Assembly (NCBI GenBank): GCA_009924735.1
Contig: RFQZ01000001.1
Span: 124,001-188,000, forward strand
Origin: Flavobacteriia bacterium
GTDB taxonomy: Bacteria > Bacteroidota > Bacteroidia > Flavobacteriales_D > Crocinitomicaceae
Length of the DNA: 64,000 nucleotides
Direction: 5' to 3'
Part shown: one piece after another, positions 1-64,000 of the stretch
How the letters are laid out: each line of letters begins with the position of its first letter
Position numbering within the stretch: the first letter of the stretch is position 1
Position numbers and translations under genes: made by a program
Notes under the pieces: generated by a model
Told to the model about the DNA's origin: nothing
The model's database searches: none
What the model saw: the letters and a program-made list of their open reading frames with translations, nothing else

Positions 1-997
1 GCATCCGCTGTTCTTCGACACGAAATCCACCCAAGGCGTCAATGCGCTCTATTGTCACTCCATGTTGTGTGCGGAGTCCGGTAAGCCAAAGTTCGTTCCA
101 TTGGTTGTCTGCACTCAAGGTTTCTTCTTCATACCAATCCTGTTGTTTTAGGTATTGGGCATTGTTTGATACATTCCACCGGCGTGTACGTTTTCCATCA
201 AAGGAATGGGCTCCAGGACCAAGCCCCAGGTAGGCTTTCCCTTTCCAATAATTGCCGTTATGAACGGCGCGTTTTTCGGGTTTTGCATAATTAGAAACCT
301 CGTAATGTTCAAATCCCCGAGTGCTCAATGCTTGCTCAACGAGGCGGTAATGTGCTACCTGTTGCTCGTCGTTGAGCTGAGGTTCCTTGCCCGTTTTCAC
401 GCGGTGATGCAATAAGGTTTGTGGTTCTTGCGTAAGCGCATAAGCCGAAACGTGCGCGATCGGGTAGGTATCAATCAGTGCCAACAGTTCTTCTAGATCC
501 GCCTCCGTTTGTTGGGGCACGCCAAAGATTAAATCAATCGAAACTGAAAAGGCATACTGTTGCAGTAGATCGAGTCCCTTTCTAGTGTCTGTTGCGCGGT
601 GGTTTCTGTTCATCCAGGTAAGGAGTTCATCATTCATGGTTTGCACCCCAATGCTTAGTCGATTAAACCCTAATCGCCACCAAGCGTCTAGGTTTTCCAG
701 GATCAAGTCTTCTGGATTAACTTCCAAGGTTATTTCAGCATCAGTCGATAAAGAAAATTGGGAACGAATGGCAAGGAGAAAATTTCCAATTTCGTCAGGG
801 GTTAAAAGACTCGGTGTACCCCCACCGAAATAGACACTTTCGATTGGGTCTTGGATTTCTTGCGCTCGGTTTTCAAGTTCCTCGATCATTTTTAACAACA
901 TTTCCCCTCTGTATCCTTGAAAGGTAGTGGAGAAATGAAAATCGCAATACGTACATTTTTTTCTACAAAACGGAATATGTATGTAAATCCCAGCCAA
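1..997 (-). CDS. hemW: HemW-type radical SAM heme chaperone, 3' end cut by window edge
   Basis: The gene runs off the left edge, so about 331 codons are visible out of roughly 370-380 usual for the family. Near the N-terminus it carries the radical SAM cluster motif CRKKCTYC (CxxxCxxC), followed by GGGTPS and further on by SIDLIFGVPQQT, all typical of HemW (formerly taken for oxygen-independent coproporphyrinogen oxidase). HemW is thought to insert heme into respiratory proteins. No ATG fits; the start is TTG at 997, giving MAGIYIHIPFC, the usual family N-terminus. An AAGGAG sequence lies 5 nt upstream, inside the last codons of the protease gene, whose stop is 2 nt before the TTG. This suggests translational coupling. 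Function assignment is strong from motifs. Confidence 0.93.
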   Translation of the reverse strand, partial: MAGIYIHIPFCRKKCTYCDFHFSTTFQGYRGEMLLKMIEELENRAQEIQDPIESVYFGGGTPSLLTPDEIGNFLLAIRSQFSLSTDAEITLEVNPEDLILENLDAWWRLGFNRLSIGVQTMNDELLTWMNRNHRATDTRKGLDLLQQYAFSVSIDLIFGVPQQTEADLEELLALIDTYPIAHVSAYALTQEPQTLLHHRVKTGKEPQLNDEQQVAHYRLVEQALSTRGFEHYEVSNYAKPEKRAVHNGNYWKGKAYLGLGPGAHSFDGKRTRRWNVSNNAQYLKQQDWYEEETLSADNQWNELWLTGLRTQHGVTIERIDALGGFRVEEQRM

Positions 998-999
998 GG

Positions 1000-3261
1000 C
1001 TACTCCTTAATAAACTTGCGCACCAATGTTAATTCATTGTTGACAGTCACCAAAACGGTATACATCCCCTTGGATAGAAAGGCTATGTTAACAGGCGTTT
1101 GAAGGGTGTTTTCCAGCGTTTGGGTCAAAACCGTTTTGCCCGACAAATCTAGGATGGAATAACGGGTGAGGTGAGCTTGCGCACTGAGAAATAAAATGTT
1201 TTGTGCAGGATTAGGAAATACATTTAAGGCAACCCTATTTAATTCATCCAAAGATATTTGATCTACGCAAAAAGGCAAGACCGCTTGGTTTCCAAAATCA
1301 GAACTGTCCGTTGAGATGCCTGTGAGGGAGTCGCCCAAATAACTGATTTCTACACTTCCACTGTTTTGACAGAAAGGAAGTCCATAAATACCGTCCCCAT
1401 AAGAATCGTTAATGATGTAGGAATAACAACCATAATCCAAACACCAGTTTACGCTGTTCAACCCAGCGGCATTGTCTTGGTAACCGTTTCCGGAATATAG
1501 CACGGTCCCTGAGGCATTTTGCAATTCCCAAGAAGTTTCTGAGCCGTAGCAATCAAGCGTAAGGTCCATTACAACGGTTTGGCCATTTATAACGACGACA
1601 AAATTACTGCTTTGGGTATTGTTTAAATTGTTTTCATCTGTGCCTGTATTTGGATTGGAAACAGAGGCGCTAAAGCTATGGTTTCCTCCTCCTAAGGAAG
1701 CGGGAGGAAGCGTTATGGTTGTGGATTGCCATTGTGCCAAAGAACCTGACCAGTTGTAAGTTAGGTTGTTCGCCCCATCGTAACCATAGTTAATGGTTAG
1801 TGAAGTCAACGTAACCGCTCCGCCATTTGAAATGGAGACGGTTGGCGTAACTTCAGCACTACAAAAGGTACCTGAAACCCCACCCACAGCAGATGCAATC
1901 GGATCCACTTGAATCGGTACACCGCCCGACGGATCATAACCATTCACGAAGGTCGCATTGGATTGGTTTGGATCCAACCAGTATTTCAATTGGTTGGTGC
2001 TGTCGCTGCTTGCGGGGGTCCACGAATAGCTTATTTTACCGTATTCATCTGATAACACGGCTGCACCACAAGCTGAGGCTCCTCCATGCAATTGACCAAT
2101 TATTCTATGATTTTGATCAAATAAAGGAGACCCAGAAGAACCACCTTCGGTAACTCCTTGATCCCAACCGGTAACCCCCCAATGGGAATTGGCCGGGCAT
2201 CCACCAAAGGTGGTGGAAATTAAAGGGTCGTTTTCGAAGGATATTTTTTTAATGTCTCCGGCAGGGTGATGAATTCCTACGGCTGAGGTGGGAATGTTGC
2301 CAGAATTATCCCAACCGTTGAAATAGGGGGTAAAGGCTGTGGGAACGGTTCCGCCCTGCAATCCTCCTGTAATTTCTACCAAACAGAAATCAGATGGAGC
2401 GTTTCTCGAACGAAGTGCTGCCCCACTTAACGATTGAAAACTAGGCGAAGCAGCGGGGTTATTGCATCCAGCGCCTTGCCATTGAAAACGGAAAATCCAT
2501 GAAGCGGGATTACTGTAACAATGGTTTGCGGTAAGAACATAGGGTTTTCCATTGTTTAAGGTGTTGTTTATCAAGGAACCAGAGCAAAACCCATTACTGC
2601 CAGAAACAAGCATAACGACGCCGTTTCTTTCTTGAGCCCAAGGAGCGCCTTGCGGGCAGTTTACGTTAACATTGCAAGCGCCTGAGCTTCCAAAAGCTTT
2701 TTCTTGAAATTCTCGTGCCGTTCGGTATCCGTGGGTCACGTTATTTATTTGAATCGTTCCCTTTGGATGGTTTGCGGGCACATAGTATTCTACAATGACT
2801 TCTTCTCCGGGAACTAATTCAGTGCCCAGCTGTCCTTCATAGAGGTGTTCTTGGGTGAATTTTCCGAGAATAAATGTTTTATCAGGGTTGTATACGTACA
2901 ACTCATTTCCAGCTGGAATTTCTGTTTGGTTAAACGCCAAATTGATCGTTAAGGCATCAGGGCATTTAATGCGAACCATCCAAAGTTGGTCGCCGTTTTT
3001 TGCGTCAATCCAAATACCGTGAGTGTTTGAACTAATTTGTGTCGGGTGATTAAACCCAAAACGCCAGGGCTGTCCACCTTGTTCGTCTAAGATTAGATCC
3101 TCTTGTCTTAGCGCATTAACATCGGGTGTAGGGTAGTTAATCTGAGGGATTGTTTTCCAACCTTCCTTCGGAAAGTAATGACTGTTTCCGCCGTTTCCTT
3201 GTTGCGCATAGATTAATTGCACGGAAAGCAGGATGTTTAGGAATAAGAAGAGTCTTTTCAT
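1000..3261 (-). CDS. Secreted trypsin-like serine protease with T9SS type A sorting domain
   Basis: About 753 residues. It opens with a signal peptide (residues 1-20, ending IYAQ). A chymotrypsin-fold protease domain of the lysyl endopeptidase kind follows, with the triad visible as His247 (TANHC), Asp291 (SDFCL) and Ser376 (GGSSGSP). Many cysteines suggest disulfides. Around residues 450-560 there is a CARDB-like beta-sandwich segment. The last ~75 residues form a T9SS type A sorting domain (FPNPAQN, then SKGMYTVLV and RKFIKE at the end). It is expected to be exported by Sec and then released or anchored by T9SS, degrading external protein. The start is ATG at 3261; a GTG two codons upstream abuts the redoxin stop and is less likely. 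Substrate specificity is not readable. Confidence 0.9.
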   Translation of the reverse strand: MKRLFLFLNILLSVQLIYAQQGNGGNSHYFPKEGWKTIPQINYPTPDVNALRQEDLILDEQGGQPWRFGFNHPTQISSNTHGIWIDAKNGDQLWMVRIKCPDALTINLAFNQTEIPAGNELYVYNPDKTFILGKFTQEHLYEGQLGTELVPGEEVIVEYYVPANHPKGTIQINNVTHGYRTAREFQEKAFGSSGACNVNVNCPQGAPWAQERNGVVMLVSGSNGFCSGSLINNTLNNGKPYVLTANHCYSNPASWIFRFQWQGAGCNNPAASPSFQSLSGAALRSRNAPSDFCLVEITGGLQGGTVPTAFTPYFNGWDNSGNIPTSAVGIHHPAGDIKKISFENDPLISTTFGGCPANSHWGVTGWDQGVTEGGSSGSPLFDQNHRIIGQLHGGASACGAAVLSDEYGKISYSWTPASSDSTNQLKYWLDPNQSNATFVNGYDPSGGVPIQVDPIASAVGGVSGTFCSAEVTPTVSISNGGAVTLTSLTINYGYDGANNLTYNWSGSLAQWQSTTITLPPASLGGGNHSFSASVSNPNTGTDENNLNNTQSSNFVVVINGQTVVMDLTLDCYGSETSWELQNASGTVLYSGNGYQDNAAGLNSVNWCLDYGCYSYIINDSYGDGIYGLPFCQNSGSVEISYLGDSLTGISTDSSDFGNQAVLPFCVDQISLDELNRVALNVFPNPAQNILFLSAQAHLTRYSILDLSGKTVLTQTLENTLQTPVNIAFLSKGMYTVLVTVNNELTLVRKFIKE

Positions 3262-3267
3262 AATCAC

Positions 3268-3891
3268 TTAATTTTTAGGCGATGTGGTTACACGTTTAAT
3301 ACCGCAGCCTTTAGGTTCTGTGGCGTTGGGTTTAATTTTTTTACCTTGTCCTTGAGCTTTAATGGCATTAAACAAATACGGCTCATCGATTTTTCTTCCT
3401 TTATCCCAGGAATTATCAATGGATCCGGTATAAATTAGTTTAAAGGTTTGGTCGAAGAAGTACACATGCGGCGTCGTTCTTGCGCCAAAGGCATCCGCCA
3501 AGGCGGCTTTTTCATCCACTACATAAGGCATGGTATAGTTTTGTTCTTTTGCATGTTTAATCATTTCTTCATACGAATCCGCTTGTGCGCGTTTTCCTTC
3601 ATTGGAATTCACTAAAACGAACCCGATTTTATTAACTAAGGCTTCATTGTAGAGCGAGGCGTATTGTTTTTCCCACCCCGGAAAATCATCTGAACCTACA
3701 ACAAATGGACAAGAATTGCAGGAAAAAACAACAATAAGGCCTTTATCTTTTTTGAGGCTGCTTAAACTGCATAGGGTTCCGTCTACTGATTTCATTTCAA
3801 CGTCTTGCATGGGTGCAATTTCGTTTGTTTTTAGTTGACCCAAGGAAAAATGGTAAATCCCTAAGAAAAGAACAAGACACAATGATTTCAT
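3268..3891 (-). CDS. Exported thioredoxin-like (AhpC/TSA-Redoxin) protein
   Basis: About 207 residues with an N-terminal signal peptide (MKSLCLVLFLGIYHFSLGQ). The redoxin domain has one CxxC-like active site, SCNSCPF, after the strand GLIVVF, and the cis-proline segment RTTPHVYFF. This resembles the thioredoxin-family proteins with a CPF motif common in Bacteroidota; a periplasmic thiol-disulfide or peroxide role is likely but the substrate is unknown. The start is ATG at 3891; a TTG at 3918 would put extra residues before the signal peptide. The stop lies a few bases before the protease start, so the two exported proteins and hemW form one minus-strand unit. Confidence 0.82.
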   Translation of the reverse strand: MKSLCLVLFLGIYHFSLGQLKTNEIAPMQDVEMKSVDGTLCSLSSLKKDKGLIVVFSCNSCPFVVGSDDFPGWEKQYASLYNEALVNKIGFVLVNSNEGKRAQADSYEEMIKHAKEQNYTMPYVVDEKAALADAFGARTTPHVYFFDQTFKLIYTGSIDNSWDKGRKIDEPYLFNAIKAQGQGKKIKPNATEPKGCGIKRVTTSPKN

Positions 3892-3896
3892 AAGAT

Positions 3897-3904
3897 TAAA
3901 ACTA
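3897..3904 (-). promoter_or_regulatory. Possible -7 element before redoxin gene
   Basis: TAGTTTTA, one mismatch from TAnnTTTG, ends 5 nt before the ATG at 3891. No TTG at the expected -33 spacing. Weak on its own, but the spacing matches other genes in the window. Confidence 0.35.
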
Positions 3905-3972
3905 AGAATGTAATGCAAGAATATAAAAAAAATAAACCCTTTGCAATAAAACCATCAATGAACGGCAATGTT

Positions 3973-3980
3973 TATCTTTG
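3973..3980 (+). promoter_or_regulatory. -7 element of udk, close to the start codon
   Basis: TATCTTTG matches the Bacteroidota -7 consensus exactly and ends 4 nt before the ATG at 3985. Transcription would start at or next to the start codon, implying a leaderless or near-leaderless mRNA. No TTG at the usual -33 spacing was found. Confidence 0.55.
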
Positions 3981-3984
3981 TTTG

Positions 3985-4617
3985 ATGAAACCATTGGACA
4001 AGCCATTTGTCATCGGCATTTGTGGAGGCAGCGGCTCGGGTAAAACCACATTGTTGAGAAGAATAGCGGAGGATATCAATCATTTGAATCCCTCTATTTT
4101 CACCATGGATAACTATTATCATCCGATTGAAAAACAATCAAAAGATGCGATGGACATCGTTAATTTTGATTTGCCCACGGCATTAAATGAAGAAAAACTA
4201 ACCACTGACCTCACTGCGTTAATCCAAGGACGTCCCATCGAGGTTAAAGAGTATTTTTTTAATTCCCCACCTGATAAAAACGTATTGTTAACGATTCAAC
4301 CCAGCCGGGTAATCTTGGTGGAGGGATTGTTTTTGTTTCATTATGAGGAAGTTAGGAACCAGATTGATTTTTCCATTTTTGTTGACGTTGACCATCAGGT
4401 GCAATTGGACAGACGGATTTACCGTGACCAAGAGACGAGAGGGTATAAACGCAGCGACATCATATACCAATGGGAAAACCATGTCTTGCCATGCTATGAA
4501 AAATTCATTTCTCCCTACCAAGATATGGCAACGTATACTTTTAAAAACGACCATCGTTCAGAGGATGACTTTCAAATTGTAAAGAACCTTATTCGTCAAA
4601 AAATCCCATTTGTTTAA
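3985..4617 (+). CDS. udk: Uridine kinase
   Basis: About 210 residues, the normal length. It phosphorylates uridine and cytidine to UMP and CMP in pyrimidine salvage. The Walker A loop GGSGSGKTT is at residues 14-22, followed by the substrate region FTMDNYYHP and the Walker B-like VILVEGLFLFH. The lid segment carries RRIYRDQETRGY. The start is ATG at 3985 (MKPLDKPFVIGI); an in-frame ATG at 3913 would add 24 residues unlike the family and would lie upstream of the likely promoter. It is divergent from the redoxin gene and stands alone before ispG. Confidence 0.93.
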   Translation: MKPLDKPFVIGICGGSGSGKTTLLRRIAEDINHLNPSIFTMDNYYHPIEKQSKDAMDIVNFDLPTALNEEKLTTDLTALIQGRPIEVKEYFFNSPPDKNVLLTIQPSRVILVEGLFLFHYEEVRNQIDFSIFVDVDHQVQLDRRIYRDQETRGYKRSDIIYQWENHVLPCYEKFISPYQDMATYTFKNDHRSEDDFQIVKNLIRQKIPFV

Positions 4618-4646
4618 TTCGAATCATCCGAAAAACATGTTAAGAA

Positions 4647-4654
4647 TACATTTG
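4647..4654 (+). promoter_or_regulatory. -7 element of ispG
   Basis: TACATTTG, an exact TAnnTTTG match, lies 15 nt before the ATG at 4670, in the 52-bp gap after udk. Confidence 0.5.
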
Positions 4655-4669
4655 TTATAAAATTTAATC

Positions 4670-6580
4670 ATGGATTATTGCAATCAGTTATTTGTTAAAT
4701 CGCGGCTAAAAACCGAAAACGTACACATTGGCAACACCAACATTGGTGGCGACCACCCCATTCTTGTTCAATCTATGACAACGGCAGACACCATGAATAC
4801 GGAAGCGTCTGTTGCCGAGGCAATTCGCATGATCGACGCGGGTTGTGAATTGGTGCGCCTAACGGCCCCAAGTAAAAACGAGGCCGAGAACCTTTTTCAC
4901 ATAAAACAAGCTTTGGAAAAAGAGGGGTATTTTCAACCTTTGGTGGCGGACATACACTTTACACCCAATGCCGCCGAAATTGCCGCCAAGTATGTTGAGA
5001 AAATCAGGGTCAACCCAGGTAATTATGCGGATAAAAAAAAGTTTGACACCATTCATTATACGGATGAAACGTATTTAAGTGAATTAAAGCGAATTGAAGA
5101 AAAGTTCACGCCTTTGGTATTGATATGCAAAGAACACAACAGGGCCATGAGAATTGGCACCAATCACGGATCTTTGTCAGACAGAATTTTAAGTAGGTAT
5201 GGAGACACCGCGGAGGGAATGGTGGCTTCGGCGATGGAGTTTATTCAAATATGTGAAAAAAACCATTTTTTCAACTTGGTGATTTCAATGAAAGCCAGCA
5301 ACACGTTAATCATGGTTTATGCTTACAGATTGTTGGTTTCGGAATTAAAAAAAACAGGGAAGGTATATCCTTTACATTTAGGGGTAACAGAAGCCGGGGA
5401 CGGTGAAGACGGAAGGATTAAATCCGCTGTTGGAATTGGTGCCTTACTGACCGATGGAATTGGCGATACCATCCGGGTTTCTTTAACAGAAGCGCCTGAA
5501 ATGGAAATCCCTGTTGCCCAAAAACTGATTGCCATTGCCAATCAAACCAATGTGTATGCCTTTGACGCAACGAAACTTGAACTTAACCACAATCCTGTAG
5601 CCTATACCCGAAGGGAAACCCATGCAATTCAAAGAATAGGAGGAGGGCAAGTCCCCGTTGTGATAGCAGATTTGTCAAATAAAAAGGACATTATACCTGC
5701 CAACTTATTCGCTTTTGGTTATGTATACTCCACAAGTTTAGACAAATGGAACATATTGGAAACCGCCGCTGATTTCTTATATGTCGGAAACCAGACGCTT
5801 TCTTTTGCCTTACCAGGAACCTTACAAGTATTGGTGGACGGAAGTCTTTGGTTGGAACAGCATCAAAATGACCAGGGATTTTATCCCATTGTCCCGATAA
5901 ATGAACGCGCATCTTATCCTTTGGAACAGGTGGTTTTTTGCTTGGTAAAGGCAGAGGAATTCACAGAACAAATGCAACTAGGTAAAGCGGATGTACTCGT
6001 AATTCAAACTGATTTTGACAACAAGGTTCAGCTTTTTAGGTCGGTATTTGCAAAATTAGGACGGACATCACAAAATACACCTGTGGTTTTTCTTTTTGAC
6101 AGCGAGGCAGAAGACAGCGAAGCGTTTCAGTTACAAATTTCAATGGATGCCGGAGCGATGTTTGTGGACGGCTATGGGGATGGGATTTGGGTAACTGCCA
6201 AACACCAGCCGAACACCCTTGTAAACAGCACCATGTTTGGGGTTTTACAAGCAACGCGGCAACGCATTTCAAAAACAGAATACATTTCATGTCCCTCTTG
6301 CGGAAGAACCTTGTTTGATTTGCAAGAAACCACCGCAAAAATCCGGAACAAAACCAGCCACCTTAAAGGCCTAAAAATAGGCATTATGGGTTGCATCGTA
6401 AACGGCCCAGGAGAAATGGCAGATGCAGATTATGGCTATGTTGGAACGGGACCAGGTAAGATTAATTTATACAAGGAAAAAACCGTGGTCCGTAAAAACG
6501 TGGACGCCGAGGACGCCGTTGCCGCTTTAATCGATGTGATTAAAGAAAATGGAGATTGGATAGAACCAAAAGAGGATTAG
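4670..6580 (+). CDS. ispG: 4-hydroxy-3-methylbut-2-enyl diphosphate synthase, long two-domain form
   Basis: 636 residues. It catalyses the penultimate step of the MEP isoprenoid pathway, reducing methylerythritol cyclodiphosphate to HMBPP with a [4Fe-4S] cluster. The N-terminal TIM barrel begins with GDHPILVQSMTTADT. A large insert between barrel and cluster domain makes it much longer than the ~370-residue E. coli enzyme, as known for Bacteroidota, Chlamydiae and plants. Cluster ligands are Cys541 and Cys544 (CPSC) and Cys575 (IMGC), with Glu582 in NGPGE. ispD at 16 kb belongs to the same pathway, which here would also feed the carotenoid genes. Confidence 0.96.
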   Translation: MDYCNQLFVKSRLKTENVHIGNTNIGGDHPILVQSMTTADTMNTEASVAEAIRMIDAGCELVRLTAPSKNEAENLFHIKQALEKEGYFQPLVADIHFTPNAAEIAAKYVEKIRVNPGNYADKKKFDTIHYTDETYLSELKRIEEKFTPLVLICKEHNRAMRIGTNHGSLSDRILSRYGDTAEGMVASAMEFIQICEKNHFFNLVISMKASNTLIMVYAYRLLVSELKKTGKVYPLHLGVTEAGDGEDGRIKSAVGIGALLTDGIGDTIRVSLTEAPEMEIPVAQKLIAIANQTNVYAFDATKLELNHNPVAYTRRETHAIQRIGGGQVPVVIADLSNKKDIIPANLFAFGYVYSTSLDKWNILETAADFLYVGNQTLSFALPGTLQVLVDGSLWLEQHQNDQGFYPIVPINERASYPLEQVVFCLVKAEEFTEQMQLGKADVLVIQTDFDNKVQLFRSVFAKLGRTSQNTPVVFLFDSEAEDSEAFQLQISMDAGAMFVDGYGDGIWVTAKHQPNTLVNSTMFGVLQATRQRISKTEYISCPSCGRTLFDLQETTAKIRNKTSHLKGLKIGIMGCIVNGPGEMADADYGYVGTGPGKINLYKEKTVVRKNVDAEDAVAALIDVIKENGDWIEPKED

Positions 6581-6644
6581 GCTTTTAACAATCTTTCGTT
6601 GATTAATCCTCATGTACGATCAAACCTAAGCCAAAGCGAATCAC

Positions 6645-6652
6645 TACCTTCG
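6645..6652 (+). promoter_or_regulatory. -7 element of the ftsX operon
   Basis: TACCTTCG, one mismatch from TAnnTTTG, ends 4 nt before the ATG at 6657. Same tight spacing as udk and ispD. Confidence 0.45.
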
Positions 6653-6656
6653 TAAC

Positions 6657-7541
6657 ATGTCTGATTCAATAGAAAAATATACAAAAAGGGGGATTAGAAA
6701 CAGTTATGTGTCTACAATCGTTGGCATTTCATTGGTATTGTTCCTTATCGGATTGGTGTTAAGCGGATCCATTGCGTTAAATGCCATTCAAAAACAAGCA
6801 AAGGAAAGCATACAGGGAGACGTGTTTTTTAAGCCAGACATGAATGACACAGACATAAAGCAAATTGAGAAAAAAATCTCCCAATGGCCAATGTTCAATA
6901 AAGTGTGGTTTGTTTCAGCAGAAAGGGCAGTAGAAACGTTTACAGGGGATGGTTCTCAAGACATTCAGTCTATGTTTGAAGAAGAAAACCCCCTGCCGCC
7001 TTCGTTGTGTTTTTCTCCCAAAGCTGCTTTTGCCACCAAGAATGGGATGAATAAAATCAAAGTAAAATTATTAGCAACGTTCAAAGATGAAATCGACGAA
7101 GTTAGTTATGACCCAGCGTCGGTTGAAAACGTCAATTTAGGTTTCAGACAATTTGCTTTTGTGTTCCTTTCGATTGCCTTATTACTCATTATCATCGCGG
7201 TTGCTATGATAAACAATACGATACGAATGTCTCTGTATGCACGTCGTTTTACCATAAAAACCATGCATTTGGTTGGCGCAACTACGCGTTTTGTGCGCAA
7301 ACCTTTTTTGCGTCAAGCCATTGTAAACGGCATCGTGTCCGCTTGCATTGCCATGATTTTATTGATCACGGTGTTTTATGCCCTTAACAATACCCTCGAA
7401 ACCATTGAACTGACTTTTACCCTTACAAATTTATTGATCCTCATTTCTTCGTTGGTTGTCATGGGTGTTTTTATTACCTTCGTCTCCACTTGGATCGCTT
7501 TGAACAAGTATTTGAGAATGAAACTGGACAAATTATACTAA
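6657..7541 (+). CDS. ftsX: FtsX-like cell division permease
   Basis: 294 residues with the FtsX layout: a short cytoplasmic N-terminus, TM1 at about residues 19-42, an extracytoplasmic domain to about residue 165, then three more membrane helices near 168-190, 222-245 and 255-283. FtsX works with the ATPase FtsE to activate peptidoglycan hydrolases at the septum; ftsE is not in the window. The segment between TM2 and TM3 (TIKTMHLVGATTRFVRKPF) is characteristic of the family. It heads a tightly packed operon with DUF3098 (3-nt gap), uppP and truB, a gene order common in Bacteroidota. Confidence 0.9.
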   Translation: MSDSIEKYTKRGIRNSYVSTIVGISLVLFLIGLVLSGSIALNAIQKQAKESIQGDVFFKPDMNDTDIKQIEKKISQWPMFNKVWFVSAERAVETFTGDGSQDIQSMFEEENPLPPSLCFSPKAAFATKNGMNKIKVKLLATFKDEIDEVSYDPASVENVNLGFRQFAFVFLSIALLLIIIAVAMINNTIRMSLYARRFTIKTMHLVGATTRFVRKPFLRQAIVNGIVSACIAMILLITVFYALNNTLETIELTFTLTNLLILISSLVVMGVFITFVSTWIALNKYLRMKLDKLY

Positions 7542-7544
7542 GCT

Positions 7545-7850
7545 ATGAAACCCATTAATCACTTCGGATTTAACCCAAAAAATTATAGAATTCTTTTTAT
7601 TGGAATCGGATTAAATGTCTTAGGATTCGCTTTAATGATTGGAGGGGGTTCTGATGACCCTAACGTTTTTAACGGAAACGAACTCTTTAGCCCAATACGA
7701 ATTACCCTAGCGCCCCTATTTATCGTCGCGGGATATGTTTTCACCCTTGTCGCTGTTATGAAAAAGGACAAAACAGCGGTGACGCAGATAGAAAAAATCG
7801 TTGAGGAAGAAGCGCCCGTAAAGGAAGCAAAGAAAAAAAATCAAAAATAA
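7545..7850 (+). CDS. DUF3098 small membrane protein
   Basis: 101 residues with two predicted membrane helices (about 17-35 and 52-70) and a charged lysine- and glutamate-rich tail. The N-terminal FGFNPKNYRILFIGIGLN and the RITLAPLF segment match DUF3098, a Bacteroidota family whose genes usually lie between ftsX and uppP. The function is unknown. Its place suggests a role near cell division or lipid-carrier metabolism, but that is inference from neighbours only. Confidence 0.85.
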   Translation: MKPINHFGFNPKNYRILFIGIGLNVLGFALMIGGGSDDPNVFNGNELFSPIRITLAPLFIVAGYVFTLVAVMKKDKTAVTQIEKIVEEEAPVKEAKKKNQK

Positions 7851-7853
7851 GGA

Positions 7854-8666
7854 ATGTCCAGTGTTGAAGCCTTCATCCTTGCCCTTGTTGAAGGATTAAC
7901 CGAATTTTTACCGATTTCCAGTACCGCGCACATGATTTTTACCAGTGAGCTACTGGGCATAAAACAAGATGATTTCTTTAAGATGTTTACGGTTTCAATT
8001 CAATTTGGAGCCATTCTAGCTGTCGTAGTTACCTACTGGAAGCGCTTTTTCGATTTTAAAAACATCCGCTTTTATGCCGTCCTTTTTGTGGCCGTAATTC
8101 CTGCTTTGGTATTAGGTAAACTCTTCGACGATAAGATCGAAGCCATCTTGGAAAAACCCATTCCCATCGCGATGGTATTAATCCTTGGAGGTGTTTTTCT
8201 GTTGTTTATCGACAAGATTTTTAAAAACAACACATCCGATCAAATAAACAACATTTCTTATAAGAAGGCTTTGGCAATTGGGCTTTGGCAATGTCTTGCC
8301 ATGATGCCAGGAACCAGTCGCGCCGCCGCCTCAATCATTGGGGGGATGCAACAAGGGCTGAACCGTAAAACAGCCGCAGAATTCAGCTTTTTTCTTGCCG
8401 TTCCCACCATGCTCGCGGTAACTGCCTATTCTGTTTTTATTAAAACTTGGCATTTTCACGGAAATGAAATCAAAGGCTTCCAATTGATCATGGAAAACCA
8501 ACAAAACCTAATGGCGTTTGTGATAGGCAACGTGGTATCATTTCTTGTAGCCTTTTTCGCAATTAAATATTTTATTTCCTTGCTTCAGAAGTTCGGCTTT
8601 CGAATGTGGGGTTGGTACAGAATCATTGCTGGGTCCGTCTTAATGATCTATTTTTTCTTGTTATGA
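7854..8666 (+). CDS. uppP: Undecaprenyl-diphosphatase
   Basis: 270 residues, typical BacA/UppP length, with seven or eight hydrophobic helices. It dephosphorylates undecaprenyl diphosphate to recycle the lipid carrier for peptidoglycan and surface glycans. The two conserved motifs are present: EGLTEFLPISSTAHM near the N-terminus and PGTSRAAASIIGGM in the middle, followed by AAEFSFFLAVP. It starts 3 nt after DUF3098, and its TGA stop overlaps the truB ATG (ATGA). Confidence 0.97.
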   Translation: MSSVEAFILALVEGLTEFLPISSTAHMIFTSELLGIKQDDFFKMFTVSIQFGAILAVVVTYWKRFFDFKNIRFYAVLFVAVIPALVLGKLFDDKIEAILEKPIPIAMVLILGGVFLLFIDKIFKNNTSDQINNISYKKALAIGLWQCLAMMPGTSRAAASIIGGMQQGLNRKTAAEFSFFLAVPTMLAVTAYSVFIKTWHFHGNEIKGFQLIMENQQNLMAFVIGNVVSFLVAFFAIKYFISLLQKFGFRMWGWYRIIAGSVLMIYFFLL

Positions 8667-9340
8667 ATTTTCTTGAAGGAGAAGTCCTATTGATTGACAA
8701 AGCATATGGTTGGACCTCCTTCGATGTTGTTAACAAGATACGTTGGAACCTCAAAAAAAAATTGGATGTAAAAAACATTAAAGTGGGTCATGCGGGCACG
8801 CTTGATCCATTAGCGACCGGATTGTTGATCATCTGCACAGGAAAAAAAACCAAAACCATCGAGTCCTTGATGGTAGGAAAAAAAACCTACACAGGGACCT
8901 TCTTAGTGGGTAAAACCACACCTTCCTATGACTTAGAGACAGAGTTTAACCACGAATTCCCCACAGCGCATATTACCCAAGAGGCCATCCTGCAAGTAGC
9001 CAATTCCATTGTCGGTGTTCAAATGCAGGTGCCTCCACTTTTTTCTGCAAAACAAATAGACGGAAAGAGGGCTTATGAATTTGCAAGGGAAGGAAAGACA
9101 ATGGAACTTAAGGCCAATGAAATCGAAATCGAAACCTTTCTGGTAACCGCCAACCGTTTTCCCGAAATTGATTTTGAAATCACCTGTTCCAAAGGCACCT
9201 ACATACGTTCCATCGCAAGAGATTTTGGCGAGAAACTGGGTTCTGGGGCAACGTTGATAGAATTGAGAAGGACAAAATCAGGGACATTCGATTTGGCTAA
9301 CGCCTTAACCATTGATGCGTTTCTTGCTGAAATTTTTTAA
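8663..9340 (+). CDS. truB: tRNA pseudouridine-55 synthase
   Basis: 225 residues. TruB converts U55 of the tRNA T-loop to pseudouridine. The catalytic region GHAGTLDPLATGLL contains the essential Asp, and SKGTYIRSIARDFG is the conserved C-terminal RNA-contact motif. The protein lacks a C-terminal PUA extension, as in other Bacteroidota. The start is ATG at 8663, overlapping the uppP stop by 4 nt; an upstream in-frame start at 8606 would sit well inside uppP. Confidence 0.95.
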   Translation: MNFLEGEVLLIDKAYGWTSFDVVNKIRWNLKKKLDVKNIKVGHAGTLDPLATGLLIICTGKKTKTIESLMVGKKTYTGTFLVGKTTPSYDLETEFNHEFPTAHITQEAILQVANSIVGVQMQVPPLFSAKQIDGKRAYEFAREGKTMELKANEIEIETFLVTANRFPEIDFEITCSKGTYIRSIARDFGEKLGSGATLIELRRTKSGTFDLANALTIDAFLAEIF

Positions 9341-9344
9341 TTTT

Positions 9345-9371
9345 TTGTTAACATGGAAACTTGTAAATTCG
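9345..9371 (+). promoter_or_regulatory. Promoter of the glycine-rich T9SS protein gene
   Basis: TTG (9345-9347), 16 nt, then TAAATTCG (9364-9371, one mismatch). The ATG at 9388 follows after 16 nt. Falls in the gap after truB. Confidence 0.5.
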
Positions 9372-9387
9372 TTTACAAATTACAACC

Positions 9388-11730
9388 ATGAAAAATAATT
9401 TACTACTTCTGTTTTTTGGATTGGCGTTTTCCGCTAATTTTTTATCACAATGTCAAATTTTATATGTCACCCCTACAGGTTCACCTGCGGGAGTTGGAAC
9501 CATGAATGACCCAATGGACATAGCAACGGCCTTTTTAACCGCCCCGAACAATGGGATTGTAAGATTGTCAACGGGCACCTATACCATAAGCGCTCCTCTA
9601 ACACTGAATAGCCAAAACGTGATGATTGAAGGAGGATTTATTGACACCCTTAATTGGACAAAAACCAGTTTAGCAGGGGCTACAACCATTTATAGAAACA
9701 ATAGCAACGTAGCGGGACCAAATGCAGCGCCAAGAATCACAGCCATTGAATTGGTAAATAAAACGGGATTTAGGTTTCAAGACTTCACCATTCAAACGCA
9801 AAACGCACCGGCCTCATCAGCTGCGATGCCTTACGGCGTTTCTGTATATGGGATTTACATGGACAGTTGTTCAGCGTATGACATGGTAAGATGCCAGTTT
9901 ATTTCTGGGAACGCAGGCGCAGGATTTAATGGAATTGTGGGTGCCAATGGCGCCAATGGTGCAAATGGACAACAAGGATCTACAGGAAGTTGTGATGGGA
10001 ATTACACCTGTTGTTTTGGTTCTGAATCTGCCCCGGGTGGTAACGGCGGACAAGGCGGACAAGGTGGCGCGGGTGTCGCTGGAGGCGCATCCAACAACAG
10101 CACATCTAACAACAATCCTGGCACAACAGGCACTGGAAGAAATGGCGGCGGTGGCGGTGCCGGCGGAAAAGGTGGAGGTTTTAACTGTGGTGCATGTGCG
10201 TCTGCGGTTGCGGGTTCTGCAGGAGGTGGTAGTGCTTCCGCAGGATTGAACAGTTTGGTGGGTGCTTTAGGCTCACAAGGAGACCCTGGAAACGATGGAA
10301 CAGCTGGAACGGCTGGAACGGCAGGAGTGGTTGGCGCAATTGGCGCACAAGGAGCCGCAGGCACTTTTGTTTCTGGATTTTTTAATCCGGGATCACAAGG
10401 TCAAAATGGAACCGATGGAACGGGTGGTCAAGGAGGTGCTGGCGGCGGCGGCGGCGGAAGACAAAGCTGTGCGGTATGTAACGACGGACCTGGAAATGGT
10501 GGTTCTGGCGGCGGCGGCGGCGGTCAAGGGGGTCAAGGTGGAACAGGAGGTTACGGCGGCGGCGGAAGCTTTGGTGTGTATATTCGTTTCAATGGCCCTA
10601 ACGGAAAACTTATTGATTGTTTTAGCCAAGCAGGTACGGGTGGACAAGGTGGCGTAGGAGGAAACGGAGGCGTAGGAGGTACAGGGGGCGTAGGCGGAAA
10701 CGTACTAAGCAATTGCGCTGCGGAAATTGGCGATGGAGGTGCAGGAGGTGCAGGAGGTGCAGGAGGCGCAGGAGGTAAAGGCGGAAACGGTGCAGCAGGT
10801 GTAAGTATGTCGTTATATTTAGGCGGTGGCGACACTTTGTTGGTACAAAACATCAACTTCAACCTACAGATGCAACCCGAAATTCATGTTTCTTATGCGT
10901 ATTGTTCAAATGCTTCCATTCAAGCGGAAGCAATCGGCGCAAATGCGGCAAGTTGGAACATTTCTACACCAGTGAATGTATTGGTTAGCAACACCAACCC
11001 AACCAATTTTGTGAGTGGATCTACAGGACACACGACCATTGACGCTACCATTGACAGTATGGCAATGGCCACCTATACTGATTTTGTTTACATTTCTTGT
11101 GAAAGTCAAGCTTCTGAATTTACCCAAACCATTTGTCAAGGGGAGACCGTTGTTTTAAACGGACAAACCTATTCACAAACGGGAGATTATGTAACTACTT
11201 ACAACAGTGTTCAAGGGTGTGACAGCGTTGTAACTTTGCACCTTGTGGTTGAGCAAATCACCAATGTAGTTTCGATGAACCCTGCCAATGGGCAGCAACT
11301 GGTTTCGTCAAATACCAGCGGGCTTACCTATCAGTGGATCAATTGTGTAACAGGAAGCCCCATACAAGGCGCAACGACCTCAGCTTATACCTTAACGCAA
11401 AACGGAACCTTTGGGGTGATTTCAACCAATGCCAATGGTTGTTCAGACACGTCAAATTGTATAACCATCAACAACATAGGAATTTCAGAATTCGCCTTAA
11501 GTGGATTCGCTGTAACACCAAACCCGGTGATCAATGAAATGAAGTTAACTTTTGAAGAGGCTTTTTCAGGAAACCTTACCATTGTAGATTTGGCAGGAAA
11601 AATTGTATTTGAAGCAGTGGTTCTTGGACAGAAAGAGATTCAGGTTCCATTTACAGCGCCAAAAGGAATTTACTTTGTGAATGCACAAGGGGACAACGGT
11701 GAGAAAAGTGTCCGAATTATAAAAATGTAA
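9388..11730 (+). CDS. Glycine-rich, collagen-like secreted protein with T9SS sorting domain
   Basis: 780 residues. Signal peptide at 1-20 (ends FLSQ). Residues 25-180 resemble the start of a right-handed beta-helix of the DUF1565 or pectate-lyase kind (YVTPTGSPAGVGTMNDP, then GTYTISAPLTLNSQNVMIEGG). Residues 181-471 are extremely rich in glycine, with GANGANG, GGQGGQGG and GGAGGAGG runs broken by short cysteine-containing stretches and short beta-helix-like returns. Then come a GCDSVVTLHL repeat unit common in Bacteroidota adhesins and a T9SS type A sorting domain (VTPNPVINEM to the end, VRIIKM). It is probably surface-exposed or released. No catalytic residues are visible. The glycine-rich tract is clearly more GC-rich than its surroundings because of GGN codons. 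Confidence 0.85.
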   Translation: MKNNLLLLFFGLAFSANFLSQCQILYVTPTGSPAGVGTMNDPMDIATAFLTAPNNGIVRLSTGTYTISAPLTLNSQNVMIEGGFIDTLNWTKTSLAGATTIYRNNSNVAGPNAAPRITAIELVNKTGFRFQDFTIQTQNAPASSAAMPYGVSVYGIYMDSCSAYDMVRCQFISGNAGAGFNGIVGANGANGANGQQGSTGSCDGNYTCCFGSESAPGGNGGQGGQGGAGVAGGASNNSTSNNNPGTTGTGRNGGGGGAGGKGGGFNCGACASAVAGSAGGGSASAGLNSLVGALGSQGDPGNDGTAGTAGTAGVVGAIGAQGAAGTFVSGFFNPGSQGQNGTDGTGGQGGAGGGGGGRQSCAVCNDGPGNGGSGGGGGGQGGQGGTGGYGGGGSFGVYIRFNGPNGKLIDCFSQAGTGGQGGVGGNGGVGGTGGVGGNVLSNCAAEIGDGGAGGAGGAGGAGGKGGNGAAGVSMSLYLGGGDTLLVQNINFNLQMQPEIHVSYAYCSNASIQAEAIGANAASWNISTPVNVLVSNTNPTNFVSGSTGHTTIDATIDSMAMATYTDFVYISCESQASEFTQTICQGETVVLNGQTYSQTGDYVTTYNSVQGCDSVVTLHLVVEQITNVVSMNPANGQQLVSSNTSGLTYQWINCVTGSPIQGATTSAYTLTQNGTFGVISTNANGCSDTSNCITINNIGISEFALSGFAVTPNPVINEMKLTFEEAFSGNLTIVDLAGKIVFEAVVLGQKEIQVPFTAPKGIYFVNAQGDNGEKSVRIIKM
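10735..10779 (+). repeat. Tandem 9-bp repeat in the glycine-rich tract
   Basis: Four near-perfect copies of GGAGGTGCA (Gly-Gly-Ala) followed by a diverged fifth, within the glycine-rich coding region. Such in-frame triplet-multiple repeats can change copy number without frameshift. Confidence 0.85.
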
Positions 11731-11744
11731 GCGCAAAGGCTTAC
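11727..11744. terminator. Hairpin spanning both convergent stop codons
   Basis: GTAAGC (11727-11732) pairs with GCTTAC (11739-11744) around a 6-nt loop. The 5' arm holds the stop of the glycine-rich gene and the 3' arm the stop of the XRE gene. The flanking A and T runs are short, so it may be only a weak bidirectional terminator. Confidence 0.4.
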
Positions 11745-12100
11745 TTTATCAAGTTCCTCAGGAAAAACACTTCGCCTTCTAGGTGTTGTATGCGTTGTTC
11801 GTATTGATCAATGAGTTTTTTGGTAAGCCTTGGTTCGTTGTTTTCTTCTACGATTTCGTCTTCATCGTCTTTGGTGCAGGCATTAAAAACATGATTGTGG
11901 TCAAATTCGAGAATTGAAATGGGATCAATTTCTAAAATTTTTGAGATTTCATTCAGGCGATTGATGGTAAGTTTGGTGTCACCAGATTCAATTTTTGAAT
12001 ACGCACGTGTCGTTAATCCCATTTGGGCAGCCACAAACTCTTGCGTATAGTTTTTTAATTCACGTAATTGTTTCAGCTTTTGCTCCGTGTTGTCGATCAT
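11741..12100 (-). CDS. XRE-family helix-turn-helix regulator
   Basis: About 119 residues from ATG at 12100; a TTG at 12115 would add five residues. Residues 5-62 form a Cro/C1-type helix-turn-helix (LKQLRELKNYTQEFVAAQMG, then TRAYSKIESGDTKLTINRL). The middle is acidic (KDDEDEIVEENNE) and the C-terminus (KKLIDQYEQRIQHLEGEVF) looks like a short coiled coil, probably for dimerisation. The target genes cannot be read from the sequence. It converges on the glycine-rich gene, sharing a stop-codon hairpin with it. Confidence 0.85.
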   Translation of the reverse strand: MIDNTEQKLKQLRELKNYTQEFVAAQMGLTTRAYSKIESGDTKLTINRLNEISKILEIDPISILEFDHNHVFNACTKDDEDEIVEENNEPRLTKKLIDQYEQRIQHLEGEVFFLRNLIK

Positions 12101-12221
12101 GAAGTAAAAAGACAAAAAATCCCAAAGGAATTTTCAATAAAACACGGGAAATCGGGGTGCAATCGTGGTCACCCTAATTTAATGGCGCTAGCTAAGCGAT
12201 TGGGGCTGCAGAGGTAGACAC

Positions 12222-13514
12222 CTACGCATTCATTAATTCTTGAATTTCTTCGGCTTCGATGGGAATGTCACCCATCAAGTTAAAGGGTTCTCCGTTTGCT
12301 TGAACCACCACATCGTCCTCCAAACGAATGCCAAGCCCTTCTTCGGGAATGTAAATCCCGGGTTCAACGGTAAAGACCATGTTTGCTTGAATAGGCTCGT
12401 GCCATAAACCTACGTCATGCGTATCCAAACCAAGAAAATGGGAGGTTCCGTGCATAAAGTATTTTTTGTAAGCGGGCCAATCCGGGTTTTGGGTTTTGAT
12501 GTCATTCAGGGTAATCAGCCCAAGATTCACAAGCTGTTCTTCCATCAATAAACCGACTTGTTTGTGATATTCTGCCATGATGGTTCCGGGAACCAACAGT
12601 TTTGTGGCTTCTTTTTTTACATGCAAAACGGCATTGTATACGGCCTTTTGGCGAGGGCTAAATTTTCCGTTTACGGGAATACAACGCGTTAAATCTGAGG
12701 CGTAATTTGCATATTCAGCGCCCACATCTAACAAAATGACATCCCCATCTTTACACGGTTGGTTGTTTTCAATGTAATGTAGGACACATGCATTTTTTCC
12801 TGAAGCAATGATCGGGGTGTAGGCAAAACCTTTTGAACGGTTGCGCAAAAATTCATGTGCCAATTCAGCCTCGATTTCGTATTCCCAAACACCAGGCTTG
12901 ATGAAGGCCAATAACCGCCGCACGCCAGCTTCGGTAATTTTACAAGCTTGTTGTATCAAATCCAATTCAACAGCTTCTTTAACTGAGCGAATTTTATGAA
13001 GGATGGGAGCAGACTTGTGCACTTGGTGTGCTGGATAATCTTGTTTCACTTGCTTGATAAATCGATCCTCACGGGTTTCGACCTCTGTGTTGGCACGCAA
13101 ATGTTCGTTGGTATTTAAATAGATTCCCTTTGCTTCGGCCATCATTTGTTTAAAGACGCTTGGAAATTGCTGTAACCAATACACCGTTTTGATTCCCGAT
13201 GTCAAAAAGGCGGTTTCTTTGGTTAATTTTTCTCCTTCCCAAACAGCGATTAAATCACTGGTTTCTTTTAAAAACAGAACCGCACTGTGGGCTGGATTGA
13301 CAGCATTTGGAAACAACACTAAAATAGATTCTTCTTGGTCTACACCAGATAAATAAAAAACATCTCGGTGCTGTTGAAAAGGCATTGTACTGTCCGCACT
13401 GATGGGGTAAATGTCATTTGAATTGAACACGGCCAAGCAGTTGGGTTCCATCTTTTGAATAAACTTTTCTCTGTTGGTTGTAAAGAGGGATGCCGAAATA
13501 GGGGTGTACTTCAT
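12222..13514 (-). CDS. pepP: Xaa-Pro aminopeptidase (M24B, aminopeptidase P)
   Basis: About 430 residues from ATG at 13514 (MKYTPISASLF). It removes N-terminal residues that precede proline. The N-terminal creatinase-like domain is followed by the pita-bread M24 domain with the dinuclear metal ligands visible: Asp in LLDVGAEYANYASDLTR, His in HGTSHFLGLDTHDVG, Glu in FTVEPGIYIPEEG and Glu in GIRLEDDVVV. A longer reading from 13586 overlaps the upstream lipoprotein gene and is rejected; the chosen start leaves a 10-nt gap. It is last in the minus-strand group starting at cysS. Confidence 0.93.
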   Translation of the reverse strand: MKYTPISASLFTTNREKFIQKMEPNCLAVFNSNDIYPISADSTMPFQQHRDVFYLSGVDQEESILVLFPNAVNPAHSAVLFLKETSDLIAVWEGEKLTKETAFLTSGIKTVYWLQQFPSVFKQMMAEAKGIYLNTNEHLRANTEVETREDRFIKQVKQDYPAHQVHKSAPILHKIRSVKEAVELDLIQQACKITEAGVRRLLAFIKPGVWEYEIEAELAHEFLRNRSKGFAYTPIIASGKNACVLHYIENNQPCKDGDVILLDVGAEYANYASDLTRCIPVNGKFSPRQKAVYNAVLHVKKEATKLLVPGTIMAEYHKQVGLLMEEQLVNLGLITLNDIKTQNPDWPAYKKYFMHGTSHFLGLDTHDVGLWHEPIQANMVFTVEPGIYIPEEGLGIRLEDDVVVQANGEPFNLMGDIPIEAEEIQELMNA

Positions 13515-13524
13515 GGTTTTGGGA

Positions 13525-13959
13525 TTATTTGCTAAAATGAAGTTCATGGGTGCCATTCGCCGCGCTAAATGAATACCATAATTCATCTTTGGTCAAACGT
13601 TGAAGGGTAAAGTTGGTCGCCAATACGGTCGCTGTTGGCGTAATTTTGTAGGTGCTGTCCGTGAAGATTTTTAACACTTCTTTATCCCCAGCAATGTCCC
13701 ACCCGCCATCATGTGAATGGTAAATCCCTGCAGTGTCTACATAATTGCGGTTAAAACCGCCTCCTTCGTTAAAGGTTTCTTTCAAGTTAACAACCCAAAT
13801 TTCATTGGAGTAATCAAAATTATTGAGGTAATATTCCTTTAGTTTCCACGTGCCATAAATGTGTTGTTTGGATAGCTTATGAAGACCACCCTCTGGATAT
13901 TTTTTACATCCAAAAAGCGCAAGTGTGCATAGGCAGAGGACAAAAAATGATTTTTTCAT
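13525..13959 (-). CDS. Small lipoprotein, lipocalin-like
   Basis: 144 residues. The N-terminus is a lipoprotein signal (KKSFFVLCLCTLALFGCKK) with the lipidated cysteine at residue 18. The remainder, with GTWKLKEYYLNN, a central GGWDIAGDKEVLKIF and a closing DELWYSFS, has the strand-rich pattern of Bacteroidota lipocalin-like lipoproteins. The function is unknown. It lies between the gamma carbonic anhydrase-like gene (32-nt gap) and pepP (10-nt gap), so it is probably co-transcribed with them. Confidence 0.75.
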   Translation of the reverse strand: MKKSFFVLCLCTLALFGCKKYPEGGLHKLSKQHIYGTWKLKEYYLNNFDYSNEIWVVNLKETFNEGGGFNRNYVDTAGIYHSHDGGWDIAGDKEVLKIFTDSTYKITPTATVLATNFTLQRLTKDELWYSFSAANGTHELHFSK

Positions 13960-13991
13960 AAGCGTTTTTTACAAATTAAATAAAAATAAAA

Positions 13992-14516
13992 TTAGGGAAG
14001 GTCATTTTGAAACCAGCTGGCATAGAGGGTGTAGTTTTTTGCAATTCTTTCAACCTCTCCTTCAAACAACGCGGGGGACAGGGTCTTTACTTTTTTAGCG
14101 GGTACACCTGCATATACGCTCCAACGCTCAATCCTTGTGTTTTCTAGAACCACAGCTCCGGCTGCGACAATACAATTGGCCTCAACATGACAATTATCCA
14201 TAATGATCGCGCCCATGCCAATGAGTACGTTGTCTTCAATGGTACATCCGTGGACCAAAGCATTGTGCCCGATTGAAACTGAATTTCCGATGTTTACTTT
14301 GGTCTTTTCATAGGTACAATGCAAAACAGCACCATCCTGAATGTTGACCTGGTTCCCTATGCGTATGGAATTCACGTCTCCGCGCACCACGGCATTAAAC
14401 CAAACAGAGCAGTTATCGCCCATGACGACATCTCCAATTACAGTGGCGTTTTCAGCCAAGTAGCAGTTGTTTCCGAACGCGGGGTTTTTTCCCCGACAAG
14501 GTTTGATCAGTGCCAT
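13992..14516 (-). CDS. Gamma carbonic anhydrase-like hexapeptide-repeat protein
   Basis: 174 residues forming a left-handed beta-helix from isoleucine/valine-led hexapeptide repeats (ATVIGDVVMGDNCSVWFNAV, then VRGDVNSIRIG). The metal-site pattern of the gamma-CA family is visible: His in AVLHCTYEK and two His in SIGHNALVHG. The C-terminal YAGVPAKKVKTLSP is typical of YrdA and PaaY-type members. Zinc binding is likely; carbonic anhydrase activity is not certain because many homologues lack it. It begins one base after the cysS stop. Confidence 0.88.
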   Translation of the reverse strand: MALIKPCRGKNPAFGNNCYLAENATVIGDVVMGDNCSVWFNAVVRGDVNSIRIGNQVNIQDGAVLHCTYEKTKVNIGNSVSIGHNALVHGCTIEDNVLIGMGAIIMDNCHVEANCIVAAGAVVLENTRIERWSVYAGVPAKKVKTLSPALFEGEVERIAKNYTLYASWFQNDLP

Positions 14517-14517
14517 A

Positions 14518-15972
14518 TTATGTCCAACTTGTTCCTTCTTTATTGTCTTTTATTTGAATGCCGGCTTTTTCCAAGCCCTCTCGAATCATGTCTGACATGT
14601 TCCAGTTTTTTTGTTCGCGTGCTTGCTGACGCAAGGCAACGATTACTTCCATGACTCCTTCAAGCCGTTTGTTCTCTTCTTTTTTTACTGGCTCGATTCC
14701 CAACACACCATGTACCATGTTTGTAAAGATTGACTTCAGCAAGTTCAGGTCTTCTTGCGTTAACTGCTCTTTTCCATCGCAAAGCAAATGAACGTGTTTT
14801 ACAACATCAAAGAGCGTTGCAATTAAAATAGGGGCATTGAAATCATCACAAATTGCGTCACTCGTTGCTTTAATGATATCGGAAACAAGAAAAGAAGAAC
14901 TTTGGCTTGGTTCGATTTTTTCCATCAATGACATTCCCTCCATTAACCTTTCAAACCCTTTTTCAGATGCATTGATGGCTTCTTTTGTAAAGTCTAAGGT
15001 GCTCCTGTAGTGGGATTGAAGCATAAAAAACCGAACGACAGAAGGAGAGTAAGGCTTATCAAATAAAGGAGAGCTTCCTTCGATGATTTCCTTTGGAAGG
15101 AAAAAATTTCCTAAGGATTTACTCATTTTTTGACCGTTAACATTGAGCATGTTTGCATGAAGCCAAAAACGGGCAGGGTTGCAACCAAAGGCACCACAAT
15201 TTTGTGCAATTTCATCCTCGTGGTGAGGAAATTTTAAGTCCATTCCGCCGCCGTGAATGTCAAAAGATTTACCAAGGTATTTCGTGGACATCGCAGTGCA
15301 TTCAATGTGCCAGCCTGGATTCCCATCTCCCCAAGGCGAACGCCAAATTTGCATGTCTTCGGCATGTGCTTTTTTCCACAATGCGAAATCCGCAAAAAAT
15401 CTTTTTTCACCTTGCGATTGGAGGGTTCGGGTTTCTGCTTCGAGTTCATCTACTTTTCGACCACTTAAGGTGCCATAGGGGTAATCGTTCATATAGGCTC
15501 GAACGTCAAAATAGACAGAACCATTTGTGACATACGCGTAGCCGTTGGACAAAATCTTTTCTATGGCCTCAATTTGTTCTTGTATGTGGCTTGTAGCCGT
15601 TGGTTCAATGCTTGGAGGAAGCAAGTTGTATAACTGTTGAAGCGTCTGAAATTTAACATTGTACTTATATACAATTTCCAACGATTGCAATTGTTCTGCC
15701 TTTGCGACCTTCCCGATGCTGTCAACCTCCTGACCCGCACTGTTGGTGATGTGACCTGCGTCGGTAATGTTCCGAACGTATTTAACATCATAACCAAGGT
15801 GGAGAAGACATCGATAAATAAAGTCAAAATTGATAAAGGTGCGCATGTTACCCATGTGTGGCTCGCTGTAGAGGGTTGGACCACAAACATACATTCCGAT
15901 TTTACCGGGTACAAGGGGAATAAATTCTTCCTTTTTTCCTGAGAGGCTGTTGTAAATGTGAAGCTTCTGCAC
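14518..15972 (-). CDS. cysS: Cysteinyl-tRNA synthetase
   Basis: About 484 residues. A class I synthetase charging tRNA-Cys. The HIGH motif appears as PHMGNMRTF after MYVCGPTLY, whose Cys is a zinc ligand; the other ligands lie in GWHIECTAM and HHEDEIAQ. The KMSKS loop is KMSKSLGNF. No ATG fits; I choose GTG at 15972, giving MQKLHIYNSLSG, the usual N-terminus. Supporting this, a clear TACCTTTG promoter element lies 13 nt upstream of that GTG, so the longer reading from 16038 would begin upstream of transcription. It heads a four-gene minus-strand group. Confidence 0.95.
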   Translation of the reverse strand: MQKLHIYNSLSGKKEEFIPLVPGKIGMYVCGPTLYSEPHMGNMRTFINFDFIYRCLLHLGYDVKYVRNITDAGHITNSAGQEVDSIGKVAKAEQLQSLEIVYKYNVKFQTLQQLYNLLPPSIEPTATSHIQEQIEAIEKILSNGYAYVTNGSVYFDVRAYMNDYPYGTLSGRKVDELEAETRTLQSQGEKRFFADFALWKKAHAEDMQIWRSPWGDGNPGWHIECTAMSTKYLGKSFDIHGGGMDLKFPHHEDEIAQNCGAFGCNPARFWLHANMLNVNGQKMSKSLGNFFLPKEIIEGSSPLFDKPYSPSVVRFFMLQSHYRSTLDFTKEAINASEKGFERLMEGMSLMEKIEPSQSSSFLVSDIIKATSDAICDDFNAPILIATLFDVVKHVHLLCDGKEQLTQEDLNLLKSIFTNMVHGVLGIEPVKKEENKRLEGVMEVIVALRQQAREQKNWNMSDMIREGLEKAGIQIKDNKEGTSWT

Positions 15973-15985
15973 AATTTTGTTTTTA

Positions 15986-15993
15986 CAAAGGTA
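15986..15993 (-). promoter_or_regulatory. -7 element of cysS
   Basis: TACCTTTG on the minus strand, an exact consensus match, 13 nt before the GTG at 15972. It decides the cysS start. Confidence 0.6.
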
Positions 15994-16053
15994 AATAAAC
16001 GCTGTTAAAAGTAATTTGAAGCGGGGAGAAATACCCACATTTCTAGAATTCCT

Positions 16054-16061
16054 TATTTTTG
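16054..16061 (+). promoter_or_regulatory. -7 element of ispD, close to the start codon
   Basis: TATTTTTG, an exact consensus match, ends 3 nt before the ATG at 16065. The predicted transcript would begin at the start codon. No TTG at -33 was found. Confidence 0.55.
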
Positions 16062-16064
16062 AGC

Positions 16065-16733
16065 ATGTTGAAATGGAGTGTTATAATCCCTGCCGGAGGA
16101 ATGGGAAGAAGAATGGGAAGCGCGGTGCCGAAACAATTTTTGGAATTGGACGGACGCCCCTTGATTTTTCACACCATAGGGGTGATGTTGAAATACTTCG
16201 ATCAACCACAGGTTTTGGTTCCCGTACCAAAAGATTGGATTGAACAAGCGAGGACACTATGGCTAAAAGATGCGCTAGATGGAGAGGTGCTGTTTATTGA
16301 AGGAGGAGAAGAAAGGTATGATTCCATAAACAACGCTTTACCGATGGTTCGTGGAAAATACGTTGCCATTCATGATGCGGTGCGACCCTTTGTTTCGAAA
16401 GAAACCATCGAAAGGCTCAAGAAAGGCATGGAAAAAAACGATGCGGTTGTTCCGGTTCTGAACATGAAAGAATCCCTCCGGATCCGTCAAAAAGAAGGCT
16501 CCCTGGCTTTAGACCGCTCTCTTTATGTTTCCGTTCACACTCCCCAATGTTTTGCATACGAACTCATTTGCAAAGCCTACGACCAAGAATTTGACGAGCG
16601 GGTAACCGACGACGCCTGTTTGGCGGAACGGATGGGTGAAAAAGTCACCTTAGTTGAGAGCAACGAAGAAAACATCAAAATAACCACGCCAATGGATTGG
16701 CTTTTGGCGCAACAATTAATAGCGAGAAGATGA
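16065..16733 (+). CDS. ispD: 2-C-methyl-D-erythritol 4-phosphate cytidylyltransferase
   Basis: 222 residues. IspD couples MEP to CTP in the non-mevalonate isoprenoid pathway. The nucleotide-binding signature PAGGMGRRMGSAVPKQF is at residues 9-25; the conserved HDAVRPFV and VTDDA segments follow. The start is ATG at 16065 (MLKWSVIIPAGG); a TTG two codons earlier overlaps the promoter element. It is divergent from cysS, and its TGA overlaps the ATG of ldcA by 4 nt, so the two are translationally coupled. Confidence 0.95.
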   Translation: MLKWSVIIPAGGMGRRMGSAVPKQFLELDGRPLIFHTIGVMLKYFDQPQVLVPVPKDWIEQARTLWLKDALDGEVLFIEGGEERYDSINNALPMVRGKYVAIHDAVRPFVSKETIERLKKGMEKNDAVVPVLNMKESLRIRQKEGSLALDRSLYVSVHTPQCFAYELICKAYDQEFDERVTDDACLAERMGEKVTLVESNEENIKITTPMDWLLAQQLIARR

Positions 16734-17623
16734 TTGTACCCGAAAGGTTGATAAAAGGGGATTGGGTTTACCTCACCGCACCTGCCAAAGCCATTGCGGA
16801 AAAGGATGTTTTAGCGGCGAAAGAATGGTTAATGAACCAAGGTTTTCATGTGGAGGTGGCAAAGAATTGTTTGGGACAACACCACTATTTTTCGGGAACA
16901 GACCAAGAGCGAACAACCGATTTCCAAGAGGGGCTGGACAACCCTAAATACAAAGCCATTCTTTGCGCTCGTGGAGGTTACGGATGTGCTCGCATTGTGG
17001 AGGAATTGGATTGGACTCAATTTGCCCAACACCCTAAATGGATCATAGGATTCAGTGATGTGACTGTATTTCATCACAAAACCCTCTCCTTGGGAATTCA
17101 AAGCATTCATGCAACCATGGCTTTTGGGATTCAAAAAAACACCCCTTTTTCGTTGACTTCATTGAGCTCACTGTTGTTTAAGGGTGAGGTTACGGTGGTT
17201 TCTACACCCCATCCTTTAAACCGCTTGGGCAGCGCCAGAGGCAGGTTGATTGGCGGGAACCTAACCATTGTCTATAGCCTTCTTGCAACGCCGTTGAAAC
17301 TGGATTTTCGCGACAACATTTTATTCATTGAAGAGGTAGGAGAACATGTATATAAAATTGACAGGATGTTACAAACCTTGGAAATGAATGGCGTTTTCGA
17401 TCAAATTTCAGGGCTGGTTGTGGGCGGAATTACCGAACCAGAGGACACCACCCCTCCGTTTGGCAAAGACATTGAAACATTGATTTGTGAGCGGGTAAAA
17501 CATAGGGACATTCCTGTTTGTTTTGGTTTTCCTGCAGGACATGGAGAGGAAAACCACGCAATGTGCCTAGGAAGCAATGTTGTTTTTGAGACCCATTCCA
17601 CAGGGGCATCTCTTCTAATGTAA
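16730..17623 (+). CDS. ldcA: LD-carboxypeptidase (peptidase family S66)
   Basis: 297 residues. Members remove the terminal D-Ala from tetrapeptide peptidoglycan fragments during cell-wall recycling. S66 signatures are visible: CARGGYGCARI, the nucleophile serine region GFSDVT (Ser109), the glutamate region LFIEEVGEHVYKIDRM (about residues 199-213) and the histidine in PAGHGEEN (His271). No signal peptide, so it is cytoplasmic, as in E. coli LdcA. The start is the ATG at 16730 overlapping the ispD stop; the longer reading from 16697 would lie within ispD. Confidence 0.92.
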   Translation: MIVPERLIKGDWVYLTAPAKAIAEKDVLAAKEWLMNQGFHVEVAKNCLGQHHYFSGTDQERTTDFQEGLDNPKYKAILCARGGYGCARIVEELDWTQFAQHPKWIIGFSDVTVFHHKTLSLGIQSIHATMAFGIQKNTPFSLTSLSSLLFKGEVTVVSTPHPLNRLGSARGRLIGGNLTIVYSLLATPLKLDFRDNILFIEEVGEHVYKIDRMLQTLEMNGVFDQISGLVVGGITEPEDTTPPFGKDIETLICERVKHRDIPVCFGFPAGHGEENHAMCLGSNVVFETHSTGASLLM

Positions 17624-17644
17624 AATCATTCTAAATAAAAACCT

Positions 17645-17678
17645 TTGCGTTTTTTAATTGTTCAATAGCTTAAATTTG
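17645..17678 (+). promoter_or_regulatory. Promoter of sdhCAB
   Basis: TTG (17645-17647), 23 nt, TAAATTTG (17671-17678). The sdhC ATG follows after 23 nt. Both elements match the Bacteroidota consensus. Confidence 0.6.
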
Positions 17679-17701
17679 TAAGCGTAATTTAATTCTACCA
17701 C

Positions 17702-18616
17702 ATGTCTGTTAAAACTGTACTTTCCTCGTCCATTATGAAAAAAGTGTGGATGGCCCTAACGGGGCTGTTTTTATGCACCTTTTTAATTGGTCATTTGGCC
17801 GGAAACCTTCAATTGATTATGAAAACGGGCGAAGAAGGCAGAAGGGCCTTTAACGAATATGCCTATTTCATGGGTCATAATCCTTTTATTAAGGTTCTAT
17901 CCTATGTTACCTACTTTTCTATTTTGTTTCATGCTTTTCAAGGCTTGTACTTGGCTTACCAAAATAAAAAAGCAAGGCCACAAGGTTATGCATACAACAG
18001 TCCATCTGCCAATTCTTCTTTGCCTTCAAGGTACATGGCGACACTGGGGACCATAATTTTGGTGTTTATTGTTACCCACATGGCAAATTTTTGGTGGAGA
18101 GCAAAAATCACCGAAGACATTCCGCTACATTACAAAGTTATCGAGCAGGAACAAGGGCCACAAAAACTTAGAATCAGTTATGCGCTCACCACCCAAGGAG
18201 ATTACCTCCCGTTCAGTGTACGCGAAGTAAACTCCGGAACATATCTTGACATGAGAACAGGGCAGCCAGCTACAGGCAATGAGGATACTTGCTCGTTTCA
18301 AATCAAGGACAAACATTCGTTTTACGACAAGAACAGCAACCTAAAGTTAGGAGAAGGCTACAAGGATTTATACACGGTGGTAATGGATTTCTTCAATCCC
18401 GCTAAAAACAGCATGGCTCTCTTTTACATGCTTCTATATGTAATTTCAATGGCCGTATTGTCATTTCACTTATGGCATGGGTTCGCTTCAGGGTTTCAAT
18501 CCTTGGGACTCAATCATAAAAAATACACCCCATTGTTACATTGGGTAGGAAGAGCCTTTGCTTTGGTTGTTCCGGCTTTATTTGCCTTGATCACGGTTTT
18601 AATTTATATGAAATAA
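17702..18616 (+). CDS. sdhC: Succinate dehydrogenase cytochrome b subunit with an extra loop
   Basis: 304 residues. Membrane anchor of succinate dehydrogenase/fumarate reductase of the single-anchor, five-helix di-heme kind, carrying electrons to menaquinone. Helices lie near residues 14-33, 62-85, 112-132, 236-258 and 281-302. Histidines in these helices (His31, His77, His126, His256, His259) are candidate heme ligands. Homologues I know from Bacteroidota are about 220-230 residues; here residues ~136-219, between the third and fourth helices, form a hydrophilic insert. The stop is 18 nt before sdhA. Annotation is firm; the role of the insert is unknown. Confidence 0.93.
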   Translation: MSVKTVLSSSIMKKVWMALTGLFLCTFLIGHLAGNLQLIMKTGEEGRRAFNEYAYFMGHNPFIKVLSYVTYFSILFHAFQGLYLAYQNKKARPQGYAYNSPSANSSLPSRYMATLGTIILVFIVTHMANFWWRAKITEDIPLHYKVIEQEQGPQKLRISYALTTQGDYLPFSVREVNSGTYLDMRTGQPATGNEDTCSFQIKDKHSFYDKNSNLKLGEGYKDLYTVVMDFFNPAKNSMALFYMLLYVISMAVLSFHLWHGFASGFQSLGLNHKKYTPLLHWVGRAFALVVPALFALITVLIYMK

Positions 18617-18634
18617 TTTGTTATTCTTACTACA

Positions 18635-20647
18635 ATGTCAAAACTAGACGCGAAGATTCCAGAAGGCCCTATTACAGAAAAATGGGTAAATCATAAGAAC
18701 CACATGAAGTTGGTTGCGCCAAACAATCGTCCCAAATTAGACGTAATTGTGGTCGGTACAGGTTTGGCTGGCGCTTCAGCTGCGGCTTCCCTTGCGGAAA
18801 TGGGTTACAACGTAAAGGCCTTTTGCTTTCAAGATTCACCCAGAAGGGCACACTCGATTGCAGCACAAGGAGGTATCAATGCGGCAAAGAACTACCAAAA
18901 CGATGGGGATTCAGTTTACAGGTTGTTCTACGAAACCATTAAAGGGGGAGACTATCGAGCAAGAGAAGCAAATGTATACCGTTTGGCAGAGGTCTCAGGA
19001 AACATCATTGACCAATGTGTTGCCCAAGGCGTACCCTTTGCACGAGAATACGGAGGGTTGTTAGACAATCGTTCTTTTGGAGGCACGCAGGTACAACGTA
19101 CGTTTTATGCCGCTGGACAAACCGGGCAACAATTGTTGTTAGGTGCTTATTCTGCGCTTTCTCGTCAAATTGGATTAGGAAGGGTAAAAATGTACCACCG
19201 ACATGAAATGTTGGACTTGGTGAAAGTAGATGGAAAAGCAAGGGGGATCATTGCAAGAAATTTGGTAACCGGGGAAATAGAACGTCACGCTGCGCACGCC
19301 GTTGTAATTGCTTCAGGTGGGTATGGAAACGTATATTTCTTATCTACCAATGCCATGGGAAGCAATGTTTCTGCTGCTTGGAAAGTACACAAAAGAGGAG
19401 CTTATTTTGCAAATCCTTGTTTTGTTCAAATCCATCCTACTTGTATTCCTGTGCACGGTGCAAACCAGTCAAAGCTTACCCTTATGTCCGAATCCTTAAG
19501 AAATTCAGGAAGAATTTGGGTACCGAAAAATGCAGAAGATGCTTTAGCCATTCGTGAAGGACGCTTGAAACCTACACAGATTACCGAAGAAAACCGTGAT
19601 TATTTCCTTGAGCGCCGTTACCCAGCATTTGGAAACTTAGTGCCTAGAGATGTTGCTTCACGCGCAGCAAAAGAAAGATGTGACGCAGGTTTTGGAATCG
19701 AAGCCAACGACACCAATGAAGGGGTTTATTTGGATTTCTCTACCGAGATTTTAACCAAAGGAAAACAAGCAGCCTATGCACAAGGAGATCATAATCCAAG
19801 TGATGAAAAAGCGATAGCCTTGGGAAAAAAATGGATCGAAGGGAAATATGGCAACTTATTCCAGATGTATGAAAAAATCACAGACGAGAATCCCTATGAA
19901 ACGCCAATGAAAATTTATCCTGCCGTGCATTACACCATGGGTGGGGTTTGGGTTGATTACAATTTACAAAGTACCATTCCGGGCTGTTTTGTGGCTGGTG
20001 AAGCAAATTTCTCCGACCATGGCGCCAATCGATTGGGTGCCTCAGCATTGATGCAAGGTTTAGCAGATGGATATTTTGTGCTTCCTTACACCTTGTCCAA
20101 TTACCTGGCAGATGAGATTCGCACAGGAAAAATTTCAACGGATACGGTGGAGTTTGAACAAGCAGAAGCTGAAACAAAAGAAAAAATAAACTATTTCGTG
20201 AATAACAAAGGGTCAAAATCTGTTGATCATTTTCACAAGCGATTGGGTCTTATCATGTGGAATAAAGTGGGAATGGGAAGAAACAAGGCTGGTCTTGAGG
20301 AAGCCGTGGCAGAGATTGAGGCTTTAAGGAAAGAGTTTTACGAGGATGTGTTTGTTCCTGGCGAAGCAGAAGAACTCAACCAAGAATTAGACAAAGCCCT
20401 GAGGGTGGCAGATTTTCTTGAGCTAGGGCAACTGATGGCAAAAGATGCCTTGTTGCGTGAAGAGTCTTGTGGTGGACATTTCCGCGAGGAATACCAAGAT
20501 GCAGAAGGGGAAACATTGAGAGACGATGACAACTTTAAAGTAGTTTCTACTTGGGAATACAAAGGTGCTAATGCAACAGAATCTGTTCTTCACAAGGAAG
20601 AATTGAAATACGAGTATATCAAAATTGCAGCAAGAAATTATAAATAA
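18635..20647 (+). CDS. sdhA: Succinate dehydrogenase/fumarate reductase flavoprotein subunit
   Basis: 670 residues. The FAD-binding Rossmann motif [19 protein letters not shown] is near residue 36, and the covalent-FAD histidine segment [15 protein letters not shown] follows. Substrate-site residues include the HPTCIP region and the [10 protein letters not shown] motif near the C-terminal half. It oxidises succinate in the TCA cycle and passes electrons to SdhB. The length and gene order C-A-B match the Bacteroidota/epsilon type of complex II. It is 12 nt upstream of sdhB. Confidence 0.96.
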
Positions 20648-20659
20648 AAAAGAGCAAGC

Positions 20660-21427
20660 ATGGCTACGAAATACATAAACATTACCTTAAAAATCTGGAG
20701 ACAGAAAAACGGATTGTCTAAAGGGGCACTTGTGACCTACAAACTCGATAAGGTATCTACAGACAGCTCCTTTTTGGAAATGTTAGACCAGTTAAATGAA
20801 CAATTAGTCAATGAAAACGACGCCCCAATTGCATTCGACCATGATTGTCGAGAAGGAATTTGTGGGATGTGTTCGTTATACATCAATGGGCGTGCACACG
20901 GTCCTGACACAGGAACTACGACTTGCCAATTGCATATGCGTAAATTTAATGACGGCGACACCATTTATGTTGAGCCATGGAGATCGAAAGCGTTTCCAAT
21001 CCTAAAAGACTTGGTTGTAGACCGATCTGCTTTTGATAGAATACAACAGGCCGGCGGATTTGTTTCTGTAAACACTTCAGGAAAAACAATGGATGCCAAT
21101 GGACTTCCAGTTCCTAAAGCGGATGCAGACAAAGCGTTTGAAGCTGCCGCTTGTATCGGTTGTGGTGCATGCGTAGCGGCTTGTAAGAACAGCTCTGCCA
21201 TGCTGTTTGTAGGCGCAAAAGTGTCTCAATACGCACTTTTACCTCAAGGGAAGGTAGAAAGACGCGACAGGGTATTAAACATGGTTCGTCAAATGGATGA
21301 AGAAGGTTTCGGAAATTGTACAAATACAGGCGCATGTGAGGTTGAGTGTCCTAAAGGAATCTCCATTGAAAACATAGCAAGAATGAACAGAGAATTTGTT
21401 TTTGCAGCAGCGTCATCTGAGAAATAA
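20660..21427 (+). CDS. sdhB: Succinate dehydrogenase iron-sulfur subunit
   Basis: 255 residues. Three cluster-binding regions are visible: the [2Fe-2S] site [10 protein letters not shown] with its fourth Cys in TTTCQ, a [4Fe-4S] motif [11 protein letters not shown], and a C-terminal [12 protein letters not shown] that completes the [3Fe-4S] and [4Fe-4S] sites. It links the SdhA flavin to the SdhC hemes. It is the last gene of the operon and is followed directly by a strong hairpin terminator. Confidence 0.96.
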
Positions 21428-21441
21428 GGAAATCATAACAC

Positions 21442-21476
21442 AAAAAAAAGGCGAAGTATGTACTTCGCCTTTTTTT
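21442..21476. terminator. Bidirectional intrinsic terminator between sdhB and the DUF6341-like gene
   Basis: Stem GGCGAAG/CTTCGCC around a TATGTA loop, flanked by an A-run (21442-21449) and a T-run (21470-21476) that extend the pairing. Sits between two convergent genes, so it can work both ways. Confidence 0.92.
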
Positions 21477-21489
21477 ATGTCTAAAAATA

Positions 21490-21714
21490 TTATTTTAACT
21501 GTTTGTTTTCTTCTTTATACCAGCCTACATTTTCTTCGGCCTTAAAAGAAACATTAGCTTTCTTGTTTAATTTGTGTTGAATGTTCATCCAATATCCAAA
21601 TCCAAAAAAACCTAATAGGATCAGAAAATTATTAAAAAGATTTTGTACTTGGTCATAGAACTGAAAAGACCATTGAAACATGTCTCCTACACTATAAATA
21701 AAATCATTCCACAT
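21490..21714 (-). CDS. Small membrane protein, DUF6341-like
   Basis: About 74 residues from ATG at 21714; ATG at 21720 or an upstream start at 21753 are possible. It has one strongly hydrophobic helix (NFLILLGFFGFGYWM) preceded by an aromatic-rich amphipathic region and followed by a charged tail. The pattern, with YWM near the end of the helix, resembles DUF6341 proteins of flavobacteria. Function unknown. It is 6 bp downstream of rnc and probably in the same transcript. Confidence 0.6.
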   Translation of the reverse strand: MWNDFIYSVGDMFQWSFQFYDQVQNLFNNFLILLGFFGFGYWMNIQHKLNKKANVSFKAEENVGWYKEENKQLK

Positions 21715-21759
21715 ATGCATTGAATTTGATTGCAAAGTAATAAAAAAAATCAATAGGAA

Positions 21760-22479
21760 TTAAATTTCTCCGATTAATTCCAAGGTTTGTTTAGAAGCCA
21801 ATTGTTCTGCTTGTTTCTTTGCTCCGGCTTTTCCAATGCCAAATTCTCGGTTGTTGATATGTACAGCGATGGTATATTCCCAGGCCCCAAGGATGTGCGC
21901 TTCATTCTCAACAAGGAAATCTATTTTCAAACGTTTTTTCTGGCACCATATAATTAATTTGGATTTAAAATCCATTTCCTCTTCCAAGAGTTTGTTAAGG
22001 TCAACAAACTTTCTAAACACATGGTTTTGGAGTGATTTTTTTGCTTTGTCAAATCCCCCATCTAAAAAAATGGCCCCAATGATGGCTTCAAACGCGTTTC
22101 CTTCAATGGATGATAAATTCAAATTTCTGGATGTATTGTAATGCAAATGGGACCGAATCTGCATTCTTTCGCCGATTTCTGATAGGGACTTTCTGTTGAC
22201 AACTTTAGACTTTAACTTGGTCAAGTAGCCTTCGTCGTTCCCTGGATATTTTTGGTATAACAATTCAGCAACGACCGCATCAAGGATGGCATCCCCTAAA
22301 AACTCTAGGCGCTCATTCGAGTTTGGGTCGTCATTCGAAACAATCGAACGGTGTGACAATGCTTTGCGAAAAAGGGATAAGTCGTTCGGTCTGTAGCCAA
22401 AACGATGTATCATAAATTTGATAAGGGTGAGTTCCTCTGCGGATTTTTTCGATGGAAAAAGTCGAAAGTCGATGGCCAA
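21760..22479 (-). CDS. rnc: Ribonuclease III
   Basis: 239 residues. Cuts double-stranded RNA in rRNA maturation and mRNA turnover. The catalytic signature NERLEFLGDAILDAVV is at residues ~58-73, and a second acidic site is in NAFEAIIGAIFLDGG. The C-terminal double-stranded RNA-binding domain ends with AGAKKQAEQLASKQTLE. It begins directly after the fabF stop. The order acpP-fabF-rnc with purN divergent is widespread in Bacteroidota. Confidence 0.95.
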   Translation of the reverse strand: MAIDFRLFPSKKSAEELTLIKFMIHRFGYRPNDLSLFRKALSHRSIVSNDDPNSNERLEFLGDAILDAVVAELLYQKYPGNDEGYLTKLKSKVVNRKSLSEIGERMQIRSHLHYNTSRNLNLSSIEGNAFEAIIGAIFLDGGFDKAKKSLQNHVFRKFVDLNKLLEEEMDFKSKLIIWCQKKRLKIDFLVENEAHILGAWEYTIAVHINNREFGIGKAGAKKQAEQLASKQTLELIGEI

Positions 22480-23733
22480 TTAGGAAATGTATTTCTTTAC
22501 AATCACACTTGTGTTGTGACCTCCAAAACCAAAGGTGTTTGACAAGGCAACCCTAACCACTTTTTTCTGTGCCTTGTTGAAGGTAAAGTTTAGTTTTGGG
22601 TCAATTTCTGGGTCGGCTGTCGTATGGTTAATGGTTGGCGGAATCAAGTCGTGTTTTACGGACAACACGCAAGCAATGGCCTCAATGGCTCCAGCAGCGC
22701 CAAGTAAATGGCCTGTCATTGACTTGGTTGAGCTAATGTTTAAGTTGTAGGCGTGTTCCCCAAAAACAGCCTGAATCGCTTTTACTTCAGCAATGTCTCC
22801 AAGTGGAGTAGAGGTACCATGAACATTTATGTAGTCTACGTCTTCTGGTTTTAAGTATGCGTCTTCCAGTGCAGCCAGCATGGTGTTTCGAGCGCCAATA
22901 CCCTCTGGATGTGGTGCGGTCATGTGATAGGCGTCTCCTGACATTCCTCCACCAACCACTTCGGCATAAATCTTCGCACCACGTCGTTTTGCGTGTTCAT
23001 ATTCTTCAAGAATCAATGCGCCAGCTCCTTCTCCCAAAACAAACCCATCGCGTTCAGCGTCAAAAGGACGAGAAGCTGTTTCTGGGCTGTCATTGCGGGT
23101 TGAGAGGGCTTTTAATGCGTTAAAACCTCCCATACCCATTTCGTTTACGGCAGCTTCAGATCCGCCGGTTACAATGGCATCTGCTTTTCCTAAGCGAATA
23201 AGGTTAAAGGCATCAATAATGGCGTTGTTTGCCGAGGCACATGCAGATACCGTGACGTAATTGGGTCCGCGTAAACCGTATTTGATAGAGATTTGACCTG
23301 CTGCCATGTCGGCAATCATTTTTGGAATAAAGAATGGGTTAAAACGAGGAACACCATCACCTAAGAAATAGGCTTTGGATTCTTCTTGAAAGGTTTTTAA
23401 TCCTCCCACACCTGATCCCCAAATCACGCCAATGCGGTCAACGTTTGGGTTTGAATCAAGGATTTTACAATCATCCATCGCTTCCTTAGCAGAAACCAAA
23501 GCATATTGGGTGAATTGATCCAACTTTCTGGCTTCTTTTTTATCCATGAATTGCTCAACGTCAAATCCTTTGATTTCACAAGCGAATTTGGTTTTGAAGA
23601 GCGAAGCGTCAAACTGTTGAATGGGAGCGGCACCGCTTTTTCCTTCCAATAGGCTGTTCCAATATTCAGAAACAGTATTCCCAATCGGAGTGAGCGCACC
23701 TAAGCCAGTAACAACTACTCGTTTTAATTGCAT
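22480..23733 (-). CDS. fabF: 3-oxoacyl-[acyl-carrier-protein] synthase II
   Basis: 417 residues. Condenses malonyl-ACP with growing acyl-ACP in fatty acid elongation. The Cys-His-His triad is visible: Cys165 (VSACASANNAI), His305 (NVHGTSTPLGD) and His342 (SMTGHLLGAAGAIEA). The N-terminus RVVVTGLGALTPIG is characteristic. It lies 35 bp downstream of acpP and abuts rnc, so the three are probably one transcript. Confidence 0.97.
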   Translation of the reverse strand: MQLKRVVVTGLGALTPIGNTVSEYWNSLLEGKSGAAPIQQFDASLFKTKFACEIKGFDVEQFMDKKEARKLDQFTQYALVSAKEAMDDCKILDSNPNVDRIGVIWGSGVGGLKTFQEESKAYFLGDGVPRFNPFFIPKMIADMAAGQISIKYGLRGPNYVTVSACASANNAIIDAFNLIRLGKADAIVTGGSEAAVNEMGMGGFNALKALSTRNDSPETASRPFDAERDGFVLGEGAGALILEEYEHAKRRGAKIYAEVVGGGMSGDAYHMTAPHPEGIGARNTMLAALEDAYLKPEDVDYINVHGTSTPLGDIAEVKAIQAVFGEHAYNLNISSTKSMTGHLLGAAGAIEAIACVLSVKHDLIPPTINHTTADPEIDPKLNFTFNKAQKKVVRVALSNTFGFGGHNTSVIVKKYIS

Positions 23734-23768
23734 GGGAAGATTACTTAGTAAATAAGTTACAAATTAGA

Positions 23769-24005
23769 CTACTTCGGGTTGCTTTCAATGTAAGAAACAG
23801 CGTCTCCTACCGTTTGAATTCCTTCCGCTTGATCGTCTGGAATGGAAATTCCAAATTGTTTTTCAAATTCCATAATCAACTCTACAGTATCCAATGAATC
23901 AGCACCTAAATCATTGGTAAAACTCGCTTCGTTGGTTACTTCTGATTCTTCAACATTTAATTTATCTACAATAATTGCGATAACCTTACTTCTGATATCA
24001 GACAT
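23769..24005 (-). CDS. acpP: Acyl carrier protein
   Basis: 78 residues from ATG at 24005; the longer reading from 24053 adds a basic stretch absent from ACPs. The phosphopantetheine attachment serine is Ser37 in [10 protein letters not shown]. The protein is strongly acidic, as expected. It carries acyl chains for FabF, encoded next, and for other fatty acid and lipid A enzymes. It is divergent from purN. Confidence 0.96.
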
Positions 24006-24034
24006 CTTTCTAAATTTTAATGGTTTTAAGCTTG

Positions 24035-24064
24035 CAAAGAAAGAAACAAACATTCAAAAATCAA
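24035..24064 (-). promoter_or_regulatory. Likely promoter of acpP-fabF-rnc
   Basis: On the minus strand TTG (24062-24064), 19 nt, then TTTCTTTG (24035-24042, one mismatch). The acpP ATG follows after 29 nt. Confidence 0.5.
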
Positions 24065-24125
24065 AATAAATCGAAATTATTTATCAACGATGGATGAACA
24101 ATCACCACAATTAAAACCTGAATGG

Positions 24126-24133
24126 TACTTTTG
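24126..24133 (+). promoter_or_regulatory. Possible -7 element of purN
   Basis: TACTTTTG, an exact consensus match, ends 4 nt before the GTG at 24138. If it is the promoter, the ATG at 24090 cannot be the start. Confidence 0.45.
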
Positions 24134-24137
24134 GGTC

Positions 24138-24722
24138 GTGAACAAAGCAATTAAAATAGCCATTTTGATTTCCGGCCAGGGTTCAAATGCGCGAAATATC
24201 ATTCAAAGGTTTGAAAATCAATCGGATAACGAAATTGTAAGGGTGTTGAGTACCCGTGAAAATCCTGACATGGCCTTGTTTTGTGCAAAAAGGAACATTG
24301 CTTTTGAATCCTTTGAGTCTTATGATGAAACAAAGTGTTTAAAGGTTTTACAACAAGACCAAGTTGATATGGTAGTGCTTGCTGGATTTTTGAAGAAAAT
24401 CGGCCCTGCGATGTTACAAGCGTTCCCCAATAAAATCATCAATGTCCACCCCGCTTTGTTGCCAAAATTTGGGGGCAAAGGAATGTATGGAACACGTGTT
24501 CACCTAGCGGTTTTTGATCACAAAGAAAGCAAGTCAGGGATAACCATTCATTTGGTGAATGAGAACTATGACGAAGGGGAGCACATCGCTCAGTTTGAAT
24601 GTTATATAGACCCTTCGGATACCGCAAAAGAAATAGAATCGAAAGTCAGAAAATTAGAGACAGAACATTTTCCAGAAACGGTTTTCCAATTTGCACTCCA
24701 ACTAAGTCAGCGCGTTTTGTAA
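24138..24722 (+). CDS. purN: Phosphoribosylglycinamide formyltransferase
   Basis: About 194 residues. Transfers the formyl group from 10-formyl-THF to GAR in purine synthesis. Signatures: ILISGQGSNARNI at the N-terminus, VVLAGFLKKI, the catalytic Asn-His of INVHPALLP, and the later loop NENYDEGEHIAQ containing the conserved Asp. I prefer GTG at 24138 (NKAIKIAILISGQ), which gives the usual length and sits just after a TACTTTTG element; an ATG at 24090 would add 16 residues. Its 3' end overlaps the convergent kynU by 21 bp. Confidence 0.92.
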   Translation: MNKAIKIAILISGQGSNARNIIQRFENQSDNEIVRVLSTRENPDMALFCAKRNIAFESFESYDETKCLKVLQQDQVDMVVLAGFLKKIGPAMLQAFPNKIINVHPALLPKFGGKGMYGTRVHLAVFDHKESKSGITIHLVNENYDEGEHIAQFECYIDPSDTAKEIESKVRKLETEHFPETVFQFALQLSQRVL

Positions 24723-25976
24723 ATGTTGGCCAAACCAATAACAGTCCTCAAAGCTATTATACAAAGGAGCGGGTGCCACTCGAATAACGTTTGGGGCGCG
24801 CCAATCAGCCGTTACCCCGAATGCCGTTAATTTGTCAAACAACGCTCGTCCTTGTCCTTGTGTTTTGATTGAAAGCTGTGCCCCTCTTTTCTCGGATAAC
24901 TTAGGCGTAATCAAGTCCATTTTAACCTGCGCAGCATTCTTATTCGAAATGGATTCAATCACAAATTCTAAATAAGCGGTCAGCAGGTCGCGTTTTTTCC
25001 CAATTTTCTCCATTCCAGCCGCTTCAAATATTTCCAGTGATGCCAAATGTGCGGCCATGCCGAGAATGGGCGCGTTGCTTAGTTGCCAACCTTCTGCGCC
25101 TTCAATGGGTTCAAATCCCGGCTCCATCTCAAACCTTTTGGATTTGTCATGTCCCCACCAACCAGCAAGCCTCGGCAAGTTTTTGTTGTGGGCATGTCTT
25201 TCGTGTACGAAAAAACCAGAAACCCCTCCGGGAGAAGAGTTTAGGTATTTGTAGCCACACCAAGCAGCAAAATCCGGACCCCATTCGTGCAAGGAAAGGT
25301 TGACGTTTCCAGCGGCATGTGCCAAATCAAAACCTACGTAAGCACCGACTGCATGCCCTCTTTTGGTGATTTCCTCCAAATCAAAATATTGTCCGGTAAA
25401 GTAATTTACCCCGCCCCAAAGGATTAAAGACAAAGTGTCCCCCAGGTCATCAATGGTTTTATATATGTCTTCTTCACGGATTAAGTCTTCTCCTTCGCGC
25501 GGCGTCACCCAAACCAAATGATCAGCTGGTAAGCCGTGGAATTGCACCTGAGATTCTAGGGCGTATTGATCACTTGGAAAAGCTTTGGCTTCACATAAAA
25601 TCTTTGTTCGAGTCCCCTTGGGTTGATAGAACGAGGCCATCAACAAATGAAGGTTGGTGGTTAAACTATGGGTTGTGCAAACTTCGATTGGCAAGGCACC
25701 AACAATGGAGGCGACTTTCTGGGTTAACAATTCATGGTACCCAAACCAAGGGCGTTTTCCATGAAAATGACCCTCTACGCCAAAATCTTTCCAAGCGGAC
25801 AGTTCTTCTAGAATATAATCTTGTGTGTTTTTAGGTTGAAGCCCCAATGAGTTGCCACAAAAATACACAGGGTTTTCCTTACCAAATGTGGGAAAAAAAA
25901 AGGAGTCCCTTAGCGGGGACAATTCATCTTGTTTGTCTAGCGATTGTGCAAATTCAAGGCTGTTTTCAAAGTTCAT
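24702..25976 (-). CDS. kynU: Kynureninase
   Basis: 424 residues from ATG at 25976. A PLP enzyme that cleaves kynurenine or 3-hydroxykynurenine to (hydroxy)anthranilate and alanine. Signatures: YFCGNSLGLQP, the loop FHGKRPWFGYH, DLAHAAGN with the pyridine-binding Asp, and the PLP lysine in CGYKYLNSSPGGVSGFF. Other kynurenine-pathway genes are not in the window, so whether it serves tryptophan breakdown or NAD synthesis cannot be told. Divergent from hemL with face-to-face promoter elements; its 3' end overlaps purN on the other strand by 21 bp. Confidence 0.95.
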   Translation of the reverse strand: MNFENSLEFAQSLDKQDELSPLRDSFFFPTFGKENPVYFCGNSLGLQPKNTQDYILEELSAWKDFGVEGHFHGKRPWFGYHELLTQKVASIVGALPIEVCTTHSLTTNLHLLMASFYQPKGTRTKILCEAKAFPSDQYALESQVQFHGLPADHLVWVTPREGEDLIREEDIYKTIDDLGDTLSLILWGGVNYFTGQYFDLEEITKRGHAVGAYVGFDLAHAAGNVNLSLHEWGPDFAAWCGYKYLNSSPGGVSGFFVHERHAHNKNLPRLAGWWGHDKSKRFEMEPGFEPIEGAEGWQLSNAPILGMAAHLASLEIFEAAGMEKIGKKRDLLTAYLEFVIESISNKNAAQVKMDLITPKLSEKRGAQLSIKTQGQGRALFDKLTAFGVTADWRAPNVIRVAPAPLYNSFEDCYWFGQHLQNALT

Positions 25977-25991
25977 CCAATTCGATTTACG

Positions 25992-25999
25992 TATTTTTG
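25992..25999 (+). promoter_or_regulatory. -7 element of hemL
   Basis: TATTTTTG, exact consensus, 19 nt before the ATG at 26019. Confidence 0.55.
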
Positions 26000-26003
26000 C
26001 AAA

Positions 26004-26011
26004 CAAATATA
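26004..26011 (-). promoter_or_regulatory. -7 element of kynU
   Basis: TATATTTG on the minus strand, exact consensus, 27 nt before the ATG at 25976. Only 4 bp from the hemL -7 element on the other strand, so the two promoters must compete for polymerase. Confidence 0.5.
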
Positions 26012-26018
26012 ACCAACA

Positions 26019-27320
26019 ATGGCGCAACTGAACAGAACAGAGTCAAAACGATTGTTTGAATCAGCAAACACTTTGTTTCCCGGGGGAGTCAATTCACCCG
26101 TACGCGCTTTTAAAAGTGTAGGAGGAACGCCTCTTTTTATTGACAAAGGCAAAGGGTCCCACATTTGGGATGTAGATGGGAATAAATTCCTAGATTTTTG
26201 CAACAGCTGGGGGCCTTTGATTCATGGCCATGCGAATGATTATGTTGAAAGTAAGGTAATAGAGTCCTTGAAAAAGGGGGCGAGTTTTGGTGCGCCAACG
26301 GAGATGGAGAATCGCCTGGCTACCCTCATTAAAACACACATTCCGTTTATTGAAAAAATGCGGTTTGTAAGTTCCGGAACCGAGGCGGTAATGTCTGCGC
26401 TGCGATTGGCAAGGGGGTATACGAACAAATCAAAAATATTGAAATTTGAAGGCTGTTACCATGGGCACGTGGATGCTTTGTTGGTAAAAGCAGGAAGTGG
26501 AATGGCCACGCTTGGGACCTCTTCCAGTGCAGGTGTTCCAGATGCTTTCGCCAATGAAACGTTGGTCCTCCCCCTAAATGATGCAGAAAAATTGCAGCGC
26601 ACTTTTGAAAACCATGCCCACGAAATGGCAGCCGTGATTATTGAGCCTGTTCCGGCTAATAATGGTCTGCTTTTACAAGATTTAAGCTTTTTGATGCAAC
26701 TTCGGGCACTCTGCACAGAACACAAGGTACTGCTAATCTTTGATGAAGTTATCTCAGGTTTTCGTGTTGCTTTTGGAGGCGCGAGTGAGGTTTACAAAAT
26801 AACACCAGACATTGTTACCTATGGCAAAATAATCGGCGGAGGATTGCCCGTTGGAGCCTATGCTTCTTCGAATGAAATCATGTCTATGGTCGCCCCCGAA
26901 GGGCCGGTTTATCAAGCAGGCACCTTATCTGGTAACCCCGTGGCCATGGCAGCGGGCATTGCCCAGTTGGAGTTGTGTTTGACTGAAGGGTTTTATCCAA
27001 GGATGGAAGTGAAAACAAGTCAATTTGTACAACGAATCAACGCTTTTGCCAAAATAAAGAACTATCCTTTTGAACTTGCATTCATGGGGTCTATTTTTTG
27101 GTTGTCTTTTAATGGGCGTAAATCGGTTCATCGGTCGGATGAGATCAATTCCGACATGACAAAGTTTAATGAAATGCATGCGTTTTTGTTGGAAAACGGC
27201 GTTTACATTGGTCCAAGCGGATACGAGGTGGGTTTTGTTTCTTCTGCCCACACGGAGGAAGAACTGGCTTATGCCGCCGATTGTTTTTGCAGGGGCTTAG
27301 ACGTGTTGTATGGCAAATGA
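26019..27320 (+). CDS. hemL: Glutamate-1-semialdehyde 2,1-aminomutase
   Basis: 433 residues. Produces 5-aminolevulinate for heme synthesis by the C5 pathway. Signatures: PGGVNSPVRAF near the N-terminus, FVSSGTEAVMSALRLARG, the PLP aspartate in LIFDEVISGFR and the PLP lysine in TYGKIIGGGLPVGAY. It is the first gene of a plus-strand run that continues through an SDR protein into carotenoid genes; the next ATG lies one base after its stop (an alternative overlaps it by 11 bp). Confidence 0.97.
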   Translation: MAQLNRTESKRLFESANTLFPGGVNSPVRAFKSVGGTPLFIDKGKGSHIWDVDGNKFLDFCNSWGPLIHGHANDYVESKVIESLKKGASFGAPTEMENRLATLIKTHIPFIEKMRFVSSGTEAVMSALRLARGYTNKSKILKFEGCYHGHVDALLVKAGSGMATLGTSSSAGVPDAFANETLVLPLNDAEKLQRTFENHAHEMAAVIIEPVPANNGLLLQDLSFLMQLRALCTEHKVLLIFDEVISGFRVAFGGASEVYKITPDIVTYGKIIGGGLPVGAYASSNEIMSMVAPEGPVYQAGTLSGNPVAMAAGIAQLELCLTEGFYPRMEVKTSQFVQRINAFAKIKNYPFELAFMGSIFWLSFNGRKSVHRSDEINSDMTKFNEMHAFLLENGVYIGPSGYEVGFVSSAHTEEELAYAADCFCRGLDVLYGK

Positions 27321-27321
27321 A

Positions 27322-28329
27322 ATGAAAACAGTGGTATTGGGAGGGACAGGGCTTTTGGGGAGTCACCTTTTGTTTGATTTAACAAAAACGCAAAAGGTTG
27401 TTGCCACTTTTAGGAATGAAAAAAAGACCCAGTTGGTTTTGGCGGTTTTTAAACACTATGACTTTGAAAATGCGGAAACCCAATTTCGAAAAATTGAATG
27501 GGTGCAAGCAGATGTGCTTGACATTGAATCGCTAAGAGAGGTTCTCCATAATGCCACCCAAGTTTACCATTGCTCTGCTTTGGTTTCCTTTCATAGGATT
27601 GACTTTTATAAGTGCATAGCCATAAACCGAGGGGGCACTGAGAACGTCGTAAACGTTTGCCTTGAAATCCCATCCGTTAAGTTGTGTTATGTAAGTTCTA
27701 CTGCGGCGATTGGACAGAATAAATCTGGAAAAACAACGGAAAAAGATGTTTGGAAAGCCGGAAACCTAAACAGTGGGTACTCTGTATCAAAATTCGGTGC
27801 TGAAAAAGAAGTTTGGAGAGGCATCGAAGAAGGGTTGAATGCGGTAATCATCAATCCCTGTGTGATCTTAGGCGCGGGAGATTGGGACCAAGGGTCATTA
27901 AGTATTTTTAAGACGGCGCAAAAGGGCCTTCGGTTTTACCCCAGCGGATCCAATGCCACGGTGGACGCTAGAGATGTATCTAAATCCATGGTGTTTTTGA
28001 TGAATTCAGACCTAAGGTCAAAACGATTTTTGTGTACAGGGGAGAACGCCTCTTTTAAGGTGCTTTTTTCAAAACTTAGCCTTGCCATGGGAAAAACCCC
28101 ACCGAAGCTTAAATCTCCGAGGCAATTGGCGCTATGGGTGGGTTATTTATTGGAAACATTCAATTTAATGCGTGGAAACAGGGAAGGCCTCACCATTGAA
28201 ACAGCCCAAAGCGCGTATAAAAACATTTCCTATGACTCGAGTGTTTTAAGGAAATTGTTGAATTTTGAATTTTATTCCCTTGATGAAACGATTCGAAATG
28301 GTTTGTCAGGAAGATTAAAGGAATGGTAA
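27322..28329 (+). CDS. NAD-dependent epimerase/dehydratase (extended SDR)
   Basis: 335 residues from ATG at 27322; ATG at 27310, overlapping hemL, is an alternative. The Rossmann glycine motif GGTGLLGSH is at the N-terminus, and the catalytic Tyr and Lys lie in YSVSKFGAE after the serine region VSSTAAIG. It resembles dihydroflavonol reductase-like or sterol-dehydrogenase-like SDRs. The substrate is unknown. Its position between hemL and the carotenoid genes, with overlap into the next gene, suggests co-expression with carotenoid synthesis, but that is inference. Confidence 0.82.
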   Translation: MKTVVLGGTGLLGSHLLFDLTKTQKVVATFRNEKKTQLVLAVFKHYDFENAETQFRKIEWVQADVLDIESLREVLHNATQVYHCSALVSFHRIDFYKCIAINRGGTENVVNVCLEIPSVKLCYVSSTAAIGQNKSGKTTEKDVWKAGNLNSGYSVSKFGAEKEVWRGIEEGLNAVIINPCVILGAGDWDQGSLSIFKTAQKGLRFYPSGSNATVDARDVSKSMVFLMNSDLRSKRFLCTGENASFKVLFSKLSLAMGKTPPKLKSPRQLALWVGYLLETFNLMRGNREGLTIETAQSAYKNISYDSSVLRKLLNFEFYSLDETIRNGLSGRLKEW

Positions 28330-28949
28330 ATCAAATGAAAAAACATTGGGAAATTTGGGTGTTGGGACTGCTTTACTTCGTAGGCACTACGTCCATGTTA
28401 TTTCCTGAACTCAAAACCCGAATCCTACCTTTCGCTGCGTTGAACCTTGCCCTTTCATTCGGATTGTTACTGCATACATTCCGATGGGACGGAAAGATTC
28501 TGATTCTTTCATTTATGCTTTTTGCCGTGGGGATGACCGCGGAATGGATTGGTGTTCATACGGGCTATTTGTTTGGGGATTATGTATATGGAGCTAACTT
28601 AGGTCCCAAGCTATTTGAGGTGCCTCTTATCATCGGGGTCAATTGGGCAATGCTTGCTTGGCTTGCGTTTGATTTGGCAAAAAGACTTGCGAAGAATAAA
28701 GCCGCTCAAGTTTTTATTGGGGCAGCAACCATGACCTTGATAGACGTTTTAATGGAGCCCGTTGCTGCAGCAAATGATTTTTGGGCTTTCAAAAACCTAG
28801 AGGTGCCATTATTTAATTATTTATGTTGGTTTTTACTTTCGATTTTTATACAATTGTACCTGGTTTGGCAAGTTAAACTTGAAAAGAACAAAACAGCTTT
28901 GTGGCTGTTTGGATTTATTTGTTTTTATTTTTTAATTCAAATCTTTTAG
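28323..28949 (+). CDS. Carotenoid biosynthesis membrane protein (DUF422, CruF-like)
   Basis: 208 residues, or 204 from a second ATG at 28335. About seven hydrophobic helices. The segment AEWIGVHTGYLFGDYVYGANLG, here given only by its key residues Glu-Trp, Gly-Tyr-Leu-Phe-Gly and Tyr-Gly, together with VPLIIGVNW and MEPVA, matches the DUF422 family, which includes the CruF 1',2'-hydratase and C50 carotenoid proteins. A hydratase role on carotene ends is possible, but not certain. The start overlaps the SDR stop; crtZ follows after 2 nt. Confidence 0.82.
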   Translation: MVNQMKKHWEIWVLGLLYFVGTTSMLFPELKTRILPFAALNLALSFGLLLHTFRWDGKILILSFMLFAVGMTAEWIGVHTGYLFGDYVYGANLGPKLFEVPLIIGVNWAMLAWLAFDLAKRLAKNKAAQVFIGAATMTLIDVLMEPVAAANDFWAFKNLEVPLFNYLCWFLLSIFIQLYLVWQVKLEKNKTALWLFGFICFYFLIQIF

Positions 28950-28951
28950 AT

Positions 28952-29431
28952 ATGTTTTGGTGGGGTCCCCTTGTTTTATTTGCAACTTTTTTAGGAATGG
29001 AATTTATGGCGTGGTTTACACATAAATTTATTATGCACGGAATGATGTGGTATTTTCACAAAGACCACCATCAAGTTGAGGAGGGAGTATTTGAAAAAAA
29101 TGATGTTTTCTTTCTGATTTATGCCATTCCTTCTTGGTTGGGTATCATGCTGGGTTTTATGTATCAGTTTTATTTTTCCATTTGGGTCGGTTTTGGGATT
29201 GCACTCTATGGACTTGCCTATTTTTTAATCCATGATGTTTACATTCACCGAAGGTTTAAACTTTTCCGTGACATTAATCACCCGTATTTTTATGCCATTC
29301 GAAAAGCACACAAAGTGCACCACAAGAACCTGCATAAAGCGCAGGGAAGTAGTTTTGGAATGTTGATGGTTTCTCCAAAATTTTATGCCGAAGCGAAAAA
29401 AGCCTATAGGTCACAAAGCCCTGTGAAATGA
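28952..29431 (+). CDS. crtZ: Beta-carotene hydroxylase, di-iron type
   Basis: 159 residues from ATG at 28952. A membrane di-iron hydroxylase that adds 3-hydroxyl groups to beta-ionone rings, giving zeaxanthin from beta-carotene. All four histidine boxes are present: HKFIMH (His24, His29), HKDHH (His36, His39, His40), HDVYIH (His94, His99) and HKVHH (His120, His123, His124). The length fits bacterial CrtZ. Its TGA overlaps the ATG of the lycopene cyclase gene by 4 nt. The presence of CrtZ and a cyclase argues for zeaxanthin-type pigments. Confidence 0.92.
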   Translation: MFWWGPLVLFATFLGMEFMAWFTHKFIMHGMMWYFHKDHHQVEEGVFEKNDVFFLIYAIPSWLGIMLGFMYQFYFSIWVGFGIALYGLAYFLIHDVYIHRRFKLFRDINHPYFYAIRKAHKVHHKNLHKAQGSSFGMLMVSPKFYAEAKKAYRSQSPVK

Positions 29432-30117
29432 GTTTGTACGCGTGGGTGTTATTGCTTTCCTTCCTTGGCCCCTTTTTCTTAAGTTTTGATAAGAAAGTAG
29501 CATTCTATCACAAATGGAAACACCTGCTACTGCCTCTTTTATTTGTCTCCGTTCCCTTTATTTTTTGGGATCATTTTTTTACAGAATTGGGACTGTGGGG
29601 ATTTACTCAACGGTATATTGGCGGGTGGTTTTTAGGTAACCTGCCCATTGAGGAATGTTTATTTTTCGTGGTTGTTCCTTACAATTGCGTGTTCATTTAC
29701 GAGGTTTTGGGAAAATATTTTACAATCGAAATGAAAACAAGATTCAACGCTTGTTTTTTTGTGGTTTTTATCCTCGCGGGACTTGCTTTAATTTTAGGCA
29801 ATTTGGGGGCATGGTATACCATGACAGCCGTTCCATTCGCCCTGTCTATTGCCTTGGTGTTGTGGTTTTTGAACCCAAAATGGTTGACACATTTTATCTT
29901 TACGTATCTTGTTTGTTTAATACCCTTTCTTATTGTAAACGGCGTTTTAACGGGTGCGGTCACCCAAGGGCCTATTGTTTGGTATCATCCCACAGGTTTT
30001 TCGGGCATACGCATGGTTACCATACCTGTAGAAGATCTGTTCTATAATTTCGACTTGTTATTGGGAACTGTTATTTTTTATAACCTTTCAAAAAACCTAT
30101 TTCTTAGCCAAAAGTAA
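29428..30117 (+). CDS. Lycopene beta-cyclase, fused heterodimer type (CrtYcd)
   Basis: 229 residues, six or seven hydrophobic helices. Two half-domains are each marked by the acidic motif of this family: PIEE at residues 73-76 and PVED at 200-203, each near a tyrosine/phenylalanine-rich helix. This matches the lycopene cyclase domain of actinobacterial CrtYc/CrtYd fused in one chain, as found in Bacteroidota. It would cyclise lycopene to beta-carotene for CrtZ. Phytoene synthase and desaturase genes are not in the window. The 3' end overlaps the convergent rfaE2-like gene by 21 bp. Confidence 0.88.
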   Translation: MSLYAWVLLLSFLGPFFLSFDKKVAFYHKWKHLLLPLLFVSVPFIFWDHFFTELGLWGFTQRYIGGWFLGNLPIEECLFFVVVPYNCVFIYEVLGKYFTIEMKTRFNACFFVVFILAGLALILGNLGAWYTMTAVPFALSIALVLWFLNPKWLTHFIFTYLVCLIPFLIVNGVLTGAVTQGPIVWYHPTGFSGIRMVTIPVEDLFYNFDLLLGTVIFYNLSKNLFLSQK

Positions 30118-30606
30118 AGTTGTAGAGTACCCGTCAACCAAAGGAATGGTAGCCGTTTCTCCACCCCAAGATTTTGCTTCCGAGGAACCAACGATGTAGG
30201 TTTTTGATGTTGCATCCGTATCAAGCGCGTTGTAGTCGCCTCCTTTAACAATGACGTCTGGTTGAAGCGCTAAGATTACGTCTAAAGGCGTTGAGGAGGA
30301 AAAAACCACCACTAAGTCAACGAAGCCAAGTGAAGCCAAGACCAAGGCCCGTGCAGACGCTGGATTGATCGGACGGTTTTCGCCTTTATTCAAGCTTCGC
30401 ACAGATGCGTCGTCGTTAACGGCCACAATTAATTTGCTCCCCAAGTCTGCTGCCTGTGCAAGGTATTGAACATGACCTAAATGTAGAAGGTCAAAACAGC
30501 CATTGGTAAAGACGGTTTTCTGGTTTTTTAATCTGTACAATTCACGTAATTGTGATGCGGTTTCAATGGTAACCACTTTGTTTTGGACGTATTCCCACCT
30601 TTTCAT
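30097..30606 (-). CDS. rfaE2: D-glycero-beta-D-manno-heptose 1-phosphate adenylyltransferase-like protein
   Basis: 169 residues, a stand-alone cytidylyltransferase-fold domain equal to the C-terminal half of HldE. The nucleotidyltransferase motif [14 protein letters not shown] is at residues ~38-51, then [12 protein letters not shown], and [10 protein letters not shown] and a closing STTLLLAKK. It makes ADP-heptose for LPS core in organisms with heptose LPS; the kinase half is not next to it. The start ATG overlaps the panD stop (ATGA), so the two are coupled. Confidence 0.85.
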
Positions 30607-30956
30607 AAGCTTAGTAAATTGGTTTTTTCGTTTGGAAAGACGAGTTTGGGCTGAAAGGTTTTGGCTTCCTCAAAATCCATGGTTGCATAACTGATAACGA
30701 TGATGACATCGCCAACGGCTACTTTTCGAGCGGCAGGACCGTTGAGACAAATGGTTCCAGAGTCCTTTTTTCCTTTTATAACATAGGTTTCTAAGCGTTC
30801 ACCATTGTTAATGTTAACCACTTGAACCCTTTCGCCTTCGAGAAGGTTGCCTGCCTCCATTAACCGTTCATCAATTGTGATGCTTCCGATATAATTTAAT
30901 TCTGCTTGGGTTACGGTAACCCGATGAATTTTAGATTTTAAAACTTGAATTTGCAT
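30603..30956 (-). CDS. panD: Aspartate 1-decarboxylase
   Basis: 117 residues. A pyruvoyl enzyme producing beta-alanine for pantothenate. The self-cleavage site Gly24-Ser25 is visible in YIGSITID, with Lys9 in LKSKIHR nearby, and the conserved [12 protein letters not shown] follows. It supplies panC, encoded 47 bp upstream, and likely has its own promoter between the two genes. Confidence 0.96.
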
Positions 30957-30979
30957 GGTTTTTACGTAAAAATGCTGTC

Positions 30980-31011
30980 CAAAATTAATGCAATTCAGCG
31001 TCTCTACAAGG
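30980..31011 (-). promoter_or_regulatory. Internal promoter for panD
   Basis: Minus strand TTG (31009-31011, inside panC), 21 nt, TAATTTTG (30980-30987), 23 nt before the panD ATG. Both parts match the consensus. Confidence 0.55.
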
Positions 31012-31846
31012 CCATGTTGTCAATTAAACGAACTTTACCGAGATATGCAGCGATGCAACAATGCGCATTTTCTTGATATTCCGTCAAGGGTAAAAGGGTG
31101 GTTGGGTCCACCACCACTAAATAATCTAATTGTAAAAGCGAGGCGGAAAAAAGTTCCTGAGCCGATGCAAGTATGTGAGAAAGGGGAATGCTTTTAATGT
31201 TGTCTCGCACAAAACAAAGGGTTTTGTACAAAAGGGTTGCCTCTTCTTGCTGCGATAGGGATAAAAGTTGGTTCCTGCTGCTCATTGCCAATCCAGAGGC
31301 CTCCCTAAGGGTTGGGACGGGTACAATTTCCACGGGTAAACTCAATTTACCCACCATGTTTTGCACCACTGCTACCTGTTGAAAATCCTTTAACCCAAAA
31401 TAGGCTTTGGATGGATGAACAAGGTTGAAAAGTGCGTAAACCACATCCATTACTCCCTGAAAATGCCCCGGACGCGACGCGCCTTCCAATCGCTGGTCAA
31501 GCCCCATAAGGTCAACCTTTGGCGAGGCAAAATTGACGTTAAACAAATCTTCAGAAGTAGGAAGAAAAAGCACAAGTCCACCCAGGGTTTCAAGCTTTTC
31601 TCGGTCAACCTCAATCTGTCGCGGGTAGTTTGCGAAATCGTCGCTTTCGTTGAATTGGCGTGGGTTTACATAAATACTCACCACACAGAGCGAATTCTCA
31701 TCCTTGCAACGCTTCACCAAGGACAAATGCCCATCGTGTAAGGCGCCCATGGTTGGGACAAAACCGATCGTTCCGCCTTTTGCTTTTTCAAGTTCCAGTA
31801 GGGATTTAAGGTCTTCTGCGACTGTGTATATTTGAACGTTAGACAT
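31004..31846 (-). CDS. panC: Pantothenate synthetase
   Basis: 280 residues. Joins pantoate and beta-alanine using ATP. Signatures: [17 protein letters not shown] (nucleotide and pantoate binding, near residues 29-45), [13 protein letters not shown], and DFQQVAVV; the KMSKS-like loop is SSRNQLLS. It is divergent from the GT5-like gene, with a promoter element for each in the ~96-bp gap, and precedes panD. Confidence 0.96.
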
Positions 31847-31868
31847 CGAACGAAAAATAGTAAGGTCA

Positions 31869-31876
31869 CAAAGCTA
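31869..31876 (-). promoter_or_regulatory. -7 element of panC
   Basis: TAGCTTTG on the minus strand, exact consensus, 22 nt before the ATG at 31846. Confidence 0.5.
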
Positions 31877-31907
31877 TGCCTTTTTAGGAAAGTTCACTTG
31901 TTTTTTT

Positions 31908-31915
31908 TAACTTTG
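31908..31915 (+). promoter_or_regulatory. -7 element of the GT5-like gene
   Basis: TAACTTTG, exact consensus, 27 nt before the ATG at 31943. Confidence 0.5.
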
Positions 31916-31942
31916 CTCCCCCTCAAAAAGCGCGCAAGCTAA

Positions 31943-32764
31943 ATGGAAAAGAAACGAGTTTTATTTATCTCTCAGGAGATTTCCCCTTTTTTACCGAAAA
32001 CAGAAATTTCTTCCTTTACCAGAAGGATTGCTCAAGCCACTCAAGAAGAGGGCAAGGAAATCAGGGTTTTTATGCCAAGATATGGTGTAATCAACGAAAG
32101 AAGACACCAGTTGCATGAAGTCATTCGATTGTCTGGTCTAAACCTTTCCATCGATGACCAAGACCACCCATTGATCATTAAAGTCGCATCGGTTTCCGCC
32201 GCAAAAATGCAGGTTTATTTTATTGACAACGACGATTTTTACAAGCGAAAAAACTTATTGACCGATGAGGAAGACAAGGAATTTGTTGACAACGATGAGC
32301 GTTCAATTTTCTTTGTGAGAGGCATTTTAGAAACGGTTAAAAAACTCGGTTGGCAACCAGATGTCATTCATTGCAACGGATGGTTTACGGGGTTGATGGC
32401 TTTGTATATCAAACACATTTACAAGAAAGACCCACATTTTAAAGAAACCAAAGTGGTGTATAATCTATACAACGAAAGGTTTAACGATAATTGGGACCCT
32501 CGTTTTTTTGAAAAGCTTAAATTTGATGGTTTTCCAAAAGCTATGATCGAAAAAGCAAAAGACACAGATTTTCTATCGATTACGAAACTAATCGTTGAGC
32601 ATTGTGATGGACTCACCATCGCAGAGCCTAACCTAAGCAAAGATTTGATAGGGATTTTTGACGAAGCCACATGTCATAAAATGGATTATGTGGATGAAGA
32701 GAAACAACCTAAATCTTTTTCTGCCTTTTTTGACAAGGTCATAGACGAGCCAGTGTTAGCTTAA
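31943..32764 (+). CDS. Glycogen/starch synthase-like protein, N-terminal (GT5) domain only
   Basis: 273 residues, against about 480 for a full glycogen synthase. It matches the GT5 N-terminal Rossmann domain: RVLFISQEISPFLPKTEISSF at the start in outline, VFMPRYGVINERRHQLHE, and PDVIHCNGWFTGLM. The ADP-glucose loop KTGGL is replaced by KTEIS (residues 19-23), and the C-terminal GT1 domain is missing, ending instead in an acidic tail. It is unlikely to be a working synthase. Such half-proteins upstream of a DUF4270 gene and glmS recur in Bacteroidota; the function is not known to me. It lies 14 nt before the DUF4270 gene. Confidence 0.8.
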   Translation: MEKKRVLFISQEISPFLPKTEISSFTRRIAQATQEEGKEIRVFMPRYGVINERRHQLHEVIRLSGLNLSIDDQDHPLIIKVASVSAAKMQVYFIDNDDFYKRKNLLTDEEDKEFVDNDERSIFFVRGILETVKKLGWQPDVIHCNGWFTGLMALYIKHIYKKDPHFKETKVVYNLYNERFNDNWDPRFFEKLKFDGFPKAMIEKAKDTDFLSITKLIVEHCDGLTIAEPNLSKDLIGIFDEATCHKMDYVDEEKQPKSFSAFFDKVIDEPVLA

Positions 32765-32778
32765 TAAAAACCGAAAGA

Positions 32779-34056
32779 ATGCGCAAAGGCTTTTTTATTT
32801 TAATTGCTGTATTAAGCTTTCTTAGTTGTAAAAAAAAGGACCAATCACTGGGCAAAGACATCCTAGATCCCAATGCCTATCTTAATGGAATCACAACGGA
32901 TACATTTTTACTTTCAACGTCCATAATTCTTGAAGACTCTACCGAAACAGACAATGCAGGGAATGTGGTGCTAGGAAGTTACAACGACCCAAAATTTGGA
33001 TTGTTTAATGCTTCGTTTTATTCTCAACTGCGATTGGCAGGCATTAACCCGAATTTTGGAACGGTTTCAAACATCGTGGTAGATTCTTTCGTGTTGGCTT
33101 TGGAATACACAGGATATTACGGTGACCTCAGCGCACAAACTTTTGAGGTATATGAAATGACAGAATCCATTCATCCGGATTCTACCTACTATAATTTTAC
33201 GGTGAAAAACCACAGTTCAACCAACTTGGTCCCTGCAGGGAAAGGAACGCTGGTCCCAGACCCTCTGAACAAAACCATTGTTGGGGGAGACAGCCTTCAA
33301 GCGCAATTGAGAATTCATTTGGATACCCTTTTGGCCAAACAGTTCATAGCCGAGGCGACCAGTGGAAGCACAACCTTTTCAAGCGACGACAATTTTAAAT
33401 CGTATTTCAAAGGATTGCTCGTTAAAACCAACAACATTAGCCAGGCGGCGGGACAAGGCGGCGTTTTTTATTTTAACCTAAATGACCCAAGCTCCAAGTT
33501 AACCATTTATTATTCCCAAGCAGGAAGCCAAAAAACCTATGACTTGCTCTTAAATTCAACCTGTGCAGATTTTTCGCATGTGGATATAAATCACAGCGGA
33601 ACGGCAGTTGACCAGGTCATCAACAACCCTTCTCAAGGCTTACAATCGTTTTACGCACAGGCATTTGGACTCCGAGCTAAAATCGTAATTCCAGGCTTGT
33701 CCAATTTAACCAAAAACCAGTTGATTCATCGGGCCGAGATTCATTTGCCCATTCAATATAACGTTGGTTACAAGTACAAACCCGGTGCTAATGTTACCTT
33801 TGCAACCAAAAAAACAGCCTTCGCAAACAATTACATCAACACAGGTGTATTGGGCACTTACAGTGAATACACAAAAGAATTTTCCGCAGACCTGAAGCAG
33901 TACGTCCAGGCTGTGATTAACAAAGACATCGAAAACACAGGGCTTATCGTTTCTCCAAGATTTTTTATCAATTCAGCAGAAAGAATTATCTTCAATGGTC
34001 CAAACACCATTAACAAAGCAAAACCAAGAATTGTAATTACCTATACAACCTTCTAA
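32779..34056 (+). CDS. DUF4270 lipoprotein
   Basis: 425 residues. A lipoprotein signal (RKGFFILIAVLSFLSCKKK) places it on the outer membrane, with the lipidated Cys at residue 17. The body is a long strand-rich region (NAYLNGITTDTFLLST, later LVVKTNN-like repeats and the C-terminal NTINKAKPRIVITYTTF) matching DUF4270 of Bacteroidota. Function unknown. It is 2 nt upstream of glmS, and the triplet GT5-like, DUF4270, glmS suggests a link with amino-sugar or surface-glycan supply. Confidence 0.85.
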   Translation: MRKGFFILIAVLSFLSCKKKDQSLGKDILDPNAYLNGITTDTFLLSTSIILEDSTETDNAGNVVLGSYNDPKFGLFNASFYSQLRLAGINPNFGTVSNIVVDSFVLALEYTGYYGDLSAQTFEVYEMTESIHPDSTYYNFTVKNHSSTNLVPAGKGTLVPDPLNKTIVGGDSLQAQLRIHLDTLLAKQFIAEATSGSTTFSSDDNFKSYFKGLLVKTNNISQAAGQGGVFYFNLNDPSSKLTIYYSQAGSQKTYDLLLNSTCADFSHVDINHSGTAVDQVINNPSQGLQSFYAQAFGLRAKIVIPGLSNLTKNQLIHRAEIHLPIQYNVGYKYKPGANVTFATKKTAFANNYINTGVLGTYSEYTKEFSADLKQYVQAVINKDIENTGLIVSPRFFINSAERIIFNGPNTINKAKPRIVITYTTF

Positions 34057-34058
34057 AA

Positions 34059-35903
34059 ATGTGTGGAATTGTCGCCTATATTGGACATCAAGATGCGTAT
34101 CCGATTATTATCAAAGGATTAAAGCGATTAGAGTACAGGGGATACGACAGTGCAGGCATTGCATTGTTGCATAACGACACACTAAACATCTACAAACGCC
34201 AAGGGAAAGTTTCCAATCTTGAAGAATTTGTTGTCGACAAAGATGTAGCTGGTACCATTGGAATGGGTCATACCCGCTGGGCCACGCATGGTGCTCCGAA
34301 TGACATCAATGCGCATCCACATTACTCATCCGATGGAAAAATTGCAATCATTCACAATGGCATCATTGAAAATTACGATGCAATCAAAAAAGAGCTCATC
34401 AAAAAAGGGTATCAATTCAGAAGCGAAACAGATACGGAAGTATTGGTTCACTTGGTGGATGACATTTGCAAAAAGGAAAACGTTTGGTTTGGTGAAGCAT
34501 TGCGCATTGCCTTGAACCATGTCGTTGGAGCCTATGCCATTGTAGCCATTTCCAGTGACTTTCCAAATCGTTTGGTTGCAGCCAGAAAAAGCAGCCCGTT
34601 GGTCGTAGGAATTGGCGCAGAGGGAGAATTCTTTTTGGCATCTGACGCAACCCCAATTGTAGAATACACAAAAAATGTAGTCTACCTCGAGGATGAAGAA
34701 ATTGCCATCATGGATCGGGCAGAAGGCCTTAAACTTTTTAACATTGGAGACCAACCCAAAACACCATACATTCAGAAGTTAGAAATGGAATTAGAAGCCC
34801 TGGAAAAAGGCGGATATGAACATTTTATGTTGAAAGAGATACACGAGCAGCCACGATCCATTCACGATTGTTTTAGAGGCAGACTGAATGCGCAAAAAGG
34901 ATGGGTTGCATTGGGAGGAATTCGTGAATATGAGCAAAAAATGATCCAGGCAAACCGATTGGTGATGGTGGCTTGTGGAACTTCTTGGCATGCAGCATTG
35001 GTTGGGGAATACCTTATCGAAGACTTGGCAAGGATAAATGTCGAAGTTGAATACGCAAGTGAATTTAGATACAGAAACCCAATTATTCATGAAAACGATG
35101 TGGTAATTGCCATTTCACAATCAGGAGAAACGGCTGATACTTTAGCGGCATTGGAATTGGCGAAATCCAAAGGGGCTACGATTCTTGGGATTTGTAATGT
35201 TGTAGGCTCATCCATCTCTAGAATTACCGATGCAGGATCTTATACCCATGCAGGCCCAGAGATTGGCGTGGCTTCTACGAAGGCTTTTACGGCACAAGTT
35301 ACCATTTTAACCATGATTGCCCTTTCCTTAGCAAACAAAAAAGGCACCATAAGCAAATCTAGGTTTCATGAACTTCTCGTAGAATTAGAAGCGATACCAG
35401 AGAAGGTAAAAATGCTTCTTTCAAAAAACAAAGACATCGAGCGAATTGCTGAAAAATATAAAAACGCTACGAACGCACTTTATTTAGGTCGAGGATCCTC
35501 TTTCCCGGTTGCGCTAGAAGGTGCACTTAAACTAAAGGAAATTTCTTACATCCATGCTGAAGGTTATCCTGCGGCTGAAATGAAACACGGTCCCATCGCA
35601 TTGATTGATGAAAATATGCCTGTTTTTGTGATTGCAACGAAAGGAAATTCATATGAAAAAGTGGTTTCAAACATTCAAGAAGTAAAAGCCAGAAAAGGAC
35701 AAATCATTGCGATTGTAACCGAAGGAGACGAAACGGTAAAAGACATTGCGGACCACATCATTGAAATCCCTGAGTCAGATGAAATATTGGTTCCTTTGTT
35801 GGCTACGATTCCGTTCCAATTGTTATCCTATCACATCGCAGTAATGAGGGGTTGCAATGTAGACCAGCCAAGGAATTTGGCGAAGAGTGTGACGGTGGAG
35901 TAA
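34059..35903 (+). CDS. glmS: Glutamine-fructose-6-phosphate aminotransferase (isomerising)
   Basis: 614 residues, full length. Makes glucosamine 6-phosphate, the first step to UDP-GlcNAc for peptidoglycan and LPS. The N-terminal class II glutaminase begins MCGIVAYIG (Cys2 nucleophile), with GHTRWATHG and the glutamine-binding NGIIENY. Two SIS isomerase domains follow, with CGTSWHAALVGE, SQSGETADT and the C-terminal PRNLAKSVTVE that closes the active site. I see no ribozyme or similar control element in the 2-nt gap upstream. Confidence 0.97.
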   Translation: MCGIVAYIGHQDAYPIIIKGLKRLEYRGYDSAGIALLHNDTLNIYKRQGKVSNLEEFVVDKDVAGTIGMGHTRWATHGAPNDINAHPHYSSDGKIAIIHNGIIENYDAIKKELIKKGYQFRSETDTEVLVHLVDDICKKENVWFGEALRIALNHVVGAYAIVAISSDFPNRLVAARKSSPLVVGIGAEGEFFLASDATPIVEYTKNVVYLEDEEIAIMDRAEGLKLFNIGDQPKTPYIQKLEMELEALEKGGYEHFMLKEIHEQPRSIHDCFRGRLNAQKGWVALGGIREYEQKMIQANRLVMVACGTSWHAALVGEYLIEDLARINVEVEYASEFRYRNPIIHENDVVIAISQSGETADTLAALELAKSKGATILGICNVVGSSISRITDAGSYTHAGPEIGVASTKAFTAQVTILTMIALSLANKKGTISKSRFHELLVELEAIPEKVKMLLSKNKDIERIAEKYKNATNALYLGRGSSFPVALEGALKLKEISYIHAEGYPAAEMKHGPIALIDENMPVFVIATKGNSYEKVVSNIQEVKARKGQIIAIVTEGDETVKDIADHIIEIPESDEILVPLLATIPFQLLSYHIAVMRGCNVDQPRNLAKSVTVE

Positions 35904-35922
35904 TGCATCCCGAAAAGCTTAA

Positions 35923-35953
35923 CAACAAGTTCATCTCGATTGTTGGTTTTTTT
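35923..35953 (+). terminator. Possible weak terminator after glmS
   Basis: CAACAA (35923-35928) pairs with TTGTTG (35940-35945) across an 11-nt loop, followed after one G by seven T. The stem is AT-rich, so weak; the 3' arm doubles as the -33 TTG of the next gene. Confidence 0.3.
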
Positions 35954-35974
35954 ATTTGATATCAAATAATTTTA
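35943..35974 (+). promoter_or_regulatory. Promoter of the PhoD-like gene
   Basis: TTG (35943-35945), 21 nt, TAATTTTA (35967-35974, one mismatch), 6 nt before the ATG at 35981. An 18-bp palindrome overlaps the -7 element. Confidence 0.45.
35952..35969. promoter_or_regulatory. 18-bp perfect palindrome, candidate operator
   Basis: TTATTTGATATCAAATAA is a perfect inverted repeat, overlapping the first three bases of the likely -7 element and 11 bp upstream of the ATG at 35981. A dimeric regulator bound here would block the promoter. No candidate regulator can be assigned. Confidence 0.55.
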
Positions 35975-35980
35975 AGCCAC

Positions 35981-37789
35981 ATGAAAACAAAATACTCGAA
36001 AATTATTTTAGGTTTTGGAATGTTGCTACTTTCCGGATTTCTAAAAGCACAATTCATAACACATGGTCCGGTAATGGGCGGCGTCACAGATTCTTCACTG
36101 CGTATCTTTTTACGTTGTGCTTCTGTACAAAACTTTACCATTGATTTGGATACAGACAGCTTGTTTAGCAATCCCATTGCTTACCAGAACACCACCGATC
36201 CAACTAAAGATTTTTCTGCAATAACAGAATGTACGGGGCTACAAGCAGATACAAAGTATTATTATCGCGTACGTTTTGGTGCGTCAACAGACCTAAAAAA
36301 AGGATATTTCAAAACTTTTCCATTAGAAGGAAGTCCGTCGCATTTTACCTTTGTGACAGGTTCCTGTCAAGAAACGCCCAACATGAAGGTTTACGACGTG
36401 ATGCCTACCTACGACCCCTTGTTTATGTTGCACGTTGGAGATTATACGTACCCAAGTTATCAGTTGCCCAGTGGATATCCAGAAGACTGGAACATGATTC
36501 CTTTGGCTTACCGAAAAAGGTATGAAGAAAATGTAATGGAAGAAAAACTTCTTCCCTATGTACCATTGGTATACATGCCCGACGACGATGATAATTTTGG
36601 TCCCACTCGAACCCTTTTTGTAAGCACAAGTTTTACAGGCTCTTTTCCCAACATCGTAAACCAAATTAACACCTCACCGATTCAGCCCATAGAAAAAACA
36701 AATTGTTTGAGGGGTTACCGTTATTTTTTCCCAGGATACGCAACCGTGGATACAACGGAAGGTCATTATCACAGTTTTAAGGCTGGAAACGTTGAGTTTT
36801 TTGTGACAGATGTAAGGTCGATGGTCGACCCTTGGTCTGAAGCGTATGTTTACGACAGTGTGTTAAATGAGTGGAGTTACGATCCGCTTCCCAGTCATTC
36901 GATTTTAGGCGACAATCAAATGAATTGGTTGCTAAACGGATTGGCCAGCTCCACTGCAACATGGAAGTTTATAGTAACCGGGGTGCCTTTTAATCCTAAG
37001 ATTTACGACATTATTCAATCGGCTTTATTAGCGCAAGATTATGTTTTCACCATTGCTGGCCAAAGTGGAACAGGAATGCGACTGTCCACGTCCTTTGCAG
37101 GATACTGGGGAGGATATCCGGATGATGTAAACCAAGTGATCCAACACGTTGCATCCAACAACATTAATGGGGTAATGGTCATCAGCGGCGACACTCATAA
37201 CAATGTAATGGATGATGGCACCAATTCTTACTTTCCAGAGCTAAATGCCAGTGGATTAAGTGTAACATCTACAGAACTGGCTTATCAAATGTCTTTGTAT
37301 GGACCACTGATTGGACAACCACCTGTGGAAGATTCTTTGTGGAACGGTGGAGGAAATGGCATTTTTAATACCAATTTTAAAAACGGTTTTGGGAAAGTGG
37401 AGGTTTTTGGCAATGACTCGGTAAGTTTTTGCGTAATTGATGAGGATGATGTTGCATTGAATTGCATGACCATTTATGCCGATGGGTCGGTTTTAAACAT
37501 GGCGGGAAATAAGTACAAAGGATACTTAGACGAAGGATGGTCCTTTTATCCAAACCCGGCCAAGGACAAAATAACCCTACAAGGATCTTGTTTAAATGAA
37601 AGCTGCACCTTGTTTATTTATGACGTAACGGGAAAAATAAGCCAACAACAAAAGTTGTCAACGGGTCAACTGATTCATTATGAAATTAGCCTGCCAGCCA
37701 ATATGGCAAACGGCATTTATTTCTTAGATATCCAAGACAAAACAGGAAAGTCACAGGGGATTAAAAAGCTTGTGGTAGAAAGAGACTGA
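35981..37789 (+). CDS. Secreted PhoD-like alkaline phosphatase with T9SS sorting domain
   Basis: 602 residues. Signal peptide at 1-23 (ends LKAQ). A fibronectin-like N-terminal domain (to ~115) leads to a PhoD-type metallophosphatase: GSCQE (Cys129), HVGDYTY (Asp154), MPDDDDNFG (Asp201-204, Asn205) and ISGDTHNN near residue 405. These are the expected metal ligands, though the sequence between them is divergent. The last ~75 residues are a T9SS type A domain (FYPNPAKDKITLQG to KKLVVERD). Likely role is phosphate release from external organic phosphate. An operator-like palindrome sits at its promoter. Confidence 0.87.
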   Translation: MKTKYSKIILGFGMLLLSGFLKAQFITHGPVMGGVTDSSLRIFLRCASVQNFTIDLDTDSLFSNPIAYQNTTDPTKDFSAITECTGLQADTKYYYRVRFGASTDLKKGYFKTFPLEGSPSHFTFVTGSCQETPNMKVYDVMPTYDPLFMLHVGDYTYPSYQLPSGYPEDWNMIPLAYRKRYEENVMEEKLLPYVPLVYMPDDDDNFGPTRTLFVSTSFTGSFPNIVNQINTSPIQPIEKTNCLRGYRYFFPGYATVDTTEGHYHSFKAGNVEFFVTDVRSMVDPWSEAYVYDSVLNEWSYDPLPSHSILGDNQMNWLLNGLASSTATWKFIVTGVPFNPKIYDIIQSALLAQDYVFTIAGQSGTGMRLSTSFAGYWGGYPDDVNQVIQHVASNNINGVMVISGDTHNNVMDDGTNSYFPELNASGLSVTSTELAYQMSLYGPLIGQPPVEDSLWNGGGNGIFNTNFKNGFGKVEVFGNDSVSFCVIDEDDVALNCMTIYADGSVLNMAGNKYKGYLDEGWSFYPNPAKDKITLQGSCLNESCTLFIYDVTGKISQQQKLSTGQLIHYEISLPANMANGIYFLDIQDKTGKSQGIKKLVVERD

Positions 37790-37801
37790 CAAGGACAACA
37801 A

Positions 37802-38446
37802 TCAAATCGAATACACAACGATTCCGGTAAGAAAGGCGGCAACGGAAAAGCCCAATACCAATTCCCGTAAGGTGTGCTTGTGTAAATACCACCTAGAGCC
37901 GATGACGGTTCCTGCAATCACGATTCCGATGCAAAGCCAAAACAAGGATGGGTTGGGTTGTTGAATGAAAAAGGAAAAGAGATAACCACAAAGAATTCCA
38001 GCACCCCCCGCATGCATTGAGATTTTTAAATACCTTGTTAAAATGGTAAAAACCGTAGTGACCAAGACACCTGAAAGGGCCAGGGTTGAATAAAAAATAG
38101 GTAAAATCTGCATCGTGTCGATTTGCTGAACAAGGTAAAACAACAAGAGGCCATAGATTAACATAATGATGAGGGGTAAATTCCGCTCTTCTCGTTTTTC
38201 CATGTCTAGGGTTGTGATGATTTTAAATTTATACAACCCCAAATAGGATAGGCTGGGCGCAATGAAGCTAAACACCGCAAAAATCGCAAACAACAACCAT
38301 TTTTGTCGCGGTGGAATGTCGTACATGCTGATTCGACTCGAGTGGTAGGTATGTATTGGATAATACATCGTAATCAGCAAACCATACAAAGGCATAAGCA
38401 GGGGAAGAAAAACCCAGGAAAACAGGTGGGACAAATAGCGTATCAT
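37802..38446 (-). CDS. PAP2-like integral membrane protein
   Basis: 214 residues with about six hydrophobic helices. Two segments recall the PAP2 phosphatase core: KISMHAGGAG in the middle and SRWYLHKHTLRELVLGF near the C-terminus, close to the SR-x5-H motif. The first PAP2 motif (KxxxxxxRP) is not obvious, though DMEKREERNLP lies at the right place. Lipid phosphatase function is possible but unproven. The ATG overlaps the rpoN stop by 4 nt, so it follows rpoN in one transcript. Confidence 0.65.
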   Translation of the reverse strand: MIRYLSHLFSWVFLPLLMPLYGLLITMYYPIHTYHSSRISMYDIPPRQKWLLFAIFAVFSFIAPSLSYLGLYKFKIITTLDMEKREERNLPLIIMLIYGLLLFYLVQQIDTMQILPIFYSTLALSGVLVTTVFTILTRYLKISMHAGGAGILCGYLFSFFIQQPNPSLFWLCIGIVIAGTVIGSRWYLHKHTLRELVLGFSVAAFLTGIVVYSI

Positions 38447-39882
38447 AGTTCTTTTCGAAGCCTTGCAACGGGCAAATTTAATTGTTCTCGGTATTTAGCA
38501 ACCGTTCGGCGGGCAATGTTGTAGCCTTTTTCGTTTAACAAGGCCATTAATTTTTCGTCAGGCAAAGGATTTGATTTGTCCTCAGCAGAAATTGCGTCCA
38601 TTAAAATCTTTTTTACTTCACGCGTAGACACCTCTTCGCCGCTATCAGTGGAAAGGGATTCTGAAAAAAAGAATTTTAAGGGATATACGCCGTGGTTGGT
38701 TTGAACAAATTTACTGTTCGCAACCCGTGAGATTGTGGAAATGTCCATGTTAACCCTTTCCGCAATGTCTTTTAATATCATGGGTTTCATTTTGGTTTCA
38801 TCCCCTGTTAAGAAAAAGGCGTGTTGGTAATTCAAAATCGCATTCATGGTGAGTAAAAGCGTTTGTTGCCGCTGCGCGATGGCATCGATAAACCATTTTG
38901 CACTTTCCAGTTTGTGTTTGACAAAAACCAACGCTTGTTTGTCAGATTTGGATGTTTTTGCTCCTTCGGCATAAGACCTCAATAAGGTTTCATATTCCTT
39001 ACTGATTTTGAGTTCTGGTGCATTCCTTGCGTTTAGGCTTAACTCAATCAACCCATCTGTTTCTGTTAAAATGAAATCAGGTACAATTTGCTGTAGGTTT
39101 TTTCCAGTGCTTTTTGAGGCTCCTCCCGGTTTCGGATTGAGTTTTAGAATCTCGTCAATGGCAGCCTTTAATTGGGATGCATCAATGTCTAATTTGCGAG
39201 AAATTTTGTCGTAATGTTTTCGCGTAAAGGCGTCGAAATGACTTCTCAAAATTTCTAACGCGATGCGTTTATTGACACTCCCATCCTGTCTTCGCGTACT
39301 TTGCAATACCAAACATTCTTGAAGGTTTCTTGCCCCAATACCTGCGGGGTCTAGTTCTTGGATGTTAAACAGAACCGCTTCAATGTCCTGCTCCGTTACA
39401 TTTAAATTAAAGTGAAATGCGAGGTCGTCTACCACAGCCTCTAATGGGCGACTTAAATACCCAGACTCGTCAAGGTTTCCAACCAAAACCTCGGCGATGA
39501 TGATTTGAGAGGGCGTCAAGTTATTTAAAGACAACTGTTCCATAAGTTTGTCTTGAAAACTCTCTTCACCCGCAATCGGAATTACCCTTTCTTCATCGTC
39601 CTTCGATTGATTGTTTGCATAGGTTTTATAATCCGCAATGTCGTCGTCAAAATAGTCTGACAGATCAAATTCGTCATCAGAATCCTCGTTTTCTTGAGCT
39701 TCTGCAGGATCGACCTCATCTGCAGGGTCTTCCGCTTCTGCCAGGGCGGGATTTTCCTCAATTTCTTGTTGAATTCTTTGCTCCAACTCAGACGTTGGAA
39801 CCTGCAGCAGTTTCATTAATTGTATCTGTTGCGGAGAAAGCCGCTGGTCAAGTTTTTGCGAAAGATTTTGCTTGAGTGCCAT
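38443..39882 (-). CDS. rpoN: RNA polymerase sigma-54 factor
   Basis: 479 residues. Region I is the glutamine- and leucine-rich start (KQNLSQKLDQRLSPQQIQLM), followed by an acidic region II with runs of Asp and Glu. The core-binding and DNA-binding regions follow, with the RpoN box ARRTVAKYRE near the C-terminus. Sigma-54 needs AAA+ activators to open promoters of the -24/-12 type. It lies 4 nt downstream of asnS and overlaps the PAP2-like gene by 4 nt. No activator gene is seen in the window. Confidence 0.96.
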   Translation of the reverse strand: MALKQNLSQKLDQRLSPQQIQLMKLLQVPTSELEQRIQQEIEENPALAEAEDPADEVDPAEAQENEDSDDEFDLSDYFDDDIADYKTYANNQSKDDEERVIPIAGEESFQDKLMEQLSLNNLTPSQIIIAEVLVGNLDESGYLSRPLEAVVDDLAFHFNLNVTEQDIEAVLFNIQELDPAGIGARNLQECLVLQSTRRQDGSVNKRIALEILRSHFDAFTRKHYDKISRKLDIDASQLKAAIDEILKLNPKPGGASKSTGKNLQQIVPDFILTETDGLIELSLNARNAPELKISKEYETLLRSYAEGAKTSKSDKQALVFVKHKLESAKWFIDAIAQRQQTLLLTMNAILNYQHAFFLTGDETKMKPMILKDIAERVNMDISTISRVANSKFVQTNHGVYPLKFFFSESLSTDSGEEVSTREVKKILMDAISAEDKSNPLPDEKLMALLNEKGYNIARRTVAKYREQLNLPVARLRKEL

Positions 39883-39886
39883 GGAG

Positions 39887-41335
39887 TTAAAACGAAGCGT
39901 TCAAAGGAGTTCTCGGAAAAGGGATTACATCTCGAATGTTTGTCATTCCCGTCACAAACATAATCATTCTTTCCAAGCCCAATCCAAATCCTGCATGAGG
40001 CACGGTGCCAATTTTCCGGGTTTGTAAATACCACCACAATTCGGATTCATGAATGCCAAATTCCTTCACTTTTTCAAGTAGTTTATCATAGCGCTCTTCA
40101 CGTTGAGATCCTCCGACAATCTCCCCAATACCGGGAAACAATACGTCCATGGCAGCAACGGTTTTTCCGTCCTCATTCGCACGCATGTAGAATGCTTTGA
40201 TTTGAGAAGGGTAGTCCGTTAATATAACAGGACATTTGAATTCCTTTTCCACCAAGTATCGCTCGTGTTCACTTTGCAAATCGATGCCCCACTCAACTGG
40301 ATATTGAAATTTCTTCTTCTTATAATGATTGGATTGCAATAAAACCTCAATCGCTTCGGTATAACTCAATCGCTTAAACGGATTGTCGACCACAAATTGA
40401 ATTCGTTCCATTAAGCCCAACTCTGTTCTTTCCTGTTGGGGTTTTTGGGATTGCTCTTGCACGTCTCTTTCATGTAGAAAAGCAAGGTCCTCTTTGCAGT
40501 TTTCAAGAACGTAACGACAAATGTGCTTAAGAAAATCTTCGGTTAAATCCATGTTGTCTTTTAAGTCGTTAAACGCGACTTCGGGTTCAATCATCCAAAA
40601 TTCAGCAAGGTGACGAGAGGTATTTGAGTTTTCCGCCCGAAACGTGGGGCCAAAAGTATAGACCTTTCCAAGCGCCAAAGCCGCAAGTTCAGCTTCAAGT
40701 TGACCGGATACCGTCAAGTTAACGCCTTTGCCAAAAAAATCTTTTTGAAAGTCAATTTCCCCACTATCGTCCAGCGGAGGATTCTTCATGTCTAAGGTGG
40801 TTACGCGGAACATTTCTCCGGCCCCTTCTGCGTCTGACCCCGTAATAATGGGTGTGTTTAGGTAGTAAAAACCATTCGCATTGAAATAATGGTGAATTGC
40901 ATAGGATACCGCATGACGGATTCGAAAGACCGCCCCAAAGGTATTCGTACGAAACCTTAAATGAGCTTGCTCCCTCAAAAAATCAAGGCTGTGACGTTTG
41001 GGTTGCATAACGGTTTTTTGTACATCATCCGCAGGTCCATCGCCTAAAACTTCAAAAGATTGAACGTTTAACTCAATCTGTTGGCCAGAACCAATGGAAG
41101 CAACCAATTCTCCGACAATGCTTAAGGAAGCTGCGGTGGTAATTCTTTTTATTTGAACCTCCTCAAACTGAGAAAAATCCAACACGGCCTGTAGGTTGCC
41201 CAAACAAGACCCGTCATTGAGTTGGATAAAACGGTTGCTACGAAAAGCACGCACCCAACCTTGAACCTTAACGGTGTCCCCAATTTTAAAGGTTGATCCG
41301 CCTTCTAAAATCTCTTTTATTCTCAAATTTAACAT
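39887..41335 (-). CDS. asnS: Asparaginyl-tRNA synthetase
   Basis: 482 residues. Class II synthetase of the AspRS/AsnRS group: an N-terminal OB-fold anticodon-binding domain ([20 protein letters not shown]) and a catalytic domain with motif 2 [26 protein letters not shown] and motif 3 [12 protein letters not shown], given here in key residues. Its presence means asparagine is charged directly rather than by amidation. The start [10 protein letters not shown] is as in the family, and the ATG lies just 5 nt after a complete -33/-7 promoter. Confidence 0.96.
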
Positions 41336-41340
41336 ACCTG

Positions 41341-41369
41341 CAAAAGTAGGCTTTTAGCGCGAAAATCAA
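41341..41369 (-). promoter_or_regulatory. Promoter of asnS-rpoN, 5 nt from the start codon
   Basis: Minus strand TTG (41367-41369), 18 nt, TACTTTTG (41341-41348), then 5 nt to the ATG at 41335. Complete consensus match. The family-conserved N-terminus begins at that ATG, so the transcript has little or no leader. Confidence 0.65.
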
Positions 41370-41429
41370 AACGCCTATATTTTTTCAATGTTAAAGATAA
41401 ATCCCTATATTGTGTCCTAAAAATTATAT

Positions 41430-43925
41430 ATGTGTTTCCGAAACGTGCCATTATTCGCTTTTGGTTTGAATAAGCCAACACATAGGAGTGTCGAAAACAA
41501 CGAGGCAACCTCTATTTGGCTAAGTAGGGTATTTGCATCCACCCTTTTGATATTCATTGCATTGGGAACGTACGCACAAGTCGCGCCTTTTACAGCCTCT
41601 TTGAACCCCAAGGGTGAAGGCGGAAACATACCAGAAGAAAAAAATGCGGTTTGGACAGAGCGGACAAATGAACGCACCTTGTTTTCTTCACAATTTGTCG
41701 ACCAAAAGGGGAATACCAAATCTGTTTACAGTAAAAAGCCCATTCATTACCGTTCACTCGATGGCGATTTACGACCGATTTCTCCACGTTTGAAACCCGT
41801 CGGAAAGGGTGTTATGGCAGCACCTGACCAGGCTTATCCAACGTATTTGTATGCAGATCAGTCCTATGGTCTCAACTTAGGGAACAACAACCTTCTTTTG
41901 GCTGGAAAAAACGTACATGTGAACGGAGAAAAGTACACCGCGGTCAATACCAGCGTGAGTGAACGCGGAGCAGAAAGCCAGCAAGGTTCGGTACGAAGAG
42001 AAATTCAATTTTTGGAAGGGCGTATTAAAAGCAACATTGTTTTAACGCAACCGCTCACAATCTCGAATGATTACCTTTTGGTTCAAGAAACAGTAACATT
42101 GCCGACAGGTTTTTCATTGGCATATTCATCCACTGAAAACGAAGAGCCGCAGACAGACAGGAGAAAAGGAATCTTATTCATTGATGGGTTTGCCAGTCAT
42201 TCTGAAATTTTGGTGATGGATGACAAATCCAACCTTGCCATGGGTAAAATATTTACCCCCCTTGCCTACGATGCCTCGAACCGTGTTTTGCCTTTGATGA
42301 TGTCTTTTACATCCATAGGGAATGATCAATATGTTCTCACGGTGGCAACGCCAAAAGCGTGGCTTGAGGACAGTGAAAGACAATACCCAATTACCATTGA
42401 CCCTTTAATTGGAGGCCCTACCAGTATTTGGGCAGGAGGTTACATGCCCTCTTGTTTAACGCCACAAGCCAACATTGACAGTCTTTTGGCAACGGTGCCT
42501 GCAGGGGTAACCGTCTCTGGGTTGTACGTTACAGCAAGTTTTTATGCAGATCCCTTTGCCCCTGCAACCATGAACCAAGGTGTAATGTCCTTCAGTACGA
42601 AGTGCGGAATTTCACAAACGTTTACCGTTACAGGTCCAACCGCGCTAACCGCGGGAACTGCATACCTCGACAGCTTTAATGTGATGTCTCCATTGATTTG
42701 CTGTATTCCCGAATCGTGTGACACGACCCAACTCTATGTTCGTTACCACCTTAGCAGGTATACCTACGGTCCAGGCTGCAACATCAACTACATTCGCTAC
42801 GACCCCTTTACTACTTTATGGCCTTTTCAAGTGGTGATTTACGGAAAAACGGCCGAATCCTATGGCTCACAATGGTATGCTTCACAGGCCCCTCTGTGTT
42901 CAAACGAATGTGAAATAGAAGTAACAGCCTATGCACGTTATGGTGTGGCTCCTTACACCTTTACACATCCTTGGTCAACGGACACCATTGTCACAGGAAC
43001 CAACACAGGTTGTGGAGCGGGCGCAACCAACCATCACTTCTTTTTAACCATTCCCAATTGTCCAACCTATTGTGATTCCACGGAAACCCTTCTAAACATT
43101 CCACCACCAGTTATAACCGATGCTTGTGGAACGCTCATCCCTGGGATTCCAATAGAGACCGTCCCCATAAAACCCGCAACAAACATTGTCTTGCAATACG
43201 ACTCCATTTTATGTTCAGGAGAAAACATCAACGTGTCGCTTGCCTCCTGTTTTAGCAATGGAACCGCCTATTATTGGGGAGAAGGGTTAAGCGGTCAAGG
43301 AAGTTTTAGCGCCAATGCATCTACGAATAGCCTACCGGTTGTGCTTCTTTTCAATGCATATGCGGCAGGTGATGGATGCGTTTCAGACACCACCCAATTT
43401 AGCTTGTCCATCTACAGCAATCCCATTGCGAATTATACCATCAACCCGTCCCCCATCATTGTGGGCATGCAGGGAGATTTTAGTGATGCAAGCGTCTCTC
43501 CAGCGGCAAGTATAAGTCAGTGGACATGGACCGTAGACGACACCTTGACCAGCCTAAGTACGCAATGGAGCAATGTTTACCAAACGCCTGGAACCCATAC
43601 GCTGTGTCTGTTTATTCAAGACACCATGGGTTGTGTAGACACCCTTTGCGGACCGTTTTCCGTAGTGCCAGCAACCGTAAATGCACCCAATGTCGTCACG
43701 CCCAATGGAGATGCAAAGAATGATTTATTGGCATTCCAATACCTTGAATTTTACGAAAAAAATAAACTGCAGATTTTTAATCGATGGGGAAATCTTATTT
43801 ATGAAAAAGAAAATTACTTGAATGATTGGAATGGCAGCGAGGTCAAAGACGGCACATATTTTTATACGCTGGACATTACAGATAAGAAAGAAACCCTCTC
43901 CGGATTTTTCTACCTCATTAAATGA
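41430..43925 (+). CDS. Large secreted protein with T9SS type B (gliding motility-associated) C-terminal domain
   Basis: 831 residues. The signal-type hydrophobic stretch is at ~31-48 (FASTLLIFIALGTYAQ), preceded by an unusually long N-terminal region; no closer start codon is evident. The body has a strand-rich domain (to ~330), a cysteine-rich stretch (~340-640) with repeated CxxxC-like spacing, and a PKD-like domain at ~665-745. Residues 750-831 form the type B sorting domain (VVTPNGDAKNDLL, IFNRWGNLIYE, DGTYFYTL). Such proteins are SprB-like cell-surface or secreted adhesins. No catalytic motif seen. Its stop abuts the convergent pth stop. Confidence 0.83.
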   Translation: MCFRNVPLFAFGLNKPTHRSVENNEATSIWLSRVFASTLLIFIALGTYAQVAPFTASLNPKGEGGNIPEEKNAVWTERTNERTLFSSQFVDQKGNTKSVYSKKPIHYRSLDGDLRPISPRLKPVGKGVMAAPDQAYPTYLYADQSYGLNLGNNNLLLAGKNVHVNGEKYTAVNTSVSERGAESQQGSVRREIQFLEGRIKSNIVLTQPLTISNDYLLVQETVTLPTGFSLAYSSTENEEPQTDRRKGILFIDGFASHSEILVMDDKSNLAMGKIFTPLAYDASNRVLPLMMSFTSIGNDQYVLTVATPKAWLEDSERQYPITIDPLIGGPTSIWAGGYMPSCLTPQANIDSLLATVPAGVTVSGLYVTASFYADPFAPATMNQGVMSFSTKCGISQTFTVTGPTALTAGTAYLDSFNVMSPLICCIPESCDTTQLYVRYHLSRYTYGPGCNINYIRYDPFTTLWPFQVVIYGKTAESYGSQWYASQAPLCSNECEIEVTAYARYGVAPYTFTHPWSTDTIVTGTNTGCGAGATNHHFFLTIPNCPTYCDSTETLLNIPPPVITDACGTLIPGIPIETVPIKPATNIVLQYDSILCSGENINVSLASCFSNGTAYYWGEGLSGQGSFSANASTNSLPVVLLFNAYAAGDGCVSDTTQFSLSIYSNPIANYTINPSPIIVGMQGDFSDASVSPAASISQWTWTVDDTLTSLSTQWSNVYQTPGTHTLCLFIQDTMGCVDTLCGPFSVVPATVNAPNVVTPNGDAKNDLLAFQYLEFYEKNKLQIFNRWGNLIYEKENYLNDWNGSEVKDGTYFYTLDITDKKETLSGFFYLIK

Positions 43926-44489
43926 TCATTTTCCATTCCATTGGGTCATCGCCAATTGGAGTCCAATGGTGCAGAACGATTCTATAAATTGCGCTGCCGT
44001 ATCAATCCTTTCAGGCAATTGCTCCTGCTCTAATTCTCCCCATGTACCAAGGACATAATCCACCTGTCGTCCGGCCTTAAATTCATTGCCAATACCGAAG
44101 CGTAAGCGCGTATACGCTGTGGTAGCCAATGTGCTTTGGATGTCTTTTAGGCCATTGTGGCCCCCATCAGAACCGGACGCCTTCATGCGCAGTTTGCCGA
44201 ATGGAAGCGATAAATCATCGGTAACTACCAAAACGTGGTCTAACGAGACCCCCTCTTTCTGCATCCAATAATGAACCGCTTTCCCTGACAGATTCATAAA
44301 GGTTGTGGGCTTAACCAAGATTAGGCTTTTGCCTTTAAATTTAACGGTACTGGTATGCGCTGCGCGGTTTAAAGAGAAGGATCCACCGTGTTTTTCATTG
44401 AGAAAATCCAACACCTTAAATCCGATGTTATGCCTTGTGTTTTCATATTCAGCACCAGGATTACCGAGCCCAACGATTAGAAACTTCAT
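43926..44489 (-). CDS. pth: Peptidyl-tRNA hydrolase
   Basis: 187 residues. Releases tRNA from peptidyl-tRNAs dropped by ribosomes. Signatures: FLIVGLGNPGAEYENTRHNIGF with the catalytic His, the KPTTFMNLSG segment and DDLSLPFGKLRMKASGSDGGHNG. The family start MKFLIVGLGNPG fixes the ATG at 44489. A TAACTTTA element lies 4 nt upstream. It is convergent with the T9SS type B gene and divergent from tRNA-Ser. Confidence 0.96.
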   Translation of the reverse strand: MKFLIVGLGNPGAEYENTRHNIGFKVLDFLNEKHGGSFSLNRAAHTSTVKFKGKSLILVKPTTFMNLSGKAVHYWMQKEGVSLDHVLVVTDDLSLPFGKLRMKASGSDGGHNGLKDIQSTLATTAYTRLRFGIGNEFKAGRQVDYVLGTWGELEQEQLPERIDTAAQFIESFCTIGLQLAMTQWNGK

Positions 44490-44493
44490 GTTG

Positions 44494-44501
44494 TAAAGTT
44501 A
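44494..44501 (-). promoter_or_regulatory. Likely -7 element of pth, close to the start codon
   Basis: TAACTTTA on the minus strand, one mismatch, ends 4 nt before the ATG at 44489. Confidence 0.4.
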
Positions 44502-44539
44502 AAATTTATACCAGGACATGGGCACTAAAACAAGTGGAT

Positions 44540-44570
44540 TTGTACACGCAGAAAAAATGGAATAACTTTG
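44540..44570 (+). promoter_or_regulatory. Promoter of tRNA-Ser
   Basis: TTG (44540-44542), 20 nt, TAACTTTG (44563-44570), 9 nt before the tRNA. Both elements match the consensus exactly. Confidence 0.7.
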
Positions 44571-44579
44571 CGCCTTCAT

Positions 44580-44670
44580 GGAGAGGTGTCCGAGTGGTTG
44601 AAGGAGCACGCCTGGAAAGTGTGTATAGGTCTAAAGCTTATCGAGGGTTCGAATCCCTCTCTCTCCGCCA
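44580..44670 (+). tRNA. tRNA-Ser (anticodon GGA)
   Basis: 91 nt including an encoded CCA. Acceptor GGAGAGG pairs with TCTCTCC (one G-T wobble at the inner end), discriminator G, class II with a long variable arm (GTATAGGTCTAAAGCTTATC region), T-arm GAGGG/CCCTC around TTCGAAT. The anticodon loop CTGGAAA gives GGA, reading UCC and UCU. It has its own promoter and a terminator directly downstream. Confidence 0.97.
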
Positions 44671-44794
44671 AAGCAATCAAAAGCTAGCCGAAAGGCTGGC
44701 TTTTTTTATTTGACCCACGTCAAAAGTTAGCTTTTTTAAGTCCAGGCAAGTAAAAAAGACAACGATGCGAAGCAGCGAAGCTTTTGATTGCTTT
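44670..44794. repeat. 16-bp perfect inverted repeat bounding a 125-bp segment next to tRNA-Ser
   Basis: AAAGCAATCAAAAGCT (44670-44685) recurs as its exact reverse complement at 44779-44794. The left arm starts on the final A of the tRNA CCA. Inside lie the tRNA terminator stem, TTTGAC-CCAC-GTCAAA (44709-44724) and CTTTTTTA/TAAAAAAG (44731-44738, 44751-44758). No reading frame is present. Confidence 0.8.
44680..44707 (+). terminator. Intrinsic terminator after tRNA-Ser
   Basis: Ten-pair stem AAAGCTAGCC/GGCTGGCTTT with a GAAA tetraloop (one G-T wobble), running into seven T (44701-44707). The 5' arm overlaps the left arm of the 16-bp inverted repeat, so the two structures are mutually exclusive. 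Confidence 0.9.
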
Positions 44795-44809
44795 GAAGCC
44801 CCCCCTTCG

Positions 44810-44835
44810 GGATCACTCGCGTAAGCGAGTAATCC
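44810..44835. repeat. Hairpin with GTAA loop upstream of kup
   Basis: GGAT-C-ACTCGC, loop GTAA, GCGAGT-A-ATCC: ten pairs with one C-A mismatch. GC-rich core in an AT-rich region, with no T-run after it, so it is not a usual terminator. Confidence 0.65.
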
Positions 44836-44942
44836 AATAGAAAGCCAACATTGCCAAGCAACAGCACTTTTGATAACAATTGCATTGGTTTAGCACCAAA
44901 CAAAAATTGTCACAATTTTTCAATTCATTCATTGAATTCATC

Positions 44943-44950
44943 TACATTTA
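44943..44950 (+). promoter_or_regulatory. Possible -7 element of kup
   Basis: TACATTTA, one mismatch from consensus, 15 nt before the ATG at 44966. Confidence 0.4.
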
Positions 44951-44965
44951 GCAAAATTTTTTTTC

Positions 44966-46930
44966 ATGTCTGGATCATATCATAAAATGTCTTTTGCCGG
45001 CGTACTCATTACCATGGGAATAGTCTTTGGGGACATCGGAACCTCTCCTTTGTATGTTTTTCAAGCCATAACCGGTGGAGGCGCGCACATTAGCAAAGAC
45101 TTTATTTATGGTGGTTTGTCTTGTGTTATCTGGACTTTGATATTATTGGCAGGCGTGAAGTACATTTATTTTGCGTTAAACGCAGACAACAAAGGGGAAG
45201 GAGGGATTTTTTCCTTGTTTGCCTTGTTGAAAAAACGCAACATTCGATGGGTCGTCATTCCAGCATTGATTGGTTGTGCAACCTTGTTGGCAGATGGGTT
45301 TATTACGCCCGCTATTTCCATTTCGTCCGCTGTAGAAGGGGTCAACAACATCAATCCCGACGTTCCTGTTATTCCCATTGTTGTGGCCATCATTATTGTT
45401 TTATTTATGGTTCAACAATTTGGCACAGCAACCATCGGTAAAATGTTTGGGCCGATAATGTTTGTTTGGTTTGGGTATTTACTGTACTTGGGCTTGATCA
45501 ACATCACGAAAAACCCGGCTGTTCTGGCGGCGATCAATCCGATGGAAGCGATTCATTTTGTCCTTCATGTCAAAGGGGGCTTTGCTGCGTTGGGAGCTGT
45601 TTTTTTATGTACCACGGGTGCAGAAGCTTTGTATTCAGACTTAGGTCACTGTGGAAAAGGAAACATCCGCATCAGCTGGAGTGCGGTCTCAGGGATTTTA
45701 GTAATCAACTACCTTGGGCAAGCCGCGCTTTGTACAAGTTCAGGTTTCACCTTGGAAAAGGGAGAAACCATTTTTTATTCCATGGTTCCTGACAATCAAA
45801 TGTTATTTGCCGTAATAACAGCCACTGCCGCCACAATCATTGCCTCTCAAGCTTTAATTACCGGAGTGTTTACACTCATGAATGAGGCAATAAAACTGAA
45901 GTTCTGGACCAACTTAAAGGTAAAATTTCCTTCCGACCACCAAGGACAAATTTACATTCCCTTTATCAATTGGGTGCTTATGGTGGGTTGTTTGGTTGTG
46001 ATTGCGATCTTTAAGAAATCAGGGGCAATGGAAAATTCTTATGGGCTTGCCATTACCATAAACATGGTCATGACATCTATCCTATTGCTTTTGTTGCTCT
46101 ACCTTAAATATCCTAAGGCAAGGGTTTTTTACATTATTATTTTTCTCGGGTTTCTATTCATTGAAAGCATTTTCTTAATGTCAAACCTTGGTAAAGTAGT
46201 CCATGGAGGATGGTTTACCTTGGTGCTCTCCATCTCCTTCTTTGTGCTGTTGTTCCTTTACTTTAAAGCAAGACAACTTAGGAAAAACATTACTGAATAC
46301 CTTCCAATGCGTGCCGTTATCCCGATGTTAAAAGCAGTTCGTAAAGACACAGGAATCCCTTTTGAAGCAACCAACTTGGTCTTTCCAACGCGCAGCAATA
46401 CGCACGACAAACTAGACCTTACCGTATTCCATTCCTTGTTTATGAAACGCCCTCGCAAAGCGGGAGTGATTTGGTTTTTGCACCTCGACATCCTTAACGA
46501 ACCTAAGGGAGTACATTATTCTGTGCATGAAATCGTCGACAAAGAATGCTATTATGTTTCCCTAGAACTAGGATTTAAAGAAGAGCACAGAATTGAATAC
46601 ATGATGCGTAAAATACACCGTCACATGGTGGAAAAAGGCGAGTTGGAAAACGAAAGCATTTTTGAATCCATAAAAAACAAAATGGATAAATTGGACTTTA
46701 AGTTCATCGTTTTGAACTCAAGGGTGTCCACCGACAATGCGCTTAATGCCTTTCAAGTGCTATGTGTAAAAGCGTATCGTTTTGTGAAGTCTACCGGTCT
46801 TAAACCAGCGGAAGATTTTGGATTGGATAAAACTAATGTAGAAGTAGATTACATTCCGATTTCCGTTACAGCCCAAGTAAACCAAGAAATGATAGAAGAG
46901 TTTGAGGATTACTCACATCCCAAGGACTAA
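44966..46930 (+). CDS. kup: KUP-family potassium uptake protein
   Basis: 654 residues. A K+/H+ symporter of the KUP/HAK/KT family with about 12 membrane helices in the first ~440 residues and a cytoplasmic C-terminal domain. Family signatures: GIVFGDIGTSPLYVFQ near residues 18-33, the NADNKGEGGIFSLFAL stretch in the first loop, and TTGAEALYSDLGHCG. The C-terminus is longer than in many proteobacterial members. The stop codon overlaps that of the convergent ansA by a few bases. Regulation is not evident, although the upstream region is rich in hairpins. Confidence 0.95.
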   Translation: MSGSYHKMSFAGVLITMGIVFGDIGTSPLYVFQAITGGGAHISKDFIYGGLSCVIWTLILLAGVKYIYFALNADNKGEGGIFSLFALLKKRNIRWVVIPALIGCATLLADGFITPAISISSAVEGVNNINPDVPVIPIVVAIIIVLFMVQQFGTATIGKMFGPIMFVWFGYLLYLGLINITKNPAVLAAINPMEAIHFVLHVKGGFAALGAVFLCTTGAEALYSDLGHCGKGNIRISWSAVSGILVINYLGQAALCTSSGFTLEKGETIFYSMVPDNQMLFAVITATAATIIASQALITGVFTLMNEAIKLKFWTNLKVKFPSDHQGQIYIPFINWVLMVGCLVVIAIFKKSGAMENSYGLAITINMVMTSILLLLLLYLKYPKARVFYIIIFLGFLFIESIFLMSNLGKVVHGGWFTLVLSISFFVLLFLYFKARQLRKNITEYLPMRAVIPMLKAVRKDTGIPFEATNLVFPTRSNTHDKLDLTVFHSLFMKRPRKAGVIWFLHLDILNEPKGVHYSVHEIVDKECYYVSLELGFKEEHRIEYMMRKIHRHMVEKGELENESIFESIKNKMDKLDFKFIVLNSRVSTDNALNAFQVLCVKAYRFVKSTGLKPAEDFGLDKTNVEVDYIPISVTAQVNQEMIEEFEDYSHPKD

Positions 46931-47955
46931 TTCATTTCACCAACAACGGATTCCTTTAGTAGCTTTTTAATTTCGTCGATGTCGCTGAAATTACCATAAA
47001 GCCACATTAGTTTTGTCAATGCTGACTCTACATTCATGTCTCCTCCGCTGATCACACCTGCTTTCTCAAAGAACCGGCTCGAAGCGTATTTTCCATGTTG
47101 TACACTCCCGGAAACACATTGAGTGATGTTAAGTACAACGCCGCCGCTTCCAATGTAAGCGAGGATCATGGACTGAAAACTTATATCACTAAAAGCGTTT
47201 CCCGCACCGAACGTTTCAATTACAATGGCAACATGATGGTCTATGTTAAATAAACATTCATAGGCTTTTGGATTCATCCCAGGAAACAGTTTCATCAAAC
47301 CAATCTTGTCGTTTAGTTTGGGATAGAAGCGCAATGAAGGTTCATCTTTAGGGTTGTCTTTTGGTAAAGGGGAAATATTGATTTCAACGCCGACCGCTCC
47401 CAATAGGGCGTGGTTTGGAGAGTCAAAAGCATCAAACTGGTTTGCCGATACTTTCGAACAACGGTTTCCTTTAAAGAGTTTAGATTGAAAAAACACAGCG
47501 ACGTCTTTCAATACGGGGTCTCCAGATGCGGTTTTCTTCCCCGCAATTTCAATGGAAGTAAGTAGGTTTTCCTTGCCATCGGTGCGTAAAATCCCAATGG
47601 GCAATTGCGACCCGGTCAAAATGATGGGTTTTTGAATTCCCTGAATTAAAAAACTGAGCGCCGCGGCTGTATACGCCATGGTGTCTGTTCCATGCAATAC
47701 CACAAAACCGTCAAATTTCTCATAGTTTTCCGCGATGATTCGTGACAATTCTAGCCAAACGGCTGGTGACATATCGGAAGAATCAATGGGGGAAGAAATG
47801 CTAAGGGAAGAAACAGACACACCAAGTTGTGCAATTTCAGGGATTTGGTTGTGAATGTAGGCAAGGTCCAAGCCTTTTAACTCCCCAGTTTCAAGATCTT
47901 TGACCATTCCAATGGTACCTCCAGTATAGATTAAAAGGACTTTTGAGGTCATCAT
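46927..47955 (-). CDS. ansA: Type I L-asparaginase
   Basis: 342 residues. Hydrolyses asparagine to aspartate and ammonia. Active-site threonines are in IYTGGTIGM (N-terminal) and VLHGTDTMAYTAAALSF, with the serine region SSPIDSSDMSP between. No signal peptide, so it is the cytoplasmic type I form. The start ATG overlaps the tatD stop by 4 nt, linking it in a galE-tatD-ansA operon. Confidence 0.93.
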   Translation of the reverse strand: MMTSKVLLIYTGGTIGMVKDLETGELKGLDLAYIHNQIPEIAQLGVSVSSLSISSPIDSSDMSPAVWLELSRIIAENYEKFDGFVVLHGTDTMAYTAAALSFLIQGIQKPIILTGSQLPIGILRTDGKENLLTSIEIAGKKTASGDPVLKDVAVFFQSKLFKGNRCSKVSANQFDAFDSPNHALLGAVGVEINISPLPKDNPKDEPSLRFYPKLNDKIGLMKLFPGMNPKAYECLFNIDHHVAIVIETFGAGNAFSDISFQSMILAYIGSGGVVLNITQCVSGSVQHGKYASSRFFEKAGVISGGDMNVESALTKLMWLYGNFSDIDEIKKLLKESVVGEMN

Positions 47956-48740
47956 AGGCCGTGGTTTTTAAGTTGGAAAAGCTTGTGTGCGTTGTGGGTT
48001 GTTTGCAAACCGATTTCATCTGGCCCTACATGGTAACAGTCTACCAAGTGATCCACAACATAAGAGAGAAAAGAAGGCTCGTTTCGCCTGCCGCGATGAG
48101 GGACTGGGGGCAAATAGGGCGCATCTGTTTCCAAAAGAATTTTTTCGAGGGGCAAGGTTTTTATGACGGATTTTAAGTCGCTGTTTTTATAACTGATGAC
48201 CCCTCCAATGCCGAACAAAAACCCAGGTAAATTCTCTAGGATGTGTTCTGCCTGTGCGACCGTACCTGTAAAACAGTGAAATGCGCCACGCAAAGCGGTT
48301 TTTTCGTATTTTGCCAGCTCTACAAAAACTTCGTCAAAGGCATTTCTAATGTGAAAAACGATAGGAAGGTCAAACGCCAAAGCCCAAGAGATTTGCTTGT
48401 GTAAAGCATCCACTTGTTGTGTCTGAAAAGTTGTGTCCCAGTATAAATCCAATCCAATTTCTCCAATGGCACAAAAAGCAGAGGGGCTTGATTTTAACAA
48501 CGAATATAAAGCATCCAATTCTTCCAAATGGTTAATTTTTACGCTACAAGGGTGAAGGCCTATCATGGGAACCATCGGAAGGCTTGACGTTGGCATTTGG
48601 AACAGAAGCTCGGAAGAGGCAAGGTCAATGTTTGGCAACAGCAAAGCCCCTACGCCTGCATCTTTCGCTCTTTGTATCACGTCGGAAAAGTCTTCGCTAA
48701 ATACCGTGTCGTAAATATGGCAGTGTGTGTCAATGATCAT
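47952..48740 (-). CDS. TatD-family metal-dependent hydrolase
   Basis: 262 residues. Metal ligands of the family are visible: DTHCHIYD at the N-terminus, the Glu of AIGEIGLDLYW, HIRNA, HCFTGT and the Asp of LLETDAPYLPP. TatD proteins are 3'-5' exonucleases or deoxyribonucleases tied to DNA repair; the exact substrate of this member is unclear. Start and stop both overlap neighbours by 4 nt (galE upstream, ansA downstream). Confidence 0.92.
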   Translation of the reverse strand: MIIDTHCHIYDTVFSEDFSDVIQRAKDAGVGALLLPNIDLASSELLFQMPTSSLPMVPMIGLHPCSVKINHLEELDALYSLLKSSPSAFCAIGEIGLDLYWDTTFQTQQVDALHKQISWALAFDLPIVFHIRNAFDEVFVELAKYEKTALRGAFHCFTGTVAQAEHILENLPGFLFGIGGVISYKNSDLKSVIKTLPLEKILLETDAPYLPPVPHRGRRNEPSFLSYVVDHLVDCYHVGPDEIGLQTTHNAHKLFQLKNHGL

Positions 48741-49753
48741 TTATTCGTTTTTCTGGATTTTTCCCAACGCCAAGCATCTTCAATGGCACTTTCTACACTT
48801 CGTTTAGCTGCCCACTGCAATTCGGATTTAGCCAAGTCAACATTGGCGTAAATCTCAACAACATCGCCCATCCTTCTGTTGCCAATTTCAAACGGCAATG
48901 GAGCGTGCGTGATTTTTTGGAAGAAATCTACGACTTCTAATACAGTGGTTCCTTTTCCTGTTCCAATGTTGAAATGGGACAGCGAAGGATTGTTTTTTCC
49001 CACATAATTTAAAGCAACCACGTGGGCATCTGCAACATCACACACATGAATGTAATCGCGCACACAGGTTCCATCTGAGGTGGGATAATCATTTCCAAAA
49101 ACCGTGAGTTTTTCCTGCAGCCCCATAGCCGTTTGGGTAATGTAGGGCAATAAATTGTTCGGCGTTCCATTTGGGAGCTCTCCAATTTGTGCAGAGGGAT
49201 GCGCACCGATTGGGTTGAAGTACCTTAAGCAAATGATTTGAAGGTCTGGCTTGGTTTTGCTGTAGTCTTCTAATATCTGTTCCCCCATCCATTTTGTAAA
49301 ACCATAGGGCGATACAGGGAGTTTTTTTGCAGTCGTTTCTCGCACCTCTTTTACATCCGGCTCTCCATAAACGGTACAAGAGGAAGAAAAGACCAGTTTC
49401 TCAATGCCAAAGAACGCGGAAGCCTCCATTACATTCATAAGACCAATCAGGTTGTTTTGATAGTATTCCAAAGGATGTGCACAGGAGTCACCCACAGATT
49501 TGTAGGCCGCGAAATGAATAATTGCGTAAATGTTGTGTTTTTCAATTGTTTCGAAAAGCAAGTTTTTATCGCAAATATCAATTGGATAAAACGTAAAACT
49601 GTCTTTTATAAGTTGGTTAATACCGGTTAAAATCTCTTGAGAACTGTTTCTTAAGTCATCCACAATAATCGGATGAAATCCTTGATTGGACAATTCAACC
49701 ACGGTGTGTGAGCCGATGTAACCAGCGCCTCCCGTAACGAGCACATTTTTCAT
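48737..49753 (-). CDS. galE: UDP-glucose 4-epimerase
   Basis: 338 residues. Interconverts UDP-glucose and UDP-galactose, supplying galactose for surface glycans. NAD motif VTGGAGYIGSHTVVEL at the N-terminus, Ser region FSSSCTVYG, catalytic Tyr and Lys in SPYGFTKWMGEQ. The family N-terminus MKNVLVTGGAGYIG fixes the ATG at 49753, and a perfect -7 element ends only 4 nt before it. First gene of the operon with tatD and ansA. Confidence 0.95.
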   Translation of the reverse strand: MKNVLVTGGAGYIGSHTVVELSNQGFHPIIVDDLRNSSQEILTGINQLIKDSFTFYPIDICDKNLLFETIEKHNIYAIIHFAAYKSVGDSCAHPLEYYQNNLIGLMNVMEASAFFGIEKLVFSSSCTVYGEPDVKEVRETTAKKLPVSPYGFTKWMGEQILEDYSKTKPDLQIICLRYFNPIGAHPSAQIGELPNGTPNNLLPYITQTAMGLQEKLTVFGNDYPTSDGTCVRDYIHVCDVADAHVVALNYVGKNNPSLSHFNIGTGKGTTVLEVVDFFQKITHAPLPFEIGNRRMGDVVEIYANVDLAKSELQWAAKRSVESAIEDAWRWEKSRKTNK

Positions 49754-49757
49754 AGGT

Positions 49758-49765
49758 CAAATTTA
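49758..49765 (-). promoter_or_regulatory. -7 element of galE, close to the start codon
   Basis: TAAATTTG on the minus strand, exact consensus, ends 4 nt before the ATG at 49753. No TTG at -33 seen. Confidence 0.55.
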
Positions 49766-49785
49766 GGAAAATTAATTTTGGTGTT

Positions 49786-49820
49786 TTGGAATGTATAAAA
49801 GCGCCTTTGTTTTATCTTTA
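49786..49820 (+). promoter_or_regulatory. Promoter of the DUF2141 gene, close to the start codon
   Basis: TTG (49786-49788), 24 nt, TATCTTTA (49813-49820, one mismatch), then 4 nt to the ATG at 49825. Confidence 0.45.
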
Positions 49821-49824
49821 CCCT

Positions 49825-50235
49825 ATGCAATTGTTTATTTTTCTCTTATGTTTTCTTAGTTATGGAGCCGATGATTCTCATGATCTGGATGTTAGTGTGA
49901 GCGGTTTTCCCTCGGACAAAGGCCAGGTTTATGTGGGATTGTTTAACAAGTCAGAAGATTTTGCCGTAAGAGGAAAACAATTTAAAGGAAAAGTAGCCAC
50001 CATTGAGGGCAAAAAAGCGATTGTTCATTTCGAAAACCTACCCACAGGAAATTATGCGGTGGCAAGTTTTCACGACAAGAACAAAAATGGATATATGGAT
50101 AAAAACGCCTTTGGGCTGCCCTTAGAATCCTATGGTTTTTCAAACCAGGCAAGAGGAACACTCGGTCCTCCTTCGTTTTCAGATGCAAAATTTCGCATTG
50201 AAGATGACCGGAAAATTGAAATCCGCCTGAAATAA
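49825..50235 (+). CDS. Exported DUF2141 protein
   Basis: 136 residues from ATG at 49825. The N-terminus MQLFIFLLCFLSYGADDSH is a signal peptide. The body matches DUF2141: GQVYVGLFNKSEDF, FENLPTGNYAVASFHDKNKNG and the closing LESYGFSNQARG, a transthyretin-like beta-sandwich. The function is unknown. A TTG at 49786 would add 13 residues before the signal peptide and lies upstream of the promoter. It is divergent from galE across 71 bp. Confidence 0.85.
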   Translation: MQLFIFLLCFLSYGADDSHDLDVSVSGFPSDKGQVYVGLFNKSEDFAVRGKQFKGKVATIEGKKAIVHFENLPTGNYAVASFHDKNKNGYMDKNAFGLPLESYGFSNQARGTLGPPSFSDAKFRIEDDRKIEIRLK

Positions 50236-50293
50236 GCAGTCAAGTTATCAACACAAAACCGCGCTTTAACATAGACTTAACATCATACTTAAA

Positions 50294-51136
50294 ATGTCTC
50301 GCCATCTTTATCCAATGGAATTTAGGCAAGAAGTTGTTGTTATCTCGGATGTGCACCTAGGAACGTATGGTTCCGCCGCTGCGCAGTTGGTCTCTTATCT
50401 TAAAAGTATTAAACCCAAAGTATTAATATTAAATGGAGACATCATTGACATTTGGCAATTTAACAAAAGGTATTTTCCAGATGACCACATGAAGGTAATT
50501 CGCGAAATCATACGAATGTTATCCAAGGGAACAGAAGTCCATTACATCACAGGAAACCACGACGAGTCCCTAAGAAGGTTCAGTGGATTTACCTTGGCAA
50601 ATTTTCACCTCGACAACAAGGTGATTTTAGATTTACCCACAGGAAAAGCATGGGTGTTTCATGGTGACGTCTTCGATTTCTCTATAAAACACTCAAAATG
50701 GATTGCCAAGTTAGGGGGTAAGGGATACGACTTATTGATATTGCTAAATACATTTATCAATTGGAGCTTGGTTAAAATGGGTAAAGAACGAATCTCCATT
50801 TCGAAAAAGGTGAAGGATAAGGTTAAAGGGGTAATCAGCTATATTAACAATTTCGAAGAAAATGTAGCCCAAATCGCCATGGAGAATGATTATCGTTATG
50901 TAATTTGTGGACACATTCACCAGCCATGTATTAAAGATTTTACGGATGAGAACGGCAAAGTAACTACGTACCTAAATTCGGGAGATTGGGTGGAAAACAA
51001 CACCGCCTTGGAATATAACAATGGCGAATGGAAGTTGATTGAATTTAAGGAGGCTTCCGTTGCGAAAAAAGAACCAAAAATGGACAAAGTAACCATAGAA
51101 TTGGACATGCTTTTAGGATCGAAAGACAAGCAATGA
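50294..51136 (+). CDS. UDP-2,3-diacylglucosamine diphosphatase-like metallophosphoesterase (LpxH-like)
   Basis: 280 residues; ATG at 50315 is an alternative start. A calcineurin-like phosphoesterase with all five motifs: DVHLGTYG, NGDIIDIW, TGNHDE, HGDVFD and CGHIHQP. The family in flavobacteria is usually named UDP-2,3-diacylglucosamine diphosphatase, which makes lipid X for lipid A, but other substrates cannot be excluded. It overlaps the glycosyltransferase gene by 4 nt (ATGA), so the two are coupled and may both act on envelope glycolipids. Confidence 0.85.
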   Translation: MSRHLYPMEFRQEVVVISDVHLGTYGSAAAQLVSYLKSIKPKVLILNGDIIDIWQFNKRYFPDDHMKVIREIIRMLSKGTEVHYITGNHDESLRRFSGFTLANFHLDNKVILDLPTGKAWVFHGDVFDFSIKHSKWIAKLGGKGYDLLILLNTFINWSLVKMGKERISISKKVKDKVKGVISYINNFEENVAQIAMENDYRYVICGHIHQPCIKDFTDENGKVTTYLNSGDWVENNTALEYNNGEWKLIEFKEASVAKKEPKMDKVTIELDMLLGSKDKQ

Positions 51137-52128
51137 AAATCCTATATGCCATACAAGGCACGGGAAACGGTCACATGAGCCGAGCCCAAGAACTGCTTCC
51201 TTATTTTAAACAATACGGTACAGTCGATGTCTTGGTCAGTGGTACACAATCTCAACTTGACGTTGCTTTCGACATTACCTATCGAACAAAAGGAATGAGT
51301 TTTATTGCTTCGAAATCAGGAGGGGTTCATTTTCTAAAAACCTTGTTACACCTTCGACCCATTCGGTTTTTTAAAGAAGTTTTTTCACTGCCCGTTAAAA
51401 AGTATGACCTCATAATTAGTGATTTTGAACCTGTGAGCGCCTGGGCCTGTAAATTCCGAAATCTTCCGTGTATTGAACTCAGTCACCAATGCGCGGTAAA
51501 AATGGCCGAGTCTCCCCAACCAAAAGAATCTTTTCCCATAGGGCAATGGGTGGTAGAGAACTACTGTCCCAGCACAAAACAATATGGGGTACATTTTCAA
51601 TGTTACAATGAGCGGGTTTTCTTTCCCATCATTCGAAATGAAGTCAAACGGTTAAACCCGGTTGATGATGGCTATTATTTAGTGTACCTAACTGGATATT
51701 CTGACGAAGCCATCGCAGAAGTATTAATCAAAACCAATCAATCTTGGAGGGTGTATTCAAAAGAATCGAAGGAAACCACGAAACAGGAAAATATTACTTT
51801 TTGTCCCATCGACAATAAAAAATTCATTTCAGACTTAGAGAAATGTAGGGGTATTCTTTGCGGTGCCGGTTTCGAATTGCCTGCAGAAGCATTGTTTTTG
51901 GGAAAGAAACTGATGGTAATCCCTTACAACAATCATTATGAACAGCAATGCAATGCGGAAGCCTTAAAACGATTAGGCATTCCGGTGTTAAATCACTTAT
52001 CATTGGCTGAATTGGAACCGCTTAGGCACTGGACAGAGCGAATCAATGCGGTTAAAATTCACATGCCTGATCAGACAGCGCTATTGGTTGAAAAAATCGT
52101 TACCGAGAACGTCGACGTTAAATGCTAA
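51133..52128 (+). CDS. Glycosyltransferase, MurG/GT28-like fold
   Basis: 331 residues. The N-terminus MKILYAIQGTGNGHMSRA has the glycine-histidine motif of GT-B glycosyltransferases, and the C-terminal half has GAGFELPAEALFLGKKLMVIP with the donor-binding pattern of GT28, then NHYEQQ. The sugar donor and acceptor are not known. Gene coupling to the LpxH-like phosphoesterase suggests a glycolipid or lipid A substrate. It is convergent with ppk1, 10 bp away. Confidence 0.82.
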   Translation: MKILYAIQGTGNGHMSRAQELLPYFKQYGTVDVLVSGTQSQLDVAFDITYRTKGMSFIASKSGGVHFLKTLLHLRPIRFFKEVFSLPVKKYDLIISDFEPVSAWACKFRNLPCIELSHQCAVKMAESPQPKESFPIGQWVVENYCPSTKQYGVHFQCYNERVFFPIIRNEVKRLNPVDDGYYLVYLTGYSDEAIAEVLIKTNQSWRVYSKESKETTKQENITFCPIDNKKFISDLEKCRGILCGAGFELPAEALFLGKKLMVIPYNNHYEQQCNAEALKRLGIPVLNHLSLAELEPLRHWTERINAVKIHMPDQTALLVEKIVTENVDVKC

Positions 52129-52138
52129 ATAGAATATG

Positions 52139-54169
52139 CTAATCTTTGACTTCGTTTTTATAACGCAGGTATAGATTCAATTGGGCATGAAAAGGAGCGC
52201 CTTCTGTTTTTCTGTATTCATTGCGCATGTCTGAAGTGATCAACCTCGATTTTACGCTTCCCATCCATTGGTAATTAAAGATTAGGTCCAATTCCTTTTG
52301 AATTTCAACGTCATAGATTGGGGTACCCACTTCTATCCTTTGGTCGATGTTTCGCTCCATTAAATCAGCGCTGGCAATGTAATAGAGCGGATCATTAAGA
52401 TTGCAAAACACCATCATTCTCGCGTGCTCTAAATAGCGGTCAACGATGCTTATAACCGTTAAATTTGGGTTGCGCTTGTGGTCTGTTTTCAAACAACAGA
52501 TGCCTCTCACGATCATATCAACCCGAACCCCTGATAAACTTGCGTCAATTAATTTTTCAATCAGCAATTGGTCCGTTAAATTGTTCACCTTGATTTTAAT
52601 GTAAGCAGGAGCACCTCGTTTCACGGCGGCAATTTCTTTATCAATGAGTTGGGTTAGTTTCCTTCGGAAATTAAATGGAGAGACCATCAAGGTTCTGAAA
52701 CTCACCCTTTCCATATTGTTTTCTAAAATCCTAAAGACTTTGTTTACTTCGGTTACCACTTTAGGATTTGAGGTTAGCAATGCAAAATCGGTATATATTT
52801 TCGAAGATTTCTCATTAAAATTTCCGGTTCCTACATAGGCAATCGATTTCTCTACTTTTTTGTCCACCCGATTGATATACAACAATTTAGAATGCACCTT
52901 TAAATTAGGGACCCCAAAAATAACTTTTGCGCCCTGTTCTTTGAGGACATTGGACCAATGTAAATTGTTTTTTTCATCAAAACGAGCCTGCAATTCCATA
53001 ACAACCACGACGGTTTTGCGATTGTATAGTGCTGCAATCAATGCTTGCATAATTTGAGAGTTTGAAGCCACTCGGTAAACATTTATTTTGATTTCCGTGA
53101 CCAAAGGGTCAATCGCCGCTTCGCGCAAAATGTCAATGATATAATCAAACTTTTGATAAGGGAAATGCAAGAAAACATCCTTTTCATAGATTGCTTCCAA
53201 CAATTGTTTTGCTGATTCCAGATACGGATGGACGCATGGTGGCTGAGGTTTGTAAAGCAACTCTGGGTGATGAAAGTCTGGAAACTGAAGAAAGTCTTTG
53301 AAGTTATGATAACGCCCACCAGGGATTGTGTTTACGCCCATTTTTAGTCCCAAACACTTTAACAAATAGGCCAAAAGGTCGTCCGGCATCTGTTCATCAA
53401 AAACGAAACGCACAGGAACGCCCTTCTTGCGAAGTTTTAAACTTCGTTCAATTTTTTCTGAGTAAGTTTCTGAAATATCGTCGTCCAATTCAAGTTCGGC
53501 GTCTCGGGTAAATTTAAAGGTAAAGGCTTGTATTTTGTCGTAGGAAAGAATCGAAAAAATGTCTTCTAAATGGAGACGAATGATGTCGTCTGCCAATATA
53601 AAAAAAGAGCTTCCATTTTCATTAAACATGAAAAAACGGCTCGGTTTTGAGGGGATTTGCAGCAGGGCATATTGATTGGCAACCCCCTTCTTCGCAATTT
53701 TAATGGCTAAATAAATGGCGTCATCCCTCAATTCTGGAAACCCGGATTTACGGTCCAAAATAACAGGAAACAAGGTGTGTTTGAAGGTAGAATGAAAATA
53801 ACCAGAAATGATTTTTTTTTGAGATTCGGTCGAATTCTCTTCGTTCAATTGATACACATTGTGTTGTTTTAATGAAGTTAGGAGCGAGTCATAGGTGAGT
53901 TCAAATTTTTGTTGTTGTTTCAAAACAACTTTACGAATGTCTTTGTAAAGGTCCTCAGGAGTGCCCTCATAACCAAAAATTCTTTTTTGTTTCAGGCTGA
54001 TCATCCGCTTCACATTGGCAACGCGTACACGGAAAAACTCATCTAGGTTATTTGAATAAATCCCTAAAAACCGAATGCGTTCCACCAAGGGAACATTTTC
54101 ATCCATTGCTTCCTGCAGTACACGTTCATTAAAGCTTAACCAGCTTAATTCTCTATTAATCGTTTTCAA
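52139..54169 (-). CDS. ppk1: Polyphosphate kinase 1
   Basis: 676 residues. Polymerises the gamma-phosphate of ATP into polyphosphate. The N-terminal domain starts INRELSWLSFNERVLQEA; the two phospholipase D-like domains contain VHSKLLYI with the phosphohistidine and, later, HARMMVFCN. YVGTGNFNEKSSKIYTDF is also conserved. No ATG fits: the start is TTG at 54169 (KTINREL). A similar run of 676 residues is normal for the family. It lies 63 bp downstream of the biotin carrier gene on the same strand. Confidence 0.94.
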   Translation of the reverse strand: MKTINRELSWLSFNERVLQEAMDENVPLVERIRFLGIYSNNLDEFFRVRVANVKRMISLKQKRIFGYEGTPEDLYKDIRKVVLKQQQKFELTYDSLLTSLKQHNVYQLNEENSTESQKKIISGYFHSTFKHTLFPVILDRKSGFPELRDDAIYLAIKIAKKGVANQYALLQIPSKPSRFFMFNENGSSFFILADDIIRLHLEDIFSILSYDKIQAFTFKFTRDAELELDDDISETYSEKIERSLKLRKKGVPVRFVFDEQMPDDLLAYLLKCLGLKMGVNTIPGGRYHNFKDFLQFPDFHHPELLYKPQPPCVHPYLESAKQLLEAIYEKDVFLHFPYQKFDYIIDILREAAIDPLVTEIKINVYRVASNSQIMQALIAALYNRKTVVVVMELQARFDEKNNLHWSNVLKEQGAKVIFGVPNLKVHSKLLYINRVDKKVEKSIAYVGTGNFNEKSSKIYTDFALLTSNPKVVTEVNKVFRILENNMERVSFRTLMVSPFNFRRKLTQLIDKEIAAVKRGAPAYIKIKVNNLTDQLLIEKLIDASLSGVRVDMIVRGICCLKTDHKRNPNLTVISIVDRYLEHARMMVFCNLNDPLYYIASADLMERNIDQRIEVGTPIYDVEIQKELDLIFNYQWMGSVKSRLITSDMRNEYRKTEGAPFHAQLNLYLRYKNEVKD

Positions 54170-54232
54170 ATGCGTTAGAATTTTTTTGTTTTCGAAAGTA
54201 ATGTCTTAATGTTAATCGAATATAAAATTCAA

Positions 54233-54691
54233 TTATTCAAATTCTATTAATTTGGCTCCCTTGTCTACGATGGCATCTACCGAAACAAAAATATGTTTAA
54301 CCTTCCCGATTCCATTTGCTTTTAAGGTGTTTTCCATTTTCATGGCCTCTAAGGAGAGTAAAGGCGAACCGATGGAAACTTCATCTCCCACTTTTACAGC
54401 TAAACTCAATACACGACCCGGCATTGGCGAATTAAACTCCTTGATTTTCCGTTGCTGCGGTTTGTCCAATCCCAACGTGTGGATTAACTCGTCAAGCGCA
54501 TGCTTCTTTTGAACATGAAAAATTCGGTGGTTAATTTTCAGTACCAACTTATGGTCTTCGCTTTGGTCTGAAATCACTTCTCCATGGTAACAAATACCCT
54601 CAAATTCTAGGGTAAAGAAGTGAGCGTCTATCCAGGTAATATTCGCTCCCTCTGCGGTCTGCGTTTCAATGTTATCAAACAACCAATGCAT
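54233..54691 (-). CDS. Biotin carboxyl carrier-type protein
   Basis: 152 residues. The C-terminal ~70 residues form a biotinyl domain with the biotin lysine in LEAMKMENTLKA and the hallmark NSPMPGRVLSLAVKVGDEV before it. The N-terminal half is a beta-rich segment without a proline-alanine linker, as in carrier subunits of acetyl-CoA or propionyl/methylmalonyl-type carboxylases of Bacteroidota. The partner carboxylase is not nearby. It begins 2 nt after the ileS stop. Confidence 0.88.
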   Translation of the reverse strand: MHWLFDNIETQTAEGANITWIDAHFFTLEFEGICYHGEVISDQSEDHKLVLKINHRIFHVQKKHALDELIHTLGLDKPQQRKIKEFNSPMPGRVLSLAVKVGDEVSIGSPLLSLEAMKMENTLKANGIGKVKHIFVSVDAIVDKGAKLIEFE

Positions 54692-54693
54692 AT

Positions 54694-57600
54694 TTATTTT
54701 ATTAAGTCAAAAACAAAATCTTTGTCGATCAAAATCTCATCTACTTTACCGTTTTGCGGAGCAATGTCAAGAAATTGAATGTCATGTGCCAAAACTTCAT
54801 CACAAATATACTTCGAATGGATTTCAATGGCTTCTCGAATTTCAGGTTGGGTATAAACTTGAAGAACGATTTTATCTGTCACGTCAAAATTCAACTCCTT
54901 TCTTTGATTTTGAATGCGGTTCACCACTTCTCTCGCGATTCCTTCCTGCTTCAGGGATTCACTGATGGCGATGTCTAATGCCACGGTCAAGGCCCCGTCC
55001 GTTGCCACCGTCCAACCCGGGATGTCTTTGGCTGAAATTTCAAAATCTTCTATTTCTAAACATAGGCTTTCCCCTGCGATTTCACAGTGGTATTGCTTTG
55101 TGTTTTCTATCGATTGAATGGCTTCCTGTCCCAAGGTTGAAACCAAGACGGCAATTGCCTTCATGTGTTTTCCATACTTTGGACCGATGGTTTTGAAATT
55201 GGGTTTGATTTGCTTGGTTAAAATTTGTCCATCATCCTCAATCATTTCGATGTGTTTAACATTCACTTCGGATTGTATAAGTGAAGCCATTTTATGAACC
55301 ATTTCCACAAACGAAGGGTTTAGGGCAGGAATGATGATTCGGTGCAAAGGTTGTCGAACGCGAATTTTTTCTTTTTTACGTAAACTGAGAACCATAGAAG
55401 TTATCCGTTGGGCCAAATCCATCTGTTCTTCCAACGCCAAATCCATTTGGTTTGCATCTGCAATTGGAAACATACAAAGGTGAACAGATTCCAATCCTTT
55501 CTTTTTTGTCAAATCTAGGTACAGGCGTTCCATAAAAAAGGGCGCTATGGGAGCTGCTAGGATGGAAATGGTTTCTAAGGCCGTAAATAAGGTTTGGTAG
55601 GCAGAAAGTTTGTTTATTGAGTCCTCGCTTTTCCAAAATCGACGCCGACATAAACGGACATACCAATTGGACAATTGATCACAAACGAACTCCTGGATCA
55701 GCCGACCTGCGCGCGTGCACTCATATGCGTCATAACTTAAGCCAACCTGATCAATTAACGTATTGAGACGCGAAAGAATCCAACGGTCCATTTCTGGGCG
55801 ATTTCCCAAGGGAATAGAATCTTCCTCCCCTGTAAAACCATCTACGTTGGCATACAGTGCAAAGAATGCATAGGTGTTGTAAAGCGTTCCTAAAAACTTA
55901 CGCTGGACTTCCTTAATGCCTTCCAAATCGAATTTCAAATTGTCCCATGGTTGTGCATTGGTTACCATATACCAACGAGTGGCATCCGCTCCATAAACAT
56001 CCAAAGTGCTGAAAGGATCAATGATGTTGCCCAAGCGCTTAGACATCTTAATGCCATTTTTGTCTTGCACCAGGCCATTTGACAACACGGTTTTGTAGGC
56101 TGCCTTTCCAAAAACCAAACAAGAAATGGTATGTAGGGTATAGAACCACCCTCGGGTTTGGTCAACACCTTCTGCAATAAAATCTGCAGGATATGCCAAT
56201 TCTTCGTCAATTTTCGCTTTGTTTTCGAAGGGATAATGCCATTGAGCATAAGGCATTGAACCTGAATCAAACCAAACATCGATTAAATCGGCTTCGCGTT
56301 TCATGGGTTTTCCAGTCGATGAAACCAAAACAATGTCATCAACGATGTTCTTATGCAGGTCTATTTTATCATAATTTTCATCAGACATATTTCCCGGTTC
56401 AAAATTTTGAAACGGATTTTTTTCCATAAACCCTTGCTGAACGGATGCTTCACACGCTTTGAAAAGCTCCTCCATCGATTCGATGCAAACTTGCTCAGAC
56501 CCTTCTTCTGTTGACCAAATAGGAATGGGAATTCCCCAAAAACGCGACCGCGACAGGTTCCAATCGTTTGCATTTTCGAGCCATTTCCCAAATCTACCCG
56601 TGCCTGTTGATTCGGGTTTCCATTGAATGGGCTTGTTAAGATTTACCAAAAGCGCTCGGTTGGAAGAAACCTTGATAAACCATGAATCTAAAGGATAGTA
56701 AAGAATGGGTTTGTCGGTTCTCCAACAATGCGGATAACTGTGGTCGTATTTCTCAACCTTAAAAGCCAATCCCTTCTCTTTTAAATCAATGGCGATTTCT
56801 ACATCTACTGATTTTTCAGGTTCCTTTCCTTCTTCATAGTAGGCGTTTTTGACATATTTCCCAGCTAAATAACCAACTTCTGGCCTAAAACGACCTTGCA
56901 AATCAACCAACGGAACCAGCTGTCCCTGTTCGTTTTTTATCAAAAGGGAAGGTACGCCATTCTCCTGGGCAACAAAGGCATCGTCCGCGCCAAATGTGGG
57001 TGCGGTGTGTACAATACCTGTCCCATCCTCTGTGGTTACAAAAGCGCCAGCGATCACGCGAAAAGCATGTTCCCTTTGTTCTGCAGGTTGACAAAACGGC
57101 ATCAGTTGATGGTATTTTAGTCCAACCAAGTCTTTTCCTTTACAGGTTGAAAGCACGCAAAAAGGAATGATTTTTTGATTTTTTTCGCATACCAATTCAG
57201 CTGAATCATGAACCTCTACGAAACCTTTCGAAAAATTTTTCGAGACCAAGTTACTCGCCAAAACCACTTCAATGGGGTCGAAGGTGTATGGATTAAAGGT
57301 TTGAACCAAGGAATAGTCAATGGCACCGCCTACGGTAAGCGCAGTGTTAGACGGCAATGTCCACGGCGTCGTGGTCCAAGCAAGAAAATAGCGCGGATGT
57401 TTCGCCTCCCCAAAAATGGAGGGTTGGTTTTCCAGCCATTTAAATTGGGCAACGATAGAGGTGTCTTTGACATCTTTATAGCATCCAGGTTGGTTCAATT
57501 CATGTGTTGACAGTCCCGTTCCTGCTTTTGGTGAATAAGGTTGAATGCTGTACCCTTTGTAAAGTAAACCTTTGTTGTACAATTGCGCCAAAAGCCACCA

Positions 57601-58083
57601 AACCGACTCCATGTATTTGGAATGGTACGTAACATAAGGATTTTCCATGTCAACCCAGTAACCCATTTTTTGGGTTAGGTCATTCCAAACATCGGTGTAT
57701 TGCATGACCGCTTCTTTACAAGCTTGGTTGTAAGCTTCTACGGTTATTTTGGTGCCAATGTCTTCTTTGGTTATTCCTAAAGCTTTTTCTACCCCAAGTT
57801 CGACAGGTAATCCATGGGTGTCCCAGCCAGCTTTTCGTTCCACTTGAAATCCTCTCAGGGTCTTGTACCTACAAAAAACATCCTTTATCGTTCTTCCCAT
57901 CACGTGGTGAATCCCAGGCATGCCATTGGCAGATGGAGGGCCTTCAAAAAACACAAATTTTGGATTTCCTTCCCGGGTGGCAATGGTTTTTTTAAAAATT
58001 TCATTCGTGTTCCAATAAGCAAGCACGTCGCTTGACAAATTTGGCAAATGTAAACCTGTGTATTCTGGGAACGTTTCGGCCAT
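54694..58083 (-). CDS. ileS: Isoleucyl-tRNA synthetase, large type
   Basis: About 1129 residues from ATG at 58083, longer than the ~940-residue E. coli type. HIGH motif appears as GIHHVMG, the KMSKS loop as KMSKRLGNI, and the CP1 editing domain lies between. The length and HIGH context match the eukaryote-like IleRS2 group, often mupirocin-resistant. A TATTTTTG promoter element lies 17 nt upstream of this ATG, so the longer reading to 58134 is rejected. Followed by the biotin carrier gene. Confidence 0.95.
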   Translation of the reverse strand: MAETFPEYTGLHLPNLSSDVLAYWNTNEIFKKTIATREGNPKFVFFEGPPSANGMPGIHHVMGRTIKDVFCRYKTLRGFQVERKAGWDTHGLPVELGVEKALGITKEDIGTKITVEAYNQACKEAVMQYTDVWNDLTQKMGYWVDMENPYVTYHSKYMESVWWLLAQLYNKGLLYKGYSIQPYSPKAGTGLSTHELNQPGCYKDVKDTSIVAQFKWLENQPSIFGEAKHPRYFLAWTTTPWTLPSNTALTVGGAIDYSLVQTFNPYTFDPIEVVLASNLVSKNFSKGFVEVHDSAELVCEKNQKIIPFCVLSTCKGKDLVGLKYHQLMPFCQPAEQREHAFRVIAGAFVTTEDGTGIVHTAPTFGADDAFVAQENGVPSLLIKNEQGQLVPLVDLQGRFRPEVGYLAGKYVKNAYYEEGKEPEKSVDVEIAIDLKEKGLAFKVEKYDHSYPHCWRTDKPILYYPLDSWFIKVSSNRALLVNLNKPIQWKPESTGTGRFGKWLENANDWNLSRSRFWGIPIPIWSTEEGSEQVCIESMEELFKACEASVQQGFMEKNPFQNFEPGNMSDENYDKIDLHKNIVDDIVLVSSTGKPMKREADLIDVWFDSGSMPYAQWHYPFENKAKIDEELAYPADFIAEGVDQTRGWFYTLHTISCLVFGKAAYKTVLSNGLVQDKNGIKMSKRLGNIIDPFSTLDVYGADATRWYMVTNAQPWDNLKFDLEGIKEVQRKFLGTLYNTYAFFALYANVDGFTGEEDSIPLGNRPEMDRWILSRLNTLIDQVGLSYDAYECTRAGRLIQEFVCDQLSNWYVRLCRRRFWKSEDSINKLSAYQTLFTALETISILAAPIAPFFMERLYLDLTKKKGLESVHLCMFPIADANQMDLALEEQMDLAQRITSMVLSLRKKEKIRVRQPLHRIIIPALNPSFVEMVHKMASLIQSEVNVKHIEMIEDDGQILTKQIKPNFKTIGPKYGKHMKAIAVLVSTLGQEAIQSIENTKQYHCEIAGESLCLEIEDFEISAKDIPGWTVATDGALTVALDIAISESLKQEGIAREVVNRIQNQRKELNFDVTDKIVLQVYTQPEIREAIEIHSKYICDEVLAHDIQFLDIAPQNGKVDEILIDKDFVFDLIK

Positions 58084-58100
58084 GCTGTTGTTTGAAAGGT

Positions 58101-58108
58101 CAAAAATA
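58101..58108 (-). promoter_or_regulatory. -7 element of ileS
   Basis: TATTTTTG on the minus strand, exact consensus, 17 nt before the ATG at 58083. It decides the start. Confidence 0.55.
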
Positions 58109-58166
58109 CGAAGATTTATAAAATGAAAGGGCATCTAATCCCTCTGCGTTACTGCGTTAAGTTTTG

Positions 58167-58174
58167 TAATTTTG
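58167..58174 (+). promoter_or_regulatory. -7 element of the superoxide dismutase gene
   Basis: TAATTTTG, exact consensus, 10 nt before the ATG at 58185. Confidence 0.5.
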
Positions 58175-58184
58175 AAATAAAAAA

Positions 58185-59174
58185 ATGAAATCATTTATAG
58201 CCGCTTTCTTTTTCCTATTTGCCGCATTTTCTGTTGCCGCTCAGCCTTTTGTATTACCTACATTGCCTTTTAAATATGACCAATATGCGCCACAAATTGA
58301 TGCAAAAACCATGGAGATTCACCTCACCAAACACCATCAAGCGTATGTAAACAATTTGAACAAAGCCATTGTGGGGACATCGTTCGAGAAATTGTCATTA
58401 GAAGACCTCATGTTTGAGGCCAGTGAAACCAATACGGTGATTAGAAACAATGCAGGGGGACATTACAACCACAGCTTGTTTTGGGAAATTTTAGCACCAA
58501 CAGCCAACCAAGGGACACCTTCTCCATTATTGCAAGCGGCAATTGTTTCAAGTTTTGGGACCATGGATTCCTTGAAAAAGCTTGTGTTTCAAGCTGCGTC
58601 TTCTAGGTTTGGATCGGGTTGGGCTTGGATATTTGTAAACGGAAATGGTAAACTTGAAGTTTGTTCAACCCCTAACCAAGACAACCCCTTGATGTCATTT
58701 TGTGAAAAAAGAGGAGTGCCCATCGTTGGCATTGACGTGTGGGAACATGCCTATTACTTGAATTATCAAAACAAACGACAAGATTACCTGAATGCTGTAT
58801 GGACTTTGTTGGACTGGAAAGTCATTTCTGAAAAGTTTGGAAACCTGAAAAACAGTGATTTGAACCTTAAAATTGCGAAAGATTGGGTTGAATTAAGGAA
58901 AGTAAGACAACAGGTACTTCAAATGAATATGGAGGATGTAGAACGCCTTAAATCTGATGCACTTCAGCTCTCCGTTTTGGTGGAGAAACTTCAAAAGACG
59001 CCATTGCTACTCACACAACCAGAAATAGCGGAAAAAAGAAGTGCGTTAATTGCCCATTGTTTAGTCTTTCAAAAATTTTCAGTTGAAAACAAAAAGCCCA
59101 AAATTCTGACCATCCATTTAGAAGCAATTAAAAAGGAAGTCGAAGATTTGTGGTTACTTTGTCAAAAAAGGTAG
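58185..59174 (+). CDS. Exported Fe/Mn superoxide dismutase with C-terminal extension
   Basis: 329 residues, against ~200 for the family. Residues 1-19 are a signal peptide (KSFIAAFFFLFAAFSVAAQ), so it acts outside the cytoplasm. The SOD domain (~22-217) has the metal ligands His46, His96, Asp184 and His188 (VGIDVWEH). Gly-Gly before NHSLFW and Gln165 in PNQDNPL are features of the manganese or cambialistic type. Residues ~220-329 form a helical, charged extension of no family I recognise. Single gene between ileS and mgtE. Confidence 0.9.
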   Translation: MKSFIAAFFFLFAAFSVAAQPFVLPTLPFKYDQYAPQIDAKTMEIHLTKHHQAYVNNLNKAIVGTSFEKLSLEDLMFEASETNTVIRNNAGGHYNHSLFWEILAPTANQGTPSPLLQAAIVSSFGTMDSLKKLVFQAASSRFGSGWAWIFVNGNGKLEVCSTPNQDNPLMSFCEKRGVPIVGIDVWEHAYYLNYQNKRQDYLNAVWTLLDWKVISEKFGNLKNSDLNLKIAKDWVELRKVRQQVLQMNMEDVERLKSDALQLSVLVEKLQKTPLLLTQPEIAEKRSALIAHCLVFQKFSVENKKPKILTIHLEAIKKEVEDLWLLCQKR

Positions 59175-59229
59175 CATAAAATTTATTTTTTGGGAGACAT
59201 AACAGGAGCACCCTTTAATTACACTGCGC

Positions 59230-60582
59230 ATGCGTTTTAAACTGACCAAAAATTTACTAAAAGAGATTCGCGAAAGAATCATTCAAGAGGACACTCTTTG
59301 GTTAGAAGAAAAAGTGCTTCACTTGCACTACGCAGACATCGCGGAAATCCTAGACAAGTTAACCAATGAAGAAGCCAAATTTATCTACTATCTCGTAGAT
59401 GAAGATTTGCAAGCAGACATCCTAATGGAGCTCGATGAAGAGGTCAGAGACCGTTTCATCGCATCCTTGTCAACCAAAGAAATCGCAGACCAGTTAGAAA
59501 ACTTAGATTCTGATGATGCGGCAGATATCCTCGGGGAGCTTCCAACCGCCCAAATTCAAGCCGTTATCTCGCAAATGGAGGACGACGAAGCGGCGGAGGA
59601 CATTGTCGACCTATTAAATTATGATGAGGATACGGCTGGGGGATTAATGCAAAAAGAGTTTTTTCAAGCCCAGATCGATTGGTCAGTTAAACGCGCCCTC
59701 ATCGAATTACGTAAACAGGCGGAAGACGTTGAAAAGGTCTACAATATTTTTGTCGTCAATGAAAACGACCAATTGCTCGGTGTGCTTTCACTAAAACGTT
59801 TGCTTTTTGCCGATGTAAAAACCACGATTGCCGAACTTTATCAATCCAAAAACATCATCGCTTTAAAAACCAGCGACTCCGCTGAAGAAGTGGCGAACAT
59901 CATGGAAAAATATGATTTGGTCTCCATACCGGTTGTGGATTACCAAAACAAATTGGTTGGAAGAATTACCATAGATGACGTCGTTGATTTCATTAAGGAA
60001 GAAGCTGACAAAGATTTTCAAATGGCAACGGGTATTAGCGACAATGTGGATTCAAGCGCTAAGTTTTGGAAAATCAGTTTGTCTCGTTTGCCTTGGTTGG
60101 TCATCGCAATGGTAGGAGGAACCATCGGTGCAAAAGTCATCGCAAGCTTTGAAGGGGGAATTACAAAAGTACCTGCGCTTGCGTTTTTCATTCCATTGAT
60201 TACCGCAATGGGGGGGAATGTGGGTGTGCAATCCTCTGCCATCGTAGTTCAATCACTCGCCAAAGGAGAGGAGCATCTGGGCAGAATTATCCCAAAATTA
60301 GCAAAGGAAGCCAGTGTAGGATTGATGAACGGGATCATATTGGCCAGTCTCATTTTTGGTGTCGCAACTTTGTTTGCTAACATTCAACTCGGAATGGTTG
60401 TAAGCCTATCCTTGTTTACCGTAATCCTCTTTGCTGCGATTTTCGGAACCTTGTTTCCTTTGTTACTGCACAAATATAAAATTGACCCCGCGTTGGCCAT
60501 CGGGCCTTTTGTCACCACCTTGAATGACATCATTGGGTTGTTTATATATTTTACAATTGGAACCTTACTCTTCCATTTGTAA
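59230..60582 (+). CDS. mgtE: MgtE magnesium transporter
   Basis: 450 residues with the MgtE order: an N-terminal acidic MgtE_N domain (to ~130), two CBS domains (~135-255), and five membrane helices from residue ~285. The pore segment MGGNVGVQSSAIVVQS and FVTTLNDIIGLFIYF are typical. A Mg2+-selective channel gated by its own cytoplasmic domains. The 55-bp gap upstream is too short for an M-box riboswitch. Ends 50 bp before lysS. Confidence 0.95.
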   Translation: MRFKLTKNLLKEIRERIIQEDTLWLEEKVLHLHYADIAEILDKLTNEEAKFIYYLVDEDLQADILMELDEEVRDRFIASLSTKEIADQLENLDSDDAADILGELPTAQIQAVISQMEDDEAAEDIVDLLNYDEDTAGGLMQKEFFQAQIDWSVKRALIELRKQAEDVEKVYNIFVVNENDQLLGVLSLKRLLFADVKTTIAELYQSKNIIALKTSDSAEEVANIMEKYDLVSIPVVDYQNKLVGRITIDDVVDFIKEEADKDFQMATGISDNVDSSAKFWKISLSRLPWLVIAMVGGTIGAKVIASFEGGITKVPALAFFIPLITAMGGNVGVQSSAIVVQSLAKGEEHLGRIIPKLAKEASVGLMNGIILASLIFGVATLFANIQLGMVVSLSLFTVILFAAIFGTLFPLLLHKYKIDPALAIGPFVTTLNDIIGLFIYFTIGTLLFHL

Positions 60583-60608
60583 GGGTTAAGAAAAAACAAA
60601 ACAAGCCT

Positions 60609-60616
60609 TATCTTTG
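60609..60616 (+). promoter_or_regulatory. -7 element of lysS
   Basis: TATCTTTG, exact consensus, 16 nt before the ATG at 60633. Confidence 0.5.
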
Positions 60617-60632
60617 TCCACAAAATTGAATA

Positions 60633-62330
60633 ATGAGTCAAGAATTATCTGAGCAAGAATTACTTCGTCGTCAATCACTCCAAAAACTTAGAGAATTAGG
60701 CGTCGACCCTTACCCTGCTGAAGCCTTTAATGTCACACACCTTGCGGCAGACTTAAAGGATAATTTTGAAGAGGGTTGCGCTGTGAAAATGGCAGGAAGA
60801 ATGATGAGTCAGCGCATTATGGGAAAAGCCTCCTTTGCTGAAATTCAAGATTCTAGCGGTAGAATTCAAGTATATTTTAACCGTGACGAAATTTGTCCCA
60901 ATGAAGACAAGACCCTATATAATGAGGTATTCAAAAAACTATTGGATTTAGGAGATTTTATCGGCATAGAAGGTGTTGTTTTCAAAACCCAAGTGGGAGA
61001 AATCTCTGTGAATGTTAAAAATTTCCACCTGCTAAGCAAAGCCCTTAGGCCTCTTCCCCTTCCGAAAACGGATGCCAATGGTGTGGTCCATGATGCTTTT
61101 ACAGACCCGGAATTGCGCTACAGACAAAGGTATGTAGACCTTGTCGTTAACCCGACGGTAAAAAACACCTTCATTAAAAGATCCAAAACGTTCTCTGCGA
61201 TGCGCCGATTTTTTGAAACGCAAGGGTTTTTGGAAGTAGAAACGCCAATATTACAGGCCATTCCTGGAGGTGCTGCGGCAAAACCTTTTGTTACACATCA
61301 CAATGCACTTGACATTCCTCTTTACCTTAGAATTGCAAACGAACTTTACCTGAAGAGATTGATCGTAGGTGGGTTTGATGGTGTTTTTGAATTTGCCAAG
61401 GATTTTAGAAATGAAGGCATGGACCGAACCCATAATCCCGAATTTACGGTAATGGAATTGTATGTGGCATACAAGGATTACCATTGGATGATGGATTTTA
61501 CCGAAAAACTTATGGAAAACATCGCGGTCGCAGTGAATGGTTCCGCAGAGTGCTTGGTGGGGGAACATAAAATATCTTTCAAAGCGCCCTTTCGACGCAT
61601 TAGCATGAGAGATGCGATTTTGCATTATACGGGAATTGACATCCAAGGGAAAGATGAGGTTTCGCTGAGGGAAGAATGCGCGAAAATTGGCATTGAAACC
61701 AATCCGACCATGGGAGTTGGTAAACTTATCGATGAAATCTTTGGTGAAAAATGTGAAGGCCATTTTATCCAACCTACCTTTATCACTGATTATCCCATCG
61801 AAATGTCCCCCTTGTGCAAACAACACCGCGAGAACCCCAACCTTACCGAACGATTCGAACTCATGATCAACGGAAAGGAGATTGCGAACGCCTATTCAGA
61901 ATTGAACGACCCCATTGACCAAAAAGAACGCTTTGAAGCCCAATTGAAACTTTCAGAGCGAGGTGACGATGAGGCTATGTTTATCGATCATGATTTCTTG
62001 CGAGCACTTGAATACGGAATGCCACCAACCTCCGGAATTGGGATAGGGATGGATCGCCTGGCAATGCTTTTAACCAACAACGCATCCATTCAAGAAGTTT
62101 TGTTTTTCCCGCAAATGAGACCAGAGGCGAAATCTACATTGGTCTTATCAGATTTGGAAAACCAAATACTAAGTTTCTGTAGCACGGAACCTACATTATT
62201 GTCTGAGTTGAGAATGAAGGTGGATTGCAGTAACAAACAGTGGGATGTGAGCTTGAAAAACCTTACAAAACACCAAGTGTTGTCCATCCAAAAAGTAAAT
62301 GATTCTGTTTTTGTCACCAAAAACAACTAA
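60633..62330 (+). CDS. lysS: Lysyl-tRNA synthetase
   Basis: 565 residues, class II. N-terminal OB-fold anticodon-binding domain (AGRMMSQRIMGKASFAEIQD), motif 2 FRNEGMDRTHNPEFTVMELY in key residues and motif 3 GIGIGMDRLAMLL. A C-terminal stretch of ~60 residues beyond motif 3 (QILSFCSTEPTLLSELRMK) exceeds the E. coli length, as is usual in Bacteroidota. The stop overlaps the recX stop on the other strand. Confidence 0.96.
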   Translation: MSQELSEQELLRRQSLQKLRELGVDPYPAEAFNVTHLAADLKDNFEEGCAVKMAGRMMSQRIMGKASFAEIQDSSGRIQVYFNRDEICPNEDKTLYNEVFKKLLDLGDFIGIEGVVFKTQVGEISVNVKNFHLLSKALRPLPLPKTDANGVVHDAFTDPELRYRQRYVDLVVNPTVKNTFIKRSKTFSAMRRFFETQGFLEVETPILQAIPGGAAAKPFVTHHNALDIPLYLRIANELYLKRLIVGGFDGVFEFAKDFRNEGMDRTHNPEFTVMELYVAYKDYHWMMDFTEKLMENIAVAVNGSAECLVGEHKISFKAPFRRISMRDAILHYTGIDIQGKDEVSLREECAKIGIETNPTMGVGKLIDEIFGEKCEGHFIQPTFITDYPIEMSPLCKQHRENPNLTERFELMINGKEIANAYSELNDPIDQKERFEAQLKLSERGDDEAMFIDHDFLRALEYGMPPTSGIGIGMDRLAMLLTNNASIQEVLFFPQMRPEAKSTLVLSDLENQILSFCSTEPTLLSELRMKVDCSNKQWDVSLKNLTKHQVLSIQKVNDSVFVTKNN

Positions 62331-62785
62331 CCGTAAACTTTTAAGATAGCTTCCAAGGCATACCCTTTTGACAGGGCGTATCGAACCACTTTTGCTTTTT
62401 TTTGGTAAGAATCCTCTTCATTTACCAACTGTTGTAATTTTTTCTGAACCAACTTTTCCAAAGAGGCGAGGTTTTGGTCAGGAAGATACAAGGCAAGTGC
62501 TTTGGAGATTTCTTCTTCCGAAACTGCGTGCCCACGAAGTCCTTGCTTTATTTTGGCTGGCCCCCATCCTTTAAGGGTTGATTTGCCATGAATATAAGAC
62601 TCGACAAATCGGGACTCATCCAAAAATCTGTTTTGTTGTAAATGGGCAATGATTTTATCTTGTTGGGACGTGATTAAGCCAAATGTGGCTAACTTGGAAA
62701 TGACCTGCTTTTTACTTCGCTCTTGATACGCACAAAACCGTTCCGCCTTGGCAATGATTTTAATCAAATCAGTGTTTTCAGCCAT
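62327..62785 (-). CDS. recX: RecX regulatory protein
   Basis: 152 residues. RecX modulates RecA filaments. The three-helix repeats are visible: CAYQERSKKQVISKLATFG at the N-terminus and RFVESYIHGKSTLKGWGPAKIKQGL, then the C-terminal KAKVVRYALSKGYALEAIL. The ATG shares one base with the stop of the RNase E/G gene (TAATG), so it is coupled to it; recA is not in the window. Ends overlapping lysS. Confidence 0.9.
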   Translation of the reverse strand: MAENTDLIKIIAKAERFCAYQERSKKQVISKLATFGLITSQQDKIIAHLQQNRFLDESRFVESYIHGKSTLKGWGPAKIKQGLRGHAVSEEEISKALALYLPDQNLASLEKLVQKKLQQLVNEEDSYQKKAKVVRYALSKGYALEAILKVYG

Positions 62786-64000
62786 TAATGTGCAATCTCA
62801 TCATGATTTTTATCCACAAATTTATACTCCAGTAAGTGGAAAGAAGTGTTGGGAGAAATGGAAATCCATTTTTTAAATTTAAAATACCATTGCCATTGCT
62901 TTGAACGAAACAAGCCCCCGTTCTTAAAATAACCCTCCAAGTAGGGGTGTACCTGAAGTGAAATCCCTTTAAGATGTTGGTCGCCAATGAGGAAGCCCAA
63001 ATTGTTTTCAATTTCCTCGGCGTATAAAATACTGGCTTGGATTTCTCCGGACCCATTGCACGTAGGGCAAGATTCCGCCGTTTCGATTTCCGTTTCGGGA
63101 CGCACACGCTGTCTCGTGATTTCAATAACGCCAAATTTCGATGGAGGAATGATGTTGTGTTTAGCGCGGTCATTGCGCATGAATTCCTTCATCTTCTCAA
63201 ACAATACACGGTTGTTTTCGCGCTCATGCATGTCAATAAAATCGACGCATATGATGCCTCCCATGTCTCGTAATTGAAGGACCCTAGCAATTTCTTCTGC
63301 AGCCTCAAGGTTTGTTGCCAATGCATTGGATTCCTGACCATCTGATCCTTTACGGTTTCCACTGTTTACATCGATAACATGCATGGCCTCTGTGTGCTCA
63401 ATGATAAGGTATCCACCACTTGCCATTGGAACTTTTTTACCAAACAGCACTTTTATTTGTTTGTGAATCCCAAATCGCTCAAAAATTGGAATCTTTGCGT
63501 CGTAGTACTTTACAATTCCATCCTTCCCTGGTGCTATTTTCCCGATGTATTCCTTCATCTCTTCCTGCAATTCAGGCGAGTTTACATGAATATTGGTGAA
63601 ATCTGCATTTAATAAATCTCGAAGAATGGAAGTGGTAGTATTGATTTCTCCTAAAATGCGCTTGGGTTGGGTTGTGCCTTTTATGTTGGCGTGTATTTGA
63701 CCCCATTTTTCAATGAGTTGATTTAAATCCTGTTCTAAATCTGCCGTAGCCTTGTTTTCTGCAACCGTTCGAATGATAACCCCAAAGTTTTTAGGAAGGA
63801 TTCTTTCCATTAACTCTTTGAGTCTTTTTTTCTCTTCAGAATCTTTGATTTTTTGAGAGACCGAAATTTTATTAGAAAAAGGCGCCAACACCAAATATCG
63901 ACCGGCCAAAGTGACTTCTGAACTCAAACGTGGGCCCTTGGAGGAAATAGGCTCTTTTGAAACCTGCACCATTACCATTTGACTCGATGAAATTACAGTC
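62785..64000 (-). CDS. rng: Ribonuclease E/G family protein, 5' end cut by window edge
   Basis: About 404 residues visible; the frame stays open to the right edge, so the gene starts outside the window and the N-terminal S1 domain is mostly missing. The catalytic domain has EPISSKGPRLSSEVTLAGR, the nuclease core with GGIICVDFIDMHE bearing a metal-binding Asp, and the zinc link CPTCNGSGEI. It lacks an RNase E-type C-terminal scaffold, fitting RNase G-type enzymes, which trim 16S rRNA and mRNA. An internal start at 63978 is not real. Confidence 0.92.
   Translation of the reverse strand, partial: TVISSSQMVMVQVSKEPISSKGPRLSSEVTLAGRYLVLAPFSNKISVSQKIKDSEEKKRLKELMERILPKNFGVIIRTVAENKATADLEQDLNQLIEKWGQIHANIKGTTQPKRILGEINTTTSILRDLLNADFTNIHVNSPELQEEMKEYIGKIAPGKDGIVKYYDAKIPIFERFGIHKQIKVLFGKKVPMASGGYLIIEHTEAMHVIDVNSGNRKGSDGQESNALATNLEAAEEIARVLQLRDMGGIICVDFIDMHERENNRVLFEKMKEFMRNDRAKHNIIPPSKFGVIEITRQRVRPETEIETAESCPTCNGSGEIQASILYAEEIENNLGFLIGDQHLKGISLQVHPYLEGYFKNGGLFRSKQWQWYFKFKKWISISPNTSFHLLEYKFVDKNHDEIAH

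What the first reader, a model, noticed from the sequence alone, without database searches (positions are those of the whole stretch)
3973..49825. Promoter -7 elements 3-5 nt from the start codon in many genes: leaderless mRNAs
TAnnTTTG-like elements end 3-5 nt before the start codon at udk (3973-3980), ftsX (6645-6652), ispD (16054-16061), purN (24126-24133), asnS (41341-41348), pth (44494-44501), galE (49758-49765) and the DUF2141 gene (49813-49820); the redoxin gene may be another. Five match exactly, and asnS also has its TTG at 18 nt. For udk, ispD, asnS, pth and galE the family N-terminus fixes the start. With the element centred near -7, transcription would begin at or next to the start codon. 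Other genes (panC, hemL, lysS, ileS) have normal leaders of about 15-30 nt, so two classes of genes may coexist. That Bacteroidota use TAnnTTTG is established; the leaderless reading is inference.
Basis: partly seen in the sequence, partly recalled or inferred. Interest (0 to 1): 0.7.

Follow-up and report, generated by a model that had tools for sequence, protein, structure and literature searches.

The report
Leaderless genes in a flavobacterial lineage
In this flavobacterium and its relatives, many ordinary housekeeping genes carry their promoter so close to the start codon that the messenger RNA should begin at or next to the start codon itself, a mode of gene expression reported to be uncommon in this bacterial phylum.

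Summary
All eight elements lie where stated, 3-5 nt before the start codon; five match TAnnTTTG exactly. This exceeds chance. In 845 kb of the own genome (603 called genes) the distance from TAHHTTTG to the start codon is bimodal: 31 genes at 3-7 nt, 4 at 8-12, then a second hump from 13 nt. Dinucleotide shuffles give 2.75 at 3-6 nt, against 27 seen. The five exact cases are conserved: 101 of 146 readable genus orthologues of udk, galE, asnS, ispD and purN keep the element at 3-7 nt; only 2 of these have another exact element within 100 nt. DUF2141 is not conserved; ftsX and pth were not tested. In Flavobacterium johnsoniae many starts lie 4-5 nt after this element (PMC6847099), so these mRNAs should start at, or within a few nt of, the start codon. 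Leaderless genes in Bacteroidota are published as a small minority. New here: the scale (31 of 109 exact near-start elements), the gap between two classes, conservation with turnover, and an unnamed family where the class may dominate. No 5' end has been mapped.

The parts
3973..3980 (+). -7 element TATCTTTG, 4 nt before udk ATG (3985)
   Evidence: at gap 3-7 in 13 of 30 genus orthologues, at 8-12 in 4 and at 13-45 in 13
3985..4617 (+). udk (uridine kinase family)
   Evidence: NCBIfam below its cut-off, Pfam above; start supported by orthologues
6645..6652 (+). candidate element TACCTTCG (one mismatch), 4 nt before ftsX ATG (6657)
6657..7541 (+). ftsX
16054..16061 (+). -7 element TATTTTTG, 3 nt before ispD ATG (16065)
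   Evidence: at gap 3-7 in 27 of 28 readable orthologues
16065..16733 (+). ispD
24126..24133 (+). -7 element TACTTTTG, 4 nt before purN GTG (24138)
   Evidence: at gap 3-7 in 17 of 30 orthologues (9 GTG, 8 ATG starts), at 8-12 in 12, none within 45 nt in 1
24138..24722 (+). purN, GTG start
   Evidence: NCBIfam below its cut-off, Pfam above; family match begins at residue 6
41341..41348 (-). -7 element TACTTTTG, 5 nt before asnS ATG (41335); TTG 18 nt further upstream
   Evidence: at gap 3-7 in 23 of 28 readable genus orthologues
39887..41335 (-). asnS
44494..44501 (-). candidate element TAACTTTA (one mismatch), 4 nt before pth ATG (44489)
43926..44489 (-). pth
49758..49765 (-). -7 element TAAATTTG, 4 nt before galE ATG (49753)
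   Evidence: exact at gap 3-7 in 21 of 30 orthologues; the 8 without an exact element show TAnnTTTA at gap 4 (read by eye)
48737..49753 (-). galE
49813..49820 (+). candidate element TATCTTTA (one mismatch), 4 nt before DUF2141 gene ATG (49825)
   Evidence: only the own copy and its 97% identical sibling have such an element near the start, of 25 readable orthologues: doubtful
49825..50235 (+). DUF2141 gene
   Evidence: PF09912
58101..58108 (-). leadered contrast: TATTTTTG 17 nt before the gene called at 58083
60609..60616 (+). leadered contrast: TATCTTTG 16 nt before the gene called at 60633
25992..25999 (+). leadered contrast: TATTTTTG 19 nt before the gene called at 26019

Best explanation
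These genes form a leaderless (0 to about 3 nt leader) class of the Bacteroidota housekeeping promoter. The sigma-A(Bfr)-type -7 element TAHHTTTG sits so that RNA polymerase starts on the first base of the start codon or next to it, and the ribosome must initiate on a 5'-terminal AUG/GUG without a leader. A second, leadered class (gap 13 nt or more, so a leader of roughly 8 nt or more) coexists. Shown here: element position, bimodal spacing, conservation, exchange between the two classes among orthologues, promoter signature. Inferred: the transcription start (from the 4-5 nt spacing reported for F. johnsoniae) and the mode of ribosome loading.
For: (1) Bimodal gaps in the own genome: 3-7 nt 31, 8-12 nt 4, 13-17 nt 30; pooled with G013 of the same genus 47 / 7 / 40, binomial p 2e-8 and 1e-6 for the trough against each side. 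Shuffles 2.75 against 27 at 3-6 nt; reversed motif 0. (2) Mode at 4 nt, one of the two commonest -7-to-start spacings of F. johnsoniae (PMC6847099, passages). (3) Promoter signature: G at 4 of 140 N positions in the near class (gaps 3-6, four genomes), 214 of 1042 in TANNTTTG inside coding sequence. (4) Promoter context in the own genome: 55% of near-class genes have a divergent upstream neighbour, as do 54% of leadered ones, against 23% of the rest. (5) Conservation: 101 of 146 readable orthologues of five genes keep the element at 3-7 nt; after removing similar upstream regions 6/19, 12/17, 7/12, 20/21, 13/18. (6) Family matches begin at residues 3-7 of galE, ispD, purN, udk and asnS, so the start cannot lie much further downstream.
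Against: No 5' end is mapped. Gap 3 (ispD and many of its orthologues) would place a 4-5 nt spaced start inside the AUG, so some start-site shift is needed. 12 of 30 purN and 4 of 30 udk orthologues lie at gap 8-12, so very short leaders exist and the classes are not cleanly separate for every gene. 16% of own near-class genes follow a same-strand gene by less than 30 nt, against 6% of leadered ones (37% of the rest), and in G126 25% against 5%, so some may be operon-internal or chance. TTG at -33 shows no preferred spacing, though the box is weak in F. johnsoniae too. DUF2141 is not conserved. The gene caller is home-made, uses codon usage only, and placed the udk and purN starts upstream of the family-supported ones.
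Confidence: 0.86

Rival explanations
1. The transcripts are not strictly leaderless but have ultra-short leaders of 1-6 nt, because the start site floats; the class is a continuum of near-leaderless genes. (This overlaps with the best explanation, so the two confidences do not add.)
For: Gaps 3, 6 and 7 occur next to 4-5 (5, 2 and 4 genes against 13 and 7); purN orthologues at gap 8 and udk orthologues at 9-11.
Against: Sharp mode at 4 nt in four genomes pooled (38 of 74 at gaps 3-7) and the trough at 8-12 nt.
Confidence: 0.35
2. A second promoter further upstream makes ordinary leadered mRNA, and the near element is a minor or silent start.
For: Alternative sigma factors and inexact elements cannot be excluded by a consensus scan; one-mismatch elements occur further upstream of some genes (pth at gap 11, galE at gap 13).
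Against: Only 2 of 101 near-class orthologues carry another exact TAnnTTTG 13-100 nt upstream; the near element is kept while the flanks diverge.
Confidence: 0.1
3. The elements are chance matches in AT-rich DNA or arise from wrong start codons.
For: Inexact cases in the window are not clearly above shuffles on their own, and the 3 exact cases at called starts equal the highest of 200 shuffles; DUF2141 is not conserved.
Against: Shuffle and reversed-motif controls on 603 genes, internal-ATG control (0-5 per gap over 4178 ATGs), conservation, family matches starting at residues 3-7.
Confidence: 0.03
4. UAnnUUUG acts in the RNA as a translation signal, not as a promoter.
For: Position relative to the start codon is nearly fixed, as for a ribosome signal.
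Against: Same consensus and G-avoidance as the leadered elements and a promoter-like gene context; leadered udk and asnS orthologues have the element at 13-35 nt and no other exact copy within 45 nt.
Confidence: 0.03

Closest known systems
Leaderless mRNAs of Flavobacterium psychrophilum (5.5% of mRNAs among 890 CDS; PMC9723704, passages) and short leaders of Bacteroides thetaiotaomicron (about 3.7% of 5' UTRs under 10 nt; PMC7366714, passages)
   Same: Same phylum, same TAnnTTTG-type element, transcription starting at or near the start codon
   Different: There a small remainder; here 31 of 109 exact elements found within 45 nt of called starts, in a separate peak, in conserved housekeeping genes. 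The measures differ (mapped mRNAs there, consensus elements here)
Flavobacterium johnsoniae promoters (PMC6847099, passages)
   Same: TAHHTTTG, G avoided at the N positions, weak -33 box; 4-5 nt to the start is the commonest spacing
   Different: 87% of its predicted leaders exceed 10 nt, mean 33 nt
Leaderless genes of Actinobacteria and Deinococcus-Thermus found by a Pribnow-like signal near the start (PMC3160421, passages)
   Same: Promoter -10/-7 box directly before the start codon used as the predictor of leaderless genes
   Different: That method sought Pribnow-like boxes, found leaderless genes in 1 of 37 Bacteroidetes/Chlorobi genomes (2.4% of genes), and says it may underestimate Bacteroidetes

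Membership tests
Bacterial leaderless mRNA genes | Promoter core element placed so that transcription starts at or next to the start codon | tested here: met
   Element position; the spacing to the start is taken from PMC6847099, not measured here
Bacterial leaderless mRNA genes | Start codon is the true start (no downstream start behind a leader) | tested here: met
   for udk, galE, asnS, ispD, purN; for pth the family match begins at residue 4 but orthologues were not compared; not shown for ftsX
Bacterial leaderless mRNA genes | No other promoter making a leadered transcript | tested here: inconclusive
   2 of 101 orthologues have another exact element 13-100 nt upstream; other sigma factors and inexact elements not excluded
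Bacterial leaderless mRNA genes | 5' end of the mRNA mapped at the start codon | not testable with these tools
   Needs dRNA-seq or 5' RACE
Bacterial leaderless mRNA genes | Translated from a 5'-terminal AUG/GUG | not testable with these tools
   Needs ribosome profiling or toeprinting
Bacteroidota sigma-A(Bfr) promoters | -7 element TAnnTTTG with G avoided at the N positions | tested here: met
   G at 4 of 140 N positions in the near class, coding background 214 of 1042
Bacteroidota sigma-A(Bfr) promoters | -33 TTTG/TTG box | tested here: not met
   No preferred TTG spacing in 30 near-class or 73 leadered genes; asnS has one. The box is also little evident in F. johnsoniae, so this does not separate the two classes

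The most novel reading that the evidence does not exclude
In some Flavobacteriales lineages (the unnamed family f9, e.g. G102 and its genus) leaderless initiation is the main mode for housekeeping promoters, so part of a phylum known for leadered, SD-free translation has moved largely to leaderless translation, gene by gene and repeatedly.
Probability: 0.4. Interest if true: 0.75.

Novelty: new member of a known kind. Interest (0 to 1): 0.55.

Why it matters
Bacteroidota mRNAs lack Shine-Dalgarno sequences, and published maps find few leaderless mRNAs in the phylum. A lineage where about a quarter of recognisable near-start promoters sit on the start codon, with an avoided range of leader lengths and with orthologues that switch between both states, makes it testable how these ribosomes load without a leader and what selects for or against one. 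It also matters for gene-start annotation: a promoter box at 4 nt is a usable start signal in these genomes, and it marks the purN GTG start that my codon-based caller missed.

Tried and rejected
Chance and composition: rejected by dinucleotide shuffles, reversed motif and internal ATGs. Wrong start codons: rejected for five genes by family matches and orthologues. Compaction of intergenic space as the cause: not supported in the own genome, where near-class genes have a median distance of 97 nt to the upstream gene and leadered ones 105 nt; in G013, G126 and G102 the near-class medians are shorter (51, 46, 77 nt) than the leadered ones (126, 90, 138 nt), so a contribution there is open. A -33 box as extra support: no preferred spacing. 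Initiator-like base before the start: A at -1 is lower in the near class than in the other genes (19% against 36% in the own genome), but numbers are small, so it is not used. Mixed named Bacteroidota (80 asnS loci): 4 near of 72 exact elements (shuffled 0.85 at 3-6 nt, reversed motif 1), 3 of the 4 on contigs of the closest relatives. First-pass gene calling with the first ATG and with a first codon model gave the same shape. One search failed on a file name. Start picking: five of 80 named asnS loci had no ATG near the expected start; asnS L266 had no start and L281 got a TTG; four purN loci got an upstream ATG and ispD L314 and L315 had no start; one search repeated five genes with ATG or GTG near the family N-terminus and left out 4 loci without a start (2 asnS, 2 ispD). 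In one search one of 11 genomes of genus g18 (G113) was left out by oversight; its counts are 161 / 101 / 155.
Full report
What was checked. The eight elements were read at the given coordinates on the right strands. Gaps to the start codon are 4 (udk), 4 (ftsX), 3 (ispD), 4 (purN, GTG start), 5 (asnS), 4 (pth), 4 (galE) and 4 nt (DUF2141). Five are exact TAnnTTTG; ftsX, pth and DUF2141 have one mismatch. Gene names agree with NCBIfam and Pfam: NCBIfam matches are below the curated cut-off for udk, ftsX and purN and absent for DUF2141, while each of the eight has a Pfam match over its gathering score.

Organism. The genome is an unnamed 2.504-Mb draft of 74 contigs. The nearest named relatives by AsnRS are MAGs titled Crocinitomicaceae, Lishizhenia and uncultured Flavobacteriales, so I place it in or near the Crocinitomicaceae by that evidence only.

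Is it more than chance? In 845,400 bases of the own genome (40 stretches plus the window; 34% of it) a codon-usage gene caller found 603 genes. Exact TAHHTTTG at gaps 3, 4, 5, 6, 7 precedes 5, 13, 7, 2, 4 starts; at gaps 8-12 it precedes 0, 1, 2, 0, 1; from 13 nt a second hump follows (54 at 13-27, 18 at 28-45). Dinucleotide shuffles give 2.75 at gaps 3-6 against 27 observed; the reversed motif gives 0. Two earlier callings gave the same shape. In-frame ATGs more than 80 codons inside genes show no peak. Pooled with G013 of the same genus: 47 at 3-7, 7 at 8-12, 40 at 13-17; binomial p 2e-8 and 1e-6. In the window itself, 52 called genes give 3 exact elements at 3-5 nt (5 with the family-supported udk and purN starts) against a shuffled mean of 0.3 and maximum of 3. 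One-mismatch elements in the own genome peak at gap 4 (20, against 3 and 5 beside it), so an inexact element at gap 4 is more likely real than not, but each single case is uncertain.

Are they promoters? At the two N positions the near class (gaps 3-6) has G in 4 of 140, leadered elements (13-30) in 14 of 234, and TANNTTTG inside coding sequence in 214 of 1042 (four genomes). G-avoidance at these positions is the refinement TAHHTTTG reported for F. johnsoniae (PMC6847099, passages). In the own genome 55% of near-class genes have a divergent upstream neighbour, 54% of leadered and 23% of other genes; same-strand neighbours closer than 30 nt are 16%, 6% and 37%. So near-class genes stand mostly at the head of transcription units, somewhat less cleanly than leadered ones.

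Where does transcription start? In F. johnsoniae 241 of 434 candidate promoters have 4 or 5 nt between element and predicted start (passages). Applied here, gap 4 or 5 puts the start on the first base of the start codon. This step is inference. Gaps 3, 6 and 7 imply a shift of one to three nt.

Conservation. From the best 30 loci each in 61 genus genomes, 146 had a readable start; 101 have exact TAnnTTTG at 3-7 nt: udk 13 of 30, galE 21 of 30, asnS 23 of 28, ispD 27 of 28, purN 17 of 30. After removing upstream regions over 75% identical the counts are 6/19, 12/17, 7/12, 20/21 and 13/18. Only 2 of the 101 have another exact element 13-100 nt upstream. The 8 galE cases without an exact element carry TAnnTTTA at gap 4 (read by eye). 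Orthologues also switch: 13 of 30 udk loci have the element at 13-45 nt (13-18), and three asnS loci at 20, 28 and 35 nt, where the ATG is preceded by AT-rich sequence instead. In 80 named Bacteroidota asnS loci, 50 nt upstream scanned, the four closest (L042-L045) have the element at gap 4-5; among the others every element found lies at 17-42 nt except a second one at 12 in L116, many have none, and five had no usable start. purN keeps GTG at the near gap in 9 of its 17 near-class orthologues. DUF2141 keeps such an element only in the own copy and its 97% identical sibling, of 25 readable; I do not count it.

How widespread? In 249 genomes of the order, TAHHTTTG N4-5 ATG, N9-10 ATG and N16-17 ATG were counted genome-wide on both strands (these counts include ATGs that are not starts). 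G000 gives 149 / 85 / 117. For the 40 genus genomes the median ratio of 4-5 to 9-10 is 1.98 (range 1.04-2.88) and 38 of 40 have more at 4-5 than at 16-17. In a chosen subset of the others: 10 of 11 genomes of genus g18 of the same family 2.61, 18 genomes of family f9 4.05 (range 2.01-7.62), 8 of other genera of the own family 1.19, all 6 of f13 1.06, 8 of f3 1.03 (hand-copied from 90 of 249 rows). With called genes, exact elements at 3-7 nt among those at 0-45 nt number 31 of 109 (own), 16 of 44 (G013), 11 of 23 (G102, f9), 16 of 43 (G126, f9), 7 of 48 (G047, f13) and 4 of 72 (named mixed Bacteroidota). The trait is therefore uneven across the order. Allowing for shuffled expectation the own share is about 25-30%. 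This is a share of exact elements near called starts, not of all mRNAs, and the f9 samples are small.

Against published knowledge. B. thetaiotaomicron: about 3.7% of 5' UTRs under 10 nt (PMC7366714, passages). F. psychrophilum: 5.5% leaderless among mRNAs of 890 CDS (PMC9723704, passages). F. johnsoniae: 87% of leaders over 10 nt. Zheng et al. found leaderless genes in 1 of 37 Bacteroidetes/Chlorobi genomes with a Pribnow-like search and noted it may underestimate Bacteroidetes (PMC3160421, passages). Nakagawa et al. [quoted passage not shown] StartLink describes the FCB group as having AT-rich non-canonical RBSs (PMC9581028, passages). Searches: leaderless with Crocinitomi* gave no paper; with Flavobacteri* and transcription start sites four papers; with Bacteroidota and transcription start site one; with Bacteroidetes or TAnnTTTG (any two of the three terms) 75, of which 20 were listed; with GeneMarkS-2 58, of which 10 were listed; one search was too broad (15 of 1,433 listed). 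In the listings and passages that I saw there is no report of this spacing class; papers not listed were not looked at, and most subscription papers are not held.

What the genes are. Of the 27 near-class genes outside the window printed (one more, spanning two stretches, was left out), 12 were scanned with NCBIfam. Over the cut-off: uvrC, nadC, apt, lpxD, radA and a 3-hydroxybutyryl-CoA dehydrogenase. Below it: queE-, response-regulator-, CoA-transferase-, SDR- and kinase-like matches. One had no match. By these matches the class is made of ordinary housekeeping genes; none of the 12 looks like a mobile-element gene.

Conclusion. Leaderless genes as such are known, also in this phylum; the scale, the avoided leader length, the conserved and switching state, and the f9 lineages are what a specialist would want to see followed up.

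Noticed in passing
G102 (L122-L141), G126 (L142-L161) and other genomes of unnamed family f9: Whole-genome counts of TAHHTTTG-N4-5-ATG exceed N16-17 several-fold in some genomes (G102 89 against 14), and 11 of 23 exact near-start elements in the G102 sample are at 3-7 nt; leaderless may be the main class there.
   Followed up: partly
window 24126-24140; L322-L351: purN uses a GTG start at the near gap in 9 of 17 near-class orthologues: candidate conserved leaderless GUG mRNAs.
   Followed up: partly
L234-L238, L244, L248, L249 (galE): TAnnTTTA replaces TAnnTTTG at gap 4 in 8 of 30 galE orthologues, suggesting that A at the last position is tolerated or gives a weaker promoter.
   Followed up: no
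L328, L329, L331, L333, L336, L343, L345, L346 (purN): A sub-group of purN orthologues holds the element at gap 8 (leader of about 3-4 nt), in the otherwise avoided range, with a further in-frame ATG 21 nt upstream of the chosen start.
   Followed up: no
genus genomes G012, G017, G019, G156, G242, G244, G269, G270, G271, G273, G275: ispD has no match in 11 of 61 genus genomes, six of them at least 94% complete; a sub-group may lack this step of the MEP pathway.
   Followed up: no
Searches (G275:C17; G256:C44; G020:C6): galE, ispD and purN reading frames with internal stops in single draft genomes: assembly errors or decaying copies.
   Followed up: no
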